From positions 1 through 64,000 of the forward strand of contig NZ_JABAHY010000009.1 of assembly GCF_012641515.1 (NCBI RefSeq): a stretch of DNA of 64,000 bases, written 5' to 3'. The notes under the pieces were generated by a model, which was not told where the DNA came from, did not search any database, and saw nothing but the letters and a program-made list of their open reading frames with translations. Of this stretch, positions 1 through 64,000 are shown piece by piece (positions within the stretch are counted from its first letter, which is position 1; every line of letters starts with the position of its first letter). This DNA is from Nesterenkonia sedimenti (lineage in GTDB: Bacteria; Actinomycetota; Actinomycetes; Actinomycetales; Micrococcaceae). The translations under genes were made by a program, and so were the position numbers.

Positions 1-567
1 ACCGACGCCGTTGACGACCGGACCATCCGCCAGCGGGAGGCCGATCTGCTCAGCGCCTGGCTGCGCGATGGCCACTGCTACAGCACACCCATCTCAGCCA
101 AGATCTGCGTGATGGTCCCGGAGGAAACACTCACCGGGGACTCAGAGGAACCCGCCATCACCACCGACCGGGCCAGCATCATCCCCGCGGCAGACATCCG
201 AAAACTCGCCGCTGATCCCGAGGCGGATCACGAGTGGTACACCGCAGGCACCCGCACAAATAAGAGACGTGCTGACCGGGACATCCTCTCGGTGGTCTAC
301 AACGGGCGCTTCGCACCAGAACGACTACGTGACGCTGTGATCTTCCGCGACGGGATCTGCCAGGCCACTGGCTGCACCATCCCTGCCGAACGATCCGATC
401 TGGACCATCAGATTCCCTACGAACGAGCCGGACCCACCACAGGATCAAACCTCTGGGCACTCTGCCGGAGACATCACCGGCTCAAATCCCACGGGTACCT
501 CCCACCACCGAATGGGGATCCGCCTCCAGTAAGCCCGGCCGAGAGTTCACACCGTAGGGCCGCGTAG
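1..567 (+). CDS. HNH endonuclease (DUF222-type), C-terminal part, 5' end outside window
   Basis: The frame is open from base 1, so the N-terminus lies outside the window; 188 residues are visible. The C-terminus carries an HNH nuclease fold: a CxxxGC-type turn (CQATGC), then DLDH, a conserved Asn in the SNLWAL segment, and CRRHHRLKSH ending the motif. This layout (DUF222 followed by HNH, with DLDH and CRRHHRLKH) is typical of the very abundant actinobacterial DUF222/HNH proteins, often linked to 13E12-like repeats; their biological role is unclear. The DUF222 part is mostly off the window, so that assignment is inferred from the HNH variant. It converges on fumC across an inverted repeat. Confidence 0.85.
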   Translation, partial: TDAVDDRTIRQREADLLSAWLRDGHCYSTPISAKICVMVPEETLTGDSEEPAITTDRASIIPAADIRKLAADPEADHEWYTAGTRTNKRRADRDILSVVYNGRFAPERLRDAVIFRDGICQATGCTIPAERSDLDHQIPYERAGPTTGSNLWALCRRHHRLKSHGYLPPPNGDPPPVSPAESSHRRAA

Positions 568-602
568 AAGGACACTCACTCCAATTGCTCGCTTAACTGA
601 AC

Positions 603-647
603 CTGCCCAGCGGGACAGGGAACGTACTCTCCTACCCCGCTGGGCAG
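603..647. terminator. Inverted repeat between convergent genes
   Basis: Perfect 12-bp arms, CTGCCCAGCGGG at 603-614 and its complement at 636-647, with a 21-nt loop. It sits between the convergent ends of the HNH gene and fumC, so it can act as a terminator in both directions. No clear T-run follows on either side, so Rho-independent action is not certain. Confidence 0.55.
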
Positions 648-671
648 ATAACAGGCGTAGAAACCCGGAAT

Positions 672-2081
672 TTAGCCGGGGTGAGTCATGCTCATAACAT
701 CGAGGGCCTTATCCAACTGCTCCTCGGTGAGCTCACCGCGCTCGAGGTAGCCCAGAGCGACCACGGCTTCGCGGACGGTGACCTTGTTCTTCACTGCGTG
801 CTTAGCAATCTCAGCAGCAGCCTCATAGCCGATGTACTTATTCAGCGGGGTCACAACCGAGGGGGAAGCCCCGGCCAGGAATGCTGCACGCTCCTCGTTG
901 GCGGTCAGGCCCTTGATCATCTTGTCGGCCATCACGCGGGAGGTGTTGGCCAGCAGGCGGATGGACTCCAGGAGGTTCTGGGCCATCACGGGGATGCCGA
1001 CGTTCAGTTCGAAAGCACCATTGGTGGAGGACAGCGCCACAGTAGTGTCATTGCCGATCACCTGAGCACAGACCTGGATGGCCGACTCGCAGATGACCGG
1101 GTTGACCTTACCGGGCATGATCGAGGAGCCCGGCTGCAGATCCGGAATAGCGATCTCGCCCAGACCGGTGTTCGGGCCGGAGCCCATCCAGCGCAGATCG
1201 TTGTTGATCTTCATCAGGGAGTAGGCGATATTGCGCAGCTGACCGGAGGCCTCCACGAGACCATCGCGGTTGGCCTGAGCCTCAAAGTGGTCACGGGCCT
1301 CAGTCAGCGGCAGGCCGGTGCCCTCGGCGAGGTTGGCGATTGCCTTCTCAGCGAAGCCCAGCGGAGTGTTGATACCGGTGCCCACTGCGGTACCGCCCAG
1401 CGGAACCTCAGCCACGCGAGGCAGCGATGAGTCCACCCGCTCGATGCCGTAGCGGACCTGAGCCGCATAGCCGGAGAACTCCTGGCCCAGGGTCACCGGG
1501 GTGGCGTCCATGAGGTGAGTACGGCCGGACTTCACGACCTCAGCGAACTCCCCGGCCTTCTCCTCCAGCGCGGTGGCGAGGTAGTCCAGGGCAGGCTTGA
1601 GATCGTTGATCAGAGCGCCGGTGGCAGCAACATGCACCGAGGTGGGGAACACGTCATTGGAGGACTGCGAGGCGTTGACGTGGTCATTGGGGTGGACCTC
1701 ATTATCCGACCCCTTCTCCTTGAGGTACTTATTGGCCAGGGTCGCCAGCACCTCATTGGTATTCATATTGGAACTGGTGCCCGAACCGGTCTGGAAGACA
1801 TCCACCGGGAAGTGCTCATCCAGCTCCCCGGAGATGACCTGGTCGGCGGCATGGACAATAGCCTCGGCCAGTTCGTTGTCCAGCACACCGAGTTCCGCAT
1901 TGGCCTGAGCGGCAGCCTTCTTCACCTGCGCCAGGGCCTGGATGTGGGTGGCCTCCAGAGTGCGCCCGGAGATCGGGAAGTTCTCCACAGCACGCTGGGT
2001 CTGCGCACGGTAGAGCGCGTTGACGGGCACTTTGACCTCGCCCATCGTGTCGCGCTCAATACGGTATTCGGTCTCAGTCAT
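672..2081 (-). CDS. fumC: Class II fumarate hydratase
   Basis: Interconverts fumarate and malate in the TCA cycle; cytosolic homotetramer, iron-independent. The 469-residue length is standard for class II fumarases. Visible signatures are GSGTSSNMN (99-107), HPNDHVN (130-136), SQSSND (138-143), the catalytic His in [10 protein letters not shown] (about 189) and the superfamily loop [10 protein letters not shown] (318-327). GTSSNMN and [13 protein letters not shown] distinguish it from aspartase and argininosuccinate lyase. It lies 66 bp downstream of the hydroxybutyrate dehydrogenase on the same strand and may be co-transcribed. Together with sdhCDAB at 32.7-36.3 kb the window encodes two consecutive TCA steps. 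Confidence 0.95.
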
Positions 2082-2147
2082 GGCATACTCCCGGAACTCG
2101 ACGGTAGGTGGTGAGCCGCAGTCCGGCTCAGTCTTCAGCCATCCTAT

Positions 2148-2918
2148 CTACCGGGCGGACCAGCCGCCGTCCATGACATAGGCCGAACCGGTCACCATCG
2201 CCGAAGCATCCGCGGCCAACCACAGTGCCAATGAAGCCACCTCCTCAGGCTCCACCAGACGCTTCACTGCCGCTTCGGTCAGCATGACCTGCTCGACGAC
2301 GTCCTCCTCGCTGATTCCGTGGATCTTCGCCTGGTCAGCAATCTGCTTCTCCACCAAGGGAGTGCGCACATAACCGGGGTTGATGCAGTTCGACGTCACC
2401 CCGTGTGGGGCTCCCTCCAGGGCGGTGACCTTTGAGAACCCCTCCAGGGCATGCTTAGCCGAGACATATGCCGATTTATAGGCGCTGGCCCGGATCCCAT
2501 GAATAGAGGACAGGTTGATGATCCGCCCGAAACCACGCTCATACATCCCCGGCAATACAGCTCGGGTCAGCAGAAAGGGTGTCTCCACCATCAGCCGGTG
2601 AATCAGGCGCCAATCCTCAGGGACAAACTCATGGATAGCTGCCACCCGCTGTACCCCAGCGTTGTTGACCAAAATATCGGCCTCAAGGCTCAGCGACTCC
2701 AAGGCCGCGGTGTCCGAGAGATCAGCCACCCAGGCCTTACCGTCCAGCTCATCGGCCAGGGGCTGGGCGGCCTCCGCATTGAGATCACAGACGGTGACCT
2801 CAGCCCCCGCGGCAGCAAAGGCCCTCGCGCAGGCAGCCCCAATCCCAGAGGCACCTCCGGTGATGATCGCCCGGCGCCCGGCCAGGCTTGGGCCCTGTAC
2901 ATCCTGATTCACAGTCAT
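2148..2918 (-). CDS. bdhA: SDR-family 3-hydroxybutyrate dehydrogenase
   Basis: Short-chain dehydrogenase of 256 residues, the usual classical-SDR length. It shows the NAD-binding TGGASGIG (20-27), NNAG (85-88), and the catalytic set Ser138, Tyr151 and Lys155 (YVSAK), with the normal 13-residue Ser-Tyr spacing. The region from IHGIRASAYKSAY through the KHALEG helix resembles D-3-hydroxybutyrate dehydrogenases, which oxidise 3-hydroxybutyrate to acetoacetate with NAD. Substrate is inferred from this resemblance and from the neighbour: a GntP-family permease ends 40 bp upstream on the same strand, a common partner of this enzyme. Another SDR substrate cannot be excluded. Confidence 0.78.
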   Translation of the reverse strand: MTVNQDVQGPSLAGRRAIITGGASGIGAACARAFAAAGAEVTVCDLNAEAAQPLADELDGKAWVADLSDTAALESLSLEADILVNNAGVQRVAAIHEFVPEDWRLIHRLMVETPFLLTRAVLPGMYERGFGRIINLSSIHGIRASAYKSAYVSAKHALEGFSKVTALEGAPHGVTSNCINPGYVRTPLVEKQIADQAKIHGISEEDVVEQVMLTEAAVKRLVEPEEVASLALWLAADASAMVTGSAYVMDGGWSAR

Positions 2919-2958
2919 CTGCTCCTACTCCTGGATGTGAACTCGTTACTGTCAATGA

Positions 2959-4368
2959 TCAGCCCAGCAGGGTCACACCGGCGACAAGCAGGGCGACCAC
3001 AGTGGTCGGAATGGCCAAAGTGACCATGCCGATGTCCTTATACCCCTGCCGGTGGGTCAGCCCACAGACGATCAGCAAGGTGATGACCGCACCCGAATGC
3101 GGCAGGGTATCCAGACCGCCGGCCGCCATGGCCGTCAGCCGGTGCATAATCTCCAGGGAGGTTCCCTCATCCTCGGCCATCGCCCGCAGGTCACCGCCCA
3201 AGGCGTTGAGCGCAATGGTCATACCGCCCGAGGAAGAACCGGTGAGCCCCGCAGTGATTGAGACTGTGACCACCGAGGTCACCAGGGCATTGGCACCCAT
3301 GCCGAAGATCGAATCACGGATCACAGCGAAGGCGGCCACGGAGGCTACCACCGCCCCATAGCCAATCTCCGAAGCCGTGGAGAAAATCGGCAGCAGCGAG
3401 CGCTTAGCACCCTCGTAGAACCCGGTCTTCAGCTCCTGCCGGTGGCGGAAGTTCAGCACAATCACCAGCCCGATGGCGGCCACAATTCCCAGCAGCACCG
3501 CCCAGAGTCCGGCACGGTCATCCAGGCCGATTCCGCCAAAGGTGTCTTCCTCCAGATAGGACCAGTCAAGACGAGGGAAGATGAATAGTGTGCAGGCAAA
3601 GTTCACGGCGAAGACAGTGGCCAGCGGCAGGAAGGGCACCACATTATTCGGCGGGGCCAGGACTGCCACAGGTGCCGAGGCGCCGTCGTCGGCCATTCCG
3701 CCTGAGACCTTCTCGGACTCCTTGGAGTCGAAGTACTCCCCCTTGGCCTTCAGGCTGCGGCGGCGGTACTCCAACCACAGCAGCCCGATCCCCAGGATCA
3801 GCACTGCACCGGTAATACCCACCCCGGCGCCGGCAAAGGAACCAGTGGCGAAATGCTGTGCGGGGATGATGTTCTGCACCTGAGGCGAACCCGGCAGGGC
3901 GGTCATAGTGAAGGTGAAGATGCCCAAGGCGATCGTGCCGGGGATCAGACGGCGTGGAATATTGGCCACTCGGAACATCTCCCGAGCCAGGGGATACATC
4001 ACGAAGGCGACGACGAAGAGACTGATTCCGCCGTAGGTCATCAGTGCCGAGGTGATCACCGTGGCCGGGATCGCACCCTTACTGCCGATCCACCCGGTGA
4101 CAATCCTGGCGATCGCCTCGGCATAGCCGGTGACCGTCATCAGGATGCCGAATATCGCTCCGGTGAGGAAGACCGGGAAGAAATCCCCGACGAACCCCGC
4201 AAGGGCAGGCATATAGACCTCGGTATAGGAGGCCAGGATCGGCGCCCCGGAGAAGACCACACACACCACCGAACAGATCGGGGCCGCAATGATGACCGGC
4301 ATCCCGCGGTAGGCCAATGTGATCAGCAGAACCAGCGAGAGAATGATGCCGAAGATTCCCAGGAGCAT
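2959..4368 (-). CDS. GntP-family permease (probable 3-hydroxybutyrate/gluconate:H+ symporter)
   Basis: Integral membrane protein of 469 residues with about 12-13 hydrophobic segments and almost no soluble domain, apart from a charged central loop near residues 205-235 (EYRRRSLKAKGEYFDSKE). The GLTGSSSGG and LDTLPHSGAVITLL segments near the C-terminus are characteristic of the gluconate permease/GntP family. Family members import gluconate or short hydroxy acids with protons. Co-orientation with the dehydrogenase 40 bp downstream suggests 3-hydroxybutyrate as substrate, which is inference. It is probably the first gene of a permease-dehydrogenase operon that may run into fumC. Confidence 0.82.
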   Translation of the reverse strand: MLLGIFGIILSLVLLITLAYRGMPVIIAAPICSVVCVVFSGAPILASYTEVYMPALAGFVGDFFPVFLTGAIFGILMTVTGYAEAIARIVTGWIGSKGAIPATVITSALMTYGGISLFVVAFVMYPLAREMFRVANIPRRLIPGTIALGIFTFTMTALPGSPQVQNIIPAQHFATGSFAGAGVGITGAVLILGIGLLWLEYRRRSLKAKGEYFDSKESEKVSGGMADDGASAPVAVLAPPNNVVPFLPLATVFAVNFACTLFIFPRLDWSYLEEDTFGGIGLDDRAGLWAVLLGIVAAIGLVIVLNFRHRQELKTGFYEGAKRSLLPIFSTASEIGYGAVVASVAAFAVIRDSIFGMGANALVTSVVTVSITAGLTGSSSGGMTIALNALGGDLRAMAEDEGTSLEIMHRLTAMAAGGLDTLPHSGAVITLLIVCGLTHRQGYKDIGMVTLAIPTTVVALLVAGVTLLG

Positions 4369-4478
4369 TACGCCTCCATGTCAGTTACCAGGTATTCACC
4401 GGAGGTGACATTACATCAGACATGTGACTCACACCACACCAGGGTTAAATCAGGGGGTGACGCAGGACTGATCTTCCG

Positions 4479-4491
4479 TACGATGGGACTA
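4479..4491 (+). promoter_or_regulatory. Leaderless promoter for rhomboid gene
   Basis: A TACGAT -10 box at 4479-4484 is followed by exactly 6 nt and then the ATG at 4491, so transcription is expected to start on the start codon. GTGACG at 4457-4462 is a possible -35 with 16-bp spacing. There is no Shine-Dalgarno sequence before the ATG. Confidence 0.5.
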
Positions 4492-5240
4492 TGACGGATA
4501 AGGCCGATCCCTCCCTCGGCAGCGACCTCAAAGCTGCCATGAAACGAACATTCATCCCCGTGCTGGTGCCCCTGGTGATCATGTGGGTGATGTTCCTGTT
4601 CTTCATGATCTTTGGAAACCAGTTCAACCGAACCCTCGCCCTGGAGGCGCGGACGGTCTCAGGGCTGAGCGGAATCCTCTTTATGCCGCTGCTGCACGGC
4701 GGAATCTGGCACCTGATCAGCAATACGATGTCCTGGCTGGTGCTGGGCGGGATGACCTCCATGCTGACCAAGCGCTTCACCTCGGTGATGCTGGGCCTCT
4801 GGCTGCTCTCCGGGGCGATCCTCTGGGTCATCGGCACCCCCTGGCACCCCGGCAGCGTCGGCTACCACGTGGGCGCATCAGCGGTGATCTACGGCTTCGC
4901 TGCCTTCATCATCACCTATGCGATCCTCGCCCGGCGGTTCCTGGCGATGATCTTCGGAATCTTCGTCGCCTTCGCCTATGGCATCTCCATGCTGATGAAC
5001 CTCATCCCCGGCACCCAGGGGATCTCCTGGACCGGTCACCTCGCCGGCGCCATCGCGGGTGTGCTTGTGGCCTTCATCCTCACCAAGGAGGCCCGGGAGG
5101 CTCGGGCCCAGAAGAAGGCCCCCATGGCTGCCGCGTCACCGGCCGTTGAGGGAAAACCAAACCGCCGCCGCAGCTCATCGAAGAAAAACGATGAGAGCGA
5201 CGACGGTATGGATATCGACTACTCGAAGTACATCGAGTAA
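4491..5240 (+). CDS. Rhomboid-family intramembrane serine protease
   Basis: Protein of 249 residues with a cytosolic N-terminus, about six to seven membrane helices and a basic, Ser/Lys/Arg-rich cytosolic tail from about 199. Rhomboid landmarks are all present: HLISN (His74/Asn78), the nucleophile motif G-A-S (Ser130) and the partner His183 in TGHLAGAIAG. Rhomboids cleave transmembrane helices within the bilayer; natural substrates in actinobacteria are mostly unknown. It stands alone on the plus strand, divergent from the permease operon and meeting phoH tail to tail with only 5 bp between stop codons. Confidence 0.9.
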   Translation: MTDKADPSLGSDLKAAMKRTFIPVLVPLVIMWVMFLFFMIFGNQFNRTLALEARTVSGLSGILFMPLLHGGIWHLISNTMSWLVLGGMTSMLTKRFTSVMLGLWLLSGAILWVIGTPWHPGSVGYHVGASAVIYGFAAFIITYAILARRFLAMIFGIFVAFAYGISMLMNLIPGTQGISWTGHLAGAIAGVLVAFILTKEAREARAQKKAPMAAASPAVEGKPNRRRSSSKKNDESDDGMDIDYSKYIE

Positions 5241-5245
5241 GCGGC

Positions 5246-6607
5246 TCAGCCCTCTTCCAGAAGCTCAGTCACCAGGGCTGCGATCCGGCTGCGTTCGCTG
5301 CGGGTCAGTGTCACGTGGCCGAAGAGCGGGTTGCCCTTGAGGATTTCGACGACGGCCGCCACACCGTCATGCCGGCCCACCCGCAGATTGTCCCGCTGGG
5401 CGACATCGTGGGTCAGTACAATCTTGGAGTTCTGCCCCATCCGGGACATCACGGTCAGCAGGACATTCTTCTCCAGGGACTGGGCCTCATCGACGATCAC
5501 CCAGGCATCATGGAGGCTGCGGCCGCGGATATGAGTCAGCGGCAGCACCTCCAAAAGTCCGCGGGCCATGATCTCCTCGAGCACGTTCTCACTGACCAAT
5601 GCGCCGAGGGTGTCATAGACGGCCTGACCCCAGGGGTTCATTTTCTCCGCCTCGGTTCCGGGGAGGTAGCCCAGTTCCTGACCACCCACGGCGTACAGCG
5701 GGCGGAAGACGATGATCTTCTTATGCTCGCGCCGCTCCAGGACTGCCTCGAGTCCGGCGCAAAGAGCCAGGGCTGATTTGCCGGTTCCAGCCCGTCCACC
5801 CATGGAGACAATGCCGATCTCGCGGTCCATGAGCATATCGATGGCCAGGCGCTGCTCGGCGGAGCGGCCGTGCAGCCCGAAGACCTCCTTATCCCCCCGG
5901 ACCACCTGAACGTATTTCTTAGAGGTCGCATCGATCTTCACCCGGCCCAGGGCGGAGCCGTGTCCGGATTGGATGACCAGGCCGGTGTTGGTGGGCAGAT
6001 CATCGGCGGCGTCGAGCTCAATCCGCTCGCCGTCGTAGAGCTCCCCGACCTGTTCCTCAGTGGCGGTGACCTCCGCCAGACCGGTCCAGCCGGAGTCGGC
6101 CACCCACTCATTGCGGTACTCATCGGCCGAAAGCCCCATGGCCGAGGCTTTGACCCGCATGGGCAGATCCTTCGAGACGACAGTGACCTCGCGGCCCTCA
6201 TCGGCGAAGGACTTCGCCACTGCAAGGATCCGGGAGTCATTGTCACCGTGGCGGAATCCGACCGGCAGGACATTCTCATTGATGTGGTTGAGTTCGACCA
6301 GCAGATGCCCACCCTCGTCATTGAGTGGGATGGGCTGGTTCAGCGCCCCGTAGTTGACCCGGAGTTCATCCAGCAGCCGCAGGGCGGAGCGGGCGTAGTA
6401 CCCCAGTTCGGAGTCGTGGCGTTTCTTCTCAAGTTCGGAGATCACCACAATCGGGATGATCACCTCGTGCTCGGCGAATCGGAGCACAGCTTTGGGGTCG
6501 GAGAGCAGGACCGAGGTGTCCAACACATAAGACTTCTGGGCCAGTTCGGCCGCTACAGCAGTCTCGAGTTCCTCAGCAACGTCGGGGGTGGTGTTCAAGG
6601 AGGCCAC
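5246..6607 (-). CDS. phoH: PIN-PhoH family ATPase/ribonuclease
   Basis: Two-domain protein: an N-terminal PIN nuclease domain ([10 protein letters not shown] with Asp near 30, acidic residues through about 150) and a C-terminal PhoH P-loop ATPase with Walker [10 protein letters not shown] (about 271-279) and Walker B VIVDEAQ. PIN-PhoH proteins of the mycobacterial PhoH2 type unwind and cleave RNA. I chose the GTG at 6607 because GGAG lies 5 nt upstream and conserved sequence begins soon after; this gives 453 residues, the normal length. The frame is open for another 52 codons upstream (to 6763), but those residues are Arg-rich and unlike the family. Confidence 0.9.
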
Positions 6608-6939
6608 AGTTTCTCCAGACCGGGGGCGAACTCGGCAGCGCGGCGGAGCAGTCATAAGCCTGTTCCTGAAACTCTTCCCCAAGTTCAGTCTCAGGCTCGT
6701 CCTCCGCTGCGAGCGACGGCACGTCCCCGCAACGATAGTCGGGCGGTGGTCGGTCAGCCCCAAGCAGCCAGTTGCCCAGCCAGGGACCGTACCGGCCCCA
6801 ACTGCGTATCGGCATCAAGCTGTGGGCCTTCCGGTCAGTGTTCTGACGTTTCCCAATGTAGACCGCGCGACCCCGTGACCGTGCGCAAAACACCGAACTG
6901 TATGTGACAGGTAGGTAAACAGTTGCTGAAGCCGCCAGT
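6608..6939. other. Intergenic region upstream of phoH, no gene seen
   Basis: 332 bp between the phoH start and the uppS stop, both on the minus strand. Open frames here give Arg/Pro-rich translations without family character. A minus-strand TACAGT box lies near 6903-6908, so this may be the phoH promoter and a long leader. No strong hairpin or known riboswitch pattern was recognised. Confidence 0.4.
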
Positions 6940-7779
6940 TCAGCTGCCGAAGCGCCGCTGCCGGTTGGCGAAATCGCGAAGGGCTCGCAGAAAATCAACC
7001 CGTCGGAAGTCTGGCCAGAGCGCCTCGGCGAAGTAGAACTCGGAATAGGCCGACTGCCACATCAGGAAACCGGAGAGCCGCTGCTCCCCCGAGGTGCGGA
7101 TGATGAGGTCCGGATCAGGCTGCCCGCGGGTGTAGAGCCGCTGAGAGATCATCTCCGGGGTCAGCTCCGCGGCGACCTCGGCCGGAGTCTTCTCACCATC
7201 GGCCTCGCGCAGGAGGTCTTTGACGGCGTCGACAATTTCCTGGCGCCCGCCGTAGCCGATGGCCACATTCACATGCACACAGGGATCCTCCACCTCACCG
7301 GTTTTGGCGGTGACCTTCGGGATTGCCCCAGTGGCATTGGTGACATCCCAGAGCTTGGCGGCAAGGGGCTCGGGCAGCAGCTCGGGCTGCCCCACGGGGT
7401 GCACCCGCACCGGACGGCCGCCGGGCCGGGATTCGGCCAGCCGGTCGAGGGTGTCGCTGATGATCTCCAGCAACTGCTCCAGCTCAGCCTCGGAGCGGTT
7501 CATATTGTCAGTGGAGAGCATATAGAGGGTCACAGTGGGGATATTCAGCTCCGCACACCAGCCGATGAACTCCACAATCTTGTCCGCCCCAGCCAGATGC
7601 CCATCGGCTGTAGGACTGCCGGCGAGTTTGGCCCACCGCCGGTTGCCGTCGACCACCACACCGATATGCTGCGGGATCCGCGGAAGCGGGAGGTCCCGGC
7701 GCAGGCGACGCTCGTAGACCGTGTACGCGAGGTCGGTCAGCCCCAGGAGCGATCGTTTGATGGGTCCCCGTTCATTCAC
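6940..7779 (-). CDS. uppS: cis-prenyltransferase (isoprenyl transferase, Rv1086-like)
   Basis: Adds isopentenyl units in Z configuration to allylic diphosphates, feeding the lipid carrier for cell-wall polymers. Visible motifs are VVDGNRRWA (catalytic Asp near 44), TLYMLSTDNMNR, HVNVAIGYGGR, and RTSGEQRLSGF with WQSAYSEFYF near the C-terminus. DGNRRWA (rather than DGNGRWA) and the neighbours match M. tuberculosis Rv1086, the short-chain Z-farnesyl diphosphate synthase; whether this protein stops at C15 or makes long chains cannot be read from sequence. I chose GTG at 7779 (279 residues) because TACAGT lies 7 nt before it. A TTG at 7812 would give 290. Confidence 0.88.
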   Translation of the reverse strand: MNERGPIKRSLLGLTDLAYTVYERRLRRDLPLPRIPQHIGVVVDGNRRWAKLAGSPTADGHLAGADKIVEFIGWCAELNIPTVTLYMLSTDNMNRSEAELEQLLEIISDTLDRLAESRPGGRPVRVHPVGQPELLPEPLAAKLWDVTNATGAIPKVTAKTGEVEDPCVHVNVAIGYGGRQEIVDAVKDLLREADGEKTPAEVAAELTPEMISQRLYTRGQPDPDLIIRTSGEQRLSGFLMWQSAYSEFYFAEALWPDFRRVDFLRALRDFANRQRRFGS

Positions 7780-7792
7780 CTGCCCCACTGTA
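7779..7792 (-). promoter_or_regulatory. Probable leaderless promoter for uppS
   Basis: On the minus strand TACAGT (7792-7787) is followed by 7 nt and GTG at 7779. No better Shine-Dalgarno supports the alternative upstream TTG. It decides the start chosen for uppS. Confidence 0.42.
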
Positions 7793-7853
7793 GAGGATGT
7801 GACTGTGACCAAGCTTCATCCAGAATAAGTTACTCACCGGTCACTTCTGGGCG

Positions 7854-7866
7854 TACACTAGATATA
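7854..7866 (+). promoter_or_regulatory. Leaderless promoter for hemolysin III gene
   Basis: TACACT at 7854-7859, 6 nt, then ATG at 7866. A weak -35 (TTACTC, 7830-7835) lies 18 bp upstream. No Shine-Dalgarno is present. It is divergent from the uppS promoter. Confidence 0.5.
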
Positions 7867-8549
7867 TGGGAACACGAACTGGTGATGTGGCACCGGCGGA
7901 TCGGCTCTTCGACACCGATGTGCCGCTGAAGCCACGGATGCGCGGCTGGCTGCATGCCGGCATGGTGCCGCTGGCACTGGCTGCCGGGATCGTCGTCGTC
8001 GTTCTTGCCCCGACTGCCCAGCTGAAGATCGCCTCTGCGGTCTATGCGATCACCGGTCTGCTGCTGTTCGCAGTCTCGGCCACTTATCACCTGGGGCGGT
8101 GGTCACCGCCGACTGCCCGGCTGCTCAAACGCCTGGATCACACCAATATTCTGCTGATCATCGCCGGCACCTATACCCCGCTGACTCTGGCCCTGCTGGA
8201 GGATCCGGCCCGGACCATTCTGCTGAGCGCGGTGTGGGTCGGGGCCCTGGGCGGGGTGGCCTTCCGGCTGTTCTGGACCGATGCCCCGCGCTGGCTCTAC
8301 ACGATCTTCTACATTGTGCTGGGCCTGGCTGCCGTGTGGTTCATCGGTGATTTCTTCGCCGCTGATATCGCTGCTGCCGTGCTGGTCTGCGCCGGTGGTG
8401 CCGCCTATATCACCGGGGCGATCTTCTATGCGCTGAAGCGGCCGAATATCTCCCTGCAGTGGTTCGGCTTCCATGAGCTCTTCCACGCCTGCACTCTGGT
8501 GGGCTTCATCTGCCACTACATCGCGATTGTGATGGGGCTCTACACCTAG
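7866..8549 (+). CDS. Hemolysin III / PAQR-family membrane protein
   Basis: A 227-residue, seven-helix membrane protein. It has the PAQR metal-site pattern: SATYH (Ser-x3-His), RLDH in the next segment, and HELFH near the C-terminus. PAQR proteins are putative zinc-dependent membrane hydrolases; the hemolysin name comes from the Bacillus cereus founder and does not imply toxicity here. It is the counterpart of M. tuberculosis Rv1085c in a conserved neighbourhood. Its stop codon shares the palindrome CTAG (8546-8549) with the stop codon of the convergent DUF255 gene, so there is no room for a terminator between them. Confidence 0.88.
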
Positions 8550-10690
8550 AGCAGCTGGGCCAGGGCCTCATCAACTGACGACGACGGCGCCAGGCACCTA
8601 GCTGCCGCCGGAGAGTTCAGGCAGATACTGACCTGAAGCTCGTTCCCGTCACTGATGACTGATGCATCTACCGGCTCCACTGGGATGCCATACCGGGCAC
8701 CTGCGGCCCGGACCTCTTCGAGATCCTCAGGCCCAGCGCTGAAGACCCGCAGTGCCGGGGAGCTGCGATGGGCCCGGCCGGCTGCCAGCAGCGATCCACC
8801 CACCGCCAACGGCGCCTTGGCCGCCAATGCCGGCACATGCTGCAGAATCTGATCCGGGGTGATCATTTGAGCCCCCTTCTGGATGCGGACCTCAAGGGCC
8901 TCAGCCGACTGCAGTGCTTGGGCCAGGGAGGCGATACTGCTGGGCTCGGGACCGTCCACGGGGGTGGCATGGGCCGCCAGGGCCGCTGAGCGTAGGAGCC
9001 CGCCCTCATCCAGGGAGTCCAGAATGGCCGACGCACCGGTGGGGCCTGGACCTTCAGCCTCAGTGATGAAGTTCGCCACGGTGAATTCCAGCAGTGCCGT
9101 TCCGCGCTGCAGCCAGGTGGTCGCATTCTCTGCCATACCGGCCAGTGCGAAGCACATACTGGCGGTATTGGCATGATCGGCCAGTGTGCCGAGCCCCTCG
9201 CCGCGGACTCCGTCGTAGGAGGTGCGGTAGACCCGGTCGTTCTCAACATGGATATCCCAGAGCCGCTGGGCCACTGAGATTGCGAAGTCCAGGACTTCCC
9301 GATCTGCCCAGGTGGCACTTGCCTGCACTATGGAGGTCACTGCCTGGGCGTTCCATGCGGCCACGATCTTCTCGTCTCGGGCCGGCTGCTGGCGGCCGCT
9401 GCGGATGCGCTGCAGCTCCGGGAGCACCTGCTGCCAGAGCTCGAGGTTCTCCCCGGTCAGCGGCTCATCGAAGTGCAGGGTCCGGGGTGTGGCACTGGTG
9501 ATGTTCAGCGGTGCCCCAGAGCGCAGTGCGTGCTCATCGGCGGGAACCCCGCGGTTGAGTTCAGCAAGGGCTTGGGACTGCTGCTGGCTGAGCCCACTGG
9601 CAAGCCCTGCCTCGATCAGCTGATCATCGCTGAAGAGATAGGTATCTCCCTCGGCGTGGGTGCCGTCCTCGTAGACCGTATCGGCATCCAGGGAGGAGGC
9701 CAGCAGTCCCTGCTCGGTGAGCATCCTCAGTTTCAGCCATTGGATGCTCCGGCGGGTGAGGTCCTCGGCCATCTGGCGAGTCTCTGCATCGGCTGCCGGA
9801 TGTCGGCTCAGCCGGGCATAGGAGCCGATGAGCTGGGCATTGTCGTAGAGCATCTTCTCGAAATGCGGCAGCTGCCAGGCCTTATCGGTGGCATAGCGGG
9901 CGAAACCGCCCTCGATATGGTCGAAGAGCCCCGAGCGGGCCATGGCCTCCATCGTGTGCAGGGCCAGACCGCCGGCTCTGTCGTCACGGCCGCTGTGCAG
10001 TGCCCACGATGATTCCTCCAGCAGCCAGTTCAGCAGGGGTGAGGGTGGAAATTTCGGTGCTGCCCCGAACCCGCCGTGGACGGGGTCTTCCTCCTCCACA
10101 AGAGCCTCCAGGGCAGCGGTGGCCAGCTCCTGGTGGCTATCACCTGAGTCTTCGCTGGGAATCAGGGTGGCCAGCTGGGACTGTTTGCGCCGCTGGTTGG
10201 TCAGTGCCTCGGCGATACTGCCGGCCTGCTCCTCTACCTGGTCCCGCCTTTGGGTCCAGGCCTCCCATACGGCATCGAGGACTTCGGTGAATCCGGGCAT
10301 CTGCCCCATCCGCTGGGGTGGGAAATAGGTTCCGGTGTGAAAGACCTTGCCCTCGGCTGTGGTGAAGACGCTCATCGGCCAGCCGCCCTGACCGGTCATC
10401 GCCTGGGTAGCTGCCATATAGGCGTCGTCGACCTCGGGGTGCTCCTCCCGGTCGACTTTGATGCTGAGGAACCGCTGATTCAGGACCGCGGCGACTTCCT
10501 CGTCCTCGAAGGACTCCCCCGCCATCACGTGGCACCAGTGGCAGGCTGCGTAGCCGATGGAGATGAACACCGGCACATCCCGCCGCTGGGCCTCGGCGAA
10601 GGCCTCGCTGCCCCAGGGCCACCAGTCCACCGGGTTATGCGCATGCTGCCGGAGGTATGCGGACTGGGCGTCAGCGAGGCGGTTCGCCAT
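8546..10690 (-). CDS. DUF255 thioredoxin-like domain protein (YyaL/SSP411 family)
   Basis: Large cytosolic protein of 714 residues, typical of the family. The N-terminus is a thioredoxin-like DUF255 domain with CHWC (Cys50/Cys53) in a [11 protein letters not shown] context. The rest resembles an alpha/alpha toroid as in glycosidases and N-acylglucosamine epimerases, with the family motifs GGFARY and [12 protein letters not shown]. Biochemical function is not established; homologues include bacterial YyaL and animal spermatogenesis-associated protein 20. It starts 5 bp after the greA stop and is surely co-transcribed with it. This greA-DUF4307-mca-DUF255 neighbourhood matches M. tuberculosis Rv1080c-Rv1084. 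Confidence 0.9.
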
Positions 10691-10695
10691 GGCTC

Positions 10696-11199
10696 TCAGC
10701 CGGAGTACGGGGTGGCCGAGAGGATCTCGACCTCGATATCGCTGCCGTTGGGCGCCTGGTAGGAGACTTTGTCGCCTTCTTTGGCGCCGCTGATGGCCTC
10801 GCCCATCGGGGAGGCGTCGGAGTAGACGGAGAGATCCGTGTTGCCGGCGATCTCTCGGTTGCCGAAGAGGAACTCCATCTCGCGGCCGGCCACTTTGGCC
10901 TTGACGAGCATGCCGGGTTCAACCACACCATCATCCGGCGGGGTACCGCCGACCCGGGCGTTCTCCAGCAGGTGGGTGAGGTAGGCGATACGGGCCTCAG
11001 CCTTGCCCTGCTCCTCCTTGGCCGCGTGATAGCCGCCGTTCTCCTTGAGGTCGCCTTCGTCACGGGCTGCTGAAATCCGCTCAACGATCTCCTGCCGGCC
11101 GGGGCCCTTGAGGTGCTCCAGCTCTGCTGAGAGGCGATCATAGGCCTCCTGCGACAGCCACTGAGCGTTCTCGTCGGTCTCGGGCGTATTCGTTGCCAC
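10696..11199 (-). CDS. greA: Transcription elongation factor GreA
   Basis: Stimulates the RNA cleavage activity of backtracked RNA polymerase. The 167 residues comprise an N-terminal antiparallel coiled coil (about 10-85, with the tip [19 protein letters not shown]) and a C-terminal FKBP-like domain including [18 protein letters not shown]. The acidic tip motif Asp-Glu-Gly-Asp-x-x-Glu is intact. The start is GTG with an AGGAG about 6 nt upstream. The next gene (DUF255) begins 5 bp after its stop. A terminator-like hairpin at 11256-11283 separates it from the DUF4307 gene, so greA should have its own promoter in 11200-11255. Confidence 0.95.
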
Positions 11200-11255
11200 G
11201 GTGCTCTCCTCTTTCCTATGCCTTGGCGGCGGTTTTAGGGTCCACCTAAATACAG

Positions 11256-11283
11256 ACCCCGCCGGGGGCGTTCCCGACGGGGT
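11256..11283 (-). terminator. Probable Rho-independent terminator after DUF4307 gene
   Basis: Arms ACCCCGCCGGG (11256-11266) and CCCGACGGGGT (11273-11283) pair with one G-U. On the minus strand the stem is followed by TCTGTATTTAGG, a moderately T-rich tail. It would stop transcripts from the DUF4307 gene before greA. Confidence 0.6.
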
Positions 11284-11386
11284 TGTTGCATGATGAAAAC
11301 ATCGTAGGCGCCCTGACCTGGAATCTCAACGATTTTCCTCAGTATTGCGCCTATTGTGAACGAGCTGAGGGAGGCTGCTGAGCTGC

Positions 11387-11830
11387 TCAGTCCTCCAACA
11401 GCCAGCAGGAGTCCACCACTCCGCTGACACCGCGGTACTCAGTGCGCAGCTCCGAGGTGTAGTACTGGGCGCGATCTGCCTCTCCGCCGCCTTCATGAGG
11501 ACCGATGGTCACCAGGCGGGAGCCGACGATGGCGTAGGACTCATCGAGCACATGGAGCATGCACTGGGCGGTGGCATCGAAGTCCTTGGTCACCTCATAT
11601 TCCACTGTGGCCCGGGTATCGGATTCGATGGTGTAGCCGACATCCTGGTACTCCAGCTGCCCGGAGGCTAAGCCGATGGTGAACCATGCGGAGACGGCCA
11701 CAGCGATCACCAGCGCGGCGATGACGGCGATCTTCTGCCCCAGTGGGGTGATCCGCCGTTTTGTGGGGGTCCCATAACGCTGCGCCAACTCTGTGTGGTC
11801 ATAGTCACGGGCGGATTCGATGGCGTTCAT
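11387..11830 (-). CDS. DUF4307 membrane protein
   Basis: 147 residues: a cytosolic N-terminus (ELAQRYG and a basic patch), one membrane helix at about 34-54 and an extracytoplasmic domain of about 90 residues. This is the actinobacterial DUF4307 family (equivalent to M. tuberculosis Rv1081c), of unknown function, nearly always placed between greA and mca. Two Cys residues in the outer domain (TAQCMLHV and DSCWLLED) could form a disulfide. Its ATG lies only 20 bp from the divergent mca start, and the upstream TAGAAT box on its own strand suggests a leaderless mRNA. Confidence 0.85.
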   Translation of the reverse strand: MNAIESARDYDHTELAQRYGTPTKRRITPLGQKIAVIAALVIAVAVSAWFTIGLASGQLEYQDVGYTIESDTRATVEYEVTKDFDATAQCMLHVLDESYAIVGSRLVTIGPHEGGGEADRAQYYTSELRTEYRGVSGVVDSCWLLED

Positions 11831-11850
11831 TACCGGCTATTCTACTGTCC
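11831..11850. promoter_or_regulatory. 20-bp divergent leaderless promoter (DUF4307 / mca)
   Basis: The whole gap between two divergent ATG codons is 20 bp. On the plus strand TATTCT (11838-11843) lies 7 nt before the mca ATG. On the minus strand TAGAAT (11844-11839) lies 8 nt before the DUF4307 ATG. The two -10 boxes are nearly the same bases read on opposite strands. Confidence 0.5.
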
Positions 11851-12855
11851 ATGCGTGACCAGTCTTTCACCGAGTCCCATGGAAGCGGTTCCGGCACGGT
11901 ACCGGCCGATGACCCCCGGGCCGCCCAGGCAGGGGCCGCTCTGGCCCAGCAGGCTCCGGAGTCCCCGGCCCTGCCCGATTCCACCGGACTGCGCCTGCTG
12001 GCGGTACACGCTCATCCTGATGATGAATCCTCCAAGGGCGCTGCCATGATGGCCGCCTATGTGGCTGCCGGGGCACGAGTCATGGTCGCCACCGCCACCG
12101 GAGGCGAGGAGGGCAGCCTCCTGAATCCGGCGGCTGGCGAGATCCAGCAGTGCCACCGGGACCTCGCCGGTGTCCGCCGCCTGGAGATGGCCGAGGCAGC
12201 TGAGGCCCTGGGCATTGAGCACGTCTGGCTGGGCTTCAGCGACTCCGGCCTGCCCGAGGGCGATCCCATGCCCCCGCTCCCCTACGGCTCCTTCGCCACC
12301 CTGGACATTGAGCATGCCTCTGCCCCCCTGGTGCGGCTGATCCGCCGGTTCCGGCCACATGTTGTCACCACTTATGACGAATCCGGCGGCTATCCCCATC
12401 CGGATCACATCATGACCCACCGGATTTCGATGGAGGCCTATGAGGCCGCTGGCGATCCGGAGCGCTATCCCGACTGTGGTGAGCCCTGGCAGCCGCAGAA
12501 GCTCTACTACGACCGCGCTTTCAACCCCGCACGACTGAAGGCCCTGCATGAGGCACTGGTCGAAGCCGGTATCGAATCCCCCTATGGTGAGCGCCTGGCC
12601 CGCTGGGAGGACGGCGAGCGACCGGATTGGCTCACCGATCACCAGGCCACCACCCAGGTCCCGGTGGGCGACTATCTCGAGGCCCGGGATGCTGCCCTGC
12701 GTGCGCACCGCACCCAGGTCGAGCCCGAGGGCTTCTTCTTCGCCACCCCGAATGATTTTGTGCGCGAGGTGTGGCCCTATGACGATTTCGTCCTGGTGGA
12801 CTCCAAAGTCGAGACCTCGATCCCGGAGGATGACCTCTTCGCCGGTTTGCGTTGA
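11851..12855 (+). CDS. mca: Mycothiol S-conjugate amidase
   Basis: Zinc enzyme that cleaves mycothiol S-conjugates into glucosaminyl-inositol and a mercapturic acid for export; part of actinobacterial detoxification. Family motifs are AHPDDESSKG (zinc ligands in HPDD, about 55-58) and the second zinc motif YPHPDH (about 182-187), followed by the long C-terminal region that separates Mca from the shorter MshB. The start at 11851 fits the leaderless promoter and gives 334 residues, with about 40 extra N-terminal residues, Gly/Ser/Ala/Pro-rich, that most homologues lack. It is evidence that the organism makes mycothiol. Confidence 0.92.
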   Translation: MRDQSFTESHGSGSGTVPADDPRAAQAGAALAQQAPESPALPDSTGLRLLAVHAHPDDESSKGAAMMAAYVAAGARVMVATATGGEEGSLLNPAAGEIQQCHRDLAGVRRLEMAEAAEALGIEHVWLGFSDSGLPEGDPMPPLPYGSFATLDIEHASAPLVRLIRRFRPHVVTTYDESGGYPHPDHIMTHRISMEAYEAAGDPERYPDCGEPWQPQKLYYDRAFNPARLKALHEALVEAGIESPYGERLARWEDGERPDWLTDHQATTQVPVGDYLEARDAALRAHRTQVEPEGFFFATPNDFVREVWPYDDFVLVDSKVETSIPEDDLFAGLR

Positions 12856-12862
12856 AGACCGG

Positions 12863-12875
12863 TAGAATAGTGCCG
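12863..12875 (+). promoter_or_regulatory. Possible leaderless promoter for small membrane protein
   Basis: TAGAAT at 12863-12868, 6 nt, GTG at 12875. It begins 7 nt after the mca stop. No convincing -35 or Shine-Dalgarno is visible. Confidence 0.42.
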
Positions 12876-13216
12876 TGATCTCCTGGACCGACACCCTCAC
12901 CCCCCTCCTGACCCAATGGTGGCCCGGTGGTGGCGGTGAAGAATCTCCTGACCTGGCTCCGGGGATCTCTGAATCGGATATCAGCCCGGGGATCGAGGGC
13001 TTTCTGTTCACTGCCCTGATCGTGGTGCTGCTGATTTTTGTGGTCCGTGATCTGGCTAAGCGCACCCGGCGGATGAAGTACCGCAATCAGATGGAGGCCG
13101 AGCTCAGCGGTGAAGAGGCTGAGTTCCCCGGTGAGATCACCCCCGCCGAGATCTCTGAGGCTCAGCAGAAGGCCCGCCGTGCTGCTGCTGAGGCCCGATT
13201 CGGCCCCAACAGCTAG
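12875..13216 (+). CDS. Small single-pass membrane protein downstream of mca
   Basis: 113 residues, function unknown. It has a short outer N-terminus, a Gly/Pro/Ser linker, one membrane helix at about 44-62 (FLFTALIVVLLIFVVRDL) and a basic then acidic, Ala-rich cytosolic tail. Its place directly after mca matches M. tuberculosis Rv1083, a small conserved protein of unknown role; equivalence is inferred from position and topology, not from alignment. It starts with GTG 19 bp after the mca stop and converges on ilvA. Confidence 0.7.
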   Translation: MISWTDTLTPLLTQWWPGGGGEESPDLAPGISESDISPGIEGFLFTALIVVLLIFVVRDLAKRTRRMKYRNQMEAELSGEEAEFPGEITPAEISEAQQKARRAAAEARFGPNS

Positions 13217-13230
13217 CAGCTGCCTTCGAG

Positions 13231-14499
13231 CTAGTTCGTCACCGGCTCGTAGCCCTCGGCGCGCAGGGAGTTCAGCACCAGGGCTGAGTGTTCACTGCCC
13301 TTGGTCTCCATATTGATCACAATCGAGACATCCCCCATGGACAGCTCGCCGCCGATCCGGGAGTGATCCACACCGATGACGTTGGCGTCGGTCTCTGCGA
13401 TGATCCGAGAGATCATGGCCAGCTCACCGGGACGGTCCTTGAGCATCAGCTTCACGGTCAGGAACCGGTCGGCTGCCGAGAGACCGTGCTGAATGACCCG
13501 AAGCATGAGCATGGGGTCGATATTTCCGCCGGAGAGAACAGCGACGACGTTCTCCGCCTCGATGCCCAGTTCCTCGAGTTTGCCCTCCATCAGGGCGGCC
13601 ACACCGACCGCGCCTGCGGGCTCGACCACCAGCTTGGAGCGCTCCATGAGGAAGATCAGCGCCTTGGCGATGGCATCTTCGCTCACGGTGACGACCTCGT
13701 CAACCAATTCCTTGATGATCTCGAAGGGGATCTCTCCGGGGCGGCCTACCGCAATACCATCAGCGATAGTGCGCACACCCTGCAGGGGCACCAGAGCATC
13801 GGCAGCCAAGGAGGGTGGGTAGGCGGCGGCGTTCTCAGCCTGAACGCCGATGAGATTGATCTTCCGGCCGCGCCGGGCAGCCTCCTGCTTCAGTGCCACA
13901 GCGGCCCCGGCCAATAGGCCACCACCACCGATACCCATGATGACAGTATCGACTTCAGGCTCTTGGTCCAGGATCTCAAGGCCGATGGTCCCCTGTCCGG
14001 CCACAACGTCGGTGTGGTTGAAGGGGTGGATGAACACGGCTCCGGATTCCTCAGCGAAACGCTGGGCCTCGGCCAGGGCCTCATCCACATTGGATCCGTG
14101 CAGTACAACCTCTGCACCGTGGTCGCGGGTTGCGGCCAGCTTGGGCAGCGCGACACCGCGTGGCATATAGATAGTGGCCTGAACACCGAGTTTCTTGGCT
14201 GCCAGAGCCACACCCTGGGCGTGGTTGCCGGCGGAGGCCGCCACGACGCCACGGGCCTTCTCCTCATCGGAGAGCCGACTCATCCGTACATAGGCGCCGC
14301 GTACTTTGAAGGAGCCGGCCCGCTGCAGGTTCTCAGCCTTGAGGTGGACGGTGGCTCCGAGCATCCGGCCCAGGGCGCGTGAATGCTCCATGGGGGTGTC
14401 GACAATGACCCCGTCGAGCAGGCCCCGTGCAGCCTCGATGTCTTCGATCTGTACGCTGAGTTCGCGTCCGGGGAGCTGCTGGTCCACGGTTTGGGTCAT
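13231..14499 (-). CDS. ilvA: Threonine ammonia-lyase (threonine dehydratase)
   Basis: PLP enzyme that deaminates threonine to 2-oxobutyrate, the first step toward isoleucine. The PLP lysine is Lys65 in GSFKVRGAY; the phosphate-binding glycine loop is GIGGGGLLAG. A C-terminal ACT-like domain occupies about 340-422 (RPGELAMISRIIAETDANVIGVDH), so some allosteric control is likely. At 422 residues it is shorter than E. coli IlvA (two ACT-like repeats) and matches single-regulatory-domain actinobacterial enzymes; a catabolic role cannot be excluded. Its ATG overlaps the stop of the upstream AI-2E transporter gene (ATGA), so translation is probably coupled. Confidence 0.92.
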   Translation of the reverse strand: MTQTVDQQLPGRELSVQIEDIEAARGLLDGVIVDTPMEHSRALGRMLGATVHLKAENLQRAGSFKVRGAYVRMSRLSDEEKARGVVAASAGNHAQGVALAAKKLGVQATIYMPRGVALPKLAATRDHGAEVVLHGSNVDEALAEAQRFAEESGAVFIHPFNHTDVVAGQGTIGLEILDQEPEVDTVIMGIGGGGLLAGAAVALKQEAARRGRKINLIGVQAENAAAYPPSLAADALVPLQGVRTIADGIAVGRPGEIPFEIIKELVDEVVTVSEDAIAKALIFLMERSKLVVEPAGAVGVAALMEGKLEELGIEAENVVAVLSGGNIDPMLMLRVIQHGLSAADRFLTVKLMLKDRPGELAMISRIIAETDANVIGVDHSRIGGELSMGDVSIVINMETKGSEHSALVLNSLRAEGYEPVTN

Positions 14500-15950
14500 G
14501 AGTCTTTGGTGTCCTTCTTCTCTTCAGCTGCTGCGGTCTCATCGGAGTCGCCGGCCTCAGTGGATCCTGGCTGGTCCTCCTGCTGGCGCCGGCCGAATGG
14601 CGGGCGGTCAGGATCCAGTCCCGGAATGGTCTCGAAGATGCGGCGCTTCAGGGTCGCCATCGTGGCCTGTTCCTCTGCCTCGAGGCGTTCCTTATGGGCT
14701 TCCTTGCGAAGGGCCTCTTCCTTGACCGTGCGTTCCATCTCCAGAGCTTCTTCATCACCGCGCCACTCCTCACGGTTGATGTACTGAGTGGAGCGCTTGA
14801 TGAAGGCCAGCACCGGCACTGCCACCAGCGCACCGAAGATGCCGATCAGGGTGGTGCCGGCAGTCACGGCCAGAACAACGGCCAGCGGGTGGAGTTTGAC
14901 GGCCTTACCCATGACGATCGGCTGCAGAACATTGGACTCGATCTGCTGGACCAGGATGACCACGCCGAGCATGATCAGTGCGGTGGTGAAGTCGTGGGCA
15001 ACCCAGGCGAGCAGCACTGCGACTGCACCGGTGACGACGGCACCGACCACCGGGACAAAGCCACCGAAGAAGACCAGCACCGCAATGGGCAGGGCCAGTG
15101 GAACATCCAGGATGAGAGCACCGATATAGATACCGACGGCGTCCACAAAGGCCACCAGGACCTGGACCCGCATATACGTGGCCACAGCAGTCCAGCCGCG
15201 GCGGCCGGCGCCGTGGATGGCCGGGCGGTGCTTGGCGGGGCTGAAGAGCACCAGGAAGTCCCAGATCTTACGACCATCGGCCAGGAAGAAGATCAGGGTG
15301 AAGAGCACCAGCACGGTGCCGATGGCAATATTGGTCGCCGCGGAGCCCACGCCCATGGCCCCGGACATAATCGCGTCCTGGTTCTGTTCAATCCAGCTGA
15401 AGAGCTCATTGATCCACTGGTTGAACTCCTCGGTGGAGATTTCCAGTCCGAAGCTCTGGGCGGTCTCATCGGCCCAGTTGATGGCCTCGAAGATACCGGC
15501 CTCGACCTGGTTAGCCATCTCCCCGAAGCCAGTGATGATTTCTTGGCCCACGAAGTAGAGGATGCCGAAGACCACGCCCAGCAGAGCCAGGATTGAAGTC
15601 ATCGCCGCCAGGACCCTGGGGAATTTAGCCTTCAGCAGCAGATTATGCAGAGGCCTCAGCAGGGTCGCCAACAGTCCCGCAATCATCAGCGGGATGAGGA
15701 TGAGCATCACATGGCCCAGCAGCCAGATCGCCACTCCGACGGCGATCAGGATGATGATGACTCGCCATGCCCATTCGGCGGCGATCCGTACGCCCCAGGG
15801 GATGTCCTCGCGCAGCCGCTGCTCATCCGATAGCCGGGGCGAGGCCGTCCCTACGGGTTCGGCCACGGCGGGGTTCTGGGCAGCGTAGGTAGTTGGCGAG
15901 GCCTGAGAGGCGCCCTCCGGCGCATTTTCTGGTGAGGAACCAGTACTCAT
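14496..15950 (-). CDS. AI-2E family transporter (TqsA/PerM-like)
   Basis: Membrane protein with an acidic/polar N-terminal tail, about eight helices and a long charged cytosolic C-terminus (coiled, Glu/Lys/Arg-rich from about 405). The family includes autoinducer-2 exporters and PerM-type Na+/H+ antiporters; substrate is unknown here. Motifs typical of the family are seen in GGFVPVVGAVV and QQIESNVLQPIVMGKAVKLHPLAVVLAV. I chose ATG 15950 (weak GGAA upstream); an ATG 9 bp earlier at 15959 is also possible. It is translationally coupled to ilvA. Confidence 0.88.
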   Translation of the reverse strand: MSTGSSPENAPEGASQASPTTYAAQNPAVAEPVGTASPRLSDEQRLREDIPWGVRIAAEWAWRVIIILIAVGVAIWLLGHVMLILIPLMIAGLLATLLRPLHNLLLKAKFPRVLAAMTSILALLGVVFGILYFVGQEIITGFGEMANQVEAGIFEAINWADETAQSFGLEISTEEFNQWINELFSWIEQNQDAIMSGAMGVGSAATNIAIGTVLVLFTLIFFLADGRKIWDFLVLFSPAKHRPAIHGAGRRGWTAVATYMRVQVLVAFVDAVGIYIGALILDVPLALPIAVLVFFGGFVPVVGAVVTGAVAVLLAWVAHDFTTALIMLGVVILVQQIESNVLQPIVMGKAVKLHPLAVVLAVTAGTTLIGIFGALVAVPVLAFIKRSTQYINREEWRGDEEALEMERTVKEEALRKEAHKERLEAEEQATMATLKRRIFETIPGLDPDRPPFGRRQQEDQPGSTEAGDSDETAAAEEKKDTKDS

Positions 15951-16000
15951 GTGTTCCATCTTGTCATGGAAAGTGGTCGAGCACGCAGTGGATACAACAA

Positions 16001-16037
16001 AACCCGCCGTAGACCAATTGTGGGGCTACGACGGGTT
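16001..16037 (-). terminator. Rho-independent terminator for the Bax inhibitor-1 gene
   Basis: Arms 16001-16012 and 16026-16037 pair over 12 bp with one G-U. On the minus strand the stem ends in CGGGTTTTGTTGTATC, a clear T-rich tail. It lies 20 bp after the stop of the gene at 16057. Confidence 0.8.
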
Positions 16038-16056
16038 CTGTCGTAAAAGACTGAGG

Positions 16057-16974
16057 TCAGTCGGACATCGAGCGCAGGATGACGATCACGCGCAGGATCT
16101 CGATGTAGAGCCAGACCAGGGAGGCGGTCAGGCCGAAGGCTGCTGCCCAGCCGTACTTCTGGGCCACACCTGCCTCGACGCCTTCCTGGATGTTGGTGAA
16201 GTCAAGGACCAGAGAGTAGGTGGCCAGCAGAATGGCGAAGGCACCGATGGCCACACCGAGCCAGCCGGCACGCATACCGAACATGCCGATATCGGTGAAC
16301 AGCACCAGGCCGAAGTTGACCAGGCTGAACACGAGGTAAGCGACCGTAGCGACCAGGAAGAACTTGGTGAGCTTGGGAGTGGCACGCACCTTGCCGGACT
16401 TGAACAGCGCCAGCACAGTGCCGAAGACCACCAGGGTCGCGGTGACTGCCTGGAAGGCCACACCCGGGTACATCAGCTCGAAGACCCAGGTGATTGCGCC
16501 CAGGAAGAAGCCCTGAGTCAGGGAGTAGGCCAGGATCAGCCCGGGGTTGGGCTCGCGCCGGAAGGCGTTGACCATGGCGAGCACGAATCCGGCCAGCACT
16601 GCGACCAGAGCCATGCCCATCACGAACTCGGGCACCATCGAAGCCAGGGTGACGGCCACACCTGCACCGAGGAGTACTGCGGCGAAGCTGATCAGGGTCT
16701 TGCGGATGACGTCGTCGTAGGTCATCGGAGTGCCCTCGAAACCTGCGGCATCGGGCAGGTTGTACTGGGCCTCGAGCTGCTCCGCACGCGGAACCCCGTG
16801 CTGCTGAGCATAGGTCTGCTGGTTCTGATCCTCACGGACAGTGCCCTGGTCAGAGTTCATGTAGAAGCGGCGGCGCTCACGTGCGCGCTGCCCCTCTTCA
16901 TTGTTCTTGAACTCGGTCGGCATAGCAGCAGAGTTGAAGGCTGGGTTGCTCGAGCTGCCGAAATTGATGGCCAT
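16057..16974 (-). CDS. Bax inhibitor-1 / YccA family membrane protein
   Basis: 305 residues: a polar cytosolic N-terminus of about 80 residues followed by seven hydrophobic helices. Segments such as GMRAGWLGVAIGAFAILLATYSLVLDF and the final WLYIEILRVI match the YccA/TMBIM branch of Bax inhibitor-1 proteins. Relatives are pH-sensitive calcium-leak channels or FtsH modulators; the role in actinobacteria is unknown. It appears monocistronic, closed by the terminator at 16001-16037. Confidence 0.88.
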   Translation of the reverse strand: MAINFGSSSNPAFNSAAMPTEFKNNEEGQRARERRRFYMNSDQGTVREDQNQQTYAQQHGVPRAEQLEAQYNLPDAAGFEGTPMTYDDVIRKTLISFAAVLLGAGVAVTLASMVPEFVMGMALVAVLAGFVLAMVNAFRREPNPGLILAYSLTQGFFLGAITWVFELMYPGVAFQAVTATLVVFGTVLALFKSGKVRATPKLTKFFLVATVAYLVFSLVNFGLVLFTDIGMFGMRAGWLGVAIGAFAILLATYSLVLDFTNIQEGVEAGVAQKYGWAAAFGLTASLVWLYIEILRVIVILRSMSD

Positions 16975-17087
16975 AGTGGTTCCGCTCTCCTTCGAATGGG
17001 TTCGTCGTCAACGGCGAATCCGTAGCTTGTATCCATTCTAACCATGTATGGGGCTGAATTATGCCGTCTGGCTCACAGATCCTCTGG

Positions 17088-17100
17088 CATAGTGGTCGGG
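17088..17100 (+). promoter_or_regulatory. Possible leaderless promoter for EcfT gene
   Basis: CATAGT at 17088-17093 is followed by 6 nt and GTG at 17100. No Shine-Dalgarno is visible before either this GTG or the earlier ATG at 17061. Confidence 0.42.
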
Positions 17101-17729
17101 TGATTCCGCTCTATCGCCCGGGGCATTCCCTCCTGCACCGCACTCCCGCGTGGCTGAAGCTTGCCCTGATGTTGGCTCTGGGAATCCTGATCGCTGCCTG
17201 GCGGGATCATTGGCAAATCGCCGCTTCCGCCTGGGCTGCGGTGCTGGCCGGTTACCTTCTGGCACGCGGCCCACTGCGCGGGTTGCGGGACCTGGGGGCG
17301 ATGCTCTGGCGATTGAAATGGCTCGCTGTCCTGATAGTGATCCCCCAGCTGATCTTCCGAGATTACGACGACGCCGCCATCACGACCCTTCGGATTCTGG
17401 CGGTGGTGCTGCTGGCGGGTCTGTTTACGTTGACCACTCGGGTCTCCGATGTCATGGAGTTGATCCTGCGGCTTTTCACCCCGTTGGAACGGGCCGGGCT
17501 GGGCAGGATAGGTCTGACCGCGGAGCGGGTGGGACTGGCCATGTCCCTGGCCATGCGATCAGTTCCGGTGGTCTTCGGCTTCTATTCTGAGATTCGCCGC
17601 GCTCGGCAGGCACGAGGTGTGCGTTCTGGGGTCACCGGGACGGTGAAGATGACTACTCCCCTATTGGTGATGACCCTGCGGCATGCGGATCAGACCGCGG
17701 AGGCTCTGGCAGCCCGCGGGGTGCGCTGA
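17100..17729 (+). CDS. ECF transporter transmembrane subunit EcfT
   Basis: 209 residues with about five membrane helices and a cytosolic coupling region carrying the two Ala-Arg-Gly motifs (QARGVR and AARGVR) that contact the ATPases of energy-coupling-factor vitamin/metal transporters. The family member most like it in size is BioN/CbiQ. No EcfA ATPase or S-component gene is adjacent, so it must work with subunits encoded elsewhere or be a remnant; the right-hand neighbour is a decayed gene. The GTG at 17100 is preferred over ATG 17061 (222 residues) because of the -10 box and because family homology starts at PLYRPGHSLLH. Confidence 0.82.
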   Translation: MIPLYRPGHSLLHRTPAWLKLALMLALGILIAAWRDHWQIAASAWAAVLAGYLLARGPLRGLRDLGAMLWRLKWLAVLIVIPQLIFRDYDDAAITTLRILAVVLLAGLFTLTTRVSDVMELILRLFTPLERAGLGRIGLTAERVGLAMSLAMRSVPVVFGFYSEIRRARQARGVRSGVTGTVKMTTPLLVMTLRHADQTAEALAARGVR

Positions 17730-17814
17730 GACTGAATCCTCGGCCGGGCGTTTACCGAGTGTTCACCGCCGGGCTACCGCCGTGGTGCGTGGAGTTCAAT
17801 CCCTCTCCCTAAGT

Positions 17815-19321
17815 TACTCGTCGTATGAGGAGGCCTCTCAGTGCTGGGAGAACGCAGAGTACGGCGGCCCCTGGCGCGAGGGCGATAATGCCGCCCACTA
17901 TGACCTCTTCAGCGCCGGTGGTGAGGACTTCATCGCTGTGCATCTCCCCTATGGCCACTCCACCCTTCTGGGCCACTATCCCTGGGCCAATGAGGTCCTG
18001 GCCGCCTATCCGGACCGCAATGCCATCATCCTGACCCACCAGTACCTGCGGGCTTCCGATGATCCTGCGGCTGAGAGCGGTCTGGGCCGCTATGGGATCG
18101 ATCCCCTCTACGGCTTCGGCGGGCATGCCCCGATGCTCCGGGAGCGCGTGGTGAATCAGAACGACAATGTCTTCCTGGTCCTCTCCGGTCACTACCACGG
18201 TGTGGCCTGGGAGGTGAACTACGGGAACGAGGGCAGGTGGTCGATGAGTTCACCATCCCGGTGAACCTCAACACCCGGACCACCACCGTGCAGACCGATC
18301 AGATCTTCCTGGGTGAGGCCCCCGCTGCTCCGGAGGAGGAGCCGGCCGAGGAGCCGTCCCCTGCTGACGACGAGACTCCCTCTGAGGAAGCCACACCCAC
18401 AGACGAGGCAACACCTGCCGAAGAGCCGACTTCCCCCGAGGAAACAACTCCTACTGAGGAAGTTGAGGAGTCTGTGGAACCCTCCGAGGAAGCTTCACCT
18501 ACAGAGGAGGAAACCCCTGCGGAGTCCGAGCAGGAGACCCCTGCTCCGGAAGAGGCCCCTGCCCCTCCGACACCTGTGGCTCAGTGTGAGATTTCCGGTG
18601 GCACCTGGGATGAGCTGGACTGGGAGGCTGCCAGTGGGGACCTCTCTGAGGAAACCACTGGTCAGTTGGAGCTTCTCTCCGATGAGGCAGCACCTGGCAC
18701 AGCGGTCGAGGGTGTGCTGAGCGCAGAGGCTGCAGCCAACTGCTCAGAGTTGGTGGCCGCGGTCTTCCCTGGAGGCGCCGGTACTGATGAGCCAGGACTG
18801 CCCGTGGAGATCAGCGCGGTCTGGGAGGACGGGTCTATCGTCTTCGAGCTGCCGGATGAGGAGGACCTCCCCGCCGGGCAGGCTGCGCTGGCGGTCTACA
18901 GCACTGAAGGCGACACCCTGGGCTGGGCCACCCTGGAGATTCTCTCTCCTGATGAGTTCCCCGAGGCGGAGGAGATCATCAGGCCGTGAGCGTCACCCTC
19001 AACCCAACACTGGCCGAACTCGAAGCTGATGAGGATGGCTCCATGGAGGCCGATCTGGTCATCGATGAGGAGGTCGAGGCTGGGGAGTACTCTCTGGTGG
19101 TCACCGGCGAAGAATCTGACCGGAGCGGATCTGCTGAGATCGAGGTACTGCCTGCTGAGGGGGACGAGGATGAGATTGCCGCCGCGGCTCCCGGTGATCA
19201 GAAGTCTGGTGCTCCCCTGGCTCAGACCGGTGCCAGCACCGCGATGTTGGTCGGCGGTATCGCCTTGGCGCTGATTCTCACCGGCGGTGTGCTCATCGCC
19301 CTGCGCCGACGGCAGAGCTGA
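17815..19321 (+). pseudogene. Decayed cell-wall-anchored metallophosphoesterase
   Basis: Pieces of one surface protein in three frames. Frame A (17815-18240) has the C-terminal half of a calcineurin-like phosphoesterase: SAGGEDFIAVHLPYG, ILTHQYL and VLSGHYHGV with metal-ligand His residues. Frame B (18237-18989) has a Glu/Pro/Thr-rich linker of about 90 residues (spacer-type repeats) and a globular part. Frame C (18986-19321) has another beta-rich segment, then LAQTG, a hydrophobic helix and RRRQS, a sortase-type anchor. The N-terminal half (signal peptide and first metal ligands) is missing and no start codon or signal is visible. Frameshifts lie near 18235 and 18975. Confidence 0.78.
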
Positions 19322-19344
19322 AAGCTCCCGAGTGTGGGTTCGGG

Positions 19345-19395
19345 TCCCCCTGGTGGGATTCGAACCCACACTGTATCGATTTTAAGTCGACTGCC
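19345..19395 (-). pseudogene. 3' half of a tRNA with UAA anticodon loop
   Basis: On the minus strand this contains an anticodon stem-loop (GTCGA, loop CTTAAAA, TCGAT), 5-nt variable loop ACAGT, a complete T arm (GTGGG, TTCGAAT, CCCAC), the acceptor 3' strand CAGGGGG and discriminator A. No matching acceptor 5' strand or D arm occurs upstream. It is a cousin, not a copy, of the intact tRNA at 19475-19548, as the anticodon and T stems differ. It cannot fold as a tRNA alone. Confidence 0.75.
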
Positions 19396-19396
19396 A

Positions 19397-19470
19397 TCGC
19401 GCGCTCCGCGCGCTCAGGCACTCAATCGCCTCAGAAATGCTCGAGCAAGCTCGGCATTTCGTTCGGCTCA
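19397..19470. repeat. Palindrome-rich spacer between tRNA and tRNA fragment
   Basis: Contains a hairpin AAATGC...GCATTT with inner CGAG/CTCG arms (19435-19459), a GCGCGC/GCGCGC hairpin (about 19399-19413) and two copies of CGATTGAG read on the minus strand (in 19422-19430 and 19467-19474). It resembles a small palindromic repeat element rather than gene sequence; I do not recognise a named family. Confidence 0.45.
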
Positions 19471-19474
19471 ATCG

Positions 19475-19548
19475 TGCCCCTGCCGGGATTCGAACCCGGA
19501 CTGAACGGATTTTAAGTCCGCTGCCTCTGCCGGTTGGGCTACAGGGGC
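19475..19548 (-). tRNA. tRNA with anticodon UAA, short variable loop (Leu-decoding anticodon)
   Basis: A 74-nt cloverleaf: acceptor GCCCCTG/CAGGGGC (7 bp), U8-A9, a 3-bp D stem GCC/GGC, anticodon stem GCGGA/TCCGT with loop CTTAAAA (anticodon TAA), variable loop TCAGT of only 5 nt, T arm CCGGG-TTCGAAT-CCCGG, discriminator A73; CCA is not encoded. UAA reads the leucine codon UUA, but bacterial tRNA-Leu normally has a long class II variable arm, absent here. Automatic tools will call it tRNA-Leu(TAA); the amino acid actually attached is uncertain. It begins 6 nt after the ndh stop on the same strand. Confidence 0.85.
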
Positions 19549-19554
19549 GACCGC

Positions 19555-20931
19555 TTACTTGCTGGCAGTCTTCTTCTTGCCGCCAGCTGCTTCGACGAAG
19601 GCCTTTGTGGGGTCCTCGAGGTCGCGCAGCGGGGTGACGTCGCGGCCGAAGATCATCTCGTTGACCCAGCCGCCGGCCACGCGGAGCTTCCGCTCCACAG
19701 TGGGGATGGCCATACCGTGGTAACCGCGGTGGGCGGCCCAGGCCAGGACACCCTTGAGCTTGACGCCCATGGGGTTGCCCACGCCCTTGTAGAGACCCAG
19801 ACCGGCGACAGCGCCGAGGGACTCGTGCTTGTACTCGCTGATCTCACCGGAGGCGAAGCGCACCGAGAAGAGGTTCTTGGCCAGCACCTTGGCCTGGCGG
19901 GAAGCGTGCTGAGCGTTCGGCACGCAGAAGCCGCCGGGGCCGGCGCCGGTGAGGTCTGGGATGGCGGCGATATCGCCTGCGGTCCAGGCGCCCTCGATGA
20001 CCTCGCCGTTCTCGTTGAGGATCTGCAGGGTCGCCGAGCCGGTGATCCGTCCGCGCTCATCCACCGGGAAGGAGGAGGAACGCGCCACAGCATTTGCTGC
20101 CACACCGGCAGTCCACACCAGAGTGTCAGCGGCGAATTTGTCCACCTCGGACTTGTCCTTCATGGAGATCAGGGTCAGCTCGCCATCAACGGCCGAGCCC
20201 AGGGAGGTGTTCAGCAGCACCTCAACGCCGCGTCCGCGCAGGTGCTCTACTACGCCCTCGGCCTGCTCCTCGGAGACCTCGGGCATGATCCGGCCCATGG
20301 CCTCGACCAGCACGATGCGCACATCGGACTGGGCCAGCCGGGGGTTCTGGTCCACAGCAGCCCGGATGATGTCTTCCATCTCGGCGATGCACTCGATACC
20401 GGCGAAACCACCGCCGACCACAGTGAAGTTCAGGGCGCGCTTCTTAGCGGCCTCATCGGTCATCACCGAAGCAGTCTCGAGGCGCTCCAGGATGTGGTTG
20501 CGCAGCCCGACTGCCTCTTCGATGGTCTTCAGGCCGATGCCGTTCTCTGCCAGTCCCTCGATGGGGAAGACGCGGGTGGTCGCACCTGCGGCCATCACGA
20601 TGTCCTGGTAAGGCACCTCCACGCTTTCGCCGTCGTCGAGCCCAATGGCTGCGACTTTAGCCTCGTGGTCGACTGAAGTGACCTTGCCGGTGATGATCTC
20701 AGTGTCCTTGAGGTGCTTACGGTGCGGGACCACGGCATGCCGTGCCTCGATGTGGCCACCGACCACCTCGGGGAGGAAGGGCTGGTAGGTCATATAGGGC
20801 AGGGGGTCCACCAGGGTGACCACACCGCCTGCTGCCTTGACCTTCTTCTGCAGCTGCTGGGCCACAGTCAGACCCACATAGCCGCCGCCGACAATCAGTA
20901 CACGAGGTTTTTCGGAAAGCTTCAGTGCCAT
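19555..20931 (-). CDS. ndh: Type II NADH dehydrogenase / FAD-dependent pyridine nucleotide oxidoreductase
   Basis: Peripheral membrane flavoprotein passing electrons from NADH to quinone without proton pumping. Two Rossmann folds are visible: an FAD site near the N-terminus (LIVGGGYVGL) and an NADH site at about 165-200 (FTVVGGGFAGIE), then the FAD-contacting segment AWTAGDIAAIPD. The C-terminus ends in a basic KKKTASK tail. The closest type I know is the M. tuberculosis Rv1812c-like branch rather than classic Ndh, so quinone reduction is inferred. Two ATGs (20940, 20931) are possible; TAGGAT 7 nt and GGAG 3 nt before 20931 favour the shorter form. Confidence 0.82.
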   Translation of the reverse strand: MALKLSEKPRVLIVGGGYVGLTVAQQLQKKVKAAGGVVTLVDPLPYMTYQPFLPEVVGGHIEARHAVVPHRKHLKDTEIITGKVTSVDHEAKVAAIGLDDGESVEVPYQDIVMAAGATTRVFPIEGLAENGIGLKTIEEAVGLRNHILERLETASVMTDEAAKKRALNFTVVGGGFAGIECIAEMEDIIRAAVDQNPRLAQSDVRIVLVEAMGRIMPEVSEEQAEGVVEHLRGRGVEVLLNTSLGSAVDGELTLISMKDKSEVDKFAADTLVWTAGVAANAVARSSSFPVDERGRITGSATLQILNENGEVIEGAWTAGDIAAIPDLTGAGPGGFCVPNAQHASRQAKVLAKNLFSVRFASGEISEYKHESLGAVAGLGLYKGVGNPMGVKLKGVLAWAAHRGYHGMAIPTVERKLRVAGGWVNEMIFGRDVTPLRDLEDPTKAFVEAAGGKKKTASK

Positions 20932-20990
20932 GGGCTCCATCCTATAGGTGTTCAGTGCGGGTCATTGCGGTATTGCGGGCTGAAGGGGCT

Positions 20991-22499
20991 TCAGCTTCGG
21001 TTTCTGCGCGAGAGCAGGTGCAGGGTGGCCAGTAAAAGCAGGAGCACAATGAGCACTCCCCCGGCCACGACAGTCACCGGTCCGGCCCAATCCTGGGCTG
21101 TTCGGATATCACTGGCCTGCGGCATCTCGCGGGGTTCACCATCGGGGCCAGCCACCACTCCGGAGTCCTCCGGGATGTCCTCATGGCCGGGCTGCTCATC
21201 GTCCTCAGCACGGCGGTGGACCCGGATCCAGTCCTCGAGGGTCTCGTAGTCCCCGGCGTTGAACTCGGGGACGCTGCCGTTGACGGCCTCATCCACATTG
21301 AGCACTCCGTGGCCGTATTCGGGGTCCACTCCTGATGCCCCTGTGGAATCCGCGGAGGCGAGCAGACGGTGTTTGACCTCGGCTGCCGAGAGTCCAGGGT
21401 GGGCAGCCATCACCAGGGCGGCAGCTCCGGTGACGATGGGAGTGGCCCCGGAGGTCCCGTTCCAGTTCGCGTACCCGCCCTCGGGAAGCGCTCCGACCAG
21501 CGGCTCGGAGGCGGCGGCGATATCGATGGCGATGCCCTGGGAGGAGGCGTCCTCGCTGATATTGCGGTCTTCATCGACCCCGGCGACTGTCAGCACGCCC
21601 GGGATCGTTGCCGGTGCGCCCACGGAGAAGTGCCCGGAGGCCCGGTTACCGGCCGCGGCGACGACCAGAACATCGTTCTCCTCGGCGTGCATGAAGGCCT
21701 CGTCCCAGCTCTCTGGCCAGTCCTGGACCCCGGAGCCGATGGACATATTGATGATGTCCGCCCCGTTGTCCACCGCCCAGGTCACGGCCTCGGCGATCTG
21801 CTCCTCAGTGCCGGGCCCATGCGGGTTGGGATCTTCGAGCACCAGGGAGATTGAGAGGATCTCGGCCTTGGGGGCGACGCCGACCACACCGGCAGGACGC
21901 TCGGAATATGGGACATCGGGGTCCTCATCGGCCTCCTCTTCGAGTTCCTCCATCCCGGGCAGTTCCCGGGTTTCGTAGAACTCGTCGAGGACTTCCTCAT
22001 CGACGATCTCGTCGTAATCGTCCCCGTAGGTGTCCTCGAGGCTCTCCTGGAACTCATCGAACCACTCGTCCCACTCGTCGTCGTCGAGTTCGTCGAGCTC
22101 CTCGAATTCGGCCAGCTCCTCGGCCTCTTCCTCGTTCTCCTCGATATCCTCACCGCGGCCGGCGGCCAGGGAGGCCACCAGAGTGCCGTGTTCGGTGTAC
22201 TCCTGCTCCACCGGGGATCCCTCGGAGTCGCCGCCGCCGGAGACATCGGTTCCGCCGATGACGGCGTCTTCGAGCCCGGGGTGGTCGGCGTCGACTCCGG
22301 TGTCGATCACCGCGATGGTGATGCCCTCGCCCTGGGTGGTCTCCCAGGCCTCGGCGACCCCGTAGTCTTCCAGCCAGTACTCCTGGTCCCGCCAGGTGAT
22401 GCCCTGGGCTGGCTCTGCTACTACTGCCGGGGGCACCAGCAACGCTGCGGTGAGTCCGACTGCGCCGAGACCTGCTGTGCGGATTCGGCGACTGGTCAT
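20991..22499 (-). CDS. Secreted, membrane-anchored S8 subtilisin-like protease with acidic insertion
   Basis: 502 residues: signal peptide (1 to about 28), catalytic Asp66 (AVIDTGVD), His104 (EHGTLVAS), oxyanion Asn285 (AAAGN) and Ser350 (GTSGATP), and a C-terminal membrane helix (about 472-495) with RRNRS tail. This mycosin-like layout faces outside the membrane. Between His and Asn there is an insertion of about 80 residues (116-195), mostly Glu and Asp, not part of the S8 fold. No type VII secretion genes are nearby. Its ATG overlaps the ppx stop (ATGA), making it the last gene of ftsB-DUF501-ppx-protease. Confidence 0.88.
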   Translation of the reverse strand: MTSRRIRTAGLGAVGLTAALLVPPAVVAEPAQGITWRDQEYWLEDYGVAEAWETTQGEGITIAVIDTGVDADHPGLEDAVIGGTDVSGGGDSEGSPVEQEYTEHGTLVASLAAGRGEDIEENEEEAEELAEFEELDELDDDEWDEWFDEFQESLEDTYGDDYDEIVDEEVLDEFYETRELPGMEELEEEADEDPDVPYSERPAGVVGVAPKAEILSISLVLEDPNPHGPGTEEQIAEAVTWAVDNGADIINMSIGSGVQDWPESWDEAFMHAEENDVLVVAAAGNRASGHFSVGAPATIPGVLTVAGVDEDRNISEDASSQGIAIDIAAASEPLVGALPEGGYANWNGTSGATPIVTGAAALVMAAHPGLSAAEVKHRLLASADSTGASGVDPEYGHGVLNVDEAVNGSVPEFNAGDYETLEDWIRVHRRAEDDEQPGHEDIPEDSGVVAGPDGEPREMPQASDIRTAQDWAGPVTVVAGGVLIVLLLLLATLHLLSRRNRS

Positions 22500-23485
22500 G
22501 CTTGGCCTCCTGCTGCGGCGGAAAGGGCGATTCCGTCCAGAATGTCGTGTTCGCTGGCCACTGCCGAGGTGATTCGGCCTTCGGTGACCTTATTGAGGTA
22601 GTCGAGGATAGTTCCCCAGATCAACGCGCCTGCACCGATGACATCGACTCGCCCCGGGTGCATGAACGGCATCGCCGCCCGCTGGCTGCGGGTGGTGTTG
22701 ACCAGGTTGTCCACTGACTGGTGGATAGTGTCCAGGGAGAGTTCGGCACCGTGGATCATCTCGGCGTCGTAATCCTCCAGGCCGAGCCCATGGGCGGTGA
22801 CAGTGGTGACAGTGCCAGCGACCCCGACAACTGCCTCGGTCTTGTGCAGGGGAATCACCTGGGCGACATCCTCGAGGAAGGACAGAGTCTCGAAGCTGGC
22901 CATGGAGCATTCGGTCTCCACAGGCGGATCGGAGCGCATATGCCGTTCAGTGAACCGCACGCAGCCCATATCGGTGGAGATGGCGTGCTGGGCTCCGGCG
23001 GAGGTGCCGAGGACGAATTCAGTGGAGCCGCCGCCGAGGTCGACCACCAGGATTTTGCGGTCGGGGTCCCAGTCGAGCACGCTGGCCGCACCTGCGAAGG
23101 ACAGCCCGGCCTCCTCGGAGCCGCGGATAACCTCGGGGCCGGTGAAACTGGGCACCACCTGCTGCAACCGCTGGGTGATCCCTTTTTCGAAGACCTCTCG
23201 GTTGGCCACATCCCGGGAGGCGGAGGTGGCAACGAAGCGCACGGTTTCGGCCCGGTGCCGGTGGATGAGTTCTGCGTAGCCGTCCACCGCCGCGAAGGTC
23301 CGTTCCAGGGCTTCGGCGGAGAACTCCCCGGTCTCATCCACCCCTTCACCAAGGCGGACCACGGTCATCACACGCACGACGTCGGTGATCGAACCGGTGT
23401 GGGGATCTGTGGTGTCGAGGTCGACATCGGCGATCAGCAGCCGGATGGAGTTGGTTCCGCAGTCGATGGCGGCTACGCGCGTCAT
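22496..23485 (-). CDS. ppx: Ppx/GppA phosphatase (exopolyphosphatase type)
   Basis: Sugar-kinase/Hsp70-like fold enzyme that removes phosphate from polyphosphate or pppGpp. The 329-residue form starting MTRVAAIDCGTNSIRLL has the phosphate-1 motif (DCGTNS), the second motif LVVDLGGGSTEFVLG and the later AVVGVAGTVTT. ATG 23485 is chosen because GGAGG lies 8 nt upstream and homology begins there. The start overlaps the DUF501 stop (ATGA). This short actinobacterial form matches M. tuberculosis Rv1026, an exopolyphosphatase in the eno-Rv1024-Rv1025 cluster. Confidence 0.9.
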   Translation of the reverse strand: MTRVAAIDCGTNSIRLLIADVDLDTTDPHTGSITDVVRVMTVVRLGEGVDETGEFSAEALERTFAAVDGYAELIHRHRAETVRFVATSASRDVANREVFEKGITQRLQQVVPSFTGPEVIRGSEEAGLSFAGAASVLDWDPDRKILVVDLGGGSTEFVLGTSAGAQHAISTDMGCVRFTERHMRSDPPVETECSMASFETLSFLEDVAQVIPLHKTEAVVGVAGTVTTVTAHGLGLEDYDAEMIHGAELSLDTIHQSVDNLVNTTRSQRAAMPFMHPGRVDVIGAGALIWGTILDYLNKVTEGRITSAVASEHDILDGIALSAAAGGQA

Positions 23486-24090
23486 GATTCCAGCCTCCTG
23501 ACATGCCGGGAGAGGTCCTTGGTGGGGACCTCGGCCTCGTGGTCCCAGGCCTGCTGGCAGGTGCAGCTCTGGAGGGTCCACTCATCGGCGATGAGCTCCA
23601 GGGTCTCATCCCCCAGCGGATTGAGCCCGGCTCCGGCGGCCAGGGAGTGGCCGAGCAGGGCGTGGAGGCATTTCACCCGATCAGGCATTCCGCCTGCGGT
23701 GACGTGGCCGATCTCTTCGACGAGATCGGTGCCTGATTTGACCCGGATGCGTTCGCGTTCGGCGAGGTAGTGCTCATGGGCTCCGCGGTAGCTGGCGGCG
23801 AGCTCCTCATCCTCGGCCAGGCGTTGGCTCATCTCTGCCATGACTCCGGCGGCCTCCTGGCGGGAGGCTGCGGCTGTCAGTGTGGGGTGGGTGAGGTAGA
23901 AGGTGGTGGGGAATGGGATCCCGTTGCTGAGCCGGGGGGCGGTGCTGGCCACCAGGGGGTTGCCGCAGCGACACCGGGCGGGGATCTCGACGACGTCGCG
24001 CACGGGTCTGCCCAGCTGCAGACTCAGGGTGTCCAGATCTGCGGCGGTGGGCTCGGAACGGATGCCGGTTGCGGCTGCTGCCTCATTCAC
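23482..24090 (-). CDS. DUF501 protein
   Basis: 202 residues, cytosolic, function unknown. The family core is visible: LGRPVRDVVEIPARCRCGNP near the N-terminus, FPTTFYLTHP, and GMPDRVKCLHALLGH in the C-terminal half. Conserved Cys pairs (CRCG, CLH, CTCQ) could bind metal. It is almost always found between a divIC/ftsB-like gene and ppx in actinobacteria (M. tuberculosis Rv1025). Here it starts 11 bp after the ftsB stop and overlaps ppx by 4 bp. Confidence 0.9.
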   Translation of the reverse strand: MNEAAAATGIRSEPTAADLDTLSLQLGRPVRDVVEIPARCRCGNPLVASTAPRLSNGIPFPTTFYLTHPTLTAAASRQEAAGVMAEMSQRLAEDEELAASYRGAHEHYLAERERIRVKSGTDLVEEIGHVTAGGMPDRVKCLHALLGHSLAAGAGLNPLGDETLELIADEWTLQSCTCQQAWDHEAEVPTKDLSRHVRRLES

Positions 24091-24101
24091 AGCGCACTAG
24101 C

Positions 24102-24710
24102 CTACTCATCTGCCGATTCGACTACCGAATCCCAGAGCTGATCAGTCCATTCGTCCTGCTCTGGAGCGGTCTCCTCGGCGGAGTCGGTGGTGACCTCTGC
24201 TTCGGAGAGGTCCCCGATGACGTGATAGCGCCGCTCCCCCGGCATGACGAGGTTGATCCGTTCCCGGGCCTGCTGTTTGACGTATTCGGGGTCGTCCCAG
24301 CGGGCGAGGTCGGAGTAGAGCTCGTCCTGACGCTGTTCCTCGGCGGCGATCTGGTCTGAGAGTTCGTTGAGCTCGGCGCGCTGCTGGAGATAGCTGCGCA
24401 CGGTGGGGACCAGGAAGGAGATGACCACCAGGGTGACGATGGTCAGCACAATCATCCGTCCGGAGAAGGTCCGTTCGGGCACCAGAGTGCGGGCGCTGAC
24501 CGGGGTTTTTCTGGAGTTCTGGCCCGAGCTCGGGCTGGGCTTATCAGCCCGTTTTGCCCGTCGGGCGGTGATCGCATCGGGGGTGCGGATCTCTCCGGAG
24601 ATCTGCTCGCGTTCGGCCAATCGGCGCTGGCGGGCTTTCTCCGCCCGTTCCTGTTTGCGCCGTTGGGCAGCGGTGTGTCCGACCTCCGAGGGTCGTGCGT
24701 GTCGGGCCAC
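24102..24710 (-). CDS. ftsB: FtsB/DivIC-like septum formation initiator
   Basis: Bitopic cell-division protein: a basic cytosolic N-terminus of about 85 residues, one membrane helix (about 86-104), an outer coiled coil (about 107-135, QQRAELNELSDQIAAEEQRQ) and the family motif RWDDPEYVKQQARERINLVMPGE (first and last parts at about 138 and 158), then an acidic tail. FtsB/DivIC partners FtsL and FtsQ at the divisome. Start is GTG at 24710 with only a weak upstream GGCGG. It follows eno by 166 bp, a gap with a 13-bp perfect inverted repeat and a promoter-like TATAGT. Confidence 0.9.
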   Translation of the reverse strand: MARHARPSEVGHTAAQRRKQERAEKARQRRLAEREQISGEIRTPDAITARRAKRADKPSPSSGQNSRKTPVSARTLVPERTFSGRMIVLTIVTLVVISFLVPTVRSYLQQRAELNELSDQIAAEEQRQDELYSDLARWDDPEYVKQQARERINLVMPGERRYHVIGDLSEAEVTTDSAEETAPEQDEWTDQLWDSVVESADE

Positions 24711-24748
24711 GGGTGGATCACCGCCTTCGCGGGCTTAACTAGGTATGT

Positions 24749-24782
24749 CTCGATGGTTCGGCTCACCGACCGAACCATCGAG
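24749..24782. terminator. 13-bp perfect inverted repeat between eno and ftsB
   Basis: CTCGATGGTTCGG at 24749-24761 and its exact complement at 24770-24782 with an 8-nt loop. It lies after eno on the minus strand and 39 bp before ftsB. No T-run follows on the minus strand (ACATACCTAGTT), so it could be a U-less terminator, an mRNA-stabilising leader hairpin of ftsB, or an operator. Confidence 0.5.
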
Positions 24783-24833
24783 CACACCAATGATGGGAAG
24801 CTATTGGTACCACGCTCAGATTAGTGGGCGCGG

Positions 24834-24839
24834 ACTATA
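24834..24839 (-). promoter_or_regulatory. Possible -10 box for the ftsB operon
   Basis: TATAGT on the minus strand (24839-24834), with a weak CTGGGC 17 bp upstream. A transcript from here would carry the 24749-24782 hairpin in its leader. Confidence 0.4.
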
Positions 24840-24876
24840 ACAGCCCCCCTGGACACGCCCAGATACCCCCGATTGA

Positions 24877-26166
<1,290 letters not shown>

Positions 26167-26216
26167 TTATGAGAGTGGTGAGTTATGCGGGAGGGAAGGT
26201 GGTGACCTCTCCCAGC

Positions 26217-26633
26217 CTAGTCGAGACCGGCAGCCCGGCTGGCCTCCTCGGCTTTCTCCTGCTGCTTGATGCGGTTCCAGGCGGCGTCGATCTCTTCGAT
26301 CGATGCCTGCTGGGGGTTCAGGGTGCCGTCGGGTTCGAAGACATGGGGGTTGCGCCGGATGAGTTTGGCGCAGATGGCCTCGGCGACGGCGTCGAAGTCG
26401 AATTCTTCGCGTTCCTCAGCGATGGCTGCATGGAGTGCGACCTGCAGGAGGATATCGCCGAGCTCCTTGCGCAGGGGGTCGCCGTGGGCTCCTTCACGGA
26501 TTTCCTCGGCGACCTCCTGGGCCTCTTCGATCAGATAGGGGGTCAGGCTCTGGTGGGTCAGCTGCCCGGTCCAGGGGCAGTGCTCACGCAGATGCCCGAT
26601 GATCTCCTTGAGGCGGGTGAAGTTCTCCATCAC
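26217..26633 (-). CDS. mazG: MazG-type nucleotide pyrophosphohydrolase
   Basis: All-alpha NTP pyrophosphohydrolase domain of 138 residues that hydrolyses (d)NTPs to monophosphates, cleaning damaged nucleotides. The divalent-metal motif is EEAQEVAEEI followed by ELGDILLQVALHA; CPWTGQLTHQSL is the usual MazG lead-in. It is a single-domain version, whereas E. coli MazG has two and mycobacterial MazG a longer N-terminal region. The first ATG (26633) overlaps the add stop as ATGA; a second ATG follows at once (26630). Confidence 0.9.
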   Translation of the reverse strand: MMENFTRLKEIIGHLREHCPWTGQLTHQSLTPYLIEEAQEVAEEIREGAHGDPLRKELGDILLQVALHAAIAEEREEFDFDAVAEAICAKLIRRNPHVFEPDGTLNPQQASIEEIDAAWNRIKQQEKAEEASRAAGLD

Positions 26634-27757
26634 TGCCAGGCTTCGAGGATGTGGGCCGAGAGGGCCTCGCGCTCCTCGTAGCCGAGGAAGCTGGCCTCGA
26701 TGGCGTTGATCTGGAAATCGGCCAGTTCGGCCAGGCTGTAGTCGAAGGTCTCTGCCAGCAGGGCCAGCTCGCCGGTGAGACTCACCCCGGAGACCAGCCG
26801 GTTGTCGGTGTTGACTCCGACGTTGAAACCTAGCTGGTAGAGCATATCGAAGGGGTGGTCGGCGATGGTCTCGCCGAAGTTGGCGATAGTGCCGGTCTGC
26901 AGATTGGAGGTGGGGCTGACCTCGAGGTGGATCTGACGGTCGCGGACCCAGCGGGCCACTGGGCCCAGTTCTACCTCGACGAGTTCCTCCTCGGCCTCGC
27001 CTGCCTTGGAGCGGGAGTCGCTGCCTTCGGTCAGGGTGATGTCCTCGGCGACGCGGGTGCCGTGTCCCAGGCGGCGGGCACGCCCGTGGACCAGGGCATC
27101 GCGGACAGAGCCGATGCCATCGCCCTCTCCTGCGTGCACGGTTGCCGGGAGCATCTCCTCGGCCAGTTTGGTGAAGGCTGCGGAGAACTTCGACGGCGGG
27201 AATCCGGCCTCGGGGCCGGCGATGTCGAAGCCGATGACTCCGGTGTCCCGGTGCCGCAGGGCCAGTTCGGCGATCTCATCGGCGTTATCGGCCTGACGCA
27301 TCGCTGAGATCAGCTGGCCGACGGCGATGATGCCCCCGTCTGCCCCGACTGCAGCCACGCCCTCTTCGAGTCCGGCCTGGACTGCCTCAACGGCCTCATC
27401 GAGGCTCAGCCCCTGCTGAGTGTGCTGTTCGGGGGCCCAGCGGACTTCGGCGTAGACGACACCGTCGGCGGCGAGGTCTTCGACATATTCGCGGGCGACC
27501 CGCTGCAGGTTCTGAGCGGTCTGCATCACCGCGGTGGTGTGGGCGAATGCCTCGAGGTACTTCTCCAGGGACCCGGAGTCGGCATTGGCCCGGAAGCGTT
27601 CGGCCAGTGCCTCGGGCTCAGTTTCGGGCAGTTCGTGGCCGATTTCGGCGGCCAGTTCGATCAGTGTTGCCGGCCGCAGTGAGCCGTCCAGGTGATCGTG
27701 CAGGGAGACTTTCGGCAGCTGACGCAGCTGGGCGGCGAGCCCGGATGTTTTCGACAT
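26630..27757 (-). CDS. add: Adenosine deaminase
   Basis: Zinc enzyme turning (deoxy)adenosine into (deoxy)inosine in purine salvage. Zinc and catalytic motifs are present: HDHLDGSLRP (20-29), TVHAGEGDG, LGHGTRV, and SPTSN followed by GVNTDNR; the usual TDDP segment is TDNR here, as in many actinobacterial enzymes. A short acidic/basic insertion (about 245-265, SDSRSKAGEAEEELVEVE) after the LGHG region is unusual in length. It is encoded with dedA, deoA and cdd in one leftward unit and coupled to mazG, matching the order of M. tuberculosis Rv3313c-Rv3315c. Confidence 0.93.
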   Translation of the reverse strand: MSKTSGLAAQLRQLPKVSLHDHLDGSLRPATLIELAAEIGHELPETEPEALAERFRANADSGSLEKYLEAFAHTTAVMQTAQNLQRVAREYVEDLAADGVVYAEVRWAPEQHTQQGLSLDEAVEAVQAGLEEGVAAVGADGGIIAVGQLISAMRQADNADEIAELALRHRDTGVIGFDIAGPEAGFPPSKFSAAFTKLAEEMLPATVHAGEGDGIGSVRDALVHGRARRLGHGTRVAEDITLTEGSDSRSKAGEAEEELVEVELGPVARWVRDRQIHLEVSPTSNLQTGTIANFGETIADHPFDMLYQLGFNVGVNTDNRLVSGVSLTGELALLAETFDYSLAELADFQINAIEASFLGYEEREALSAHILEAWQ

Positions 27758-27776
27758 GCCTCAAGCCTAACTGGCC

Positions 27777-28490
27777 TCAGGCGTCGTCGTCCTTTCTGCG
27801 GCGCAGATTGATGGGCGGTTCCACCGGAACTTCGCCGATGTCCTGATAGCCCTCGGGGTCGAGCTGGTAGCCGCGGCTGTCCAACCAGGTGGTCAGCAGG
27901 CGGAAGAGCCGCTCGCAGAGCCAGCCCAGCACAATGGCCACGCAGATGCCCACTGCCATGGCGATGAGCATATTGCCGAACAGGGCGGTTCCGACCGCAC
28001 CCAGTCCGGTCAGCCAGGAGGCCCACAGCAGTGAGGCGAAGGTGTCGATGAGCAGGAATCGGCGCAGCGAAAACTGGGTGGAGCCGGCGACGAAGTTGAT
28101 GGCGACCCTGGCCCCGGGGATGAACCGGCCGACGAAAATCACCAGCACTCCGCGTTTATCGAGTTCGTGGCGGGCCCAGACCAGGGATCGCTGCGGCGCG
28201 GGCCGACGCATCCAGCGGAAGCGGTCGGTGCCGATCCAGCGCCCGAGGTTCCAGGCGATGAAGTCCCCGATCACCGCCCCGGCCGCGGCGACCAGAATCA
28301 CCCAGACCCAGAAGGGTGTGCCGGGTTCGCCCTGGACGGAGCCCAACCCCAACACGATGGTGTCTGAAGGCAGGACGGGGAAGAACCCATCGGCGATGCA
28401 GAAGGCCAGCAGGCCCACCAGAGTCCACCAGCCGGAGGCAGCCTCGATGATCAGCTCATTGAACTGATCGAAGAAATCGCTGATGCCCAT
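27777..28490 (-). CDS. DedA family membrane protein
   Basis: 237 residues with about five to six hydrophobic segments. Typical DedA features are the acidic/Pro-rich N-terminal reentrant region (ADGFFPVLPSDT), GAVIGDFIAWNLGRWIG, and GRFIPGARV followed by FVAG. DedA/SNARE-associated proteins are lipid scramblases or undecaprenyl-phosphate flippases needed for envelope homeostasis. The C-terminus is an extra cytosolic tail of about 35 residues. It sits between deoA (9 bp upstream) and add (19 bp downstream), so it is co-transcribed with salvage enzymes although its role is unrelated. Confidence 0.9.
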   Translation of the reverse strand: MGISDFFDQFNELIIEAASGWWTLVGLLAFCIADGFFPVLPSDTIVLGLGSVQGEPGTPFWVWVILVAAAGAVIGDFIAWNLGRWIGTDRFRWMRRPAPQRSLVWARHELDKRGVLVIFVGRFIPGARVAINFVAGSTQFSLRRFLLIDTFASLLWASWLTGLGAVGTALFGNMLIAMAVGICVAIVLGWLCERLFRLLTTWLDSRGYQLDPEGYQDIGEVPVEPPINLRRRKDDDA

Positions 28491-28499
28491 GTCTGTATG

Positions 28500-29828
28500 T
28501 CAGAGGTCCTGGGCGGTGATCCGGGCGCTGATGAGCTCGGGGGCGCTGAATGCGGCCTGCTGGGTGATCTCGACGGCTTCTGCCAGGGCCTGTTCGGCAC
28601 GGTCGATGCGCTCGGCCTCGTCGGTCTGCAGGGTCAGCAGTGGGGTCCCGGCGGTGACCTCATCTCCGGGTTTGGCGTGGATGCGCACACCCGCGGCGGC
28701 CTGGACGGGGTCCTCTTTGCGGGCCCGGCCGGCACCGAGCCGCCAGGCGGCGATACCTACGGCGAAGGCATCCAGCTTACTGAGGGTTCCGGATTCGGCG
28801 GCGGTGATGACATGTTCGTGCTTGGGCTTGGGCAGGGCGGCATCGGGATCTCCCTGCTGGGCGCTGATCATGGCTCGCCAGGTGTCCATTGCTTTGCCGT
28901 TGCGCAGGTTCTCGGCGGGGTCCACATCGGTGATCCCCACTCCGGCGAGCATCTCTGCGGCCAGGGCGACAGTGAGTTCGACGACGTCCTCGGGCCCTCC
29001 GCCGGCGAGCACCTCGAGGGATTCCTCGACTTCGACCGCATTGCCTGCGGTTTTGCCCAGCGGGGTGTTCATCTCGGTCAGCAGGGCGGTGGTGCGCACT
29101 CCGACGTCCGTGCCGAGTGCGACCATCGTCCGGGCCAGTTCGGCGGCTTCTGCTGCGGTTTTCATGAAGGCACCGGAGCCGACTTTCACATCCAGCACCA
29201 GCGCGTCGGTGCCCTCGGCGATCTTCTTGGACATGATCGAGGCGGCGATCATGGGGATCGATTCCACAGTTCCGGTGACGTCCCGCAGGGCATAGAGCTT
29301 CTTATCGGCCGGGGCCAGTCCGGAGCCTGCCGCGCAGATGACCGCCCCGATGGAGTCCAGCTGGTCGAGCACCTGCTGGTTGCTGAGTGCGGCCTGCCAG
29401 CCGGGGATGGATTCGAGTTTGTCCAGGGTGCCGCCGGTGTGCCCGAGGCCGCGGCCGGAGAGCTGCGGGACCGGGACCCCGTAGGAGGCCACCAGGGGTG
29501 CCAGTGGGAGGGTGATCTTATCCCCCACTCCCCCGGTGGAGTGTTTGTCTGCGGTGAGCCGGCGGCTGCCGTCGGCCTGGCGCAGGGAGCTGAAGTCCAT
29601 CCGCTCGCCGGTGTTGATCATGGCGGTGGTCCAGTGACTGATCTCCTCGCGGTCCATACCGCACAGCAGGACGGCCATGGTCATCGCGCTCATCTGCTCT
29701 TCGGCCACGCCGCCGGCGGTATAGGCGTTGATCAGCCAGCGGATCTGGTCGCCGGTGAGCCTGCCGCCGTCGCGTTTGGTGCGGATGAGGTCCACTGCAT
29801 CGTGGGCCTGGGTTTCTGGGGAGCTCAT
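28500..29828 (-). CDS. deoA: Thymidine (pyrimidine-nucleoside) phosphorylase
   Basis: Phosphorolyses thymidine or deoxyuridine to base and deoxyribose 1-phosphate. The signature SGRGLGHTGGTLDKLESIPG is intact, as are the phosphate-binding KHSTGGVGDK and the C-terminal domain with GDEVTAGTPLLTL. Its 442 residues match the actinobacterial form. ATG overlaps the cdd stop (ATGA), so cytidine deaminase and the phosphorylase are translated together. Substrate preference (thymidine or broader pyrimidine nucleosides) cannot be read from the sequence. Confidence 0.94.
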   Translation of the reverse strand: MSSPETQAHDAVDLIRTKRDGGRLTGDQIRWLINAYTAGGVAEEQMSAMTMAVLLCGMDREEISHWTTAMINTGERMDFSSLRQADGSRRLTADKHSTGGVGDKITLPLAPLVASYGVPVPQLSGRGLGHTGGTLDKLESIPGWQAALSNQQVLDQLDSIGAVICAAGSGLAPADKKLYALRDVTGTVESIPMIAASIMSKKIAEGTDALVLDVKVGSGAFMKTAAEAAELARTMVALGTDVGVRTTALLTEMNTPLGKTAGNAVEVEESLEVLAGGGPEDVVELTVALAAEMLAGVGITDVDPAENLRNGKAMDTWRAMISAQQGDPDAALPKPKHEHVITAAESGTLSKLDAFAVGIAAWRLGAGRARKEDPVQAAAGVRIHAKPGDEVTAGTPLLTLQTDEAERIDRAEQALAEAVEITQQAAFSAPELISARITAQDL

Positions 29829-30226
29829 CGGGCCACCTCACTGAGATCTTGGGGGCCGAATGCCTGGGGCAGGATGCCTGCCATATCGCGGATTCCTTCG
29901 GGGGTGAGGATCTGGAAGTCCTCGGCGGCGAACTCATTGAGCAGCTGGCGGCAGCGCCCGCAGGGCATGATAGTCGCCCCGTCGGCATTTACGCAGGTGA
30001 AGGCTGTGATTCTTCCGCCGCCGGTTAGCTGCAGCTGACCGACCAGGGTGTTCTCAGCGCATTGGCCGAGCCCATAGGAGGCGTTCTCGACATTGCAGCC
30101 GGTGATCAACTGGCAAGTCTCGGTGATCGCAGCGGCTCCCACCGGGTACTGCGAGTAGGGGGCATAGGCCCTGGTCATAGCCTGTTGGGCGGCCTGGGTG
30201 AGCCTCTCCCAGTCGTCGTCGTTCAT
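29825..30226 (-). CDS. cdd: Cytidine deaminase
   Basis: Tetrameric zinc enzyme, 133 residues, converting (deoxy)cytidine to (deoxy)uridine. Zinc motifs are NVENASYGLGQCAE (catalytic Glu replaced by the usual CAE arrangement) and MPCGRCRQLL. It is the first gene of the salvage run cdd-deoA-dedA-add-mazG. A TAGAGT box 7 nt before its ATG suggests that the operon starts on a leaderless mRNA even though the M20 gene ends only 25 bp upstream. Confidence 0.94.
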   Translation of the reverse strand: MNDDDWERLTQAAQQAMTRAYAPYSQYPVGAAAITETCQLITGCNVENASYGLGQCAENTLVGQLQLTGGGRITAFTCVNADGATIMPCGRCRQLLNEFAAEDFQILTPEGIRDMAGILPQAFGPQDLSEVAR

Positions 30227-30239
30227 GTTCTCAACTCTA
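30226..30239 (-). promoter_or_regulatory. Possible leaderless promoter for cdd operon
   Basis: Minus-strand TAGAGT (30239-30234), 7 nt, then ATG at 30226. No Shine-Dalgarno better than GAG precedes the start. Confidence 0.42.
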
Positions 30240-30251
30240 GCTGGGATGGGC

Positions 30252-31499
30252 TCACAGCTGGTTGATACATGACTGGGCCACCGCGGTCATGACTTTGACC
30301 CCGACGGCGATGGCCCGCTCATCGGGAATATAGTCACCGCGGTGGAGGTCGTAGTCCTCTCCGCCGGGGGTCTTTGTGCCCAGCCGGAACATGGAGCCGG
30401 GGACTTCCTGGGTCATCCACCCGAAGTCCTCACCACCCATGGACTGCTCAGCCAGGGTGAGGCTGCCATCGCCGAGCACCTTCTTTGCTGCGGAATCGAT
30501 GATGGTGGTCTCGTCCTCTTCGTTGACCACTGGGGGTACCCCGCGGACGTGATCCAGTTCCACGGTGACCCCATAGGCGGCTGCGGCCTGGTTGACCACC
30601 GGGGCCAGCACTCCCCCGGCGTCCTTCCACGCATCGGCGTCGAGGATGCGCATGGTCCCGTGCAGGGATCCCTTGGCGGGGATGGCATTGGCGGCATTGC
30701 CGGCGTTGATATGTCCCCAGACCAGGGAGACTCCGCTGCGGGCGTCGATGCGGCGGGCCAGTACGGCCGGCACGCTGGTGGCGATATGGGCCAGGGCGCC
30801 GACGACGTCCTCGGTCAGATGCGGCCGGGAGGTGTGTCCGCCGCGGCCGGTGACATCGACCCGCACGAGGTCGGAGGCAGAAGTGATGGGACCGATCCGG
30901 GTGCCGATGGAGCCTACGGTGAGTTTCGGATCGCAGTGCAGGGCGAAGATCCGCGGCAGAGGCTTCAGCACTCCCTGTTTGACGACTTCTTTGGCCCCGC
31001 CGGGGAACTGTTCCTCGGCCGGCTGGAAGATGACTCGCACCCGGGCACCGAGTCCGCCGGGGGTCTGCTGGTGCAACTTCTGCAGGGACAGTGCCACGCC
31101 GAGCATCACAGTGGTGTGAATATCGTGACCGCAGGCGTGGGTGACTCCCTCGTTCTGGGAGGCGAAGTCCAGGCCGGTGGTCTCTGTCAGCGGCAGGGCG
31201 TCGATATCTCCCCGGAAGCCTGCGGCGAAGGGAGTCGCGGGGTCACCGACGTCCACATAGCAGCCGGTGGTCTCCGGAAGGTTGACCGGATCCAGTCCGG
31301 CCTCACGCAGGGCTGCGCTGATCTGCTCTGTGGTGCGGACCTCCTGCCAGGAGAGCTCCGGGTGGGAGTGGATATCGCGGCGGAAGGCGATCAGTGCCTC
31401 TTCCAGGGAGGCGATGATCTCGCCGGCCTCGGCGCTGGTGGAGGTGGCCCGGGCGACCTCTTCATCGATCCGCGCGGTGGTGTCCCCGTCATAGGACAT
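30252..31499 (-). CDS. M20 family amidohydrolase
   Basis: Dinuclear metal hydrolase of 415 residues, cytosolic (no signal peptide). The metal site is shown by FRGDIDALP, HACGHDIHTT (121-130) and FQPAEE, with the dimerisation (lid) domain from about 205 (GRGGHTSRPH) to 330, and a C-terminal GGEDFGW motif with the last metal-binding region. It resembles the AmiA/AmiB-type aminoacylase/amidohydrolases beside the nucleoside salvage genes in M. tuberculosis (Rv3305c/Rv3306c). Substrate probably an N-acyl amino acid or related amide; not determinable here. Its start overlaps the manC end by 11 bp. Confidence 0.9.
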   Translation of the reverse strand: MSYDGDTTARIDEEVARATSTSAEAGEIIASLEEALIAFRRDIHSHPELSWQEVRTTEQISAALREAGLDPVNLPETTGCYVDVGDPATPFAAGFRGDIDALPLTETTGLDFASQNEGVTHACGHDIHTTVMLGVALSLQKLHQQTPGGLGARVRVIFQPAEEQFPGGAKEVVKQGVLKPLPRIFALHCDPKLTVGSIGTRIGPITSASDLVRVDVTGRGGHTSRPHLTEDVVGALAHIATSVPAVLARRIDARSGVSLVWGHINAGNAANAIPAKGSLHGTMRILDADAWKDAGGVLAPVVNQAAAAYGVTVELDHVRGVPPVVNEEDETTIIDSAAKKVLGDGSLTLAEQSMGGEDFGWMTQEVPGSMFRLGTKTPGGEDYDLHRGDYIPDERAIAVGVKVMTAVAQSCINQL

Positions 31500-32619
31500 C
31501 GGAATCTCCCTTCTCCTTCAACGCCTCTACGGCTTTCTTCACGCTCTGGGCATGGTCGGTGGTGGTCACCAACAGAGCATCCTCTGTATCTACCACAACA
31601 ATGTTCTCCACACCGATGAGCGCGACCACCCTTTTAGTCTCTGAGACGACGACCCCGGAGGCGTCCTCGGAGTAGACCCGCGGTTCAGGGCCCAGCACGG
31701 TCATGCTTTCCTGCTGAGCGGCTGGATTGAGACGGGCGATAGCGGCGAAGTCCCCGACATCGTCCCAGGTGAAGTTGCCGGGGATCACGGCGACGTCGCC
31801 GGCTGCCGCGGCCGGTTCTGCCACGGCGTAGTCGATCGCGGTCTTGGGCAGCTGGGGCCAGACCCGCTGAAGGGTCTCCTCCTGGACCTCGGTGCCCCAG
31901 GCGGCGGCAATCTCGGTGAGCCCGGCGTGCAGCTCGGGTTCGGCCTCGGCGAGGTGCTTGAGCATCAGTGCCACCGGAGCGACAAACATTCCGGCGTTCC
32001 AGACATAGTTGCCGCTGGCCACATACTTCTCGGCCATATCCTCATCGGGCTTCTCCACGAACTCGATGACCTCATGGGCATTCGGGGCGCCGGGGACATG
32101 GTATTTCTCACCCTGGCGGATATAGCCGAATCCGGTGGAGGGATGGGTGGGGGTGATGCCGATGGTCACAATCTTGCCCCCAGCAGCGGCCGCCACTGCC
32201 TCGCTGACCGCCTCGCGGAAATCGTCCACCGGGGCGATCACGTGGTCGGCGGCGAAGGACCCCATGATGATCTCGGGGTCACGCCGGTGCAGAATTGCCG
32301 CGGCCAGGCCGATGGCGGCTGCGGAGTCCTTGGGGCTGGGTTCGAGGACGAGATCCTCGGCTCCGAGCTCAGGAATCTGTCCGACGACGGCCTCACGATG
32401 AGCTTCTCCTGTGACGACCATCACATCCGTTCCGGACAGTGGAGCCAGTCGTTCATAGGTGGAACGGATCAGTGTCGTACCGGATCCAGTCAGGTCGTGA
32501 AGGAATTTTGGCGCGCCAGCACGGGAAAGTGGCCACAGACGCGTGCCCACTCCCCCGGCGGGGATCACCGCGTGGAATCGATCCAGCAGGGCCTCGATTG
32601 AGTCATAGCTTTGATTCAC
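31489..32619 (-). CDS. manC: Mannose-1-phosphate guanylyltransferase
   Basis: Makes GDP-mannose from GTP and mannose 1-phosphate for cell-envelope mannosylation. The nucleotidyltransferase signature [17 protein letters not shown] is near residue 22, followed by the family landmarks FAADHVI, GFGYIRQG, VEFVEKPD (as IEFVEKPD), GNYVWNAGMF and WDDVGDF. It has 376 residues and lacks the C-terminal isomerase domain of bifunctional enzymes. The start is GTG at 32619, 7 nt after a TACCCT box, suggesting a leaderless mRNA. It is divergent from sdhC. Confidence 0.92.
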   Translation of the reverse strand: MNQSYDSIEALLDRFHAVIPAGGVGTRLWPLSRAGAPKFLHDLTGSGTTLIRSTYERLAPLSGTDVMVVTGEAHREAVVGQIPELGAEDLVLEPSPKDSAAAIGLAAAILHRRDPEIIMGSFAADHVIAPVDDFREAVSEAVAAAAGGKIVTIGITPTHPSTGFGYIRQGEKYHVPGAPNAHEVIEFVEKPDEDMAEKYVASGNYVWNAGMFVAPVALMLKHLAEAEPELHAGLTEIAAAWGTEVQEETLQRVWPQLPKTAIDYAVAEPAAAAGDVAVIPGNFTWDDVGDFAAIARLNPAAQQESMTVLGPEPRVYSEDASGVVVSETKRVVALIGVENIVVVDTEDALLVTTTDHAQSVKKAVEALKEKGDSDVL

Positions 32620-32632
32620 CTAACCAAGGGTA
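32619..32632 (-). promoter_or_regulatory. Possible leaderless promoter for manC
   Basis: Minus-strand TACCCT (32632-32627) followed by 7 nt and GTG at 32619; no Shine-Dalgarno. Confidence 0.38.
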
Positions 32633-32647
32633 GACCCTCAAATCGGC

Positions 32648-32703
32648 TACGATGTTTCAAGATCACCCAACGCATCTGGCGTCACACACTTCGGGCCGGC
32701 CCG
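32648..32703 (+). promoter_or_regulatory. Candidate sdh promoter and leader palindrome
   Basis: TACGAT at 32648-32653 is a plausible -10 for sdhCDAB, giving a leader of about 110 nt, unlike the leaderless neighbours. The leader contains a perfect 12-bp palindrome CGGGCCGGCCCG (32692-32703). The -35 is weak. Confidence 0.35.
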
Positions 32704-32771
32704 GTGACACGCACCGCACCGGCGAACTGCTGGCCTGAACGCCATGCGACGTTGCAGGAAAGGTAGTAGAC

Positions 32772-33167
32772 GTGACGCAGACAAAAAGCACCCCCGGAGG
32801 TAGGGGGACGCTGTACAAGGGCCGCGAAGGCATGTGGTCCTGGGTCGGCCACCGGATCACCGGTGTCGGCATTTTCTTCTTCCTTCTTGTCCATGTGCTG
32901 GACACTTCGCTGGTCAGGGTCTCCCCGGAGGCCTATAACGCTGTGATCGGCGCGTATAAGCACCCCATTATGATCTTCGGCGAGATCGGGCTGGTGGGCG
33001 CCATCGTCTTCCACGCCTTCAACGGCCTGCGGATCATCCTGGTGGACTTCTGGAAGCAGGGCACCCGCTATCACAAGCACATGCTGTACGCGGTTCTGAT
33101 CCTGTGGTTCGTGACCATGGCGGCGTTCTCCGCGCGGCACCTGATGATTTTCTTCGGCGGAGAGTGA
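32772..33167 (+). CDS. sdhC: Succinate dehydrogenase cytochrome b subunit
   Basis: 131 residues, three membrane helices, anchoring SdhAB and binding heme b and quinone. The SdhC landmark GHRITGVGIF is at about 26-35 and the heme-ligand His is in LLVHVLDT. Start is GTG 32772 with AAAGG 8 nt upstream. First gene of sdhCDAB, matching the M. tuberculosis Rv3316-Rv3319 (Sdh2) order, including its divergent salvage neighbours. Confidence 0.94.
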   Translation: MTQTKSTPGGRGTLYKGREGMWSWVGHRITGVGIFFFLLVHVLDTSLVRVSPEAYNAVIGAYKHPIMIFGEIGLVGAIVFHAFNGLRIILVDFWKQGTRYHKHMLYAVLILWFVTMAAFSARHLMIFFGGE

Positions 33168-33175
33168 GGATTCCC

Positions 33176-33688
33176 ATGACGACGACGAATTCTGACGCAG
33201 TGCTCCCGAGCCAGGGCATCGAAGCCCCCCGTTCGGGCCGCATCGACCCCAAGTACCTGCGCTCGAACCCCTCCACCGGCTCTTTCGAGATGGTGGCCTG
33301 GGTCTTCATGCGGGTATCCGGCGCCGCCCTGGTGGTGCTGATCTTTGTTCACCTCTGGACCAACCTCATGGTCGGTGACGGTATCCACCAGATCGACTTC
33401 GCCTTCGTGGCTGGCAAATGGGCCAATCCGGTGTGGCAGTTCTGGGATCTGACCATGCTGTGGCTGGCGATGCTGCACGGCACCAACGGCATGCGCACCA
33501 TCATCAATGACTACGCAGAGAAGGATTCGACTCGCCTGTGGCTGAAGTCGATGCTCTACGTGGCCTCCGCGGTGATCATCATCCTGGGCACCATGGTGAT
33601 CTTCACCTTCGAGCCCTGCCTGACCGACGACGCCGGCAACCTTCTGGAAGGTGTCGCACCGCAGTTCTGCCACGGTGTGACCAACTGA
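33176..33688 (+). CDS. sdhD: Succinate dehydrogenase hydrophobic anchor subunit
   Basis: 170 residues, three membrane helices, second membrane anchor of complex II. The segment FMRVSGAALVVLIFVHLWTN has the typical anchor Ser/Arg and a heme-side His; MLHGTNGMRTII is the family signature. ATG 33176 is chosen over an upstream open frame because GAGG lies 6 nt before it and it begins 8 nt after the sdhC stop. Confidence 0.92.
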   Translation: MTTTNSDAVLPSQGIEAPRSGRIDPKYLRSNPSTGSFEMVAWVFMRVSGAALVVLIFVHLWTNLMVGDGIHQIDFAFVAGKWANPVWQFWDLTMLWLAMLHGTNGMRTIINDYAEKDSTRLWLKSMLYVASAVIIILGTMVIFTFEPCLTDDAGNLLEGVAPQFCHGVTN

Positions 33689-33747
33689 TCCCGTAGGTCA
33701 TCCGAGTTGCACGCACCCATAGATCAAGAAAAGAGAGCCGAAAGCTG

Positions 33748-35535
33748 ATGCAGGTTCACAAGTACGACGTCGTGATCGTCGGCGCCGGCGGTGCGGGTAT
33801 GCGCGCCGCCATCGAATCCGGCCAGCGCGCGCGCACCGCCGTGCTGACCAAGCTCTACCCCACCCGGTCACACACCGGTGCGGCCCAGGGCGGCATGTGC
33901 GCCGCTCTGGCCAATGTGGAAGAGGACAACTGGGAATGGCACACCTTTGACACTGTCAAGGGTGGTGACTACCTGGTGGACCAGGATGCCGCCGAGGTCA
34001 TGGCCAAGGAGGCCATCGACGCGGTGCTGGACCTCGAGAAGATGGGGCTGCCCTTCAACCGCACCCCCGAGGGCAAGATCGACCAGCGCCGCTTCGGCGG
34101 TCACACCCGCGATCACGGTAAGGCTGCGGTCCGCCGCGCCTGCTACGCCGCTGACCGCACCGGTCACATGATTCTGCAGACCCTCTACCAGAACTGTGTG
34201 AAGCACAACGTTGAGTTCTTCAACGAGTACTACGTGCTGGACCTGATCACCGTCGATGAAGAGGCCACCCGCGAGGACGGCACCACCTACACCCAGAAGC
34301 GGGTCGCCGGTGTTGTCTCCTATGACCTGGCCTCCGGCGAGATCCACGTCTTCCAGGCGAAGTCCGTGGTCTTCGCCTCCGGCGGTCTGGGCAAGATCTT
34401 CAAGACCACCTCCAATGCGCACACCCTGACCGGTGACGGAATGGCCATCGCCTACCGCGCCGGCATCCCGCTGGAGGATATGGAGTTCGTCCAGTTCCAC
34501 CCCACTGGTCTTGCCGGATTGGGTATTCTGCTCTCCGAGGCGGCCCGTGGTGAGGGCGGCATTCTGCGTAACTCCGAGGGTGAACGGTTCATGGAGCGCT
34601 ATGCGCCCACCATTAAGGACCTCGCCCCGCGTGACATTGTGGCCCGCTCGATGGCCAATGAGGTGCGCGAGGGACGCGGCTGCGGTCCGAATAAGGACTA
34701 TGTGCTGCTGGACCTCACCCACCTGGAGCCCGAGCATATCGACGCGAAGCTGCCGGATATCACCGAGTTCGCCCGCACCTACCTCGGTGTGGAGCCCTAC
34801 ACCGAGCCGGTCCCGGTCTTCCCGACCTGCCACTACGCCATGGGTGGCATCCCCACCAACATCAAGGCCGAGGTGCTGCAGGACAATGACACTGTGGTCC
34901 CGGGCCTCTACGCAGCCGGCGAGGTCGCCTGTGTCTCCGTCCACGGTTCGAACCGTCTGGGCACCAACTCCCTGCTGGACATCAACGTCTTCGGTAAGCG
35001 CGCCGGCATCTACGCCGCCGAGTACGCCAATGACGCGGAGTTCGTGGAGCTGCCCGAGACTCCGGAGACCTTCGTGACCGATCAGCTGAACATGCTGCGC
35101 GAGGCCACCGGCTCTGAGCGGGTCGGTCAGATCCGCGCCGAGCTGCAGGACACCATGGACGCCAATATGCAGGTGTTCCGCTCCGAGGAGACCATCAAGG
35201 AGGCCCTGACCAAGATCGGGGAGCTCAAGGAGCGGTACCAGCAGATCACCGTCCAGGACAAGGGCAAGCGCTTCAACCTGGACCTCCTGGAGGCCGTGGA
35301 GCTGGGCTTCCTGCTGGATATGGCAGAGGTTATGACCGTCTCGGCCCTGCACCGCCAGGAGTCCCGTGGTGGTCACTACCGCGAGGACTTCCCGGACCGT
35401 GACGACGAGAAGTTCATGCTGCACTCGATGCTCTACAAGGATCCTGAGGCTGTGACCGAGGGCATCAAGGGCATTCGTTTCGACACTAAGCCGGTCACCT
35501 TCACCCGCTACGAGCCGATGGAGCGTAAGTACTGA
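33748..35535 (+). CDS. sdhA: Succinate dehydrogenase flavoprotein subunit
   Basis: Oxidises succinate to fumarate with covalently bound FAD. 595 residues. FAD-binding [10 protein letters not shown] is near the N-terminus, the covalent-FAD His is in SHTGAAQGG (about 47), and active-site segments [14 protein letters not shown] and [10 protein letters not shown] are intact. The C-terminal region holds the Arg-rich [18 protein letters not shown]. The stop overlaps the sdhB start by one base (TGATG), so SdhA and SdhB are made together. Confidence 0.97.
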
Positions 35536-36323
35536 TGAGCACTGCAACTGTTGAGCAAGAACCTGCCTCCAAGGTCGATCTGGCCGAGTCTGGCGATGGC
35601 GCCGGTGCGGTGGAGAGCTTCGATGTCACTCTGAAAGTCCGCCGCTACGACCCCGAGCGTGCTGTGGACGCATGGTGGGACGAGTGGACGCTGACCATGT
35701 ACGGCACCGACCGTGTGCTCGATGCCCTGCACAAGGTCAAATGGGATATCGATGGGTCGCTGACCTTCCGGCGCTCCTGCGCCCACGGCATCTGCGGCTC
35801 CGACGCCATGCGGATCAACGGCCGCAACCGTCTGGCCTGCAAGACTCTGCTGAAGGACCTCGACACCTCTAAGCCAATCACGGTGGAGGCCATCAAGGGC
35901 CTGCCGGTGGAGAAGGATCTCATCGTGGACATGGAGCCCTTCTTCCAGTCCTACCGGGAGATCATGCCCTTCCTGGTCAACAACTCCCCCGCTCCCACCG
36001 CGGAGCGGCTGCAGTCCCCTGAGGACCGGGAGCGCTTCGATGACACCACCAAGTGCATCCTGTGCGCAGCCTGCACCTCCTCCTGCCCGGTGTTCTGGAC
36101 CGATGGCCAGTACTTCGGTCCGGCGGCGATTGTGAACGCTCACCGCTTCATCTTCGACTCCCGCGACGACGCCGGCGATATGCGCCTGGAGGTCCTCAAC
36201 GATAAGGAAGGTGTGTGGCGCTGCCGCACCACCTTCAACTGCTCGGATGCCTGCCCGCGTGGCATTGAGGTCACCAAGGCCATCCAAGAGGTCAAGACCG
36301 CAATCCTGACCCGCTCGCTTTAA
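35535..36323 (+). CDS. sdhB: Succinate dehydrogenase iron-sulfur subunit
   Basis: 262 residues passing electrons from FAD to quinone. The plant-type [2Fe-2S] ligands are in RRSCAHGICGSDAM (third ligand Asp, as in E. coli SdhB) and RLAC; the [4Fe-4S] and [3Fe-4S] clusters are bound by CILCAACTSSCPVF and CRTTFNCSDACPRGI. An N-terminal extension of about 25 residues is acidic. It closes the operon and is followed by a strong bidirectional terminator. Confidence 0.96.
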   Translation: MSTATVEQEPASKVDLAESGDGAGAVESFDVTLKVRRYDPERAVDAWWDEWTLTMYGTDRVLDALHKVKWDIDGSLTFRRSCAHGICGSDAMRINGRNRLACKTLLKDLDTSKPITVEAIKGLPVEKDLIVDMEPFFQSYREIMPFLVNNSPAPTAERLQSPEDRERFDDTTKCILCAACTSSCPVFWTDGQYFGPAAIVNAHRFIFDSRDDAGDMRLEVLNDKEGVWRCRTTFNCSDACPRGIEVTKAIQEVKTAILTRSL

Positions 36324-36340
36324 GCACTGCGGGAATACAG

Positions 36341-36387
36341 AGGAGCCCCTCGGCTTACCGGTTGAACCGGTTCGCCGAGGGGCTCCT
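36341..36387. terminator. Strong bidirectional terminator after sdhB
   Basis: 14-bp perfect arms AGGAGCCCCTCGGC (36341-36354) and complement (36374-36387), enclosing a second small palindrome CCGGTTGAACCGG. The plus-strand stem is followed by TTCGTATCTTCT. It lies between convergent sdhB and the gene ending at 36405. Confidence 0.85.
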
Positions 36388-36404
36388 TCGTATCTTCTGC
36401 TGAA

Positions 36405-37531
36405 TTACATATTCTCCATCAGGTATGACTCGAACTCAGCTTCACTCATCGTCTGATCTGGGGAGGGCTCATCGGGAATCTCAGCACTGTTCCAGTCTGA
36501 GAACCCCATATAGGCTTCTTCGCCGTCCATGATTCCCTCTACATAGACCAGATAGGGCTCTGAGGAGTCTGCGACCACAGCCAGCTCCATCATCTCGCCC
36601 TCATCCTCGTAACTGTAGACCCAGACGTCCTGACCATCATGGGAGGACAGCTCTCCGGAGGTCGTCCCGCCCATCGCATCCGGGATTTCGTCGAGGTCGA
36701 AGTCCTGGGTCAGTTCAGCAATGTCGATTCCCAGGGGTTCGCCGGCGTCCATCCAATATCCGTCGAGGTCAGCTGCCATGGTTGAGAAATCAAGGTCCTG
36801 AAACTCAGGCGGGGCGGTCAGCTCTGCGATCCCGAGGAAGGTTTCTGCCGGCATATATGCGGTGGTACCTACATCGAGGATCTCGACGTCTGTGCCGAGC
36901 ATCTCGAAGCTCATCCAGAGGTTACCGCCGGGCTCCCCGGTGATGACCGCCTGCTGGGTCTCCCCTGGCACAGCGCCGAAATCCTCTGCCTCGTCGCCCC
37001 AGAAGTCTCCCTCGAGATCCAGACGGAGGGACTCTGCCGACTGCATCAGGCTGAAGGTATCGGTGGCGATGTCCTCGAAGTCAGGGACCTCGTCCTCCAT
37101 GGCGGGTTCCTCTCCCCCACCGTTGTCCTCTGGATCAGTCTCCCCGTTAACGTCGTCGCCGTTTTCCTCTTCATCGGTGGGAGCTTCCTGCTCGTTCTCG
37201 GTCTCCTCCGAGGCGGTGCCGCCGTTGTCATCGTCGTCGTCGCCCATGGCTTGGACCACCAGGAAGCCGACGACACCGCCGATGGCGGCTGCACCGACAC
37301 CAAGTGATCCCCAGAGCAGGCCGCGGTTGTTCTTGGGCAGTTCCTCCTCCTGGCCGGGCTGGGGTGGGTAGCCTCCGCCGTAGGGTGGCTGCTGGTAGCC
37401 CTGTTGCGGGGCTGTCCGGGCTGCGGAGGATAAGCGCCCTGGGTATAGGGGTCATGCCCATAGGGAGGCTGCTGAGGCTGTCCCTGACCAGGCTGCTGTG
37501 GCGGATAGTTGTTTCCGTCTTGGTCCGTCAT
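36405..37531 (-). pseudogene. Frameshifted single-pass membrane protein with LppX/LolA-like outer domain
   Basis: Two frames form one protein: a Pro/Gln/Gly/Tyr-rich cytosolic head from ATG 37531, which continues in another frame after about 37406-37411 (a run of four Gs in the plus strand), then a membrane helix with AAAIGGVVGFLVVQAMG, a Glu/Asp/Asn-rich linker of about 45 residues and an outer domain of about 215 residues. A single missing base in the G run restores the frame. The outer domain (FSLMQSAESLRL, MGFSDWNSAEIPDEP) recalls the LppX/LprG/LolA lipoprotein fold; this is a weak, from-memory resemblance. It may be a real mutation or a sequencing error. Confidence 0.68.
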
Positions 37532-37617
37532 TGTGTTTTCCGTTCCCTTGCTGGACCGATCTGTCGTCGGTATCAGTGTTCCATGATCCTAGGCAGTCTG
37601 CCTTAATGAATGGTGAA

Positions 37618-38742
37618 TCAACGGGCTTTCTCCGCCTGATCCGCCGCGGCAATCGCGCCCCAGGCTGAGGCCATGAGGTAGACGAGGCTGAAGAGATAGA
37701 AGTAGAAGAACAGACCCAGCACGGTCGCGAAGGGGGCCAGCACCGGGTTCTCAGTATCAGCGAAGTTATTCAGCAGTGTGGTCGAACCCAGGCGCAGCAG
37801 CGATGCCCCCAGGCCGGCTATCAGGGCTGACTGCCACAGTGCCGAGATCGGCATGACCAGGCGGGATGCCACTCTCATCAGCAGAACGGCTACGATCATG
37901 TCCAGGAACAGGGAGATGACCAGGGTCGCGATGCGGGTCAGCCGGTTGCCGATACCCTGGTGGTCCCAGTCGAAGAAGTCCCAGATCTCGTCGATGAACA
38001 CATTGCTGGCGACCCCGAGGGCGGCGGTGGTGAGGATGATGATGCCCAGGGTCAGCATGAGGCCGAGATCCCGGGTTTTGACCAGGATGACGTTTTCGGC
38101 CATCAGGGGGCGTTCCCAGATGCTGCGGATCCCTGAGCGTAGTCCGTGCATCCAGGACAGTGAGGTGATCACTGCCACTGGGACTGCCACTGCAAGGCTG
38201 AGCCCCAGTCCTGAGGTGCTGAACAGTTCTGAGGGCGAGGCGAGGTAACCGTCTCCGTAGCCGATGACCCCGGGCAGCACTGTGTTGACCGCCTCGACGA
38301 TGAGGGCCTGCATCTCTTCGTCGCCGCCGATGATGAGGCCAGCCACCGCGAAACTGGAGAACAGGATCGCGGCCACGGAGAAGAACATCATATAGGCGGC
38401 ACCGGCGGCCATCACCGTGCCGTAGTGGAAGAAGAAAAGGTTGAAGGCCCGGAGGAACCGGGTGCGCTGCAGGCGGGCCAAGCCCCAACCCAACAGGGGC
38501 ATGATCAGCCCGAAACCGCGGGTTCCCTGTCGTTTGGCACGCCCGTAGGCCATCCGGGCTTGCAGTTCGTCCTGTTTGAGCCGCTCGATGTTGAGCGGAT
38601 TGACTTTGGCCCGGACTTCGCGCCGCTCATCCAGCCTCTCCACCCGGGCTTTGGCGGCCTCAAGGATTCCGCCGCTGTCCTCCCCGTGTTGTCCGGGGCG
38701 GCCATTCTGGGCTCGCGGACGCAGGCGGGAGGGGTATGACAT
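37618..38742 (-). CDS. YihY/virulence factor BrkB family protein
   Basis: 374 residues: a polar, Arg-rich N-terminus of about 85, then six membrane helices. The BrkB/YihY hallmarks are FFHYGTVMAAGAAYMMFFSV and the C-terminal ASLLRLGSTTLLNNFADTE region. Once called RNase BN by mistake; now seen as a membrane protein family of unknown transport or envelope role. It begins 6 nt after the trpS stop and is surely co-transcribed with it. Confidence 0.88.
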   Translation of the reverse strand: MSYPSRLRPRAQNGRPGQHGEDSGGILEAAKARVERLDERREVRAKVNPLNIERLKQDELQARMAYGRAKRQGTRGFGLIMPLLGWGLARLQRTRFLRAFNLFFFHYGTVMAAGAAYMMFFSVAAILFSSFAVAGLIIGGDEEMQALIVEAVNTVLPGVIGYGDGYLASPSELFSTSGLGLSLAVAVPVAVITSLSWMHGLRSGIRSIWERPLMAENVILVKTRDLGLMLTLGIIILTTAALGVASNVFIDEIWDFFDWDHQGIGNRLTRIATLVISLFLDMIVAVLLMRVASRLVMPISALWQSALIAGLGASLLRLGSTTLLNNFADTENPVLAPFATVLGLFFYFYLFSLVYLMASAWGAIAAADQAEKAR

Positions 38743-38748
38743 ATCTGC

Positions 38749-39777
38749 CTACGCGGGGGCCGCCGGGAGGAATCCGACCTTGTCGTAGACATCAGCCAGG
38801 ACCTCGGAAGCCACCTCTCGGGCCTTGGCAGCTCCCTTGGCCAGCAGGGCCTCGAGCTGGGCGGGGTCTTCAAGCAGTTCCTCCGCGCGGTCGCGGATCG
38901 GGCCGAGGCGTTCCACAGCGATCTCGGCGAGGTCGACCTTGAGGTGGCCGTACATCTTGCCCTGGTACTGCTCGACGATCTCCTCGATGGGCTTATCGGT
39001 CAGAGCGGAGTAGATGCTCAGCAGGTTGGAGACACCGGGTTTGGTCTCCCGGTCGAAGCGGATCTCGGAGCCGTCGTCGGTGACTGCGGATTTGATCTTC
39101 TTGGCGATCTTCTTATCGGTGTCCAGGAGGTTGAGCAGGCCATTGGGGGATTCTGCCGATTTGGACATCTTTGCGGTGGGGTTCTGCAGGTCGTAGATCC
39201 GCGCGGCATCCTTGGGGATGATCGGCTCCGGGATCCGGAAGGTCTCGCCGAACCGGTGGTTGAACCGCTGGGCGAGGTTGCGGGTGAGCTCCACATGCTG
39301 TTTCTGATCCTCACCCACCGGCACCGCATGGGGCTGGTAGAGCAGAATATCGGCGGCCTGGAGCATGGGGTAGGTGAAGAGCCCGACGCCGGCAGAGTCA
39401 GCGCCCTGCTTGGCGGATTTGTCCTTGAACTGGTTCATCCGCCCGGCCTCGCCCATACCGGTCTGGCAGATCATGACCCAGGCCAGCTGGGCGTGTTCGG
39501 GGACGTGAGACTGCACGAAGAGGGTCGAGCGATCGGGGTCGATTCCGCCGGCGATGTACTGGGCTGCGGTGCGGCGGACCCGCTCCTGCAGTTCCTCCCG
39601 AGGCTGGGGCACGGTGATGGCGTGCATATCGGGGATGAAGAAGAACGCGTCGTACTCCTCCTGCATCCGGACCCAGTTGACCAACGCCCCGAGGTAGTTG
39701 CCCAGGTGCAGGGAGTCGGCTGAGGGCTGCATACCGGAGAGTATGCGTGCCCCGGCTTTTGCGGCGTCGTCGGTCAC
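38749..39777 (-). CDS. trpS: Tryptophanyl-tRNA synthetase
   Basis: Class I synthetase of 342 residues charging tRNA-Trp. The HIGH-equivalent is [14 protein letters not shown] (about 18-31), the KMSKS loop is [11 protein letters not shown], and the Trp-pocket region ([13 protein letters not shown]-type, here [14 protein letters not shown]) is intact. Start is GTG 39777. No leader peptide or T-box was seen in the 85 bp upstream. Confidence 0.95.
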
Positions 39778-39862
39778 GTCACGTCCTTCAAGAAAATGAT
39801 CAGGGAATGCTGATAAGTCCAGCTCATTGTAAGACCTGGGCCACCGGCTGTGCAGAGTTGTT

Positions 39863-40987
39863 TCAGCGCATCGGCACGGTGAACTGCGAGGTGGTCAGCT
39901 GCTCCAGCAGCTCAGTTTTGACCGCGTAGCCGCGTCCTGCGGTGGTGGGGACTTCGATCTGCCCCTCGGTCATCACCACTTCGGGTTCGATGATGTCCTC
40001 GGCCCAGTACCGGGAGGAGGGGGCGGTGTCCCCGGGGAGGTTGAAACCGGCGAGGCTGGCGATGGCCACGTTATGGGCCCTGCCGATACCGGTCTCCAGC
40101 ATCCCGCCGCACCAGAGTTCGATGCCGGATTCCCGGCAGAGCTGTTCGATCTTCAGGGATTCAGCCAGACCTCCGACCCGGCCGATCTTGAGGTTGATGA
40201 TCCGGCAGGATTCCAGCTCCAGGGCCTGACGGGCATCGTCATAGGAGTGGATGGATTCATCGAGGCAGACCGGGGTGCTGATGGCTGCCTGCAGATGGCG
40301 GTGGTCGACGATGTCGTCGTGGGCCAGGGGCTGTTCGACCATCAGGAGGTTGAGCTCGTCCATGGCCTGGAAGAGTTCGATGTCGTTGAGGGTGTAGGCG
40401 GAGTTCGCATCGGCCATGATGACCGTATCGGGGAATTCCCGGCGGACCTCGCGCAGCATCTCGAGGTCACGGCCGGGTGCGATTTTGATCTTGATGCGCT
40501 TATATCCGGCATCCACGGCGGCACCGACGGTTTCGACCAGCTCGGCATCGGTGGGTTTGATCCCGATGCTCAGGCCGACGTCGACCCGGTCTTTGCTGCC
40601 GCCGAGGGCCTTGGCCAGTGAGATGCCCTCACGGCTGGCCCAGAGGTCCCAGACTGCGCCTTCGATGGCGGCTTTGGCCATGTTGTTTCGCTTGATGGGT
40701 GCCAGCAGTTCGCTGATTTCACGGGGGTGGCTGATCTCGGCACCGGCTAGGCGGGGCAGGATGTACTCCTGCAGCGCCAGAGCGCAGGTTCCGGTGGCTT
40801 CCTCGGAGTAGAGGGGTTCAGCCATGGCCACGCATTCGCCGTATCCGGTGCTGCCTTCGCCGTCGGAGGCCTCCACGATCAGCAGGTCCCGGTGGGTCTG
40901 GGTGCCGAAACTGGTGGTGAACGGAGTCAGCATCTCCATGGACACGCGGCGGACAGTGACGGAATCTAACTGCATGGCGGCACTCAT
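39863..40987 (-). CDS. menC: N-acylamino acid racemase / o-succinylbenzoate synthase (enolase superfamily)
   Basis: 374 residues with enolase-superfamily capping domain and barrel. Catalytic residues are present: KIK (Lys166/Lys168), metal ligands Asp193 (MADANSAYT), Glu218 (VEQPLAHDD) and Asp243 (LDESIHS), and Lys267 ([10 protein letters not shown]). Motifs and spacing match the NSAR/OSBS type II subgroup (Amycolatopsis N-succinylamino acid racemase), which can act in menaquinone synthesis, racemise N-acylamino acids, or both. No men genes are near; the downstream region carries M20, amidase and D-aminoacylase genes, which favours the racemase role. Symbol is provisional. Confidence 0.85.
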
Positions 40988-41048
40988 TCACTTCTGTGGA
41001 GGTCAGTTACCTTTATGACAGTATCACTGGCCTGCCCGAGGAAATCGC

Positions 41049-41324
41049 CTAGTCACCGAGGTTGAAACCGGTTTCTAGATCGCGTTGGGAGAAAGTGCGG
41101 AAGGCGACCATCGTCTCGGTGCTGTGGATGGCCCCGGCTTTGGAGATCTTTCCGGGCACGAGGTCGCTGAGGTCTTCGAAGTCAGGCACTTTGACGATGA
41201 CGACAAGGTCCCAGGCTCCGGTGACGGAGTAGACGGCTTCGACTTCTTCAATGGATGAGATCTTCTCGGCAGTCTCCGGGATCTTATCCGGGTCCGTCTT
41301 GATCATGGTGATGGCGGTGATCAT
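41049..41324 (-). CDS. Stand-alone Lrp/AsnC ligand-binding (RAM) domain protein
   Basis: 91 residues matching only the C-terminal amino-acid-binding (RAM/ACT-like) domain of Lrp/AsnC regulators: an ITAITMIKTD strand, then VYSVTGAWDLVVIVKVPD and STETMVAFRTFS. The N-terminal helix-turn-helix is absent and the protein starts at a clean ATG, so it is a natural short form (SraM-like), not a truncation. Such proteins may sense amino acids or modulate full-length Lrp. Placed between the racemase and a divergent MFS carrier at the edge of the amino-acid island. Confidence 0.88.
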   Translation of the reverse strand: MITAITMIKTDPDKIPETAEKISSIEEVEAVYSVTGAWDLVVIVKVPDFEDLSDLVPGKISKAGAIHSTETMVAFRTFSQRDLETGFNLGD

Positions 41325-41430
41325 AGTTGCTCCCTTATCTGAGGTGAGTATCTGAGGACAAGCATGCAGCTGCCCAGTCCCCTGATAATGTATCGACTAT
41401 TTTCGGGCACTACCGTGGAGGAGACACAGC

Positions 41431-42825
41431 ATGGCAACCCCGGCTCAGACGGCTTGGAACGTCCCGAACCGCGTCACCACTACTGTCCTCATAGCGTGTT
41501 GGCTCTCCATCTTGGCCGAAGGGTACGACATCGGTGTGCTTGGGGCAGTCCTTCCCTCACTGGCCGATTATGAGCCATGGGACCTTTCACCTGTGCAACT
41601 GGCAGGGTTGGGCTCCTATGCGCTGATCGGCATGCTGATCGGTGCGCTCTTCATCGGCCAACTCAGCGACCTCTTCGGCAGGCGCCGGGTCCTACTGGCC
41701 TCCTTCGTCCTCTATAACGCCGCAGCCTTAGGTGCCGCCCTAGCGCCCACGGCCGAGGTATTCGGCCTCTTCCGTTTCATCGGAGGCCTGGGGATGGGCG
41801 GGCTGATGCCCATCGCAGCAGCCATGACCATTGAATTCTCTCCACCATGGCGACGCTCAATGAACTACACCCTGATGTTCTCTGCCTACTCATTCGGCAT
41901 CGTCGTTGCTGCCATGGTCGCCCTGGTGACCTTCACCTCCACGGATAACCCTGAAGCCTGGCGATGGGTTGTAGGAATCGGGGCTGTACCGCTGCTGCTT
42001 TACCCGCTGATTTCGAAGATGATGCCGGAGTCGCTCGAGTATCTGGTCAATAAGGATAGGACCGAGCAGGCGCTTTCGCAGGCAAACCGGATGGGAATTT
42101 CCGACTTCGACCCCGACACAGTGCGCATCGCTGAATCGGAGAAAGTCTCCAGTGTTCCGTGGCGCCAGGTTCTAGCCGTGATGTTCACCCGGAAGTTCAT
42201 CCGCTCAACCATCTTCTTCTGGGTAGGCCTCTTCATGGGCCTGTTGCTGGTCTACGGTCTCAATACCTGGCTCCCCTCCATCATGCGCGATGCCGGGTAC
42301 AACCTGGGCAGTTCGCTGACCTTCCTGCTGGTCTTCAGCCTCACTGCCGGCTTCGGCGGGATCCTCGTAGGCTGGCTGGCAGACCGGCTGGGCCAACAGA
42401 CCGTCCTTGTCGTCTTCTACACCCTCGGCGGCCTAGGCGTTCTGCTGCTGATGATGGACTTCCCCTTCATGGTCAACATGATTCTGGTCGGTTTCGCGGG
42501 CCTCGGTGCTATCGCCACCTCAGCGATCCTGACCGGATTCATCACCGATTACTATCCGCCCAATGCCCGAGCCACCGCCGCTGGTTGGGCCTTGAGCTTT
42601 GCCCGTGTGGGCGCCATCCTCGGCCCCTTCGTGGGTGGTTGGATCACCGCTTCAGCTCTTGGCTTTGAGTGGAACTTCTATATCTTCGCGATGGTGGCTG
42701 GGCTCGCGGCGTTCTGCCTGGCCTGTATCCCCCGTCAGCGGCCAAGCGTCACAGCCATCGAGAAGATGGTTGAAGAACGTGCCGCTGCCGAAGCCCCCAA
42801 GGCTGCGGAGAAGGAGCTGTCGTGA
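41431..42825 (+). CDS. MFS transporter, aromatic acid:H+ symporter (AAHS) family
   Basis: 464 residues, 12 membrane helices. AAHS/sugar-porter signatures include the first-loop GQLSDLFGRRRVLL, GLGMGGLMPIAAAMTIEFSP and the second-half WLADRLGQQ. The family imports benzoate, 4-hydroxybenzoate and related acids, but also other organic acids. SD GGAGGAG lies 7 nt before the ATG. The stop overlaps the GTG start of the next gene, an alpha/beta hydrolase (GTGA), so carrier and hydrolase form a pair. Confidence 0.9.
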   Translation: MATPAQTAWNVPNRVTTTVLIACWLSILAEGYDIGVLGAVLPSLADYEPWDLSPVQLAGLGSYALIGMLIGALFIGQLSDLFGRRRVLLASFVLYNAAALGAALAPTAEVFGLFRFIGGLGMGGLMPIAAAMTIEFSPPWRRSMNYTLMFSAYSFGIVVAAMVALVTFTSTDNPEAWRWVVGIGAVPLLLYPLISKMMPESLEYLVNKDRTEQALSQANRMGISDFDPDTVRIAESEKVSSVPWRQVLAVMFTRKFIRSTIFFWVGLFMGLLLVYGLNTWLPSIMRDAGYNLGSSLTFLLVFSLTAGFGGILVGWLADRLGQQTVLVVFYTLGGLGVLLLMMDFPFMVNMILVGFAGLGAIATSAILTGFITDYYPPNARATAAGWALSFARVGAILGPFVGGWITASALGFEWNFYIFAMVAGLAAFCLACIPRQRPSVTAIEKMVEERAAAEAPKAAEKELS

Positions 42826-43568
42826 CAGCTGATGATGCCAGTGTTCTCCAGCGCCCCGCCGAGCCCCCTGATTTCTTACACGCTTACGGCACTGAGGAAG
42901 AGCATATCGCCGATGTCTGGAAACCCCAGCAGCAGACGGATCGACCGCTGATCCTCTTCCTTCATGGCGGATACTGGCGCCCGAAGATAGACCGTCAGCA
43001 CGCTCGTCATACCTGCGCAGAGTTGAGCAGACGAGGTTGGCCGGTGGCTTCCCTGGAGTACCCACGGGTGCCTGGTGACCCCGATCAATCGCACCGTGCA
43101 GTCCAGCAGGGCGTCCAGGCGCTTCCGGAATCACTGGGCTTCCAGGATGCGCTTCTGGTGGGCCATTCTGCAGGTGGGCAACTGTCTCTCTGGCTTGCCG
43201 CCACATCGCCGCCGGCTTCCCTCCGCGGGGTTCTGGCCCTTGCCCCAGTGGCTGATTTGAAGCAGGCACACACCATGGAACTGGGGGAAGGTGCGGTGGC
43301 GGATTTCCTGGGCGAAGACCCCACTGCCCGACCTGACCTTGACCCTGCACAGCACCCGGCCCCTGAAGTTCCTACAACAGTGCTGCACGGAGTCCACGAC
43401 TCCCGAGTACCGGTGAGCATCAGCGAGGACTACGTGCAATCACACCCGAGCGTGAGGCTTCTCAGGCTCGATCCTGGAGATCACTTCACGGTGATCGACC
43501 CAGAACAGTCTCAATGGCGTCATATCCCAGCCGAGCTGGAGCGGCTCCAGGGTCAGTCGCTCTCATAG
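42822..43568 (+). CDS. Alpha/beta hydrolase (kynurenine formamidase-like)
   Basis: 248 residues, cytosolic. Oxyanion motif HGGYWR (48-53), nucleophile Ser116 in GHSAGGQ, acid Asp192 (HGVHDSRVP) and His220 (PGDHFTVID). HGG before GxSxGG and the size place it among the hormone-sensitive-lipase/kynurenine-formamidase group. Coupled translationally to the aromatic-acid-type carrier upstream, so uptake and hydrolysis of an aryl formamide or ester is a fair guess. The 3' end overlaps the convergent binding-protein gene by 16 bp. Confidence 0.82.
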   Translation: MTADDASVLQRPAEPPDFLHAYGTEEEHIADVWKPQQQTDRPLILFLHGGYWRPKIDRQHARHTCAELSRRGWPVASLEYPRVPGDPDQSHRAVQQGVQALPESLGFQDALLVGHSAGGQLSLWLAATSPPASLRGVLALAPVADLKQAHTMELGEGAVADFLGEDPTARPDLDPAQHPAPEVPTTVLHGVHDSRVPVSISEDYVQSHPSVRLLRLDPGDHFTVIDPEQSQWRHIPAELERLQGQSLS

Positions 43569-45112
43569 ACGTTGTAGAAGATGTCCCCGGAGAGCGGAGC
43601 GTATTCGTAGCCCTCGATATCGGCACGCATGCCGGTGACTGTCCACTTATCCCCGAACTTCACCATCGGCAGATAGTCGTAGAAGCCCTGCTGAAGGTCC
43701 TCTGCGGCATCTAGAGCGGATTCCTCATCGGCAGCGGTGCTGATCTGGTCCAGGGCTACAGCGATATCCTCACTGTCTGTCCAGCCCGGCCAGTTGTCAT
43801 AGAGGAAGACATAGGTCGCCGGCACGGTAACCGGAGCGAATCCGGTGATGAAGATGTCATAGGCCTCCGGGTCGGTCCGGTTCTGCAGGACAGTGGCCCA
43901 GTCGGTGACATCCAGCTCAACGTTCATCCCCGCCTCTTCGAGCTGCTGCTGCAGGGGGACTGCGGCGTTGTAGTGGTCGTCGTACTCGCGGGTGGTCAGG
44001 ATAGTGACCGTCTCACCATCATAGCCGGCGTCCTCCAGGAGGTCCTCGACCACGGCGGGATCGTCATTTTCGAACAGCTCCTGACCCACATCGGAGTACC
44101 AGGCGGAGTCCTCCGGCATCAGAGCACCATTGGTGTTGTAGAACTCCTCATCGACAAAGGCGGACTGCTGAAGCTCCTGGGCATCAATAGCAGCCAATAC
44201 CGCCTGTCGCATGGTGACATCGGACATCAGGCCCTCGGACTTATTAAAGACCGCTCCGTTAAAGCCCTGTTCCCCGGAGACCAGCTCTAAGTTGCCGTCA
44301 CCTTCAAGCATTTCGACATTGTCCAGCGGTAGGGCGTTGGCGGCGTCGTACTCACCGGACTGAAGACCCGAAACCCGAGTGGAGGAGTCGGTGACGATAT
44401 GGAAGGTGATGGTGTCGTAGTAGGGGGCCTTCTCCCCTGCCGTTCCACTTGCCTCACCCTCTGGTGGCTCGTAGTCCTCGAAGCGCTCCAGACGGATGAA
44501 CTGATCTGTGGACCACTCGGCCATCTCATAGGGGCCGGTGCCGATGAACTCCTCAACCCCTTCTTCGGGGGCGTTCTCGATGATCTCTGCAGGCATGATC
44601 ACCGGCAGCTGGGACTGATCGGCCAGAAGTTCAACGGCGATATACATCGGCTCCGGAAGGGTCACGGTCACCACGCCTTCCTCCGGCGAGCTCACCTCGG
44701 CCTCGCTGAAGAAGGTCTGCCCGGCACCAGAACGCTCAATCCACCCTTCGAGTGAGGCGACCACATCCTCAGCCTCCATCTCTGAACCGTCGTGGAAGAG
44801 CACTCCCTCGCGCAGGGTGAAGGTGATCTCCAGTCCGTCCTCGGAGACTTCGTAGTCCTCGGCCAGTACAGTCTGGACCTCACCTTCGGCGTCGATGGTG
44901 ATCAGCGGCTCATAGAAGTTCCGGGAAATATCGCGGGTGGAAGTGGCTGTGGTGACTAAGGGATCCAGTGTTGGGGGCTGGGCGTTCCAACCGATGTTGA
45001 ACTCCCCTCCTCCACCTTCGCCGGCAGTTCCATTGCTGCCGTCCCCACCTCCGCAGGCGCTGAGGGTCAGAGTCAGGATGGCCCCTGTGGTGATCACTTT
45101 GCGGGTTGTCAT
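43553..45112 (-). CDS. ABC transporter substrate-binding lipoprotein, peptide family 5 (copy 1)
   Basis: 519 residues. Lipoprotein signal with lipobox LSAC (Cys20) then a Gly/Asn-rich linker; the rest is a SBP_bac_5 protein (DppA/OppA type) with LAEDYEVSEDGLEITFTLREGVLFHDG, GTGPYEM and SGEYDAANALPLDN. It should bind peptides or peptide-like amides outside and deliver them to a dipeptide-type permease, presumably DppBCDF at 56.7-60.8 kb. GAGG lies 6 nt before the ATG. It stands alone with no linked permease and faces the divergent CapA-M20 pair. Confidence 0.92.
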   Translation of the reverse strand: MTTRKVITTGAILTLTLSACGGGDGSNGTAGEGGGGEFNIGWNAQPPTLDPLVTTATSTRDISRNFYEPLITIDAEGEVQTVLAEDYEVSEDGLEITFTLREGVLFHDGSEMEAEDVVASLEGWIERSGAGQTFFSEAEVSSPEEGVVTVTLPEPMYIAVELLADQSQLPVIMPAEIIENAPEEGVEEFIGTGPYEMAEWSTDQFIRLERFEDYEPPEGEASGTAGEKAPYYDTITFHIVTDSSTRVSGLQSGEYDAANALPLDNVEMLEGDGNLELVSGEQGFNGAVFNKSEGLMSDVTMRQAVLAAIDAQELQQSAFVDEEFYNTNGALMPEDSAWYSDVGQELFENDDPAVVEDLLEDAGYDGETVTILTTREYDDHYNAAVPLQQQLEEAGMNVELDVTDWATVLQNRTDPEAYDIFITGFAPVTVPATYVFLYDNWPGWTDSEDIAVALDQISTAADEESALDAAEDLQQGFYDYLPMVKFGDKWTVTGMRADIEGYEYAPLSGDIFYNVYESD

Positions 45113-45182
45113 GTTCGTCCTCGCAGTTGGTCCGGTGGCTGAGTGATTCTTCGCGATCCGTCTCTTCTTATGAATTGTTCAA

Positions 45183-45188
45183 ACTATA
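45183..45188 (-). promoter_or_regulatory. Possible -10 box for binding-protein gene 1
   Basis: Minus-strand TATAGT (45188-45183), about 70 nt before the ATG at 45112, in the divergent intergenic region shared with the CapA gene. Confidence 0.4.
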
Positions 45189-45252
45189 CATTCGATTTTC
45201 GTTCACCTGTGGACCAAGTCACTGTGATCAACACACCCATGGGCTAAGGTGT

Positions 45253-45270
45253 GGACTAATTGTCCAATTA
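45253..45270. promoter_or_regulatory. Dyad, candidate operator (copy 1)
   Basis: Two overlapping dyads: GGAC-TAATT-GTCC (45253-45265) and TAATTG-TC-CAATTA (45257-45270). The 11-mer GACTAATTGTC recurs exactly at 52708-52718, in front of another binding-protein gene. It ends 3 bp before the earliest plausible CapA start codon. Confidence 0.45.
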
Positions 45271-45273
45271 ATC

Positions 45274-46647
45274 ATGTGTACCGACCGAAAGACGCTGGCA
45301 CCCATCATGGCCATGGAACCTATGACCCTGGATATCGACGACGTTCCCAGCCTTCCGCTGCAAGGACAGTTCCGGCTGGGGGTCACCGGTGATCTCATCT
45401 ACCTGCGCCCGATGGCTGCGACCCTGAAGGCACAACGGCCCGACTTGGTCAAAGAGCTGCTGAGCACTGATGTGCTGATCGGAAATCTGGAGACAGTCCT
45501 ACTGGAGCTCGACACATTCTCCGGCTCCCCTCAGGCCCAGTCAGGGGGAACGTGGATGCTGGCAGATCCCGCAGTCGCAGCAGACCTCAAGAGTTTGGGC
45601 TTCTCTATCCTGGGCCTGGCCAATAATCACGCCACGGACTGGGGCGTTGAAGCTCTGCTGGGCACCCGGGAGCATCTTGATGCCGCTGGCATTCAGCATG
45701 CCGGTGCCGGCCGGAGCATGTCCCAGGCACGCTCTGCCTGTTATGTCGATGCCCCGCAGGGGCGTCTCGGTTTTCTTGCCGCCAGCGCCACCTTCACTCC
45801 GATGTCTCCAGCGGCTGATCCCCTGGGTCGGGTCCCGGGGCGACCCGGCATCAATACGCTGCGCACCACCCCCTACAGTGCGGTGAACCCGGCGGACTAT
45901 GAGCGTCTGGCGGGGCTGGCTGAGACCACGTTCAGCGGCAACGTCATCCGGGAGGGGTCGCTGAAACTGATGGGTGGTGAATTTGAACCAGATGCCTCAG
46001 TTCCTGAGGGCTCTTCTCGACTGGAGTATCGAGTTGAGGAGCGCGATGCCCAGGAGATCCTCCGGCAGGTCCGTCAGGCGAAGCAGAACTCCTCTTTGGT
46101 GGTCTTTGGTTTCCACTACCATGAGCCCGCCAATGCTGCTCAGGAACCTGCCGCATTCGCTGCAGAGTTCAGCCGTCGGGTTGTTGACGCCGGCGCCGAT
46201 GTGGTGGTCTCCCATGGCCCCCATCAGCTGCGCGGAATCGAGCTCTATAAGGGCGCTCCGATCTTCCATTCCCTGGGGAACTTCGCCATGATGACAAACA
46301 GTCTAGATTCGGTTCCACGCGAGACCTATGATCTCTATGGCCTCTCGCCGGAGGAGGCGACAGTTCCGGAACTGCTCAGTGCGCGCAATGCAGCAGTCTT
46401 CGGCAAACCCGAAATGAGTGAATCTGTATTTCCAGTGCTCGAATATCGCGAGGGTCGGCTGACCTCCGTGGAACTGGTTCCCTTGGATATCGCACCCGAT
46501 ATCGGCGCTGCTCTAGGCACACCAGCTAAGGCAGATGAGGAGAAGTCCTCGGCCATTCTACAACGGCTGCAGAACCTCTCGGCGCCCTTTGGAACATTCT
46601 TCACCAGCACCGCGGGCCGCACCTTCCTTGACCTCGCCAAAACCTGA
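45274..46647 (+). CDS. CapA-family metallophosphatase-like protein
   Basis: Matches the PGA_cap (CapA) family: GVTGDLIY, GNLETVL, LGLANNHATDWG, FGFHYHEP, and SHGPHQLRGIELYKGAPIFHSLGNF segments with the His/Asp/Asn ligands of calcineurin-like phosphoesterases. CapA/PgsA proteins assist poly-gamma-glutamate export, but those have a membrane anchor; here I see neither signal peptide nor membrane helix, so it is probably cytosolic. The start is unclear: ATG 45274 (457 residues), 45307 and 45322 all lack a Shine-Dalgarno. It is followed after 17 bp by an M20 amidohydrolase gene. Confidence 0.8.
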   Translation: MCTDRKTLAPIMAMEPMTLDIDDVPSLPLQGQFRLGVTGDLIYLRPMAATLKAQRPDLVKELLSTDVLIGNLETVLLELDTFSGSPQAQSGGTWMLADPAVAADLKSLGFSILGLANNHATDWGVEALLGTREHLDAAGIQHAGAGRSMSQARSACYVDAPQGRLGFLAASATFTPMSPAADPLGRVPGRPGINTLRTTPYSAVNPADYERLAGLAETTFSGNVIREGSLKLMGGEFEPDASVPEGSSRLEYRVEERDAQEILRQVRQAKQNSSLVVFGFHYHEPANAAQEPAAFAAEFSRRVVDAGADVVVSHGPHQLRGIELYKGAPIFHSLGNFAMMTNSLDSVPRETYDLYGLSPEEATVPELLSARNAAVFGKPEMSESVFPVLEYREGRLTSVELVPLDIAPDIGAALGTPAKADEEKSSAILQRLQNLSAPFGTFFTSTAGRTFLDLAKT

Positions 46648-46664
46648 AGAAAGAGGAGACACCT

Positions 46665-47927
46665 ATGCAGTTGTCTGACATGGTGGCGCTTCGCCGCCGC
46701 ATCCACGCCCATGCAGAACCCGGGTTTCTGGAGTTCCACACCGCATCCTTAGTGATGGACACCCTAGATGACCTGGGGGTTCGTTATCTCTGTGGGGCTG
46801 AAGCCATGGATGTTGAGGCGATCCTCGAGAAACCTTCCGATGAAGAGTATGAGGCCTGGTCTGAACGTGCCTTCGAAGCGGGTGTGAGCAAGGAGCGGGT
46901 CCAATTCCTCCGTGACCAGGGAACAGCCATCATCGCCGTACTTCGCGGCAATCGCCCAGGACCGGTCTGGGGCATTCGCTGCGATATCGATGCTCTGCCC
47001 ATTGATGAGACCAAGGACCGCGACCATTTTCCCAACCAGGAGGGGTTCCGCTCTCAGACCCCCTATATGCATGCCTGCGGACATGATGGTCATACTGTGA
47101 TGGGTTTGGCCTTGGCCAGCCGACTGGCCGATGGGGACTTCCCCGGGGAGGTCAGGCTCCTCTTCCAGCCGGCTGAAGAGGGTGTGCGCGGGGCGATTCC
47201 GATGATCGCCGCTGGTGCGGTGTCCGATGTCGAGATCATGCTGGCGATTCATAATCAGGCCAACCAGCCGCTGGGCACTGTTGTCGGCGGCATCGTGAAC
47301 CATAAGGCCACTACGAAGTGGAGGGCCACCTTCTCCGGAGAGCCGGCCCATGCCGCCGGCGCCCCGGAAAAGGGCCGGAATGCACTGGCCGCCGCGGCTC
47401 AGGCGTCATTGGGAATCCTGGGTCTCCCCCGCTATTCCACAACCGATACCCGAGTCAATGTCGGAACATTCCAGGCCGGCGGTTCGGCGAATATCATTCC
47501 GGCCGATGCGACCATCACCTATGAGGTCCGCTCTGAGGACAATGACGTCGTCGCCGATATGGACAGCCGGGTTGAGTCCCTGGTTCGCGGGGCGGCACAG
47601 ATGTACGGCGTTGATGTCGCCACGAATGTCTACGGCCGTTCTGTGAACACCCGTCCCGATGACGCGGTGATCGAGCGGATCTCCTCAACGGTGAAGACGC
47701 TTCCGTGGGTGACTGACTACTCCCCGACGGCTCGTCCGACAGCCGGCAGCGATGACGCCCACCTGTTTATCCATGAGGTTCAGAAAGCTGGCGGCACCGG
47801 GGCGTATATGCGCATCGGCGCTTATCAAGCCAATGCGCCTGCCCATCATCACTCCTATGACTTCCACGAGGAGGCCCTATCCCATGGGACGGACCTCCTC
47901 GAAGCAGTCGTGCGTCAGGAGCCCTGA
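46665..47927 (+). CDS. M20D amidohydrolase (aminoacylase/AbgA-like)
   Basis: 420 residues, cytosolic. Metal site: IRCDIDALPID, HACGHDGHT (136-144) and FQPAEEG; lid domain from about 225 (FSGEPAHAAG); C-terminal GSDDAHLF and a His-rich NAPAHHHSYDF. Relatives hydrolyse N-acyl or p-aminobenzoyl amino acids. A feature is the 45-residue stretch at about 48-92 between the first helix and the metal domain. AGAGGAG lies 6 nt before ATG. Co-transcribed with CapA; the 3' end is 5 bp from the convergent binding-protein gene 2. Confidence 0.9.
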   Translation: MQLSDMVALRRRIHAHAEPGFLEFHTASLVMDTLDDLGVRYLCGAEAMDVEAILEKPSDEEYEAWSERAFEAGVSKERVQFLRDQGTAIIAVLRGNRPGPVWGIRCDIDALPIDETKDRDHFPNQEGFRSQTPYMHACGHDGHTVMGLALASRLADGDFPGEVRLLFQPAEEGVRGAIPMIAAGAVSDVEIMLAIHNQANQPLGTVVGGIVNHKATTKWRATFSGEPAHAAGAPEKGRNALAAAAQASLGILGLPRYSTTDTRVNVGTFQAGGSANIIPADATITYEVRSEDNDVVADMDSRVESLVRGAAQMYGVDVATNVYGRSVNTRPDDAVIERISSTVKTLPWVTDYSPTARPTAGSDDAHLFIHEVQKAGGTGAYMRIGAYQANAPAHHHSYDFHEEALSHGTDLLEAVVRQEP

Positions 47928-47932
47928 GTAAG

Positions 47933-49486
47933 TTACTCGGCCGGGCGCATGTTGTAGTAGATGGCTCCTGACGGTGCGGTGAAGTCGAAGCCCTCGTAGT
48001 CGCTGCTCAGCGCGGTGACCAGCACGCCATCGCCGAATCGGGCGGCGGGAAGATAGTCGTAATAGGCCTCATGGAGCTGGCCGATGGCTTCCCGGGCCTC
48101 GTCATCGTCCTCGGCCAGGATGATGGCGTCCATGGCTGTTTCGATGGCCTGATCCTCAGTCCAGCCGGCATTGGTCGGCTGCAGGTGATTATGGAGGTTC
48201 GGCAGGGCCCGCCAGCTGGGGCTGTCGATGAAGATGTCCCAGTCATCGGGGGTCTGGATCGCCTCGCTGACTGTGGGCCAGTCGTGGACATTCATCTCGG
48301 TGTTGATCCCGGCTTCCTCCAGCTGATCCTGCAGCACCACGGTGAGGTTGTAGAGCTGGTCGTAGTCGCGGGTTGTGATCAGCCGGACCGGTTCACCGTC
48401 GTAGTCGGCTTCTTCGAGGTATTCCTCAACGGCATCGAGGTCCCGGCCCTGTTGCAGTTCCTCATCCACGTCGACGAAGAGTGGGGAGTCCTGCGGGAGC
48501 AGGGCCCCGCTGACCGAGTAGAACTCGGAGCTGTTGAATGCCGAATCGAGGTTTTCAGTGGGTTCGATCGCAGCCAACACGGCACGGCGCATATTGACAT
48601 CGGCCATCGGTCCTTCGGCCTTGTTGTAGATGCCGATGGTGAAGCCTGATTCGTCCACGGAGAGGTTGACGTTGTCGTCGTTATCGAACATATCGGCGTT
48701 ATCCCAGGGGATGGAGGCCGCGGCGTCGTACTCTCCTGATTGGATACCGGCGACACGGGTGCTGGCATCGGGGACGAAGTGGAAGGTGATGGTGTCGAAA
48801 TAGGGGTTCTTCTCACCGGCGCTTCCGCTGCTCTCCCCTTCGGGCGAGACATAGTCCTCGAAGCGTTCGAAGCTGATGTGCTGATCGGTGGCCCAATCGC
48901 CCAGTTCATAGGGGCCGGTGCCGATATGCTCCTCCACGCCATCGGGTCCGGCTTCCTCAAGCAGCTCAGCCTTCATCACTGCCAGCGAGATGTTCTGATC
49001 GGCCAGCAGGACCGGGGCCATGGGCACTGGTTCCTCGAAGGTCATGGTGACCACACCCTCTTCAGGGGATTCCACCTCAGTTCCGGGGAAGTAGGCCGCC
49101 GCGGTGCCGGATTCCTCCAGCCAGCGTTCGGCCGAGGCGACCGCATCCTCTGCGTCCATAATGTCGCCGTCGTGGAAAGGAACGTCCTCGCGCAGCGTGA
49201 AGGTGATGGACTGGTTATCCTCAGCCATTTCGAAGCTCTCGGCCAGCACTGGCTGCACCTCGTCATTGGCATCCAGGGTGACCAGGGGCTCGTATATATG
49301 ACGCCCCAGGTCGCGGGTGGCGTTGGCGGTGGATTTCATGGGATCCATCGAGGGCGGCTGGGCGTTCCAGGCGATATTGAATTCCCCGCCTCCCTCACCC
49401 TCGGCATCGCCGCCGTTTCCGCCTCCACAGGCGCTCAGTGCCAGAGCGAGGGTCATTCCAGTTGCCAGTACTGCTGATTTCCTCAT
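47933..49486 (-). CDS. ABC transporter substrate-binding lipoprotein, peptide family 5 (copy 2)
   Basis: 517 residues with lipobox LSAC and mature SBP_bac_5 domain, closely related to copies 1 and 3 (EFNIAWNAQPPSMDP, FHDGDIMDAEDAVAS, GTGPYELGDWATDQ, DGEPVRLITTRDYDQLYN). The binding pocket segment near the end differs (WRALPNLHNHLQPTNAGW where copy 1 has a VPATYVFL-type sequence), so a different ligand is likely. It follows the amidase gene by 69 bp on the same strand. Confidence 0.92.
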   Translation of the reverse strand: MRKSAVLATGMTLALALSACGGGNGGDAEGEGGGEFNIAWNAQPPSMDPMKSTANATRDLGRHIYEPLVTLDANDEVQPVLAESFEMAEDNQSITFTLREDVPFHDGDIMDAEDAVASAERWLEESGTAAAYFPGTEVESPEEGVVTMTFEEPVPMAPVLLADQNISLAVMKAELLEEAGPDGVEEHIGTGPYELGDWATDQHISFERFEDYVSPEGESSGSAGEKNPYFDTITFHFVPDASTRVAGIQSGEYDAAASIPWDNADMFDNDDNVNLSVDESGFTIGIYNKAEGPMADVNMRRAVLAAIEPTENLDSAFNSSEFYSVSGALLPQDSPLFVDVDEELQQGRDLDAVEEYLEEADYDGEPVRLITTRDYDQLYNLTVVLQDQLEEAGINTEMNVHDWPTVSEAIQTPDDWDIFIDSPSWRALPNLHNHLQPTNAGWTEDQAIETAMDAIILAEDDDEAREAIGQLHEAYYDYLPAARFGDGVLVTALSSDYEGFDFTAPSGAIYYNMRPAE

Positions 49487-49555
49487 GGGAACAACTTTCT
49501 TTTAGGTGCTGAGTGATAGTGGTAATGCGTAGTAACATTTCACCACTGAAGTCCC

Positions 49556-50995
49556 TTAATATCCATAGCGAGACCGCTCCAATTCCTGCCAAGCGGGGGC
49601 AGCGCTTTCATCACGCACCGCTTCCCACCATTTCATCGCCCCCAACACGGTGGGGTCCTGCCCCATCTGGCCGGTGAGCTGCAGTCCGATCCAGCGGCCG
49701 TCCTCGCTGCGGCCGGCATTGACGCTGCCCGAGGGCTGGCCGGACATATTGAACGGGACGGTATAGGAGATATGCGCCATGGGTGTGGAGGGGTCGTTAT
49801 CGGGCATCGGGAGCTCCGCGGGGAAGGCCAGCACAGGGGTTACCGGTGATAGGAGCAGGTCCAGACCTGCTGTCATATTCCGCGCTCGGGAGCCGAGGGC
49901 GAGCATGGCTTCATAGCCTTCGACGGCAGTGGCGCCGTCCGCCTGGGCTCCGCCCTGGGCCCATTCAGCGATGTAGTCCAAGACCACTGTCTTTTCCTCA
50001 GGAGCCAGCCCTCGATACTGGCTCCAGGCCCGGGAACGCCAGAACTGGTCGATGCCGGTGAGGTATTCATCGGTGGCAATCGGCGAGATCTCAACGATCT
50101 CCGCGCCTGCTTCGGCGAACTTCTCAGCGGCAGCCTCTACAGTTGTTCGCACCTCGGGATCTGTGGGCAGCCCCGGTCCACCGTCGAGCTGCAGACCGAC
50201 CCGCAGCCCCCTGGGCTCCAGCGCATTGGGGGTCCAGTCGCAGGCTGGATACGGCTGGGCAGTGGTATCGGCGGTGTCGAACTGCCCCGTGGTGGCCATA
50301 GCCAGGTAGAGGTCATCTGTCCGACGAGCCATCGGCCCAGCGGCCCGGCCGTAGTAGGGAGCATCGAGGGGAATCAGGCCATGGGATGGTTTCAGTGTGG
50401 CCAGCCCGCTCCAGGTGCCGGGCAGCCGGACCGATCCACCGATATCGCTGCCCATATGGATGGGCCCATGCCCTGCGGCGGCAGTGACGGCGGCACCTGC
50501 TGAGGACCCACCGGTGGTCCATGAGGGGTCCCAGGCATTCCTGGTGATGCCGTGCCGTGAGCTGACTCCCGAGGAGAGCATGCCGAGATCCGGCATGGTG
50601 GTTGAGCCGACGATCACCGCACCGGCTTCTTTGAGCCGGCTGACCAGTGGGCAGTCAGTTTCGGCGATGGGCGGATTCTCCGCGGCCCATCCGCCCGGGT
50701 AGGAGACCCCTCGGTAGTGCATATTCTCTTTGATGGTCACCGGCACACCGTCGAGGGGCCCTGCGGGCTGGCCCTGTGCCCATCGGCGGTCGGAGGCCTC
50801 CGCCGCGGCCTGGGCCTGCTGTGCCAGGACTGCGTGATAGGGGTTCAGGGGTTTATCGGTTTCGATCCGCTGCAGCACCTCGGCCAGCACCTCAGTGGGT
50901 GTGGCAGTTCCTGATGAATAGGCAGTGCGGAGTTCCGCTGCTGAGCTGCCTGCCCATTCCTGGCCGGTTACGCGGGTTTCGGTTTCTGCAGTCAT
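49556..50995 (-). CDS. Amidase-signature family enzyme
   Basis: 479 residues with the Ser-cisSer-Lys triad: Lys89 (VTIKENM), Ser164 (TGGSSAG) and nucleophile Ser188 (SDIGGSVR). Family members hydrolyse amides of many kinds, including amino-acid and aryl amides, or act as GatA; no gatB/gatC is near, so a catabolic amidase is favoured. SD GAGGGAG lies just before ATG. It lies 29 bp after binding-protein gene 3 and 69 bp before gene 2, all on the minus strand, suggesting an SBP3-amidase-SBP2 operon. Confidence 0.92.
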   Translation of the reverse strand: MTAETETRVTGQEWAGSSAAELRTAYSSGTATPTEVLAEVLQRIETDKPLNPYHAVLAQQAQAAAEASDRRWAQGQPAGPLDGVPVTIKENMHYRGVSYPGGWAAENPPIAETDCPLVSRLKEAGAVIVGSTTMPDLGMLSSGVSSRHGITRNAWDPSWTTGGSSAGAAVTAAAGHGPIHMGSDIGGSVRLPGTWSGLATLKPSHGLIPLDAPYYGRAAGPMARRTDDLYLAMATTGQFDTADTTAQPYPACDWTPNALEPRGLRVGLQLDGGPGLPTDPEVRTTVEAAAEKFAEAGAEIVEISPIATDEYLTGIDQFWRSRAWSQYRGLAPEEKTVVLDYIAEWAQGGAQADGATAVEGYEAMLALGSRARNMTAGLDLLLSPVTPVLAFPAELPMPDNDPSTPMAHISYTVPFNMSGQPSGSVNAGRSEDGRWIGLQLTGQMGQDPTVLGAMKWWEAVRDESAAPAWQELERSRYGY

Positions 50996-51024
50996 ATCTC
51001 CCTCTGTGTTCGGGCTCCGCGGGC

Positions 51025-52578
51025 TTATTCGGCCGGTGCGACCCGGTAGAAGATATCCCCGGACATATAGCCGTATTCGTAGCCCTCCCAGTCAGTGCTC
51101 ACCGCGGTGAGGTTCATCTGGTCGCCGAACTTCACTACGGGGATGTAGTCGTAGATGGCGTCCTGCAGCTCATCCATGGCCGCAATGGCCTCGTCCTCGC
51201 TGCTGGCCTGGTAGATCATGGCGTCGATGGCGTCCTGGATCTCTTCGCTCTCGGTCCATCCGGCCCAGCTGGGCAGCAGGAAGGGGAAGGTGGCCGGAAC
51301 TGATCCCCAGCCGTTTCCGGTGATGAAGATTTCCCAGCCTTCGGGGTTCTCACGGTCGTTGGTCAGTGTGGCCCAGTCGGTGACCTGGAGGTCTGTGTTG
51401 ATCCCATGTGCTTCGAGCTGGTCCTGCAACACCACCGAGAGGTTGTAGAGGTGGTCGTAGTCGCGGCTGGCCAGAATTCGGATGGGTTCGCCGTCGTAGC
51501 CGGCTTCCTCCAGGTATTCCTGGACCACATCTTCATCGAGACTGGTCCGCAGGTCATCGGCTGGCTCCACGTACCAGGGGGAGTCCTCGGGTACGAAGGC
51601 ACCGCTGTCGCCGTAGAGTTCTTCAGAAGCGTAGGCTGCCTGCAAAGCCTCATCGGGGTCGACGGCGGCCAGGATGGCTCGACGCATATTGATATCGGCC
51701 AACTGTCCTTCAGCCTTATTGAGGATGGCTGAGGAGGGCCCGTAGTCTCCCACTGAAAGTTCAAGATTGGGGTCGTCCTGGATCACATCAGCGTTGTCCC
51801 AGGGGATCCAGTCGGCGGCGTCGTACTCTCCGGTCTGCATACCGGAGACGCGTGTGGATGAGTCGGAGACGAAGTGGTAGTAGATGGTATCGACGCCGGG
51901 TTCACGGCTGCCGGCGTCACCATTGGGCTCTCCTTCAGGGGATGTGTAGTCCTCGAATCGCTCGAGGTGGACATGCTGGTCGGTCGCCCATTCGACCATT
52001 TCGAAGGGACCGGTTCCGATGTGTTCTGGCACCCCGTCGGAATCGGCTTCGGCGATGATCTCAGCCTTCATGATCACAGGTACCTGGGACTGATCCGCCA
52101 TCAGCAGCGGGGCGGCGAACATCGGCTCGGGCAGGTGCATAGTGACCACGCCGTCCTCAGGGGAATCGATCTCGGTTCCCTCGAAGAAGGACTGACCGAC
52201 TGAGGTGAGCTCGATCCACCGTTCGATGGAGGCGATGACGTCCTCTTCGGTCATGGGCTCGCCATCGTGGAATGTCACATCGTCACGCAGGGTGAAGGTC
52301 AGTTCAGAGTGATCGTCGGAGAGCTCGAATGATTCGGCCAGCACCGGATGCGGTTCGCCGTCGTTTCCCATGGTGATGATGGGCTCGTAGAAGTTCCGGG
52401 CGATATCGCGAGTGGTGTTCGCCGTCGTGAGCAGTGGATCCAGAGTGGGCGGCTGGGCGTTCCAAGCGATGTTGAACTCATCGCCGACCTCGCCGCCTCC
52501 ACCGTTGTCCCCTCCCCCACAAGCACTGAGCCCGAGGGCGAGAACGGAGAGTGCTGCAACACTTCGTGAAGTCTTCAT
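51025..52578 (-). CDS. ABC transporter substrate-binding lipoprotein, peptide family 5 (copy 3)
   Basis: Lipoprotein with lipobox LSAC followed by a Gly/Asp-rich linker and a SBP_bac_5 domain (EFNIAWNAQPPTLDPLLTTANTTRD is split here into its first and last words only for length). Start: ATG 52578 has AGGAA 4-5 nt upstream and gives 517 residues; the ATG at 52590 (521) lacks a good site. The hinge-pocket region reads NGWGSVPATFPFLL, differing from copies 1 and 2. It is the probable first gene of a unit with the amidase, and its upstream region holds the second copy of the GACTAATTGTC dyad. Confidence 0.9.
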   Translation of the reverse strand: MKTSRSVAALSVLALGLSACGGGDNGGGGEVGDEFNIAWNAQPPTLDPLLTTANTTRDIARNFYEPIITMGNDGEPHPVLAESFELSDDHSELTFTLRDDVTFHDGEPMTEEDVIASIERWIELTSVGQSFFEGTEIDSPEDGVVTMHLPEPMFAAPLLMADQSQVPVIMKAEIIAEADSDGVPEHIGTGPFEMVEWATDQHVHLERFEDYTSPEGEPNGDAGSREPGVDTIYYHFVSDSSTRVSGMQTGEYDAADWIPWDNADVIQDDPNLELSVGDYGPSSAILNKAEGQLADINMRRAILAAVDPDEALQAAYASEELYGDSGAFVPEDSPWYVEPADDLRTSLDEDVVQEYLEEAGYDGEPIRILASRDYDHLYNLSVVLQDQLEAHGINTDLQVTDWATLTNDRENPEGWEIFITGNGWGSVPATFPFLLPSWAGWTESEEIQDAIDAMIYQASSEDEAIAAMDELQDAIYDYIPVVKFGDQMNLTAVSTDWEGYEYGYMSGDIFYRVAPAE

Positions 52579-52707
52579 CGGTTTCCTCATTTGTGGTCTT
52601 TGTCTGCGAGCCTCTGAACTAGACAGAAACTCTTGATCTGACTTGAGCGACAGTATTTACGATATCCCGCACGGTTGAGTTTCCGCCCTGTTTCACCCGC
52701 GTAAAAA

Positions 52708-52718
52708 GACTAATTGTC
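52708..52718. promoter_or_regulatory. Dyad, candidate operator (copy 2)
   Basis: GACTAATTGTC, identical over 11 bp to 45254-45264. It lies about 130 bp before binding-protein gene 3 (minus strand) and about 80 bp before the decayed plus-strand binding-protein gene. Confidence 0.42.
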
Positions 52719-52787
52719 AGGGGCTAATGCTAACTTGGAGCAGGCGGGGCCGCATATGCCATGCATAGACTGTTTGACCATTCGGCA

Positions 52788-53713
52788 TGGTGAGCCGCTC
52801 GCCATTTCACGGTCATAGTTTGTGCTTTGGCGCTGACCGCCTGCGGAGGCGGTGGTGGCAATGGAGCAGCCAGTGGTGATGGTGCTGTGGCTGAGGAGAT
52901 CAACCTCGCATATGGGGCCAGCCGCCCTCGATGGATCCGGTGCCCACGACCGCCTCGGTCACCCGTAATACCTCCATGCTGATGTACGAACCGCCGCTGG
53001 TTCTGGATGCTGACGGCGAGGTCCAGCCCATGCTGGCTGAGGACTACGAAATGAGTGAGGACAATACGGTTCTCACCCTGACCATGCGGGAGGATGTGCC
53101 CTTCCACAACGGGGAGACCATGACCGTCGACGACGTCGTCGCCTCTCTAGAGCGATGGGCGGAGGTCTCCAATCTGGGGGTGGACTATTTCTCGGAGGCC
53201 GAGATCGAAGCAGTTGACGAGCAGACGGTCACTATTACTCTGGTCGAACCGATGGCCCTGGCTCCGGTGATGCTGGTAGAACCTGCGCAGCTGCCGATGA
53301 TCATGCCCGCCGAGATCTTAGATGACCTCGATGAGGCCAGCACCAATGTGGAAGAACATATCGGCACCGGCCCTTATCAATGGGGTGAATGGGTGGCCGA
53401 TCAGTACATCGTGATGGAACGCTTCGAGGACTACGCCACCCGGGATGAGGATCCCAGTGGTCTGGCCGGTGCGAAATCGGCGAATTTCGAGGAGATCATC
53501 GTTCACTTCGTCAGTGACTCCTCCACCCGGATCAACGGTCTGAACTCCGGCGAGTACGACTGGATCGAGTCCGTCCCTTATGACAACACCGAGATGATTG
53601 AGGACAACCCCGAAACCGAGCTCATCTCTGGTGAAGCTGGCCCCGCCATCGGTGTCTTCAATAAGGCAGAGGGCCCACTGGCCGATGAGACCATGCGCGA
53701 GGCCGTTATGATG
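52788..53713 (+). pseudogene. Truncated peptide-binding protein gene (copy 4, plus strand)
   Basis: A lipobox-like LTACGGG is at about 52835-52855, but it is out of frame with the ATG at 52788 and again with the mature part, which resumes at 52931 (MDPVPTT); at least two small frameshifts lie in the first 140 bp. The mature portion is clean from there to about 53712 (GTGPYQWGEW, NSGEYDWIESVPYDN, GPLADETMREAV) and then stops at a junction with antisense sequence of another copy. The last 200 or so residues are missing. It cannot make a functional binding protein. Confidence 0.85.
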
Positions 53714-54561
53714 TAGATTTCCCAGCCCTCGGCGGAGTCCAGTTCGCTGGTCACCGTGGGCCAGTCTGCAACGACCATGTCGGTATTGACCCCGGCGTCC
53801 TCCAACTGCTGCTGGAGGACCACTGACATGTTGTAGAGGTCCTCGTAGTCCCGTGTGGTGATAAGGCGGACGACTTCGCCGTCGTAGCCGGCTTCTTCCA
53901 GCAGGGATTCCGCAAGGAAGGAGACCACCTCCGATCTCGTAGAACTCCTCGCTGGTGTACGCGGCGGCAAGGATCCCCTCGGGCTCGGCAATGGCCATCA
54001 TCGCGTCGCACATCAAGGGGTCGGTCATCATGCCCTCAGCTTTGTTGAAGATCGCCAGGGCGTATCCTGTCTCCGCGACTTCGAGGTGGAGCTCCTCATC
54101 TGCCTCCAGCATCTCCATATTGTCCCGTGGGACGTCTGTGGCGGCGTCGTACTCTCCGGTCCTTCGAAATATTGACTGGCCAGTCCCGAAGTCGTCAGCC
54201 ACCGCTCAATGGAGGCCTCCACGTCCTCGGCCTGCATCGTAGAACCATCATGAAAGGTCACGCCCTCACGCAGTATGAAGGTCAGAACTTCGCCATCCTC
54301 GGAGACTTCATAGTCCTCAGCAAGGACAGGTTGCACCTCACCATTTGCATCGATCGTGACCAGCTGCTCGAAGACGTTCCTGGAGATGTCGCGCGTGGAG
54401 TTCGCCGTGGTCACCATGGGGTCCATCGATGGTGGCTGGGCGTTCCAGGCGATATTGAACTCTCCTCCCACGGCGGCCTCTCCCCCTGCGTTACCTCCTC
54501 CGCAGGCGCTGAGGACTAGGACAGTGCTGAGGGCTGCTCATGGCGCGGCGAAACGGTTCAT
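53714..54561 (-). pseudogene. Decayed peptide-binding protein gene (copy 5, minus strand)
   Basis: Starts at ATG 54561 with AAGGA upstream. Codon 8 is TGA (54540-54538) inside the signal peptide, a likely CGA-to-TGA change; beyond it the frame continues through lipobox LSAC to NAQPPSMDP. An internal deletion near 54165 joins the SQYFEG region to a GEYDAATDVP segment in another frame (about 130 residues lost), and another deletion near 53925 joins EEFYEIGG to LLEEAGYDGE. It ends at GWEIYI, where it meets copy 4 tail to tail. Confidence 0.85.
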
Positions 54562-54594
54562 TGATGATCCTTGATCTCGATAGCGAGGCAGTTT

Positions 54595-55686
54595 TCAGGC
54601 GGGGTAGGTGATCCATTCCTCCTCTGAGATGCGTGAGGCGCTGCCGGGACAGCAGTGCAGCTGGGAATTGACGACGTCGACCACGACCGTTGCTTTGGTC
54701 CGTATCTGCTGGAACCAGGGTTTGCTGAGGTCGGGTTTCACATCCACGGGGAAATCGGTTGCGGTGAACTGTCTTGCCCGTTCGAGGTCGTCAGCAATGC
54801 TCATCACGACCTCACCGTGGTCGGCTGCGCATTGGTAGCGGTCATGTGTGGTGGACAGGGTGTTCGGCTGTTCGCCGGCTGCCAATTGGGGATCCACGAA
54901 GTGGTTGGTGTGAACCAGTGGACGCCCCACCTCTGCATGCAGTGCTGCAGTACCCTGCGGGGAGAGCTCCACGCAGGCTGCTTGGGGGCCTGCCTGGCCA
55001 TCGGCGACAACTGTGATGACCGTCGATGCCTCTAGATTCGCGGCTTCAGCGATGGCCACGGCCTCCTCCACCGTGGAAGCCTCATCCAGAATCCGCTTGG
55101 CCACCAGATGCACGGGCACCCCGGATCCCTGTCCATCGGTCTGGTGGTTGAGGATATTGAAATGGTTTCCCAGCCCTTCGGAGTTCACGCCGATCTTGGC
55201 GAGCTGGCCGAACTCCGCGAAAGTTGTCACCGTCCGGCCACTGGGGGTGGGATAGCGCCGGATGAGCATGTCCTTATTGAGGTCTTCGATCCAGTCCCAG
55301 GTCTGCACGGTTCGCGGAGCGCTGCCATCCTGGGGCAGCAGAACAGCTGTAGAACATTCCCCTTCGCCAGCCGGAGGTGCGGCTGCCAAGAGTTCTGTCC
55401 GGGAGTTCAGGGCGATAATGTCCTCCAACTGACACCCCGCCCCCGCGGCGATTCCCTGCATTTCTTCCAACATATGGGGCGCCCAGGTCCTAAGGTTCCC
55501 GCGGATTCGGTCGATAACCTCCTGCCGGGTCTCGGCACTGATGGCCCGGGCAGTCAGGAACCGTTCGTAATCGGCGATATTGTCACTGATCTGGCGGCTG
55601 AACCGCTCACCGAGGTCCCTGCCCAATTGGTGGTGGCTGAAATTTCCTGAGACTGCTTCCACCTGGTCGTATTGGTAAAACATCAC
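54595..55686 (-). CDS. C45 family autoproteolytic acyltransferase/peptidase
   Basis: 363 residues resembling acyl-CoA:6-aminopenicillanic acid acyltransferase (isopenicillin N acyltransferase, Ntn-hydrolase). The self-cleavage site is GEC with nucleophile Cys111 in GEGECSTAVLL; NSRTELL upstream and VQTWDW, NSEGLGNHFNILNH downstream are family signatures. Bacterial homologues hydrolyse or transfer acyl groups on amino acids or peptides, fitting the surrounding deacylases. No signal peptide, so cytosolic. It follows the MFS gene on the same strand. Confidence 0.85.
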   Translation of the reverse strand: MMFYQYDQVEAVSGNFSHHQLGRDLGERFSRQISDNIADYERFLTARAISAETRQEVIDRIRGNLRTWAPHMLEEMQGIAAGAGCQLEDIIALNSRTELLAAAPPAGEGECSTAVLLPQDGSAPRTVQTWDWIEDLNKDMLIRRYPTPSGRTVTTFAEFGQLAKIGVNSEGLGNHFNILNHQTDGQGSGVPVHLVAKRILDEASTVEEAVAIAEAANLEASTVITVVADGQAGPQAACVELSPQGTAALHAEVGRPLVHTNHFVDPQLAAGEQPNTLSTTHDRYQCAADHGEVVMSIADDLERARQFTATDFPVDVKPDLSKPWFQQIRTKATVVVDVVNSQLHCCPGSASRISEEEWITYPA

Positions 55687-55744
55687 TTCTCACCTCTGCT
55701 TTTCATACTGTGTTCAGTCACGGTCTCCGCTGTGCTTCTGGCCC

Positions 55745-56686
55745 CTAGTCCGGAGGTTTTCCCTGAGGCTTACCCTGCGGCACCAGTTGCTGGGCGCCTG
55801 AGCCGAGCACCAGGGAACAGGCCAGCCAGATCGGCGCTGCCGGGCCCCAAAGTCCCGCCAGTGCCCCGGCTGCCAGGGGGATACCGATCCAAAACGGTGA
55901 GACACCAGCTGCTTCGCCCAGCAGAGGCAGGAAGGTCATCAGCATGTCCACCATCGCCAGCAGCGCCACCGAAGCCAGGATGTAGGAGGGCATTTTGGGG
56001 ACCTTGAGGAGCTGCAGCAGCCTGGGCTTAGATTCCGGCTCCTTGGTTGTCTCCTCCTTGGCCACCGGAACTGGGGCTCGGAAAATGCGCCCGGCTGCCA
56101 ACAGGATGATCAGAACAGCACCGGCGGCCGCTGCACCGACCCACAGGGTCACATCGATATCTGCGTGTCCGGCTGCACCCGTGGTCGCCTCTCCCAGCAT
56201 CACTCCCCCGGCGATCGGGCCCAGCATCTGACCGGTGGAGAATCCTGCGGTGAACCATCCGAAGGCCAGATCCAGCTGATTATTGGCAGCGAACCGCGCG
56301 ATGGTGGCCTGTCCCGCGATGGCGAAGATCAACTGCCCCATCCCGACCACTACGGTGCCCAGGGCCACCATGGGGATATTGCCGCTGACCGCCAATAGGG
56401 CTGAGCCGGCTGCGACCGTGACGGATCCACCGATCAGCAACGGCTTCAGGGAGGGGGCTCGTTGGGCCCTTCCGCCGAGGTAGAAGATGCAGAACAGCGG
56501 CAGCAGCGAATACAGGGCACCGATCCACCCAATGGTGAAACCCCCGGCATCCAGGGCCAGAAGCTTATAGGTGGTCATCGGGCGGACCAGCGAGATCGCG
56601 CCCATCACCAGAACCGCAGCCAGGGTCAGGCACCACAGCCACGTGAGAGAGGAGCGACCCGCAGGTGTTCGGGTCTTCTGCCCCAC
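55745..56686 (-). CDS. MFS transporter, C-terminally shortened
   Basis: 313 residues with about nine hydrophobic segments. The N-terminal half looks complete (GWIGALYSLLPLFCIFYLGGRAQR; GFSTGQMLGP), but after helix 8 (VDMLMTFLPLLGEAAGVSPFWIG) the sequence jumps to a Gly/Ala/Trp-rich segment and a polar tail ending KPQGKPPD. Twelve-helix relatives have about 400 residues, so helices 9-11 seem deleted. Activity is doubtful. It starts at GTG 56686, downstream of dppF on the same strand. Confidence 0.68.
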   Translation of the reverse strand: MGQKTRTPAGRSSLTWLWCLTLAAVLVMGAISLVRPMTTYKLLALDAGGFTIGWIGALYSLLPLFCIFYLGGRAQRAPSLKPLLIGGSVTVAAGSALLAVSGNIPMVALGTVVVGMGQLIFAIAGQATIARFAANNQLDLAFGWFTAGFSTGQMLGPIAGGVMLGEATTGAAGHADIDVTLWVGAAAAGAVLIILLAAGRIFRAPVPVAKEETTKEPESKPRLLQLLKVPKMPSYILASVALLAMVDMLMTFLPLLGEAAGVSPFWIGIPLAAGALAGLWGPAAPIWLACSLVLGSGAQQLVPQGKPQGKPPD

Positions 56687-56726
56687 CTCACATCACTCCG
56701 TTCTTAGGTGAACCTCTATATGCTGC

Positions 56727-57584
56727 TTACTTCTGACCGCGCTGGCTGGGATGTTCGATGGGAACAGAGCTCAGCAGTTCCTGGGTGTACTCATGCTGAG
56801 GGTTGTTGTAGAGCTCATCGGCGGTGTTCTGCTCCACGAGTTTGCCCTTGAGCATCACTCCCACCCGGTCGGCGAGGTAGCGGACCACACTCATATCGTG
56901 GGAGATGAAGAGGTAGGTCAGACCACGTTCCCGCTGGAGCTTGCGCAGCAGGTTAAGCACCTGCGCCTGGATCGAGACATCCAGTGCCGAAACCGGCTCA
57001 TCGCAGATCAGCACTTTGGGTGAAACCATCAGCGCTCGTGCGATACCGATGCGCTGGCGTTGGCCTCCGGAGAACTCATGGGGGAAGCGCTCGGCATGCT
57101 CTTCGTTGAAGCCCACAGCTTCCAGCGACTCCCGGATGCGTTCCTTGATGACCTTCTTATCCCGCTCTCCGACAATCAGTAGCGCCTCCTCCAGAATCTG
57201 GCGGATACGACGACGCGGGTTGAGGGAGGAATGCGGGTCCTGGAAGATCATCTGGATATCCCGGCGAAGGTGCTTGGACCCCTTCTTATCGGTGGCGTCC
57301 AGCTCCTCGCCGTCGAGGGTGATTGTCCCTTCGGTGGGAATGATCAGACCCTGCAGCAGTCGCCCCGTGGTGGACTTACCGGAGCCGGATTCGCCGACCA
57401 GACCATAGGTCTCGCCCCGGTAGAGGTCCAGGTCGATATTGTCCACGGCGGTGACTTCGCCCTTTTTGAACCCCAGGGAGCTGCGGGAGACGAACTTCTT
57501 GGTCAGTCCCCGTGCGGTCAGGACCGGGGTGCGGTCCTCCCCCAGGCTGGTTGTGCCCTGCGGCTCAGCGGTGGCTGTGCTCAT
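56727..57584 (-). CDS. dppF: Peptide ABC transporter ATP-binding protein (DppF/OppF type)
   Basis: 285 residues. Walker A GESGSGKSTTGRLL, signature EFSGGQRQRIGIARAL, Walker B VLICDEPVSALDVS, and H-loop LFISHDMSVV are intact. The C-terminal extension (NTADELYNNPQHEYTQELLSS) is the oligopeptide-ATPase type. It lacks the Cys-rich Fe-S/zinc motif of some paralogues. ATG overlaps the dppD stop (ATGA). Confidence 0.93.
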   Translation of the reverse strand: MSTATAEPQGTTSLGEDRTPVLTARGLTKKFVSRSSLGFKKGEVTAVDNIDLDLYRGETYGLVGESGSGKSTTGRLLQGLIIPTEGTITLDGEELDATDKKGSKHLRRDIQMIFQDPHSSLNPRRRIRQILEEALLIVGERDKKVIKERIRESLEAVGFNEEHAERFPHEFSGGQRQRIGIARALMVSPKVLICDEPVSALDVSIQAQVLNLLRKLQRERGLTYLFISHDMSVVRYLADRVGVMLKGKLVEQNTADELYNNPQHEYTQELLSSVPIEHPSQRGQK

Positions 57585-58720
57585 TTCTGGTCCTCCTCGG
57601 CGGCCTTCATCTCAGCCTCAGCGTGCTCCGCGGCCTCGGTGGGTGCCTCCTCCGCCTCTGCGATATCCGTGGCGAACCCGTCCGCGGACTCCCCACCGCG
57701 GCGTTCCTGCTCGGCGATGAGCCCGGGGATCTCCTCGGCCCGGATGCAGCGGACTTTATGACCTACACCTTCAACGGCGTCCTCACCAGCATATTCGCGC
57801 AGCTCAACCGGCGCTTCCCGGCAGGCCTCGATGGCGAAGGGGCAGCGTGCTGCGAACCGGCAGCCATAGGGAACCTGCTTCAGGGTCGGGACGGCGCCCG
57901 GGATGATCGGCAGGTCCTGCGAGTTGTCAGTCTCCACTGATGGTGTGGAGGCCAGCAGCCCGCGGGTATAGGGGTGGGCGGGGGTGTTGAAGAGAGTGTG
58001 GACGTCAGTGTCTTCGATGACCTGTCCCAGATACATCACGATGACGCGGTCACAGATCTCTGCCACCACACCGAGGTCATGGGTGATGAACAGTGTGCCG
58101 GCATCGGATTTATGGCGAAGATCAGCCATCAGTTCCAGGATTTTGGCCTGGGTGGTCACGTCCAGGGCTGTTGTGGGCTCATCGGCGATGATCAGATCCG
58201 GCTCACAGCACAGCGCCATGGCAATGACCACACGCTGACGCTGCCCGCCGGAGAGCTGATGCGGATACTGCTTCATGCGCAGTTCCGGATCGGGGATGCG
58301 AGTCAGGGTCAGCATCTCCACCGCCCGTGAATAGGCGGCCTTCTTATCGAGATCGGTATGGGTCCGCAGGGCCTCGATCAGCTGGTTGCCGATGGTGTAG
58401 ACCGGGTTCAGAGAGCTCATCGGATCCTGGAAGATCATCCCGAGCCGTCCACCGCGGAAGCGGCGCATCTCATCATCGGGCAGGTTCAGCAGATCGGTGC
58501 CTCCGTCGAAGAGCACCTCGCCCTCATAGGTCGTCGAGTCCTCGTCCAATAGGCGCATAATCGATTCGGCGGTGACGGATTTTCCGCAGCCCGATTCGCC
58601 TACGATGCCCAGGACCTCACCACGTTCGACGCTGAACGAGACGCCGTCGACGGCGGTGACCACGCCGTCTTCCGTGGCGAAGCTGGTCCGCAGGTCCGCT
58701 ACCTCCAGCAGATTGCTCAT
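57581..58720 (-). CDS. dppD: Peptide ABC transporter ATP-binding protein (DppD/OppD type)
   Basis: 379 residues from ATG 58720, 7 bp after the dppC stop. Walker [14 protein letters not shown], signature [16 protein letters not shown], Walker [16 protein letters not shown]-loop FITHDLGVV. The C-terminal oligopeptide-binding-ATPase domain includes the Cys-containing [16 protein letters not shown] segment that binds Fe-S in related ATPases. A final acidic tail of about 50 residues (Glu/Ala-rich) is longer than usual. The reading frame extends upstream to 58936, but that part is Arg/Pro/Ser-rich, inside dppC. Confidence 0.93.
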
Positions 58721-58727
58721 TGTGGGC

Positions 58728-59828
58728 TCACTGTCCTTCGGGTCGTCGTGATGTGGTCTCAAATTCGGCAGCTCGAGTTGCCTGAGCTGGCACCACTGGC
58801 TGGGTACCGCCGACGGCTTCCTTCTCACGCTGAGCGGCTGCTGCTTCGGCTGCCTTCTTGGCTGCCTTGCGCTTCTTCCGGCCGGTGGCGCCCTTGCCCT
58901 TATAGGTCGGGTCGAGGAGGTCGCGCAGACCATCACCGAGGAGGTTGATCGCCAGGATGGTGGCCATGATGAACAGGCCGGGGAACAGGGTCATCCACCA
59001 GGCGTTGTAGATGACGGTCTTACCGTCGAGGAGCATATTGCCCCAGGAGGGAGCTGGCGGCGGAACACCGGCGCCCAGGAAGCTCAATGCGGCCTCGGTG
59101 ATGATGGAGTCGGCGAAGACAAAGGTTGCCTGAACGATCATCGGGGACAGCACGTTCGGGGCCATATTGATCCAGATGATCCGGCTCCGGGAGGCTCCCT
59201 GGGCGTGGAGTGCCTCAATGAAGGTCTGTTCTTTGACCACCAGAGCCGAGGAGCGCACGATACGTGCGACATACGGGGTGAAGACGATGGTCAAAGCGAT
59301 GACGACGTTGGTGGAATGCTGCCCCAGTGCTGCCATGATGGCGATCGCCAAGAGGATGCCGGGGAAGGCCATCAGTCCATCGGAGATGCGCATCAGGATG
59401 GCATCGGCGACTCGGTTATAGGCCGCATAGAGACCGATGGCCAGGCCGAAGATTGAGGTCAGCAGCGCGGTGATGGCACCGACCAGCAGGGATACTCGTG
59501 CTCCCTCAACCACTCGGGCCAGCACGTCGCGGCCGTAGTTATCGGTGCCGAACCAGTGGTCGGCAGAGGGTCCCTGCAGACGGTTGGCGGCATCCACTGC
59601 TGTGGGCGAGCCGGTCAGCATTGGGCCGAAGATCGCCACCAGTGCCACGAAGGTCAGGATGGTCCCGCCGGTGATGGCGAGTTTATGGGCTGCGAAGCGC
59701 CGCAGGAACTTTGACCGGCGTGAGCGGGTCTTGTTGAACCGGTTGAGCGAGCCGACGGTTATATCGTCCTTGCCAGCCGGTCCGGAGGCTCCTGCTGCCC
59801 CTGCGCGGGGATCGTTTTCTGTAGACAT
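58728..59828 (-). CDS. dppC: Peptide ABC transporter permease (DppC type)
   Basis: 366 residues: N-terminal cytosolic stretch, one helix (OppC_N), then five helices of the BPD_transp_1 domain. The EAA coupling loop is EALHAQGASRSRIIWINMAPN. FLGAGVPPPAPSWGNML is a DppC landmark. The C-terminal tail of about 60 residues is Lys/Ala-rich and ends Arg-Arg-Pro-Glu-Gly-Gln; its length is unusual. Begins 3 bp after the dppB stop. Confidence 0.93.
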   Translation of the reverse strand: MSTENDPRAGAAGASGPAGKDDITVGSLNRFNKTRSRRSKFLRRFAAHKLAITGGTILTFVALVAIFGPMLTGSPTAVDAANRLQGPSADHWFGTDNYGRDVLARVVEGARVSLLVGAITALLTSIFGLAIGLYAAYNRVADAILMRISDGLMAFPGILLAIAIMAALGQHSTNVVIALTIVFTPYVARIVRSSALVVKEQTFIEALHAQGASRSRIIWINMAPNVLSPMIVQATFVFADSIITEAALSFLGAGVPPPAPSWGNMLLDGKTVIYNAWWMTLFPGLFIMATILAINLLGDGLRDLLDPTYKGKGATGRKKRKAAKKAAEAAAAQREKEAVGGTQPVVPAQATRAAEFETTSRRPEGQ

Positions 59829-59831
59829 GGC

Positions 59832-60788
59832 TTAGGAGTCCCCTCCTGTGAACCGAACCCGGGGGTCCAACACACTGTAGAGAATGTCGACCAGGAAGTT
59901 GATGAGTACATAGGAGACCGCGATCATCAGGACTACGCCCTGGATAACAACCACATCGCGGCGTTCCACAGAGTTGACGATCAGCTGTCCGATGCCGGGA
60001 ATGTTGAAGACTGTCTCGACCACGGCAGCTCCAGCCACCAGCGTGCCCAGTGTCTGACCGATTGTGGTGATGATCGGAAGGGATGCGTTGCGCAATGCGT
60101 GCTTATAGAGGCTCACACGGTCTTTGAGCCCCTTGGCCTTCGCGGTTTTCATGTAGTTCTTCGAGAAGGTGTCCAGCATTGCTGTACGGGTCATACGTGC
60201 GATCAGTGCCGCCTGCATGGCGCCCAAGGCGATAGTCGGTAGGGCCAGATATTGCAGGGATTCTCCGATGCCGTCCTCAATCGGTCGGTACCCGGCCACT
60301 GGCAGCCAGCCCAGGATCACGCCGAAGAGCAGCATCAGGAACAGACCCAGGAGGAAGCTGGGTACCGAAATACCCATCAGCGCACCGACCATGACGGTCT
60401 GGTCTGTTCCGGTGCCCTGCTTACGGGCGGCCAGGATGCCGGCGGGGACGCCGATGATGATGGCCAGCAGCTGGGCCTGAATGGCCAGGTGGATCGTCGG
60501 TCCCAGGGCATCCATCAGCACCTCGGTGACCGGTCGGTTCATAAAGATCGATGTTCCGAGATCCCCGGTCACTGCGGCGGTCAGCCAGGACCAGAACTGG
60601 ACCCAGATGGGGTCATTGAGTCCCAGTGACTCGCGCAGCGCTTCGATCTGTTCCTGAGTGGCCTCTGGTCCCAACATGGTCGCGGCCGCATCTCCAGGCA
60701 TGAAGTAGATGAGACCAAAGGTGACCACAGAAACCACAGCCAGCACCGGCACCAGCGCCAAGGCTCGCTGCAGCAAATAACCCGCCAT
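59832..60788 (-). CDS. dppB: Peptide ABC transporter permease (DppB type)
   Basis: 318 residues, six membrane helices. The EAA loop is MKTAKAKGLKDRVSLYKHALRNASLPI; N-terminal YFMPGDAAATMLG is the typical DppB periplasmic start. GGAGG lies 10 nt before ATG. It heads the dppBCDF operon. No binding-protein gene is in the operon, so it must rely on the separate lipoproteins around it. Confidence 0.93.
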   Translation of the reverse strand: MAGYLLQRALALVPVLAVVSVVTFGLIYFMPGDAAATMLGPEATQEQIEALRESLGLNDPIWVQFWSWLTAAVTGDLGTSIFMNRPVTEVLMDALGPTIHLAIQAQLLAIIIGVPAGILAARKQGTGTDQTVMVGALMGISVPSFLLGLFLMLLFGVILGWLPVAGYRPIEDGIGESLQYLALPTIALGAMQAALIARMTRTAMLDTFSKNYMKTAKAKGLKDRVSLYKHALRNASLPIITTIGQTLGTLVAGAAVVETVFNIPGIGQLIVNSVERRDVVVIQGVVLMIAVSYVLINFLVDILYSVLDPRVRFTGGDS

Positions 60789-61313
60789 GGTTTATGTACC
60801 TCCGAAGTGTTGTTGAGGTCCGGGAGACGACTCTTTTAAGTCAGTTCTCTGCACTGCAACCAAGGCTGGAGAACACCCCCTCAAATCTTGTGTCACAGGT
60901 CACGATAGCAGGAAGTCTGCAGCTCAAGGGTCGAACCACAGCCTCTCTGAGTGCGATGCGTTTGAGCCTAGGGCAGTCGAAGCCGCGATTGCCGAACAAA
61001 TACCCCATCTGAGCCAATCATGTAACGCAGGCTTAACGCATAGCCCCGTATCGCACCCACGGTGTAACAGCGGTTTTACTCGACTCCGAACAGCTCCGAG
61101 CCTCCCAGAGGCATTAGACCGATAGTCCACATGAGAGGAAAACTGCTGGAGCGTTGAGCAGGCTTGGGCCAGCGTGACTACGGGTAGATGGACAGAGTTG
61201 CTATCTCCGGGCGCTGAAGCCCCCGAGCTTGGGAAAAGAGTGCACCTGGCTATCTGTGGCTAAGCCCCAGGCCCTATGGCACTGATTTCGATTTTCGCCT
61301 CTGCGTTACGCGT
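60789..61313. other. 525-bp intergenic region upstream of dppB
   Basis: No convincing gene; short open frames have no family character. It should hold the terminator of the alpha/beta hydrolase unit and the dppB promoter. Seen: a CRP/GlxR-like dyad at 60889-60904, a hairpin GCCTC-CCA-GAGGC (about 61099-61111), a repeated TAACGCA (in about 61024-61041), and an 11-mer TTCGATTTTCG at 61287-61297 that also occurs at 45191-45201. Confidence 0.5.
60889..60904. promoter_or_regulatory. CRP/GlxR-like site upstream of dppBCDF
   Basis: TGTGTCACAGGTCACG against the actinobacterial CRP/GlxR consensus TGTGA-N6-TCACA: half-sites TGTGT and TCACG each differ by one base and spacing is exact. It lies 100 bp before the dppB ATG. 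Confidence 0.38.
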
Positions 61314-62063
61314 CTAGGGAGCGGTTGAGAGGAACTCGCGGAGCGCCTGGGCATAGCCCTCTGGGTCTAACACCTGCGGGAAGTGACCACCGGATAGCTC
61401 CCTCAGGTCTGCGCCGGGGATAGCCTCTGCCAGTTCGCGTGAGTGGTGGGGTGGGACCAGCCAGTCATCTGTGGAACTGATGACCAGTGTGGGGTGGCTG
61501 ATGGTTCCCATTTCTGATGCTCGGCTGTAGTTCAGGAGCATATCTATCCGCTCTGCCATAATCGTTTGGTACCGCTGGTGGTCTTCGGCAGGCGGGGGCT
61601 GCGCTCTGGAATAACTGCCGGGAGGCAGCCCCAGCAGGGCGCCGAGGTTCTCATATGCTTCTGCCCCGAGGTGCTGCAGCACTGATTTGCGCATCTGGAA
61701 GAGATCTCGGAACCGCTGATCGACGGCAGCCCAGCCACTGCTGAGCACAAGGCTCTTCATTCGCCCGGGGTGATCCAGAGCGATGGCCTGAGCCACCAGG
61801 CTCCCGGTGGAATGCCCCACGATATGAGCATTCTCCACTGCGAAGTCATCCAGGACATCTAGTGCGGCCGCGAGGATGCCCTCGATGCTCTGCTGGCCGT
61901 TGGAAGCACTGCCTCCCATTCCGGGATGATCGAAACTGATAATCTGGTACTGATCAGCCAGCCTCCCCACCACCGCCTGCCAGACCTGCGCCTTGCCGGC
62001 CAGGCCGGGGATCAGCAGCAGCGGTTGACCCGACCCCTGACAGTAGGCCCGGAGGCTGCCCAC
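61314..62063 (-). CDS. Alpha/beta hydrolase (RutD / 3-oxoadipate enol-lactonase-like)
   Basis: 249 residues, cytosolic. Nucleophile Ser85 in GHSTGS, acid Asp in SSTDDWLVPP, His in SGGHFPQ. The LLLIPGLAGKAQVWQ and FDHPGMGGS segments fit the small esterase/lactonase/carbamate-hydrolase group. The annotated GTG (62063) has GAGG 8 nt upstream, but a stronger AGGAGAAGG lies so that an in-frame ATC at 62078 would be best placed, giving five more residues. Starts 29 bp after the deacylase stop; same operon. Confidence 0.82.
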   Translation of the reverse strand: MGSLRAYCQGSGQPLLLIPGLAGKAQVWQAVVGRLADQYQIISFDHPGMGGSASNGQQSIEGILAAALDVLDDFAVENAHIVGHSTGSLVAQAIALDHPGRMKSLVLSSGWAAVDQRFRDLFQMRKSVLQHLGAEAYENLGALLGLPPGSYSRAQPPPAEDHQRYQTIMAERIDMLLNYSRASEMGTISHPTLVISSTDDWLVPPHHSRELAEAIPGADLRELSGGHFPQVLDPEGYAQALREFLSTAP

Positions 62064-62092
62064 GGCGATGGCCTCGATTGTCCTTCTCCTGG

Positions 62093-63595
62093 TTAGGGGT
62101 TACTGGGCAGAACGGCACCACCGGGCAGAGCTCCGGTGAGCAGTTCCCCGTCGCTGATGACCGGGGTCCCGCCTACCAGGAGGTGTTCCACTCCCCTGCT
62201 GGCTTCCACGGGGCTGATGCTGGTGTTGGGCTGCAGTGCCTCGAGGTCGAAGATCACCAGGTCAGCATCTGCCCCCAGCCCCAGATGGCCTTTGCGTTCC
62301 ATAGCGGGGATTGCTCCGCGCAGCAGCTGTGCCGGCATGACCGTGGAACGGGCGATGACGTCGCTGAGCTCCAGCAGCCCGCGGTCCCGGTGCAGCCAGG
62401 CCAGGGCCCGGGTGAAGCAGGCAGTGGATCGGGGATGCGCCGAGACTCCTTCAGGCAGCGGCCACTGCATGATGTCCACCTCGCCTTGGCCCTGCAGCGG
62501 CTTCAGGGGCATGGCATCCGATGCGAAGAGCGCTCCGGGAAGGCTCATCACCTCGGCGAGGTCCGCACCGTCCCAGGGGTCCTGGTAGTAGCGGATCAGA
62601 CACAGCTGACTGGGATCCTCCTGGCGCAGTCGGGCGATCTCTGCGTAACTTTCTGCCGGCTGTCCCGTTGCCACCGGGGTGATGATGCCCGGTGGCCGAC
62701 CGGCAGCCTCAAGGATCTCCGGATCCAGGAAGCCTGCTCCGATCACGGTGGAGGAGAACCCATAGGGGTAGAGCTCCGTGGTGAACCGGACCCCCTCGGC
62801 TTGGGCTGCCAGGATCTTCTCCCGGGCTTCGCGGGGATGGCTGGAGGCCGAACTGTTGAAGTGGCACATATGGATATGCGCACCTGTGGCCAGGGAGGCC
62901 TCCAGGAGTTCTTCAATTCCCTCCAGTGGCGTCTTCCCGGGGAGCATAGGACCGATCCGGGTATGGACGAACAGCGGCATATTGCGCCGGGCACCCAGTT
63001 CCGCGACTGCCATCAGCTCCGCCGGTTCAGCCTCTGCGGCGTAGCCCAGGAGTACGCCGATGCCGATTGCACCGGCATCCAGCTGTTCCTCGAGCAGTCT
63101 GATGATCTCTTCGCGCTGCTCGGCGGTGGCCGGCGCGTTCCAAAGACTGCCCTGTGCCGAGATCACCCCCATGGAGTCCAGCGGAAGATCCGGAAGAGCG
63201 GCCAGGGCGTCGTCATCGTAGTTCTCCAAAACCCTGGCCCGGGTGTGCAGCCACCCCGCGGAGAAGCCGTAGTTCAGCGGCCGGCCCTCTGAAGCTGCCC
63301 ACTCCAGTGCTGACGCTACCGGGGAGGCCCCTGCCTCCATCTCGAAGGTTGTGGTCACTCCATCGAAGGCCTGCAGCCGGTGGCCAGGGATGTTCTGGGC
63401 ATGGGAGTGAACGTCGATGAAGCCCGGGGCGATGATCTTCCCCGAGGCATCGATGACGCGGTCTGCCTCGAGGCTCTGCTCACCGAGGGAGGCGATTCGG
63501 CCCTGGCTAATGGCGATAGTGGTGATCTCGTCAGTGGAATGCTGGGGGTCGATCAGTCGTCCGCCGGTGATCAGGATGTCGCAGGTTGTGGTCAT
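62093..63595 (-). CDS. N-acyl-D-amino-acid deacylase (D-aminoacylase family)
   Basis: Amidohydrolase-superfamily metalloenzyme of 500 residues, the family's usual length. N-terminal beta domain ILITGGRLIDP, metal ligands in FIDVHSHAQ (His63/His65), HMCHFNSS region with further His ligands, FASDAMPL with catalytic Asp, and the C-terminal GLGADADLVIFD. It would free D-amino acids (or N-carbamoyl/acyl derivatives) from N-acyl forms. ATG 63595 is used; the open frame to 63700 adds a Ser/Thr-rich stretch with no homology. It lies 16 bp after a binding-protein gene. Confidence 0.87.
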   Translation of the reverse strand: MTTTCDILITGGRLIDPQHSTDEITTIAISQGRIASLGEQSLEADRVIDASGKIIAPGFIDVHSHAQNIPGHRLQAFDGVTTTFEMEAGASPVASALEWAASEGRPLNYGFSAGWLHTRARVLENYDDDALAALPDLPLDSMGVISAQGSLWNAPATAEQREEIIRLLEEQLDAGAIGIGVLLGYAAEAEPAELMAVAELGARRNMPLFVHTRIGPMLPGKTPLEGIEELLEASLATGAHIHMCHFNSSASSHPREAREKILAAQAEGVRFTTELYPYGFSSTVIGAGFLDPEILEAAGRPPGIITPVATGQPAESYAEIARLRQEDPSQLCLIRYYQDPWDGADLAEVMSLPGALFASDAMPLKPLQGQGEVDIMQWPLPEGVSAHPRSTACFTRALAWLHRDRGLLELSDVIARSTVMPAQLLRGAIPAMERKGHLGLGADADLVIFDLEALQPNTSISPVEASRGVEHLLVGGTPVISDGELLTGALPGGAVLPSNP

Positions 63596-63611
63596 CTTTA
63601 TGTGATCTCCC

Positions 63612-64000
63612 CTAGTCGGCCGGGCGGATGTGGTGGAAGATCTCACCCATTCCTGTGATGTAGTCGTAGCCCTCGAAGTCGACGTGGACGCCGCTTGCAT
63701 TGGTGCGGTCGCCGAATTTCGCCACCGGCAGGTACTCGGAGTAGGCCTCCTGGAGGCCTTCCATGGCGGAGATGGCGCTCTCCTCGTCCTCGGCGCTGGT
63801 CATCGCGGACGCTGCCTCGGCGATCTCGGGGCTGTCGGTCCAGCCGGTCCAGTCCGAGTTGAAGAAGTGGAAGGTGGCTGGAACCACCGGCCAGTTGGAG
63901 ATGCTGGTGATGGTCAGCTCGAACTCTGAGGGGTCCTCGCGGCGTTCGGTCACAGTGGCCCAGTCGGTGACCACCAGATCGGTGTTCATACCGGCCTCCT
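63612..64000 (-). CDS. ABC transporter substrate-binding lipoprotein, C-terminal part (copy 6)
   Basis: The C-terminal 129 residues of another SBP_bac_5 protein; the frame is open to the window edge and the 5' part lies outside. It aligns by eye with the ends of copies 1-3 (MNTDLVVTDWATV, WTGWTDSPEI, LPVAKFGDRTNASGV). Pocket segment is SISNWPVVPATFHFF. It precedes the D-aminoacylase and hydrolase genes in the same direction, so this copy is the head of a binding-protein/deacylase/hydrolase operon. Confidence 0.9.
   Translation of the reverse strand, partial: EAGMNTDLVVTDWATVTERREDPSEFELTITSISNWPVVPATFHFFNSDWTGWTDSPEIAEAASAMTSAEDEESAISAMEGLQEAYSEYLPVAKFGDRTNASGVHVDFEGYDYITGMGEIFHHIRPAD

Follow-up and report, generated by a model that had tools for sequence, protein, structure and literature searches.

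The window, by which we mean the whole stretch of 64,000 nucleotides of Nesterenkonia sedimenti DNA analysed here, carries to the right of trpS a putative racemase, a complete Dpp-type importer set (two permeases, two ATPases and family-5 binding proteins) and a variety of hydrolases. The features are as follows.

38749..39777, minus strand: trpS (PF00579), resident, marks the insertion site and lies near NSAR in five island-free congeners
39863..40987, minus strand: NSAR, putative N-succinyl/N-acylamino acid racemase of the OSBS/NSAR family (TIGR01928), resident
41049..41324, minus strand: stand-alone RAM (Lrp/AsnC ligand-binding) domain protein (PF01037), resident
41431..42825, plus strand: aromatic-acid symporter-like MFS transporter with which the insertion begins (PF07690; TIGR00895 280 bits, below the cut-off of 418.55)
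42822..43568, plus strand: alpha/beta hydrolase 1 (PF00561 and PF20434)
43553..45112, minus strand: SBPa, family-5 solute-binding lipoprotein (PF00496)
45106..46647, plus strand: MslH-type/PGA_cap calcineurin-fold protein (PF09587), true start probably downstream of 45106
46665..47927, plus strand: M20a, amidohydrolase of the aminoacylase/carboxypeptidase type (PF01546; TIGR01891 277 bits, above the cut-off of 153.75)
47933..49486, minus strand: SBPb, family-5 binding lipoprotein (PF00496)
49556..50995, minus strand: amidase of the amidase-signature family (PF01425; NF005450 544 bits, above the cut-off of 458)
51025..52590, minus strand: SBPc, family-5 binding lipoprotein (PF00496)
52830..53716, plus strand: decayed binding-protein gene, N-terminal part only (PF00496 positions 1-226 / 1-223)
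53695..54560, minus strand: decayed gene for a binding protein, part of its interior lost and its frame broken (PF00496 pieces 1-56 and 268-344)
54595..55686, minus strand: C45 autoproteolytic acyltransferase/hydrolase (NF040521 222 bits, cut-off 85)
55745..56686, minus strand: short MFS transporter of 313 aa (PF07690, match ending at 254 of 347)
56727..57584, minus strand: DppF ATPase (PF00005 and PF08352)
57581..58720, minus strand (listed ORF to 58936): DppD ATPase (PF00005 and PF08352), likely start near 58720 by codon score
58728..59828, minus strand: DppC permease (PF00528 and PF12911)
59832..60788, minus strand: DppB permease (PF00528 and PF19300)
61314..62063, minus strand: alpha/beta hydrolase 2 (PF00561)
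62093..63595, minus strand (listed ORF to 63700): PRK09061-type amidohydrolase, D-aminoacylase-like (NF006560), start from codon score
63612..64000, minus strand, continuing to contig position 65180 (C64:63612-65180): SBPd, family-5 binding lipoprotein (PF00496 on L001:3616-5181)

The block, probably a catabolic island, is an insertion of about 30.7 kb (contig 41.43-72.16 kb) that separates the resident genes NSAR and RAM from a gene of the exonuclease family in the vicinity of trpS. In five congeners (G007, G014, G017, G018 and G027) the site is empty, such that NSAR directly adjoins the exonuclease-family gene, near trpS and without cargo, and we therefore regard NSAR and RAM as residents rather than cargo; RAM accompanies NSAR at this cargo-free site in two of the five. 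An earlier note on this DNA had set the left edge of the island at 39863, which is too far to the left, the insertion starting only at about 41.43 kb. All the gene classes listed in that note are recovered by Pfam and NCBIfam profiles, including its four binding lipoproteins (three intact, with SBPd cut by the window end), but it overlooked the MslH/PGA_cap protein, the two MFS genes, the two decayed genes for binding proteins (52.8-54.6 kb) and the roughly 8 kb of cargo that extend beyond the window. Which module occupies the trpS site varies from congener to congener, and the cargo itself consists of several units on both strands, decayed genes among them. No integrase or transposase families appeared among the island proteins scanned by profile, and no shared repeat was evident by eye at the two island edges.

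The resident NSAR scores 373.9 bits against TIGR01928 (cut-off 200.65), a model which itself bears the name o-succinylbenzoate synthase. Aligned to the Amycolatopsis enzyme 1SJA and to 7S8W, with residues counted by eye, it keeps the catalytic lysines at positions 161, 163 and 263 (Amycolatopsis numbering), the acidic metal ligands and the equivalent of Arg266, where 7S8W carries Gln. The protein is designated a putative N-succinyl-amino acid racemase. That it is the needed menaquinone enzyme MenC is ruled out by a separate PRK02901-type MenC elsewhere in the genome (G000:C16:8433-9431; 383.5 bits, cut-off 288), a type found above cut-off in 27 of the 30 genomes of our genus survey, and NSAR is thus free for a role in D-to-L conversion. 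The RAM gene adjoins NSAR in G027 and G007 and an NSAR paralogue in G012, and its product is possibly a sensor for the racemase.

The single translocator of the island is accompanied by four intact and at least three decayed binding-protein genes. The intact proteins are 50-55% identical, on which ground we reject their origin as recent local duplicates. Inverted repeats join the decayed gene at 52830..53716 to its neighbours, while the one at 53695..54560 is associated with repeat families D1, D2 and D8 and has stops in all three frames. The Dpp subunits are 64-85% identical to their counterparts in the congeners G016 and G002, and SBPa is orthologous to the binding proteins of these two modules (78% and 84% identity, respectively) within a supported clade. 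In G016 a divergent Lrp/AsnC gene is followed by the colinear run dppBCDF, NSAR, amidase, amidohydrolase and binding protein, and then by the genes for an M20 enzyme (M20e) and GNAT1, the run from importer through racemase and amidohydrolase to binding protein being probably one operon; G002 has dppBCDF, amidohydrolase and binding protein at the same trpS site.

The amidohydrolase belongs to the PRK09061 family (501 bits against NF006560, cut-off 340), and its best solved relatives are an N-acyl-D-glutamate deacylase and D-aminoacylases. It falls in the same superfamily as the subtype V enzymes (D-aminoacylase/N-acyl-D-glutamate deacylase) of PDB 1M7J and 3GIP, with whose His-x-His and two later His it aligns, residues invariant in all six enzymes compared; an Asp is also invariant in the six, the match to 1M7J leaving the catalytic Asp region uncovered. 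However, subtype V D-aminoacylases are defined by a Cys/His/His metal site (PMC12017989), and in the six-enzyme alignment the Cys is absent from the island enzyme, its position being occupied by Ala (three), Gly (two) or Ser (one) beside an invariant Glu, so that N-acyl-D activity is not assured. This missing ligand, weak hits to models for hydantoinase and for dihydroorotase, and the nearby amidase and aromatic-acid-type MFS transporter would all suit a cyclic-amide, lactam or hydantoin-type hydrolase in an island degrading such amides. We nevertheless consider that reading highly improbable, given the solved relatives named above, the repeated linkage of the amidohydrolase to NSAR, and the fact that no hydantoinase model exceeds its cut-off among the matches listed for the proteins scanned. 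The island enzyme is 56% like those of G016 and G002, which are 70% like each other, a gap that hints at a possible substitution by an enzyme of different specificity.

Of 295 genomes surveyed from the family, three contain a close relative of the amidohydrolase at E <= 1e-110 and ten contain one of NSAR at E <= 1e-100, all of them in the genus itself, one of 32 genera. In a class sample of 394 genomes both proteins were found in 13 genomes other than the present one, within 11 kb of each other in seven and on different contigs in six, and an NSAR match was absent from three of the 16 genomes with the amidohydrolase. The seven linked genomes span six genera and five families, the chance of such proximity being, by a rough estimate, below 1e-8. 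Their fetched regions contain an M20e relative in every case and a GNAT1 relative in six; 10 of the 11 unlinked regions have neither. Full Dpp sets lie near the amidohydrolase in only two of 18 class-level regions (one of the seven NSAR-linked ones), and the case for the importer therefore depends on the loci of the genus and on the present genome. The co-occurrence by which the earlier note proposed to check its scheme is found for a core, so that the scattering of neighbours in relatives that would have refuted it does not hold there: the members of this core recur together, in G016 and, for racemase and amidohydrolase, in those seven genomes. The co-occurrence does not extend to the peripheral genes, nor generally to Dpp.

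Within the genus, an M20e orthologue (at least 59%) is present in all 11 genomes with NSAR compared with 3 of 19 without (Fisher 7e-6), these three being only 62-82% complete, and relatives at 35-44% occur in 12 further genomes lacking an NSAR orthologue. GNAT1 and M20e share one region with NSAR in G002, G003, G006 and G025 as well as in G016. GNAT, NSAR and M20 are all encoded in the window's genome, contig C2 carrying M20e-GNAT1 and C4 carrying GNAT2 next to a second racemase gene, NSAR2; tblastn found neither GNAT nor M20e in the window or in C64:60000-99999, and GNAT or a matching M20 is likewise absent beside NSAR in the five trpS-site congeners.

We lean, by a small balance of probability, towards a core, comprising the Dpp importer, its family-5 lipoproteins and the PRK09061 amidohydrolase, that acts with NSAR in taking up and hydrolysing N-acyl-D-amino acids or D-containing dipeptides and in D-to-L inversion. 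These substrates, the dipeptides having one residue in the D-form, would be bound by the lipoproteins and, judging by its family, imported by DppBCDF, whereupon the amidohydrolase would split off the D-amino acid. A GNAT encoded elsewhere would then N-succinylate the D-amino acid, the trpS-site NSAR would racemise the resulting N-succinyl compound, and an M20 enzyme, also encoded elsewhere, would irreversibly remove succinate from the L-form to yield the L-amino acid. The GNAT and matching M20 of this order are located outside the island.

The earlier note had proposed a different order, with racemisation of N-acyl forms preceding release, and had suggested skin acyl-glutamines as possible substrates. 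Import of N-acyl-amino acids, for example from host acyl-glutamines or lipopeptide debris, their direct racemisation by NSAR and their deacylation by L- and D-specific island enzymes is conceivable in that N-acetyl-methionine is also a substrate for enzymes of the NSAR family (PMC8142540) and that an M20 amidohydrolase is encoded in the island along with a D-aminoacylase-like enzyme. Yet GNAT1 and M20e accompany NSAR in relatives, a pattern which better fits release followed by succinylation, racemisation and desuccinylation; the profiles used are blind to acyl-chain preference, long-chain substrates have no positive support, and nothing found points to skin acyl-glutamines. We judge this direct route very unlikely.

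The remaining cargo has a different distribution. At E <= 1e-20 the MslH-type gene is found in one of the 30 genus genomes and C45 likewise in one, plus a single 29% match, and the amidase is matched in seven other genomes (E <= 1e-80) by relatives at no more than 42-44%; within this genus sample, orthologues of all three were found only in the present genome. The survey thereby rules out the whole 24-kb set as the conserved unit that had been envisaged. We regard the MslH-type protein, C45, the amidase and the additional binding proteins as species-specific accretions outside the core; together with M20a/M20d and the alpha/beta hydrolases, they are lineage-specific additions that probably widen the substrate range. 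M20a is 60% like M20d further right in the island, both being only 20-22% like M20e, and C45 has a Cys aligned to that of enzyme 2X1D, presumably the nucleophile.

Such a distribution invites the simpler proposal of general peptide and amide scavenging, in which unrelated hydrolases and duplicated binding proteins gathered at a trpS hot spot without forming a common pathway for D- or acyl-amino acids, NSAR being there by history. The residence of NSAR and RAM, cargo-free in five and two congeners respectively, the restriction of three cargo genes to one genome of the genus sample, the several units on both strands with their decayed genes, and the rarity of full Dpp sets in distant regions are all in its favour; the colinearity of the core with NSAR in G016 and the recurrence of the amidohydrolase with NSAR and M20 in seven distant genomes, six of them with GNAT, are not, and on balance we think it somewhat unlikely.

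The MslH-type protein falls short of the equivalog cut-off of NF038314 (225 bits against 700) but matches MslH structures, and as counted by eye on the alignment D11, E44, N87, H88, D91, H259, H261 and H295 are all identical. These are the eight metal-binding and catalytic residues of the lasso peptide epimerase MslH (PDB 8GQ9; PMC10406935), and the protein is a possible peptide epimerase. The two-metal YmdB has Asn40 after the Glu, where the island protein has no Asn. Unlike that of MslH, its gene adjoins those of an M20 enzyme and an importer, and profile scans of the island proteins recognised no lasso peptide genes, which places it outside any recognisable lasso peptide setting. It is quite unlikely that this protein and the M20 enzyme, whose gene follows at a distance of 17 bases, act as a pair in D-to-L salvage at the peptide level. 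On that reading the epimerase would invert the residue at the C-terminus of a peptide after import, an L-specific M20 carboxypeptidase would then remove it, and the duplicated binding proteins would lend a single Dpp translocator interchangeable specificities; if true, this would be a catabolic role for known RiPP-modifying chemistry. Searching 58 loci anchored by the MslH-type gene with 24 region proteins by tblastn revealed no comparable cluster. In one locus of this set, L026 from Herbaspirillum, Dpp and an M20 lie close by.

Like the DppBCDF dipeptide ABC importer, the island possesses a full translocator set with binding proteins, but here the latter are multiplied and adjoined by hydrolases. 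A literature search of titles and abstract openings, with most subscription papers outside its coverage, returned no description of the favoured combination. The conversion of D- to L-amino acids by GNAT, NSAR and M20 is reportedly irreversible (Sakai et al. 2006, a paper among the references of PMC8762209), and the present system resembles that pathway in that GNAT and M20 share the NSAR region in six of the seven linked distant loci and in five genomes of the genus, and differs in that the window NSAR stands apart from GNAT and M20e. Ultimately, the repeated gene linkage in actinomycetes ties this route, and with it D-to-L inversion, to the D-aminoacylase-like PRK09061 family, for which N-acyl-D-amino acids or D-containing dipeptides become a testable substrate class, and, within a single genus, to a Dpp importer as well, a connection which would feed the GNAT/NSAR/M20 pathway from outside the cell.

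The window, C64:1-64000 of a 3.1-Mb genome, has a GC content of 59-67% (2-kb steps) and a gene order, sdhAB-brkB-trpS, reminiscent of Micrococcaceae. Every gene class that the earlier note had named in it was recovered by profile searches, together with genes beyond that list. These encode two MFS transporters and a protein of MslH/PGA_cap type; there are also two decayed genes for family-5 binding proteins, and the cargo extends past the window end. The main features of the region (C64 coordinates) are:

39863..40987 (-), N-succinyl/N-acylamino acid racemase (NSAR)
41049..41324 (-), stand-alone RAM
45106..46647 (+), MslH-type protein
46665..47927, M20a
49556..50995 (-), amidase
52830-54560, two decayed family-5 binding-protein genes on opposite strands, facing each other and meeting near 53.7 kb
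54595..55686 (-), C45
56727..60788 (-), DppBCDF importer
62093..63595 (-), PRK09061 amidohydrolase, D-aminoacylase-like
65392-66048 (L001:5393-6049, a fetched region), PAS_6/HTH_22 regulator
66.0-68.1 kb, third decayed binding-protein copy and M20 fragment
window end to 72.16 kb, cargo past the window as a whole: fourth binding protein, the PAS_6/HTH_22 regulator, decayed pieces of binding-protein and M20 genes, M20c and M20d, and a regulator of DUF5937/ArsR type

The decayed pair at 52830-54560 looks as if two copies had recombined in inverted orientation. One alpha/beta hydrolase (42822-43568) carries the HGGYW motif typical of kynurenine formamidase-like enzymes, and its gene overlaps that of an MFS transporter of aromatic-acid type, the two forming a pair.

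The cargo is an insertion, and the racemase lies outside it. In five congeners (G007, G014, G017, G018 and G027) NSAR is found near trpS, sometimes separated from it by ald or a hypothetical gene. Next to NSAR come, without intervening cargo, an Exo_endo_phos gene (identified by a Pfam scan of two of the genes) and a conserved hypothetical gene; in the window the same flanking genes enclose about 30.7 kb, from the MFS gene at 41431 through the DUF5937 gene. The island boundary drawn earlier, from the racemase to the window end, is thus wrong, as NSAR stands outside the insertion and the cargo runs further. In G002 the corresponding site is flanked by the Exo_endo_phos gene on one side and ald-trpS on the other, and is occupied by dppBCDF-amidohydrolase-SBP (SBP being a family-5 binding lipoprotein) together with a divergent Lrp/AsnC gene, such that the modules at the trpS site differ from congener to congener. 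Of the NSAR orthologues of G002, G003, G006, G016 and G025, none lay near trpS within the 20-kb regions fetched. RAM and NSAR possibly constitute a conserved sensor pair; among the five trpS-site congeners, only G027 and G007 have the RAM gene there.

Within the genus sample (30 genomes, own included) NSAR orthologues occur in 11 genomes (the ten others at 71-78%), the PRK09061 amidohydrolase in three (G016 and G002 at 55-56%; G014 has a match at 41%), and the MslH-type gene, C45 and the amidase in one each, accompanied for C45 by a single 29% match and for the amidase by 42-44% relatives in seven others. G016 carries one colinear run, dppBCDF-NSAR-amidase-amidohydrolase-SBP, with a divergent Lrp/AsnC gene and, about 0.4 kb further, the M20 gene linked to NSAR in relatives (M20e) and GNAT1; its Dpp subunits range from 64 to 85% identity with those of the window, and its SBP is at 78%. 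GNAT1 and M20e lie within the fetched NSAR region in 5/11 genomes (G002, G003, G006, G016 and G025) and are absent from that region in the own genome and the five trpS-site congeners. Orthologues of M20e (at least 59% identity) are present in all 11 genomes with NSAR versus 3/19 without (Fisher 7e-6), these three being 62, 79 and 82% complete; 12 further genomes have only relatives of 35-44%. For MslH, C45 and the alpha/beta hydrolases the comparative survey gave no support for pathway membership.

A class-level sample of 394 genomes, in which the best few candidates per genome were scored, yielded PRK09061 at E <= 1e-100 in 17 and TIGR01928 at E <= 1e-70 in 115, the own genome being counted in both. 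Of the 16 other PRK09061 genomes 13 have TIGR01928 and three do not; both genes lie on one contig within 11 kb in 7/13 (G311, G355, G409, G499, G559, G659 and G686; P < 1e-8 under a rough chance model) and on different contigs, in some cases of fragmented assemblies, in the remaining six. Eighteen regions, some of them short, were fetched around 19 non-own amidohydrolase matches, with one place in G477 omitted. A relative of M20e is found in all seven linked regions and one of GNAT1 in six, while of the unlinked regions one (L105) has both and the other ten neither. Only two of the 18, the linked L097 and the unlinked L099, contain a full Dpp set, so that the importer link is strong only within the genus. 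This count lowers confidence in a shared pathway and raises it in a general peptide and amide scavenging region at an insertion hot spot, without any common D- or acyl-amino-acid route, an explanation which we still regard as rather unlikely.

The partner genes lie elsewhere in the own genome:

contig C2, M20e-GNAT1, near a second Dpp/amidohydrolase module
contig C4, GNAT2-NSAR2
contig C7, third amidohydrolase-Dpp module

The C2 locus (L080 = C2:38000-57999; L109 = C2:57000-76999) is a second region of D-amino-acid type, with two Dpp sets, a PF00144 serine hydrolase, a PRK09061 enzyme, M20s, binding proteins and M20e-GNAT1. The PF00144 gene, of a family in which some members are D-specific peptidases, stands directly upstream in the amidohydrolase modules of both own C2 and G014. 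A SIS-domain protein separates GNAT2 and NSAR2 in two species (L072:6660-7355; L090:10949-11638), and stand-alone RAM (window 41049-41324; L090:9420-9689) adjoins two different NSAR paralogues in different species, G012 being the second case. The 250-290-aa protein adjoining NSAR gave no Pfam match at 0.001 in the three members scanned; at a lax limit all eight aligned members match PF00583 (GNAT; best E 2.1e-4), and the family profile matches 3I9S (an integron cassette protein, E 3.5e-5) and 4H89 (a GCN5-related N-acetyltransferase, E 0.029).

In an alignment counted by eye, the catalytic Lys positions of the Amycolatopsis enzyme, its acidic ligands and the equivalent of its Arg266 are all kept in NSAR; a PRK02901-type MenC is encoded elsewhere in the genome. 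In the PRK09061 enzymes the His-x-His pair is kept, as are the His residues further along (6/6 aligned), and one Asp is invariant, the 1M7J match stopping short of the catalytic Asp. Subtype V D-aminoacylases are defined (PMC12017989) by a metal-site Cys, whereas the six enzymes have Ala, Gly or Ser there beside an invariant Glu; with this ligand replaced, the enzyme is D-aminoacylase-like and not a shown D-aminoacylase. Across the six (window 62093-63595, L071, L074, L075, L079 and L080) the Cys is absent and two Glu are common at that strand; judged by their alignment, they may represent a distinct metal-site subtype of amidohydrolases. Since the island enzyme is 56% like those of G016 and G002, which are 70% alike, its specificity may differ.

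In the MslH-type protein all eight residues that PMC10406935 gives as metal-binding or needed in MslH are kept (alignment counted by eye), and the protein shares the MslH-like state of having no Asn next to the Glu; some of the eight are common to two-metal phosphatases of the fold, and keeping the set is hence no proof of epimerase activity. The nearest named relatives (Streptomyces shenzhenensis and Microbacterium marinilacus, 58-62%) follow ABC importer genes, called by a Pfam scan in L003 and one ATPase match in L004, and an A_deaminase-family gene; in Herbaspirillum, one relative has dppBCDF and an M20 gene nearby. Sphingomonads account for 25 of the 58 relatives found.

Gene content, the insertion, the colinear run of G016 and the repeated linkage of the amidohydrolase with NSAR, M20 and GNAT are the observed base of the reading that we somewhat favour, in which import, release and D-to-L inversion are combined. 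The binding lipoproteins would hand N-acyl-D-amino acids or D-residue dipeptides to DppBCDF, the amidohydrolase, possibly with the amidase, would free the D-amino acid, and GNAT, NSAR and M20e would turn it into the L-form. Stand-alone RAM and the PAS_6/HTH_22 protein, whose domain pair is found in DauR of D-arginine utilisation, are sensor candidates. At 50-55% identity the extra binding proteins are old paralogues, and the presence of at least three decayed copies beside them suggests that specificities have turned over around a single translocator. Codon-model scores, from a model trained on several of these genes, place MslH, M20a, C45, the amidase and the alpha/beta hydrolases below the Dpp and binding proteins, and fit a later acquisition of the former. 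The earlier theme of acyl- and D-amino-acid use thus partly stands, boundary aside, but its order of reactions, with racemisation preceding release, is probably wrong, and nothing found points to host acyl-glutamines as substrates.

Among the closest known systems is the pathway described by Sakai et al. 2006 for turning D- irreversibly into L-amino acids, reportedly made up of GNAT, NSAR and M20 for N-succinylation, racemisation and desuccinylation. Six of the seven linked distant loci have this same composition, whereas the island in the window itself lacks GNAT and M20e.
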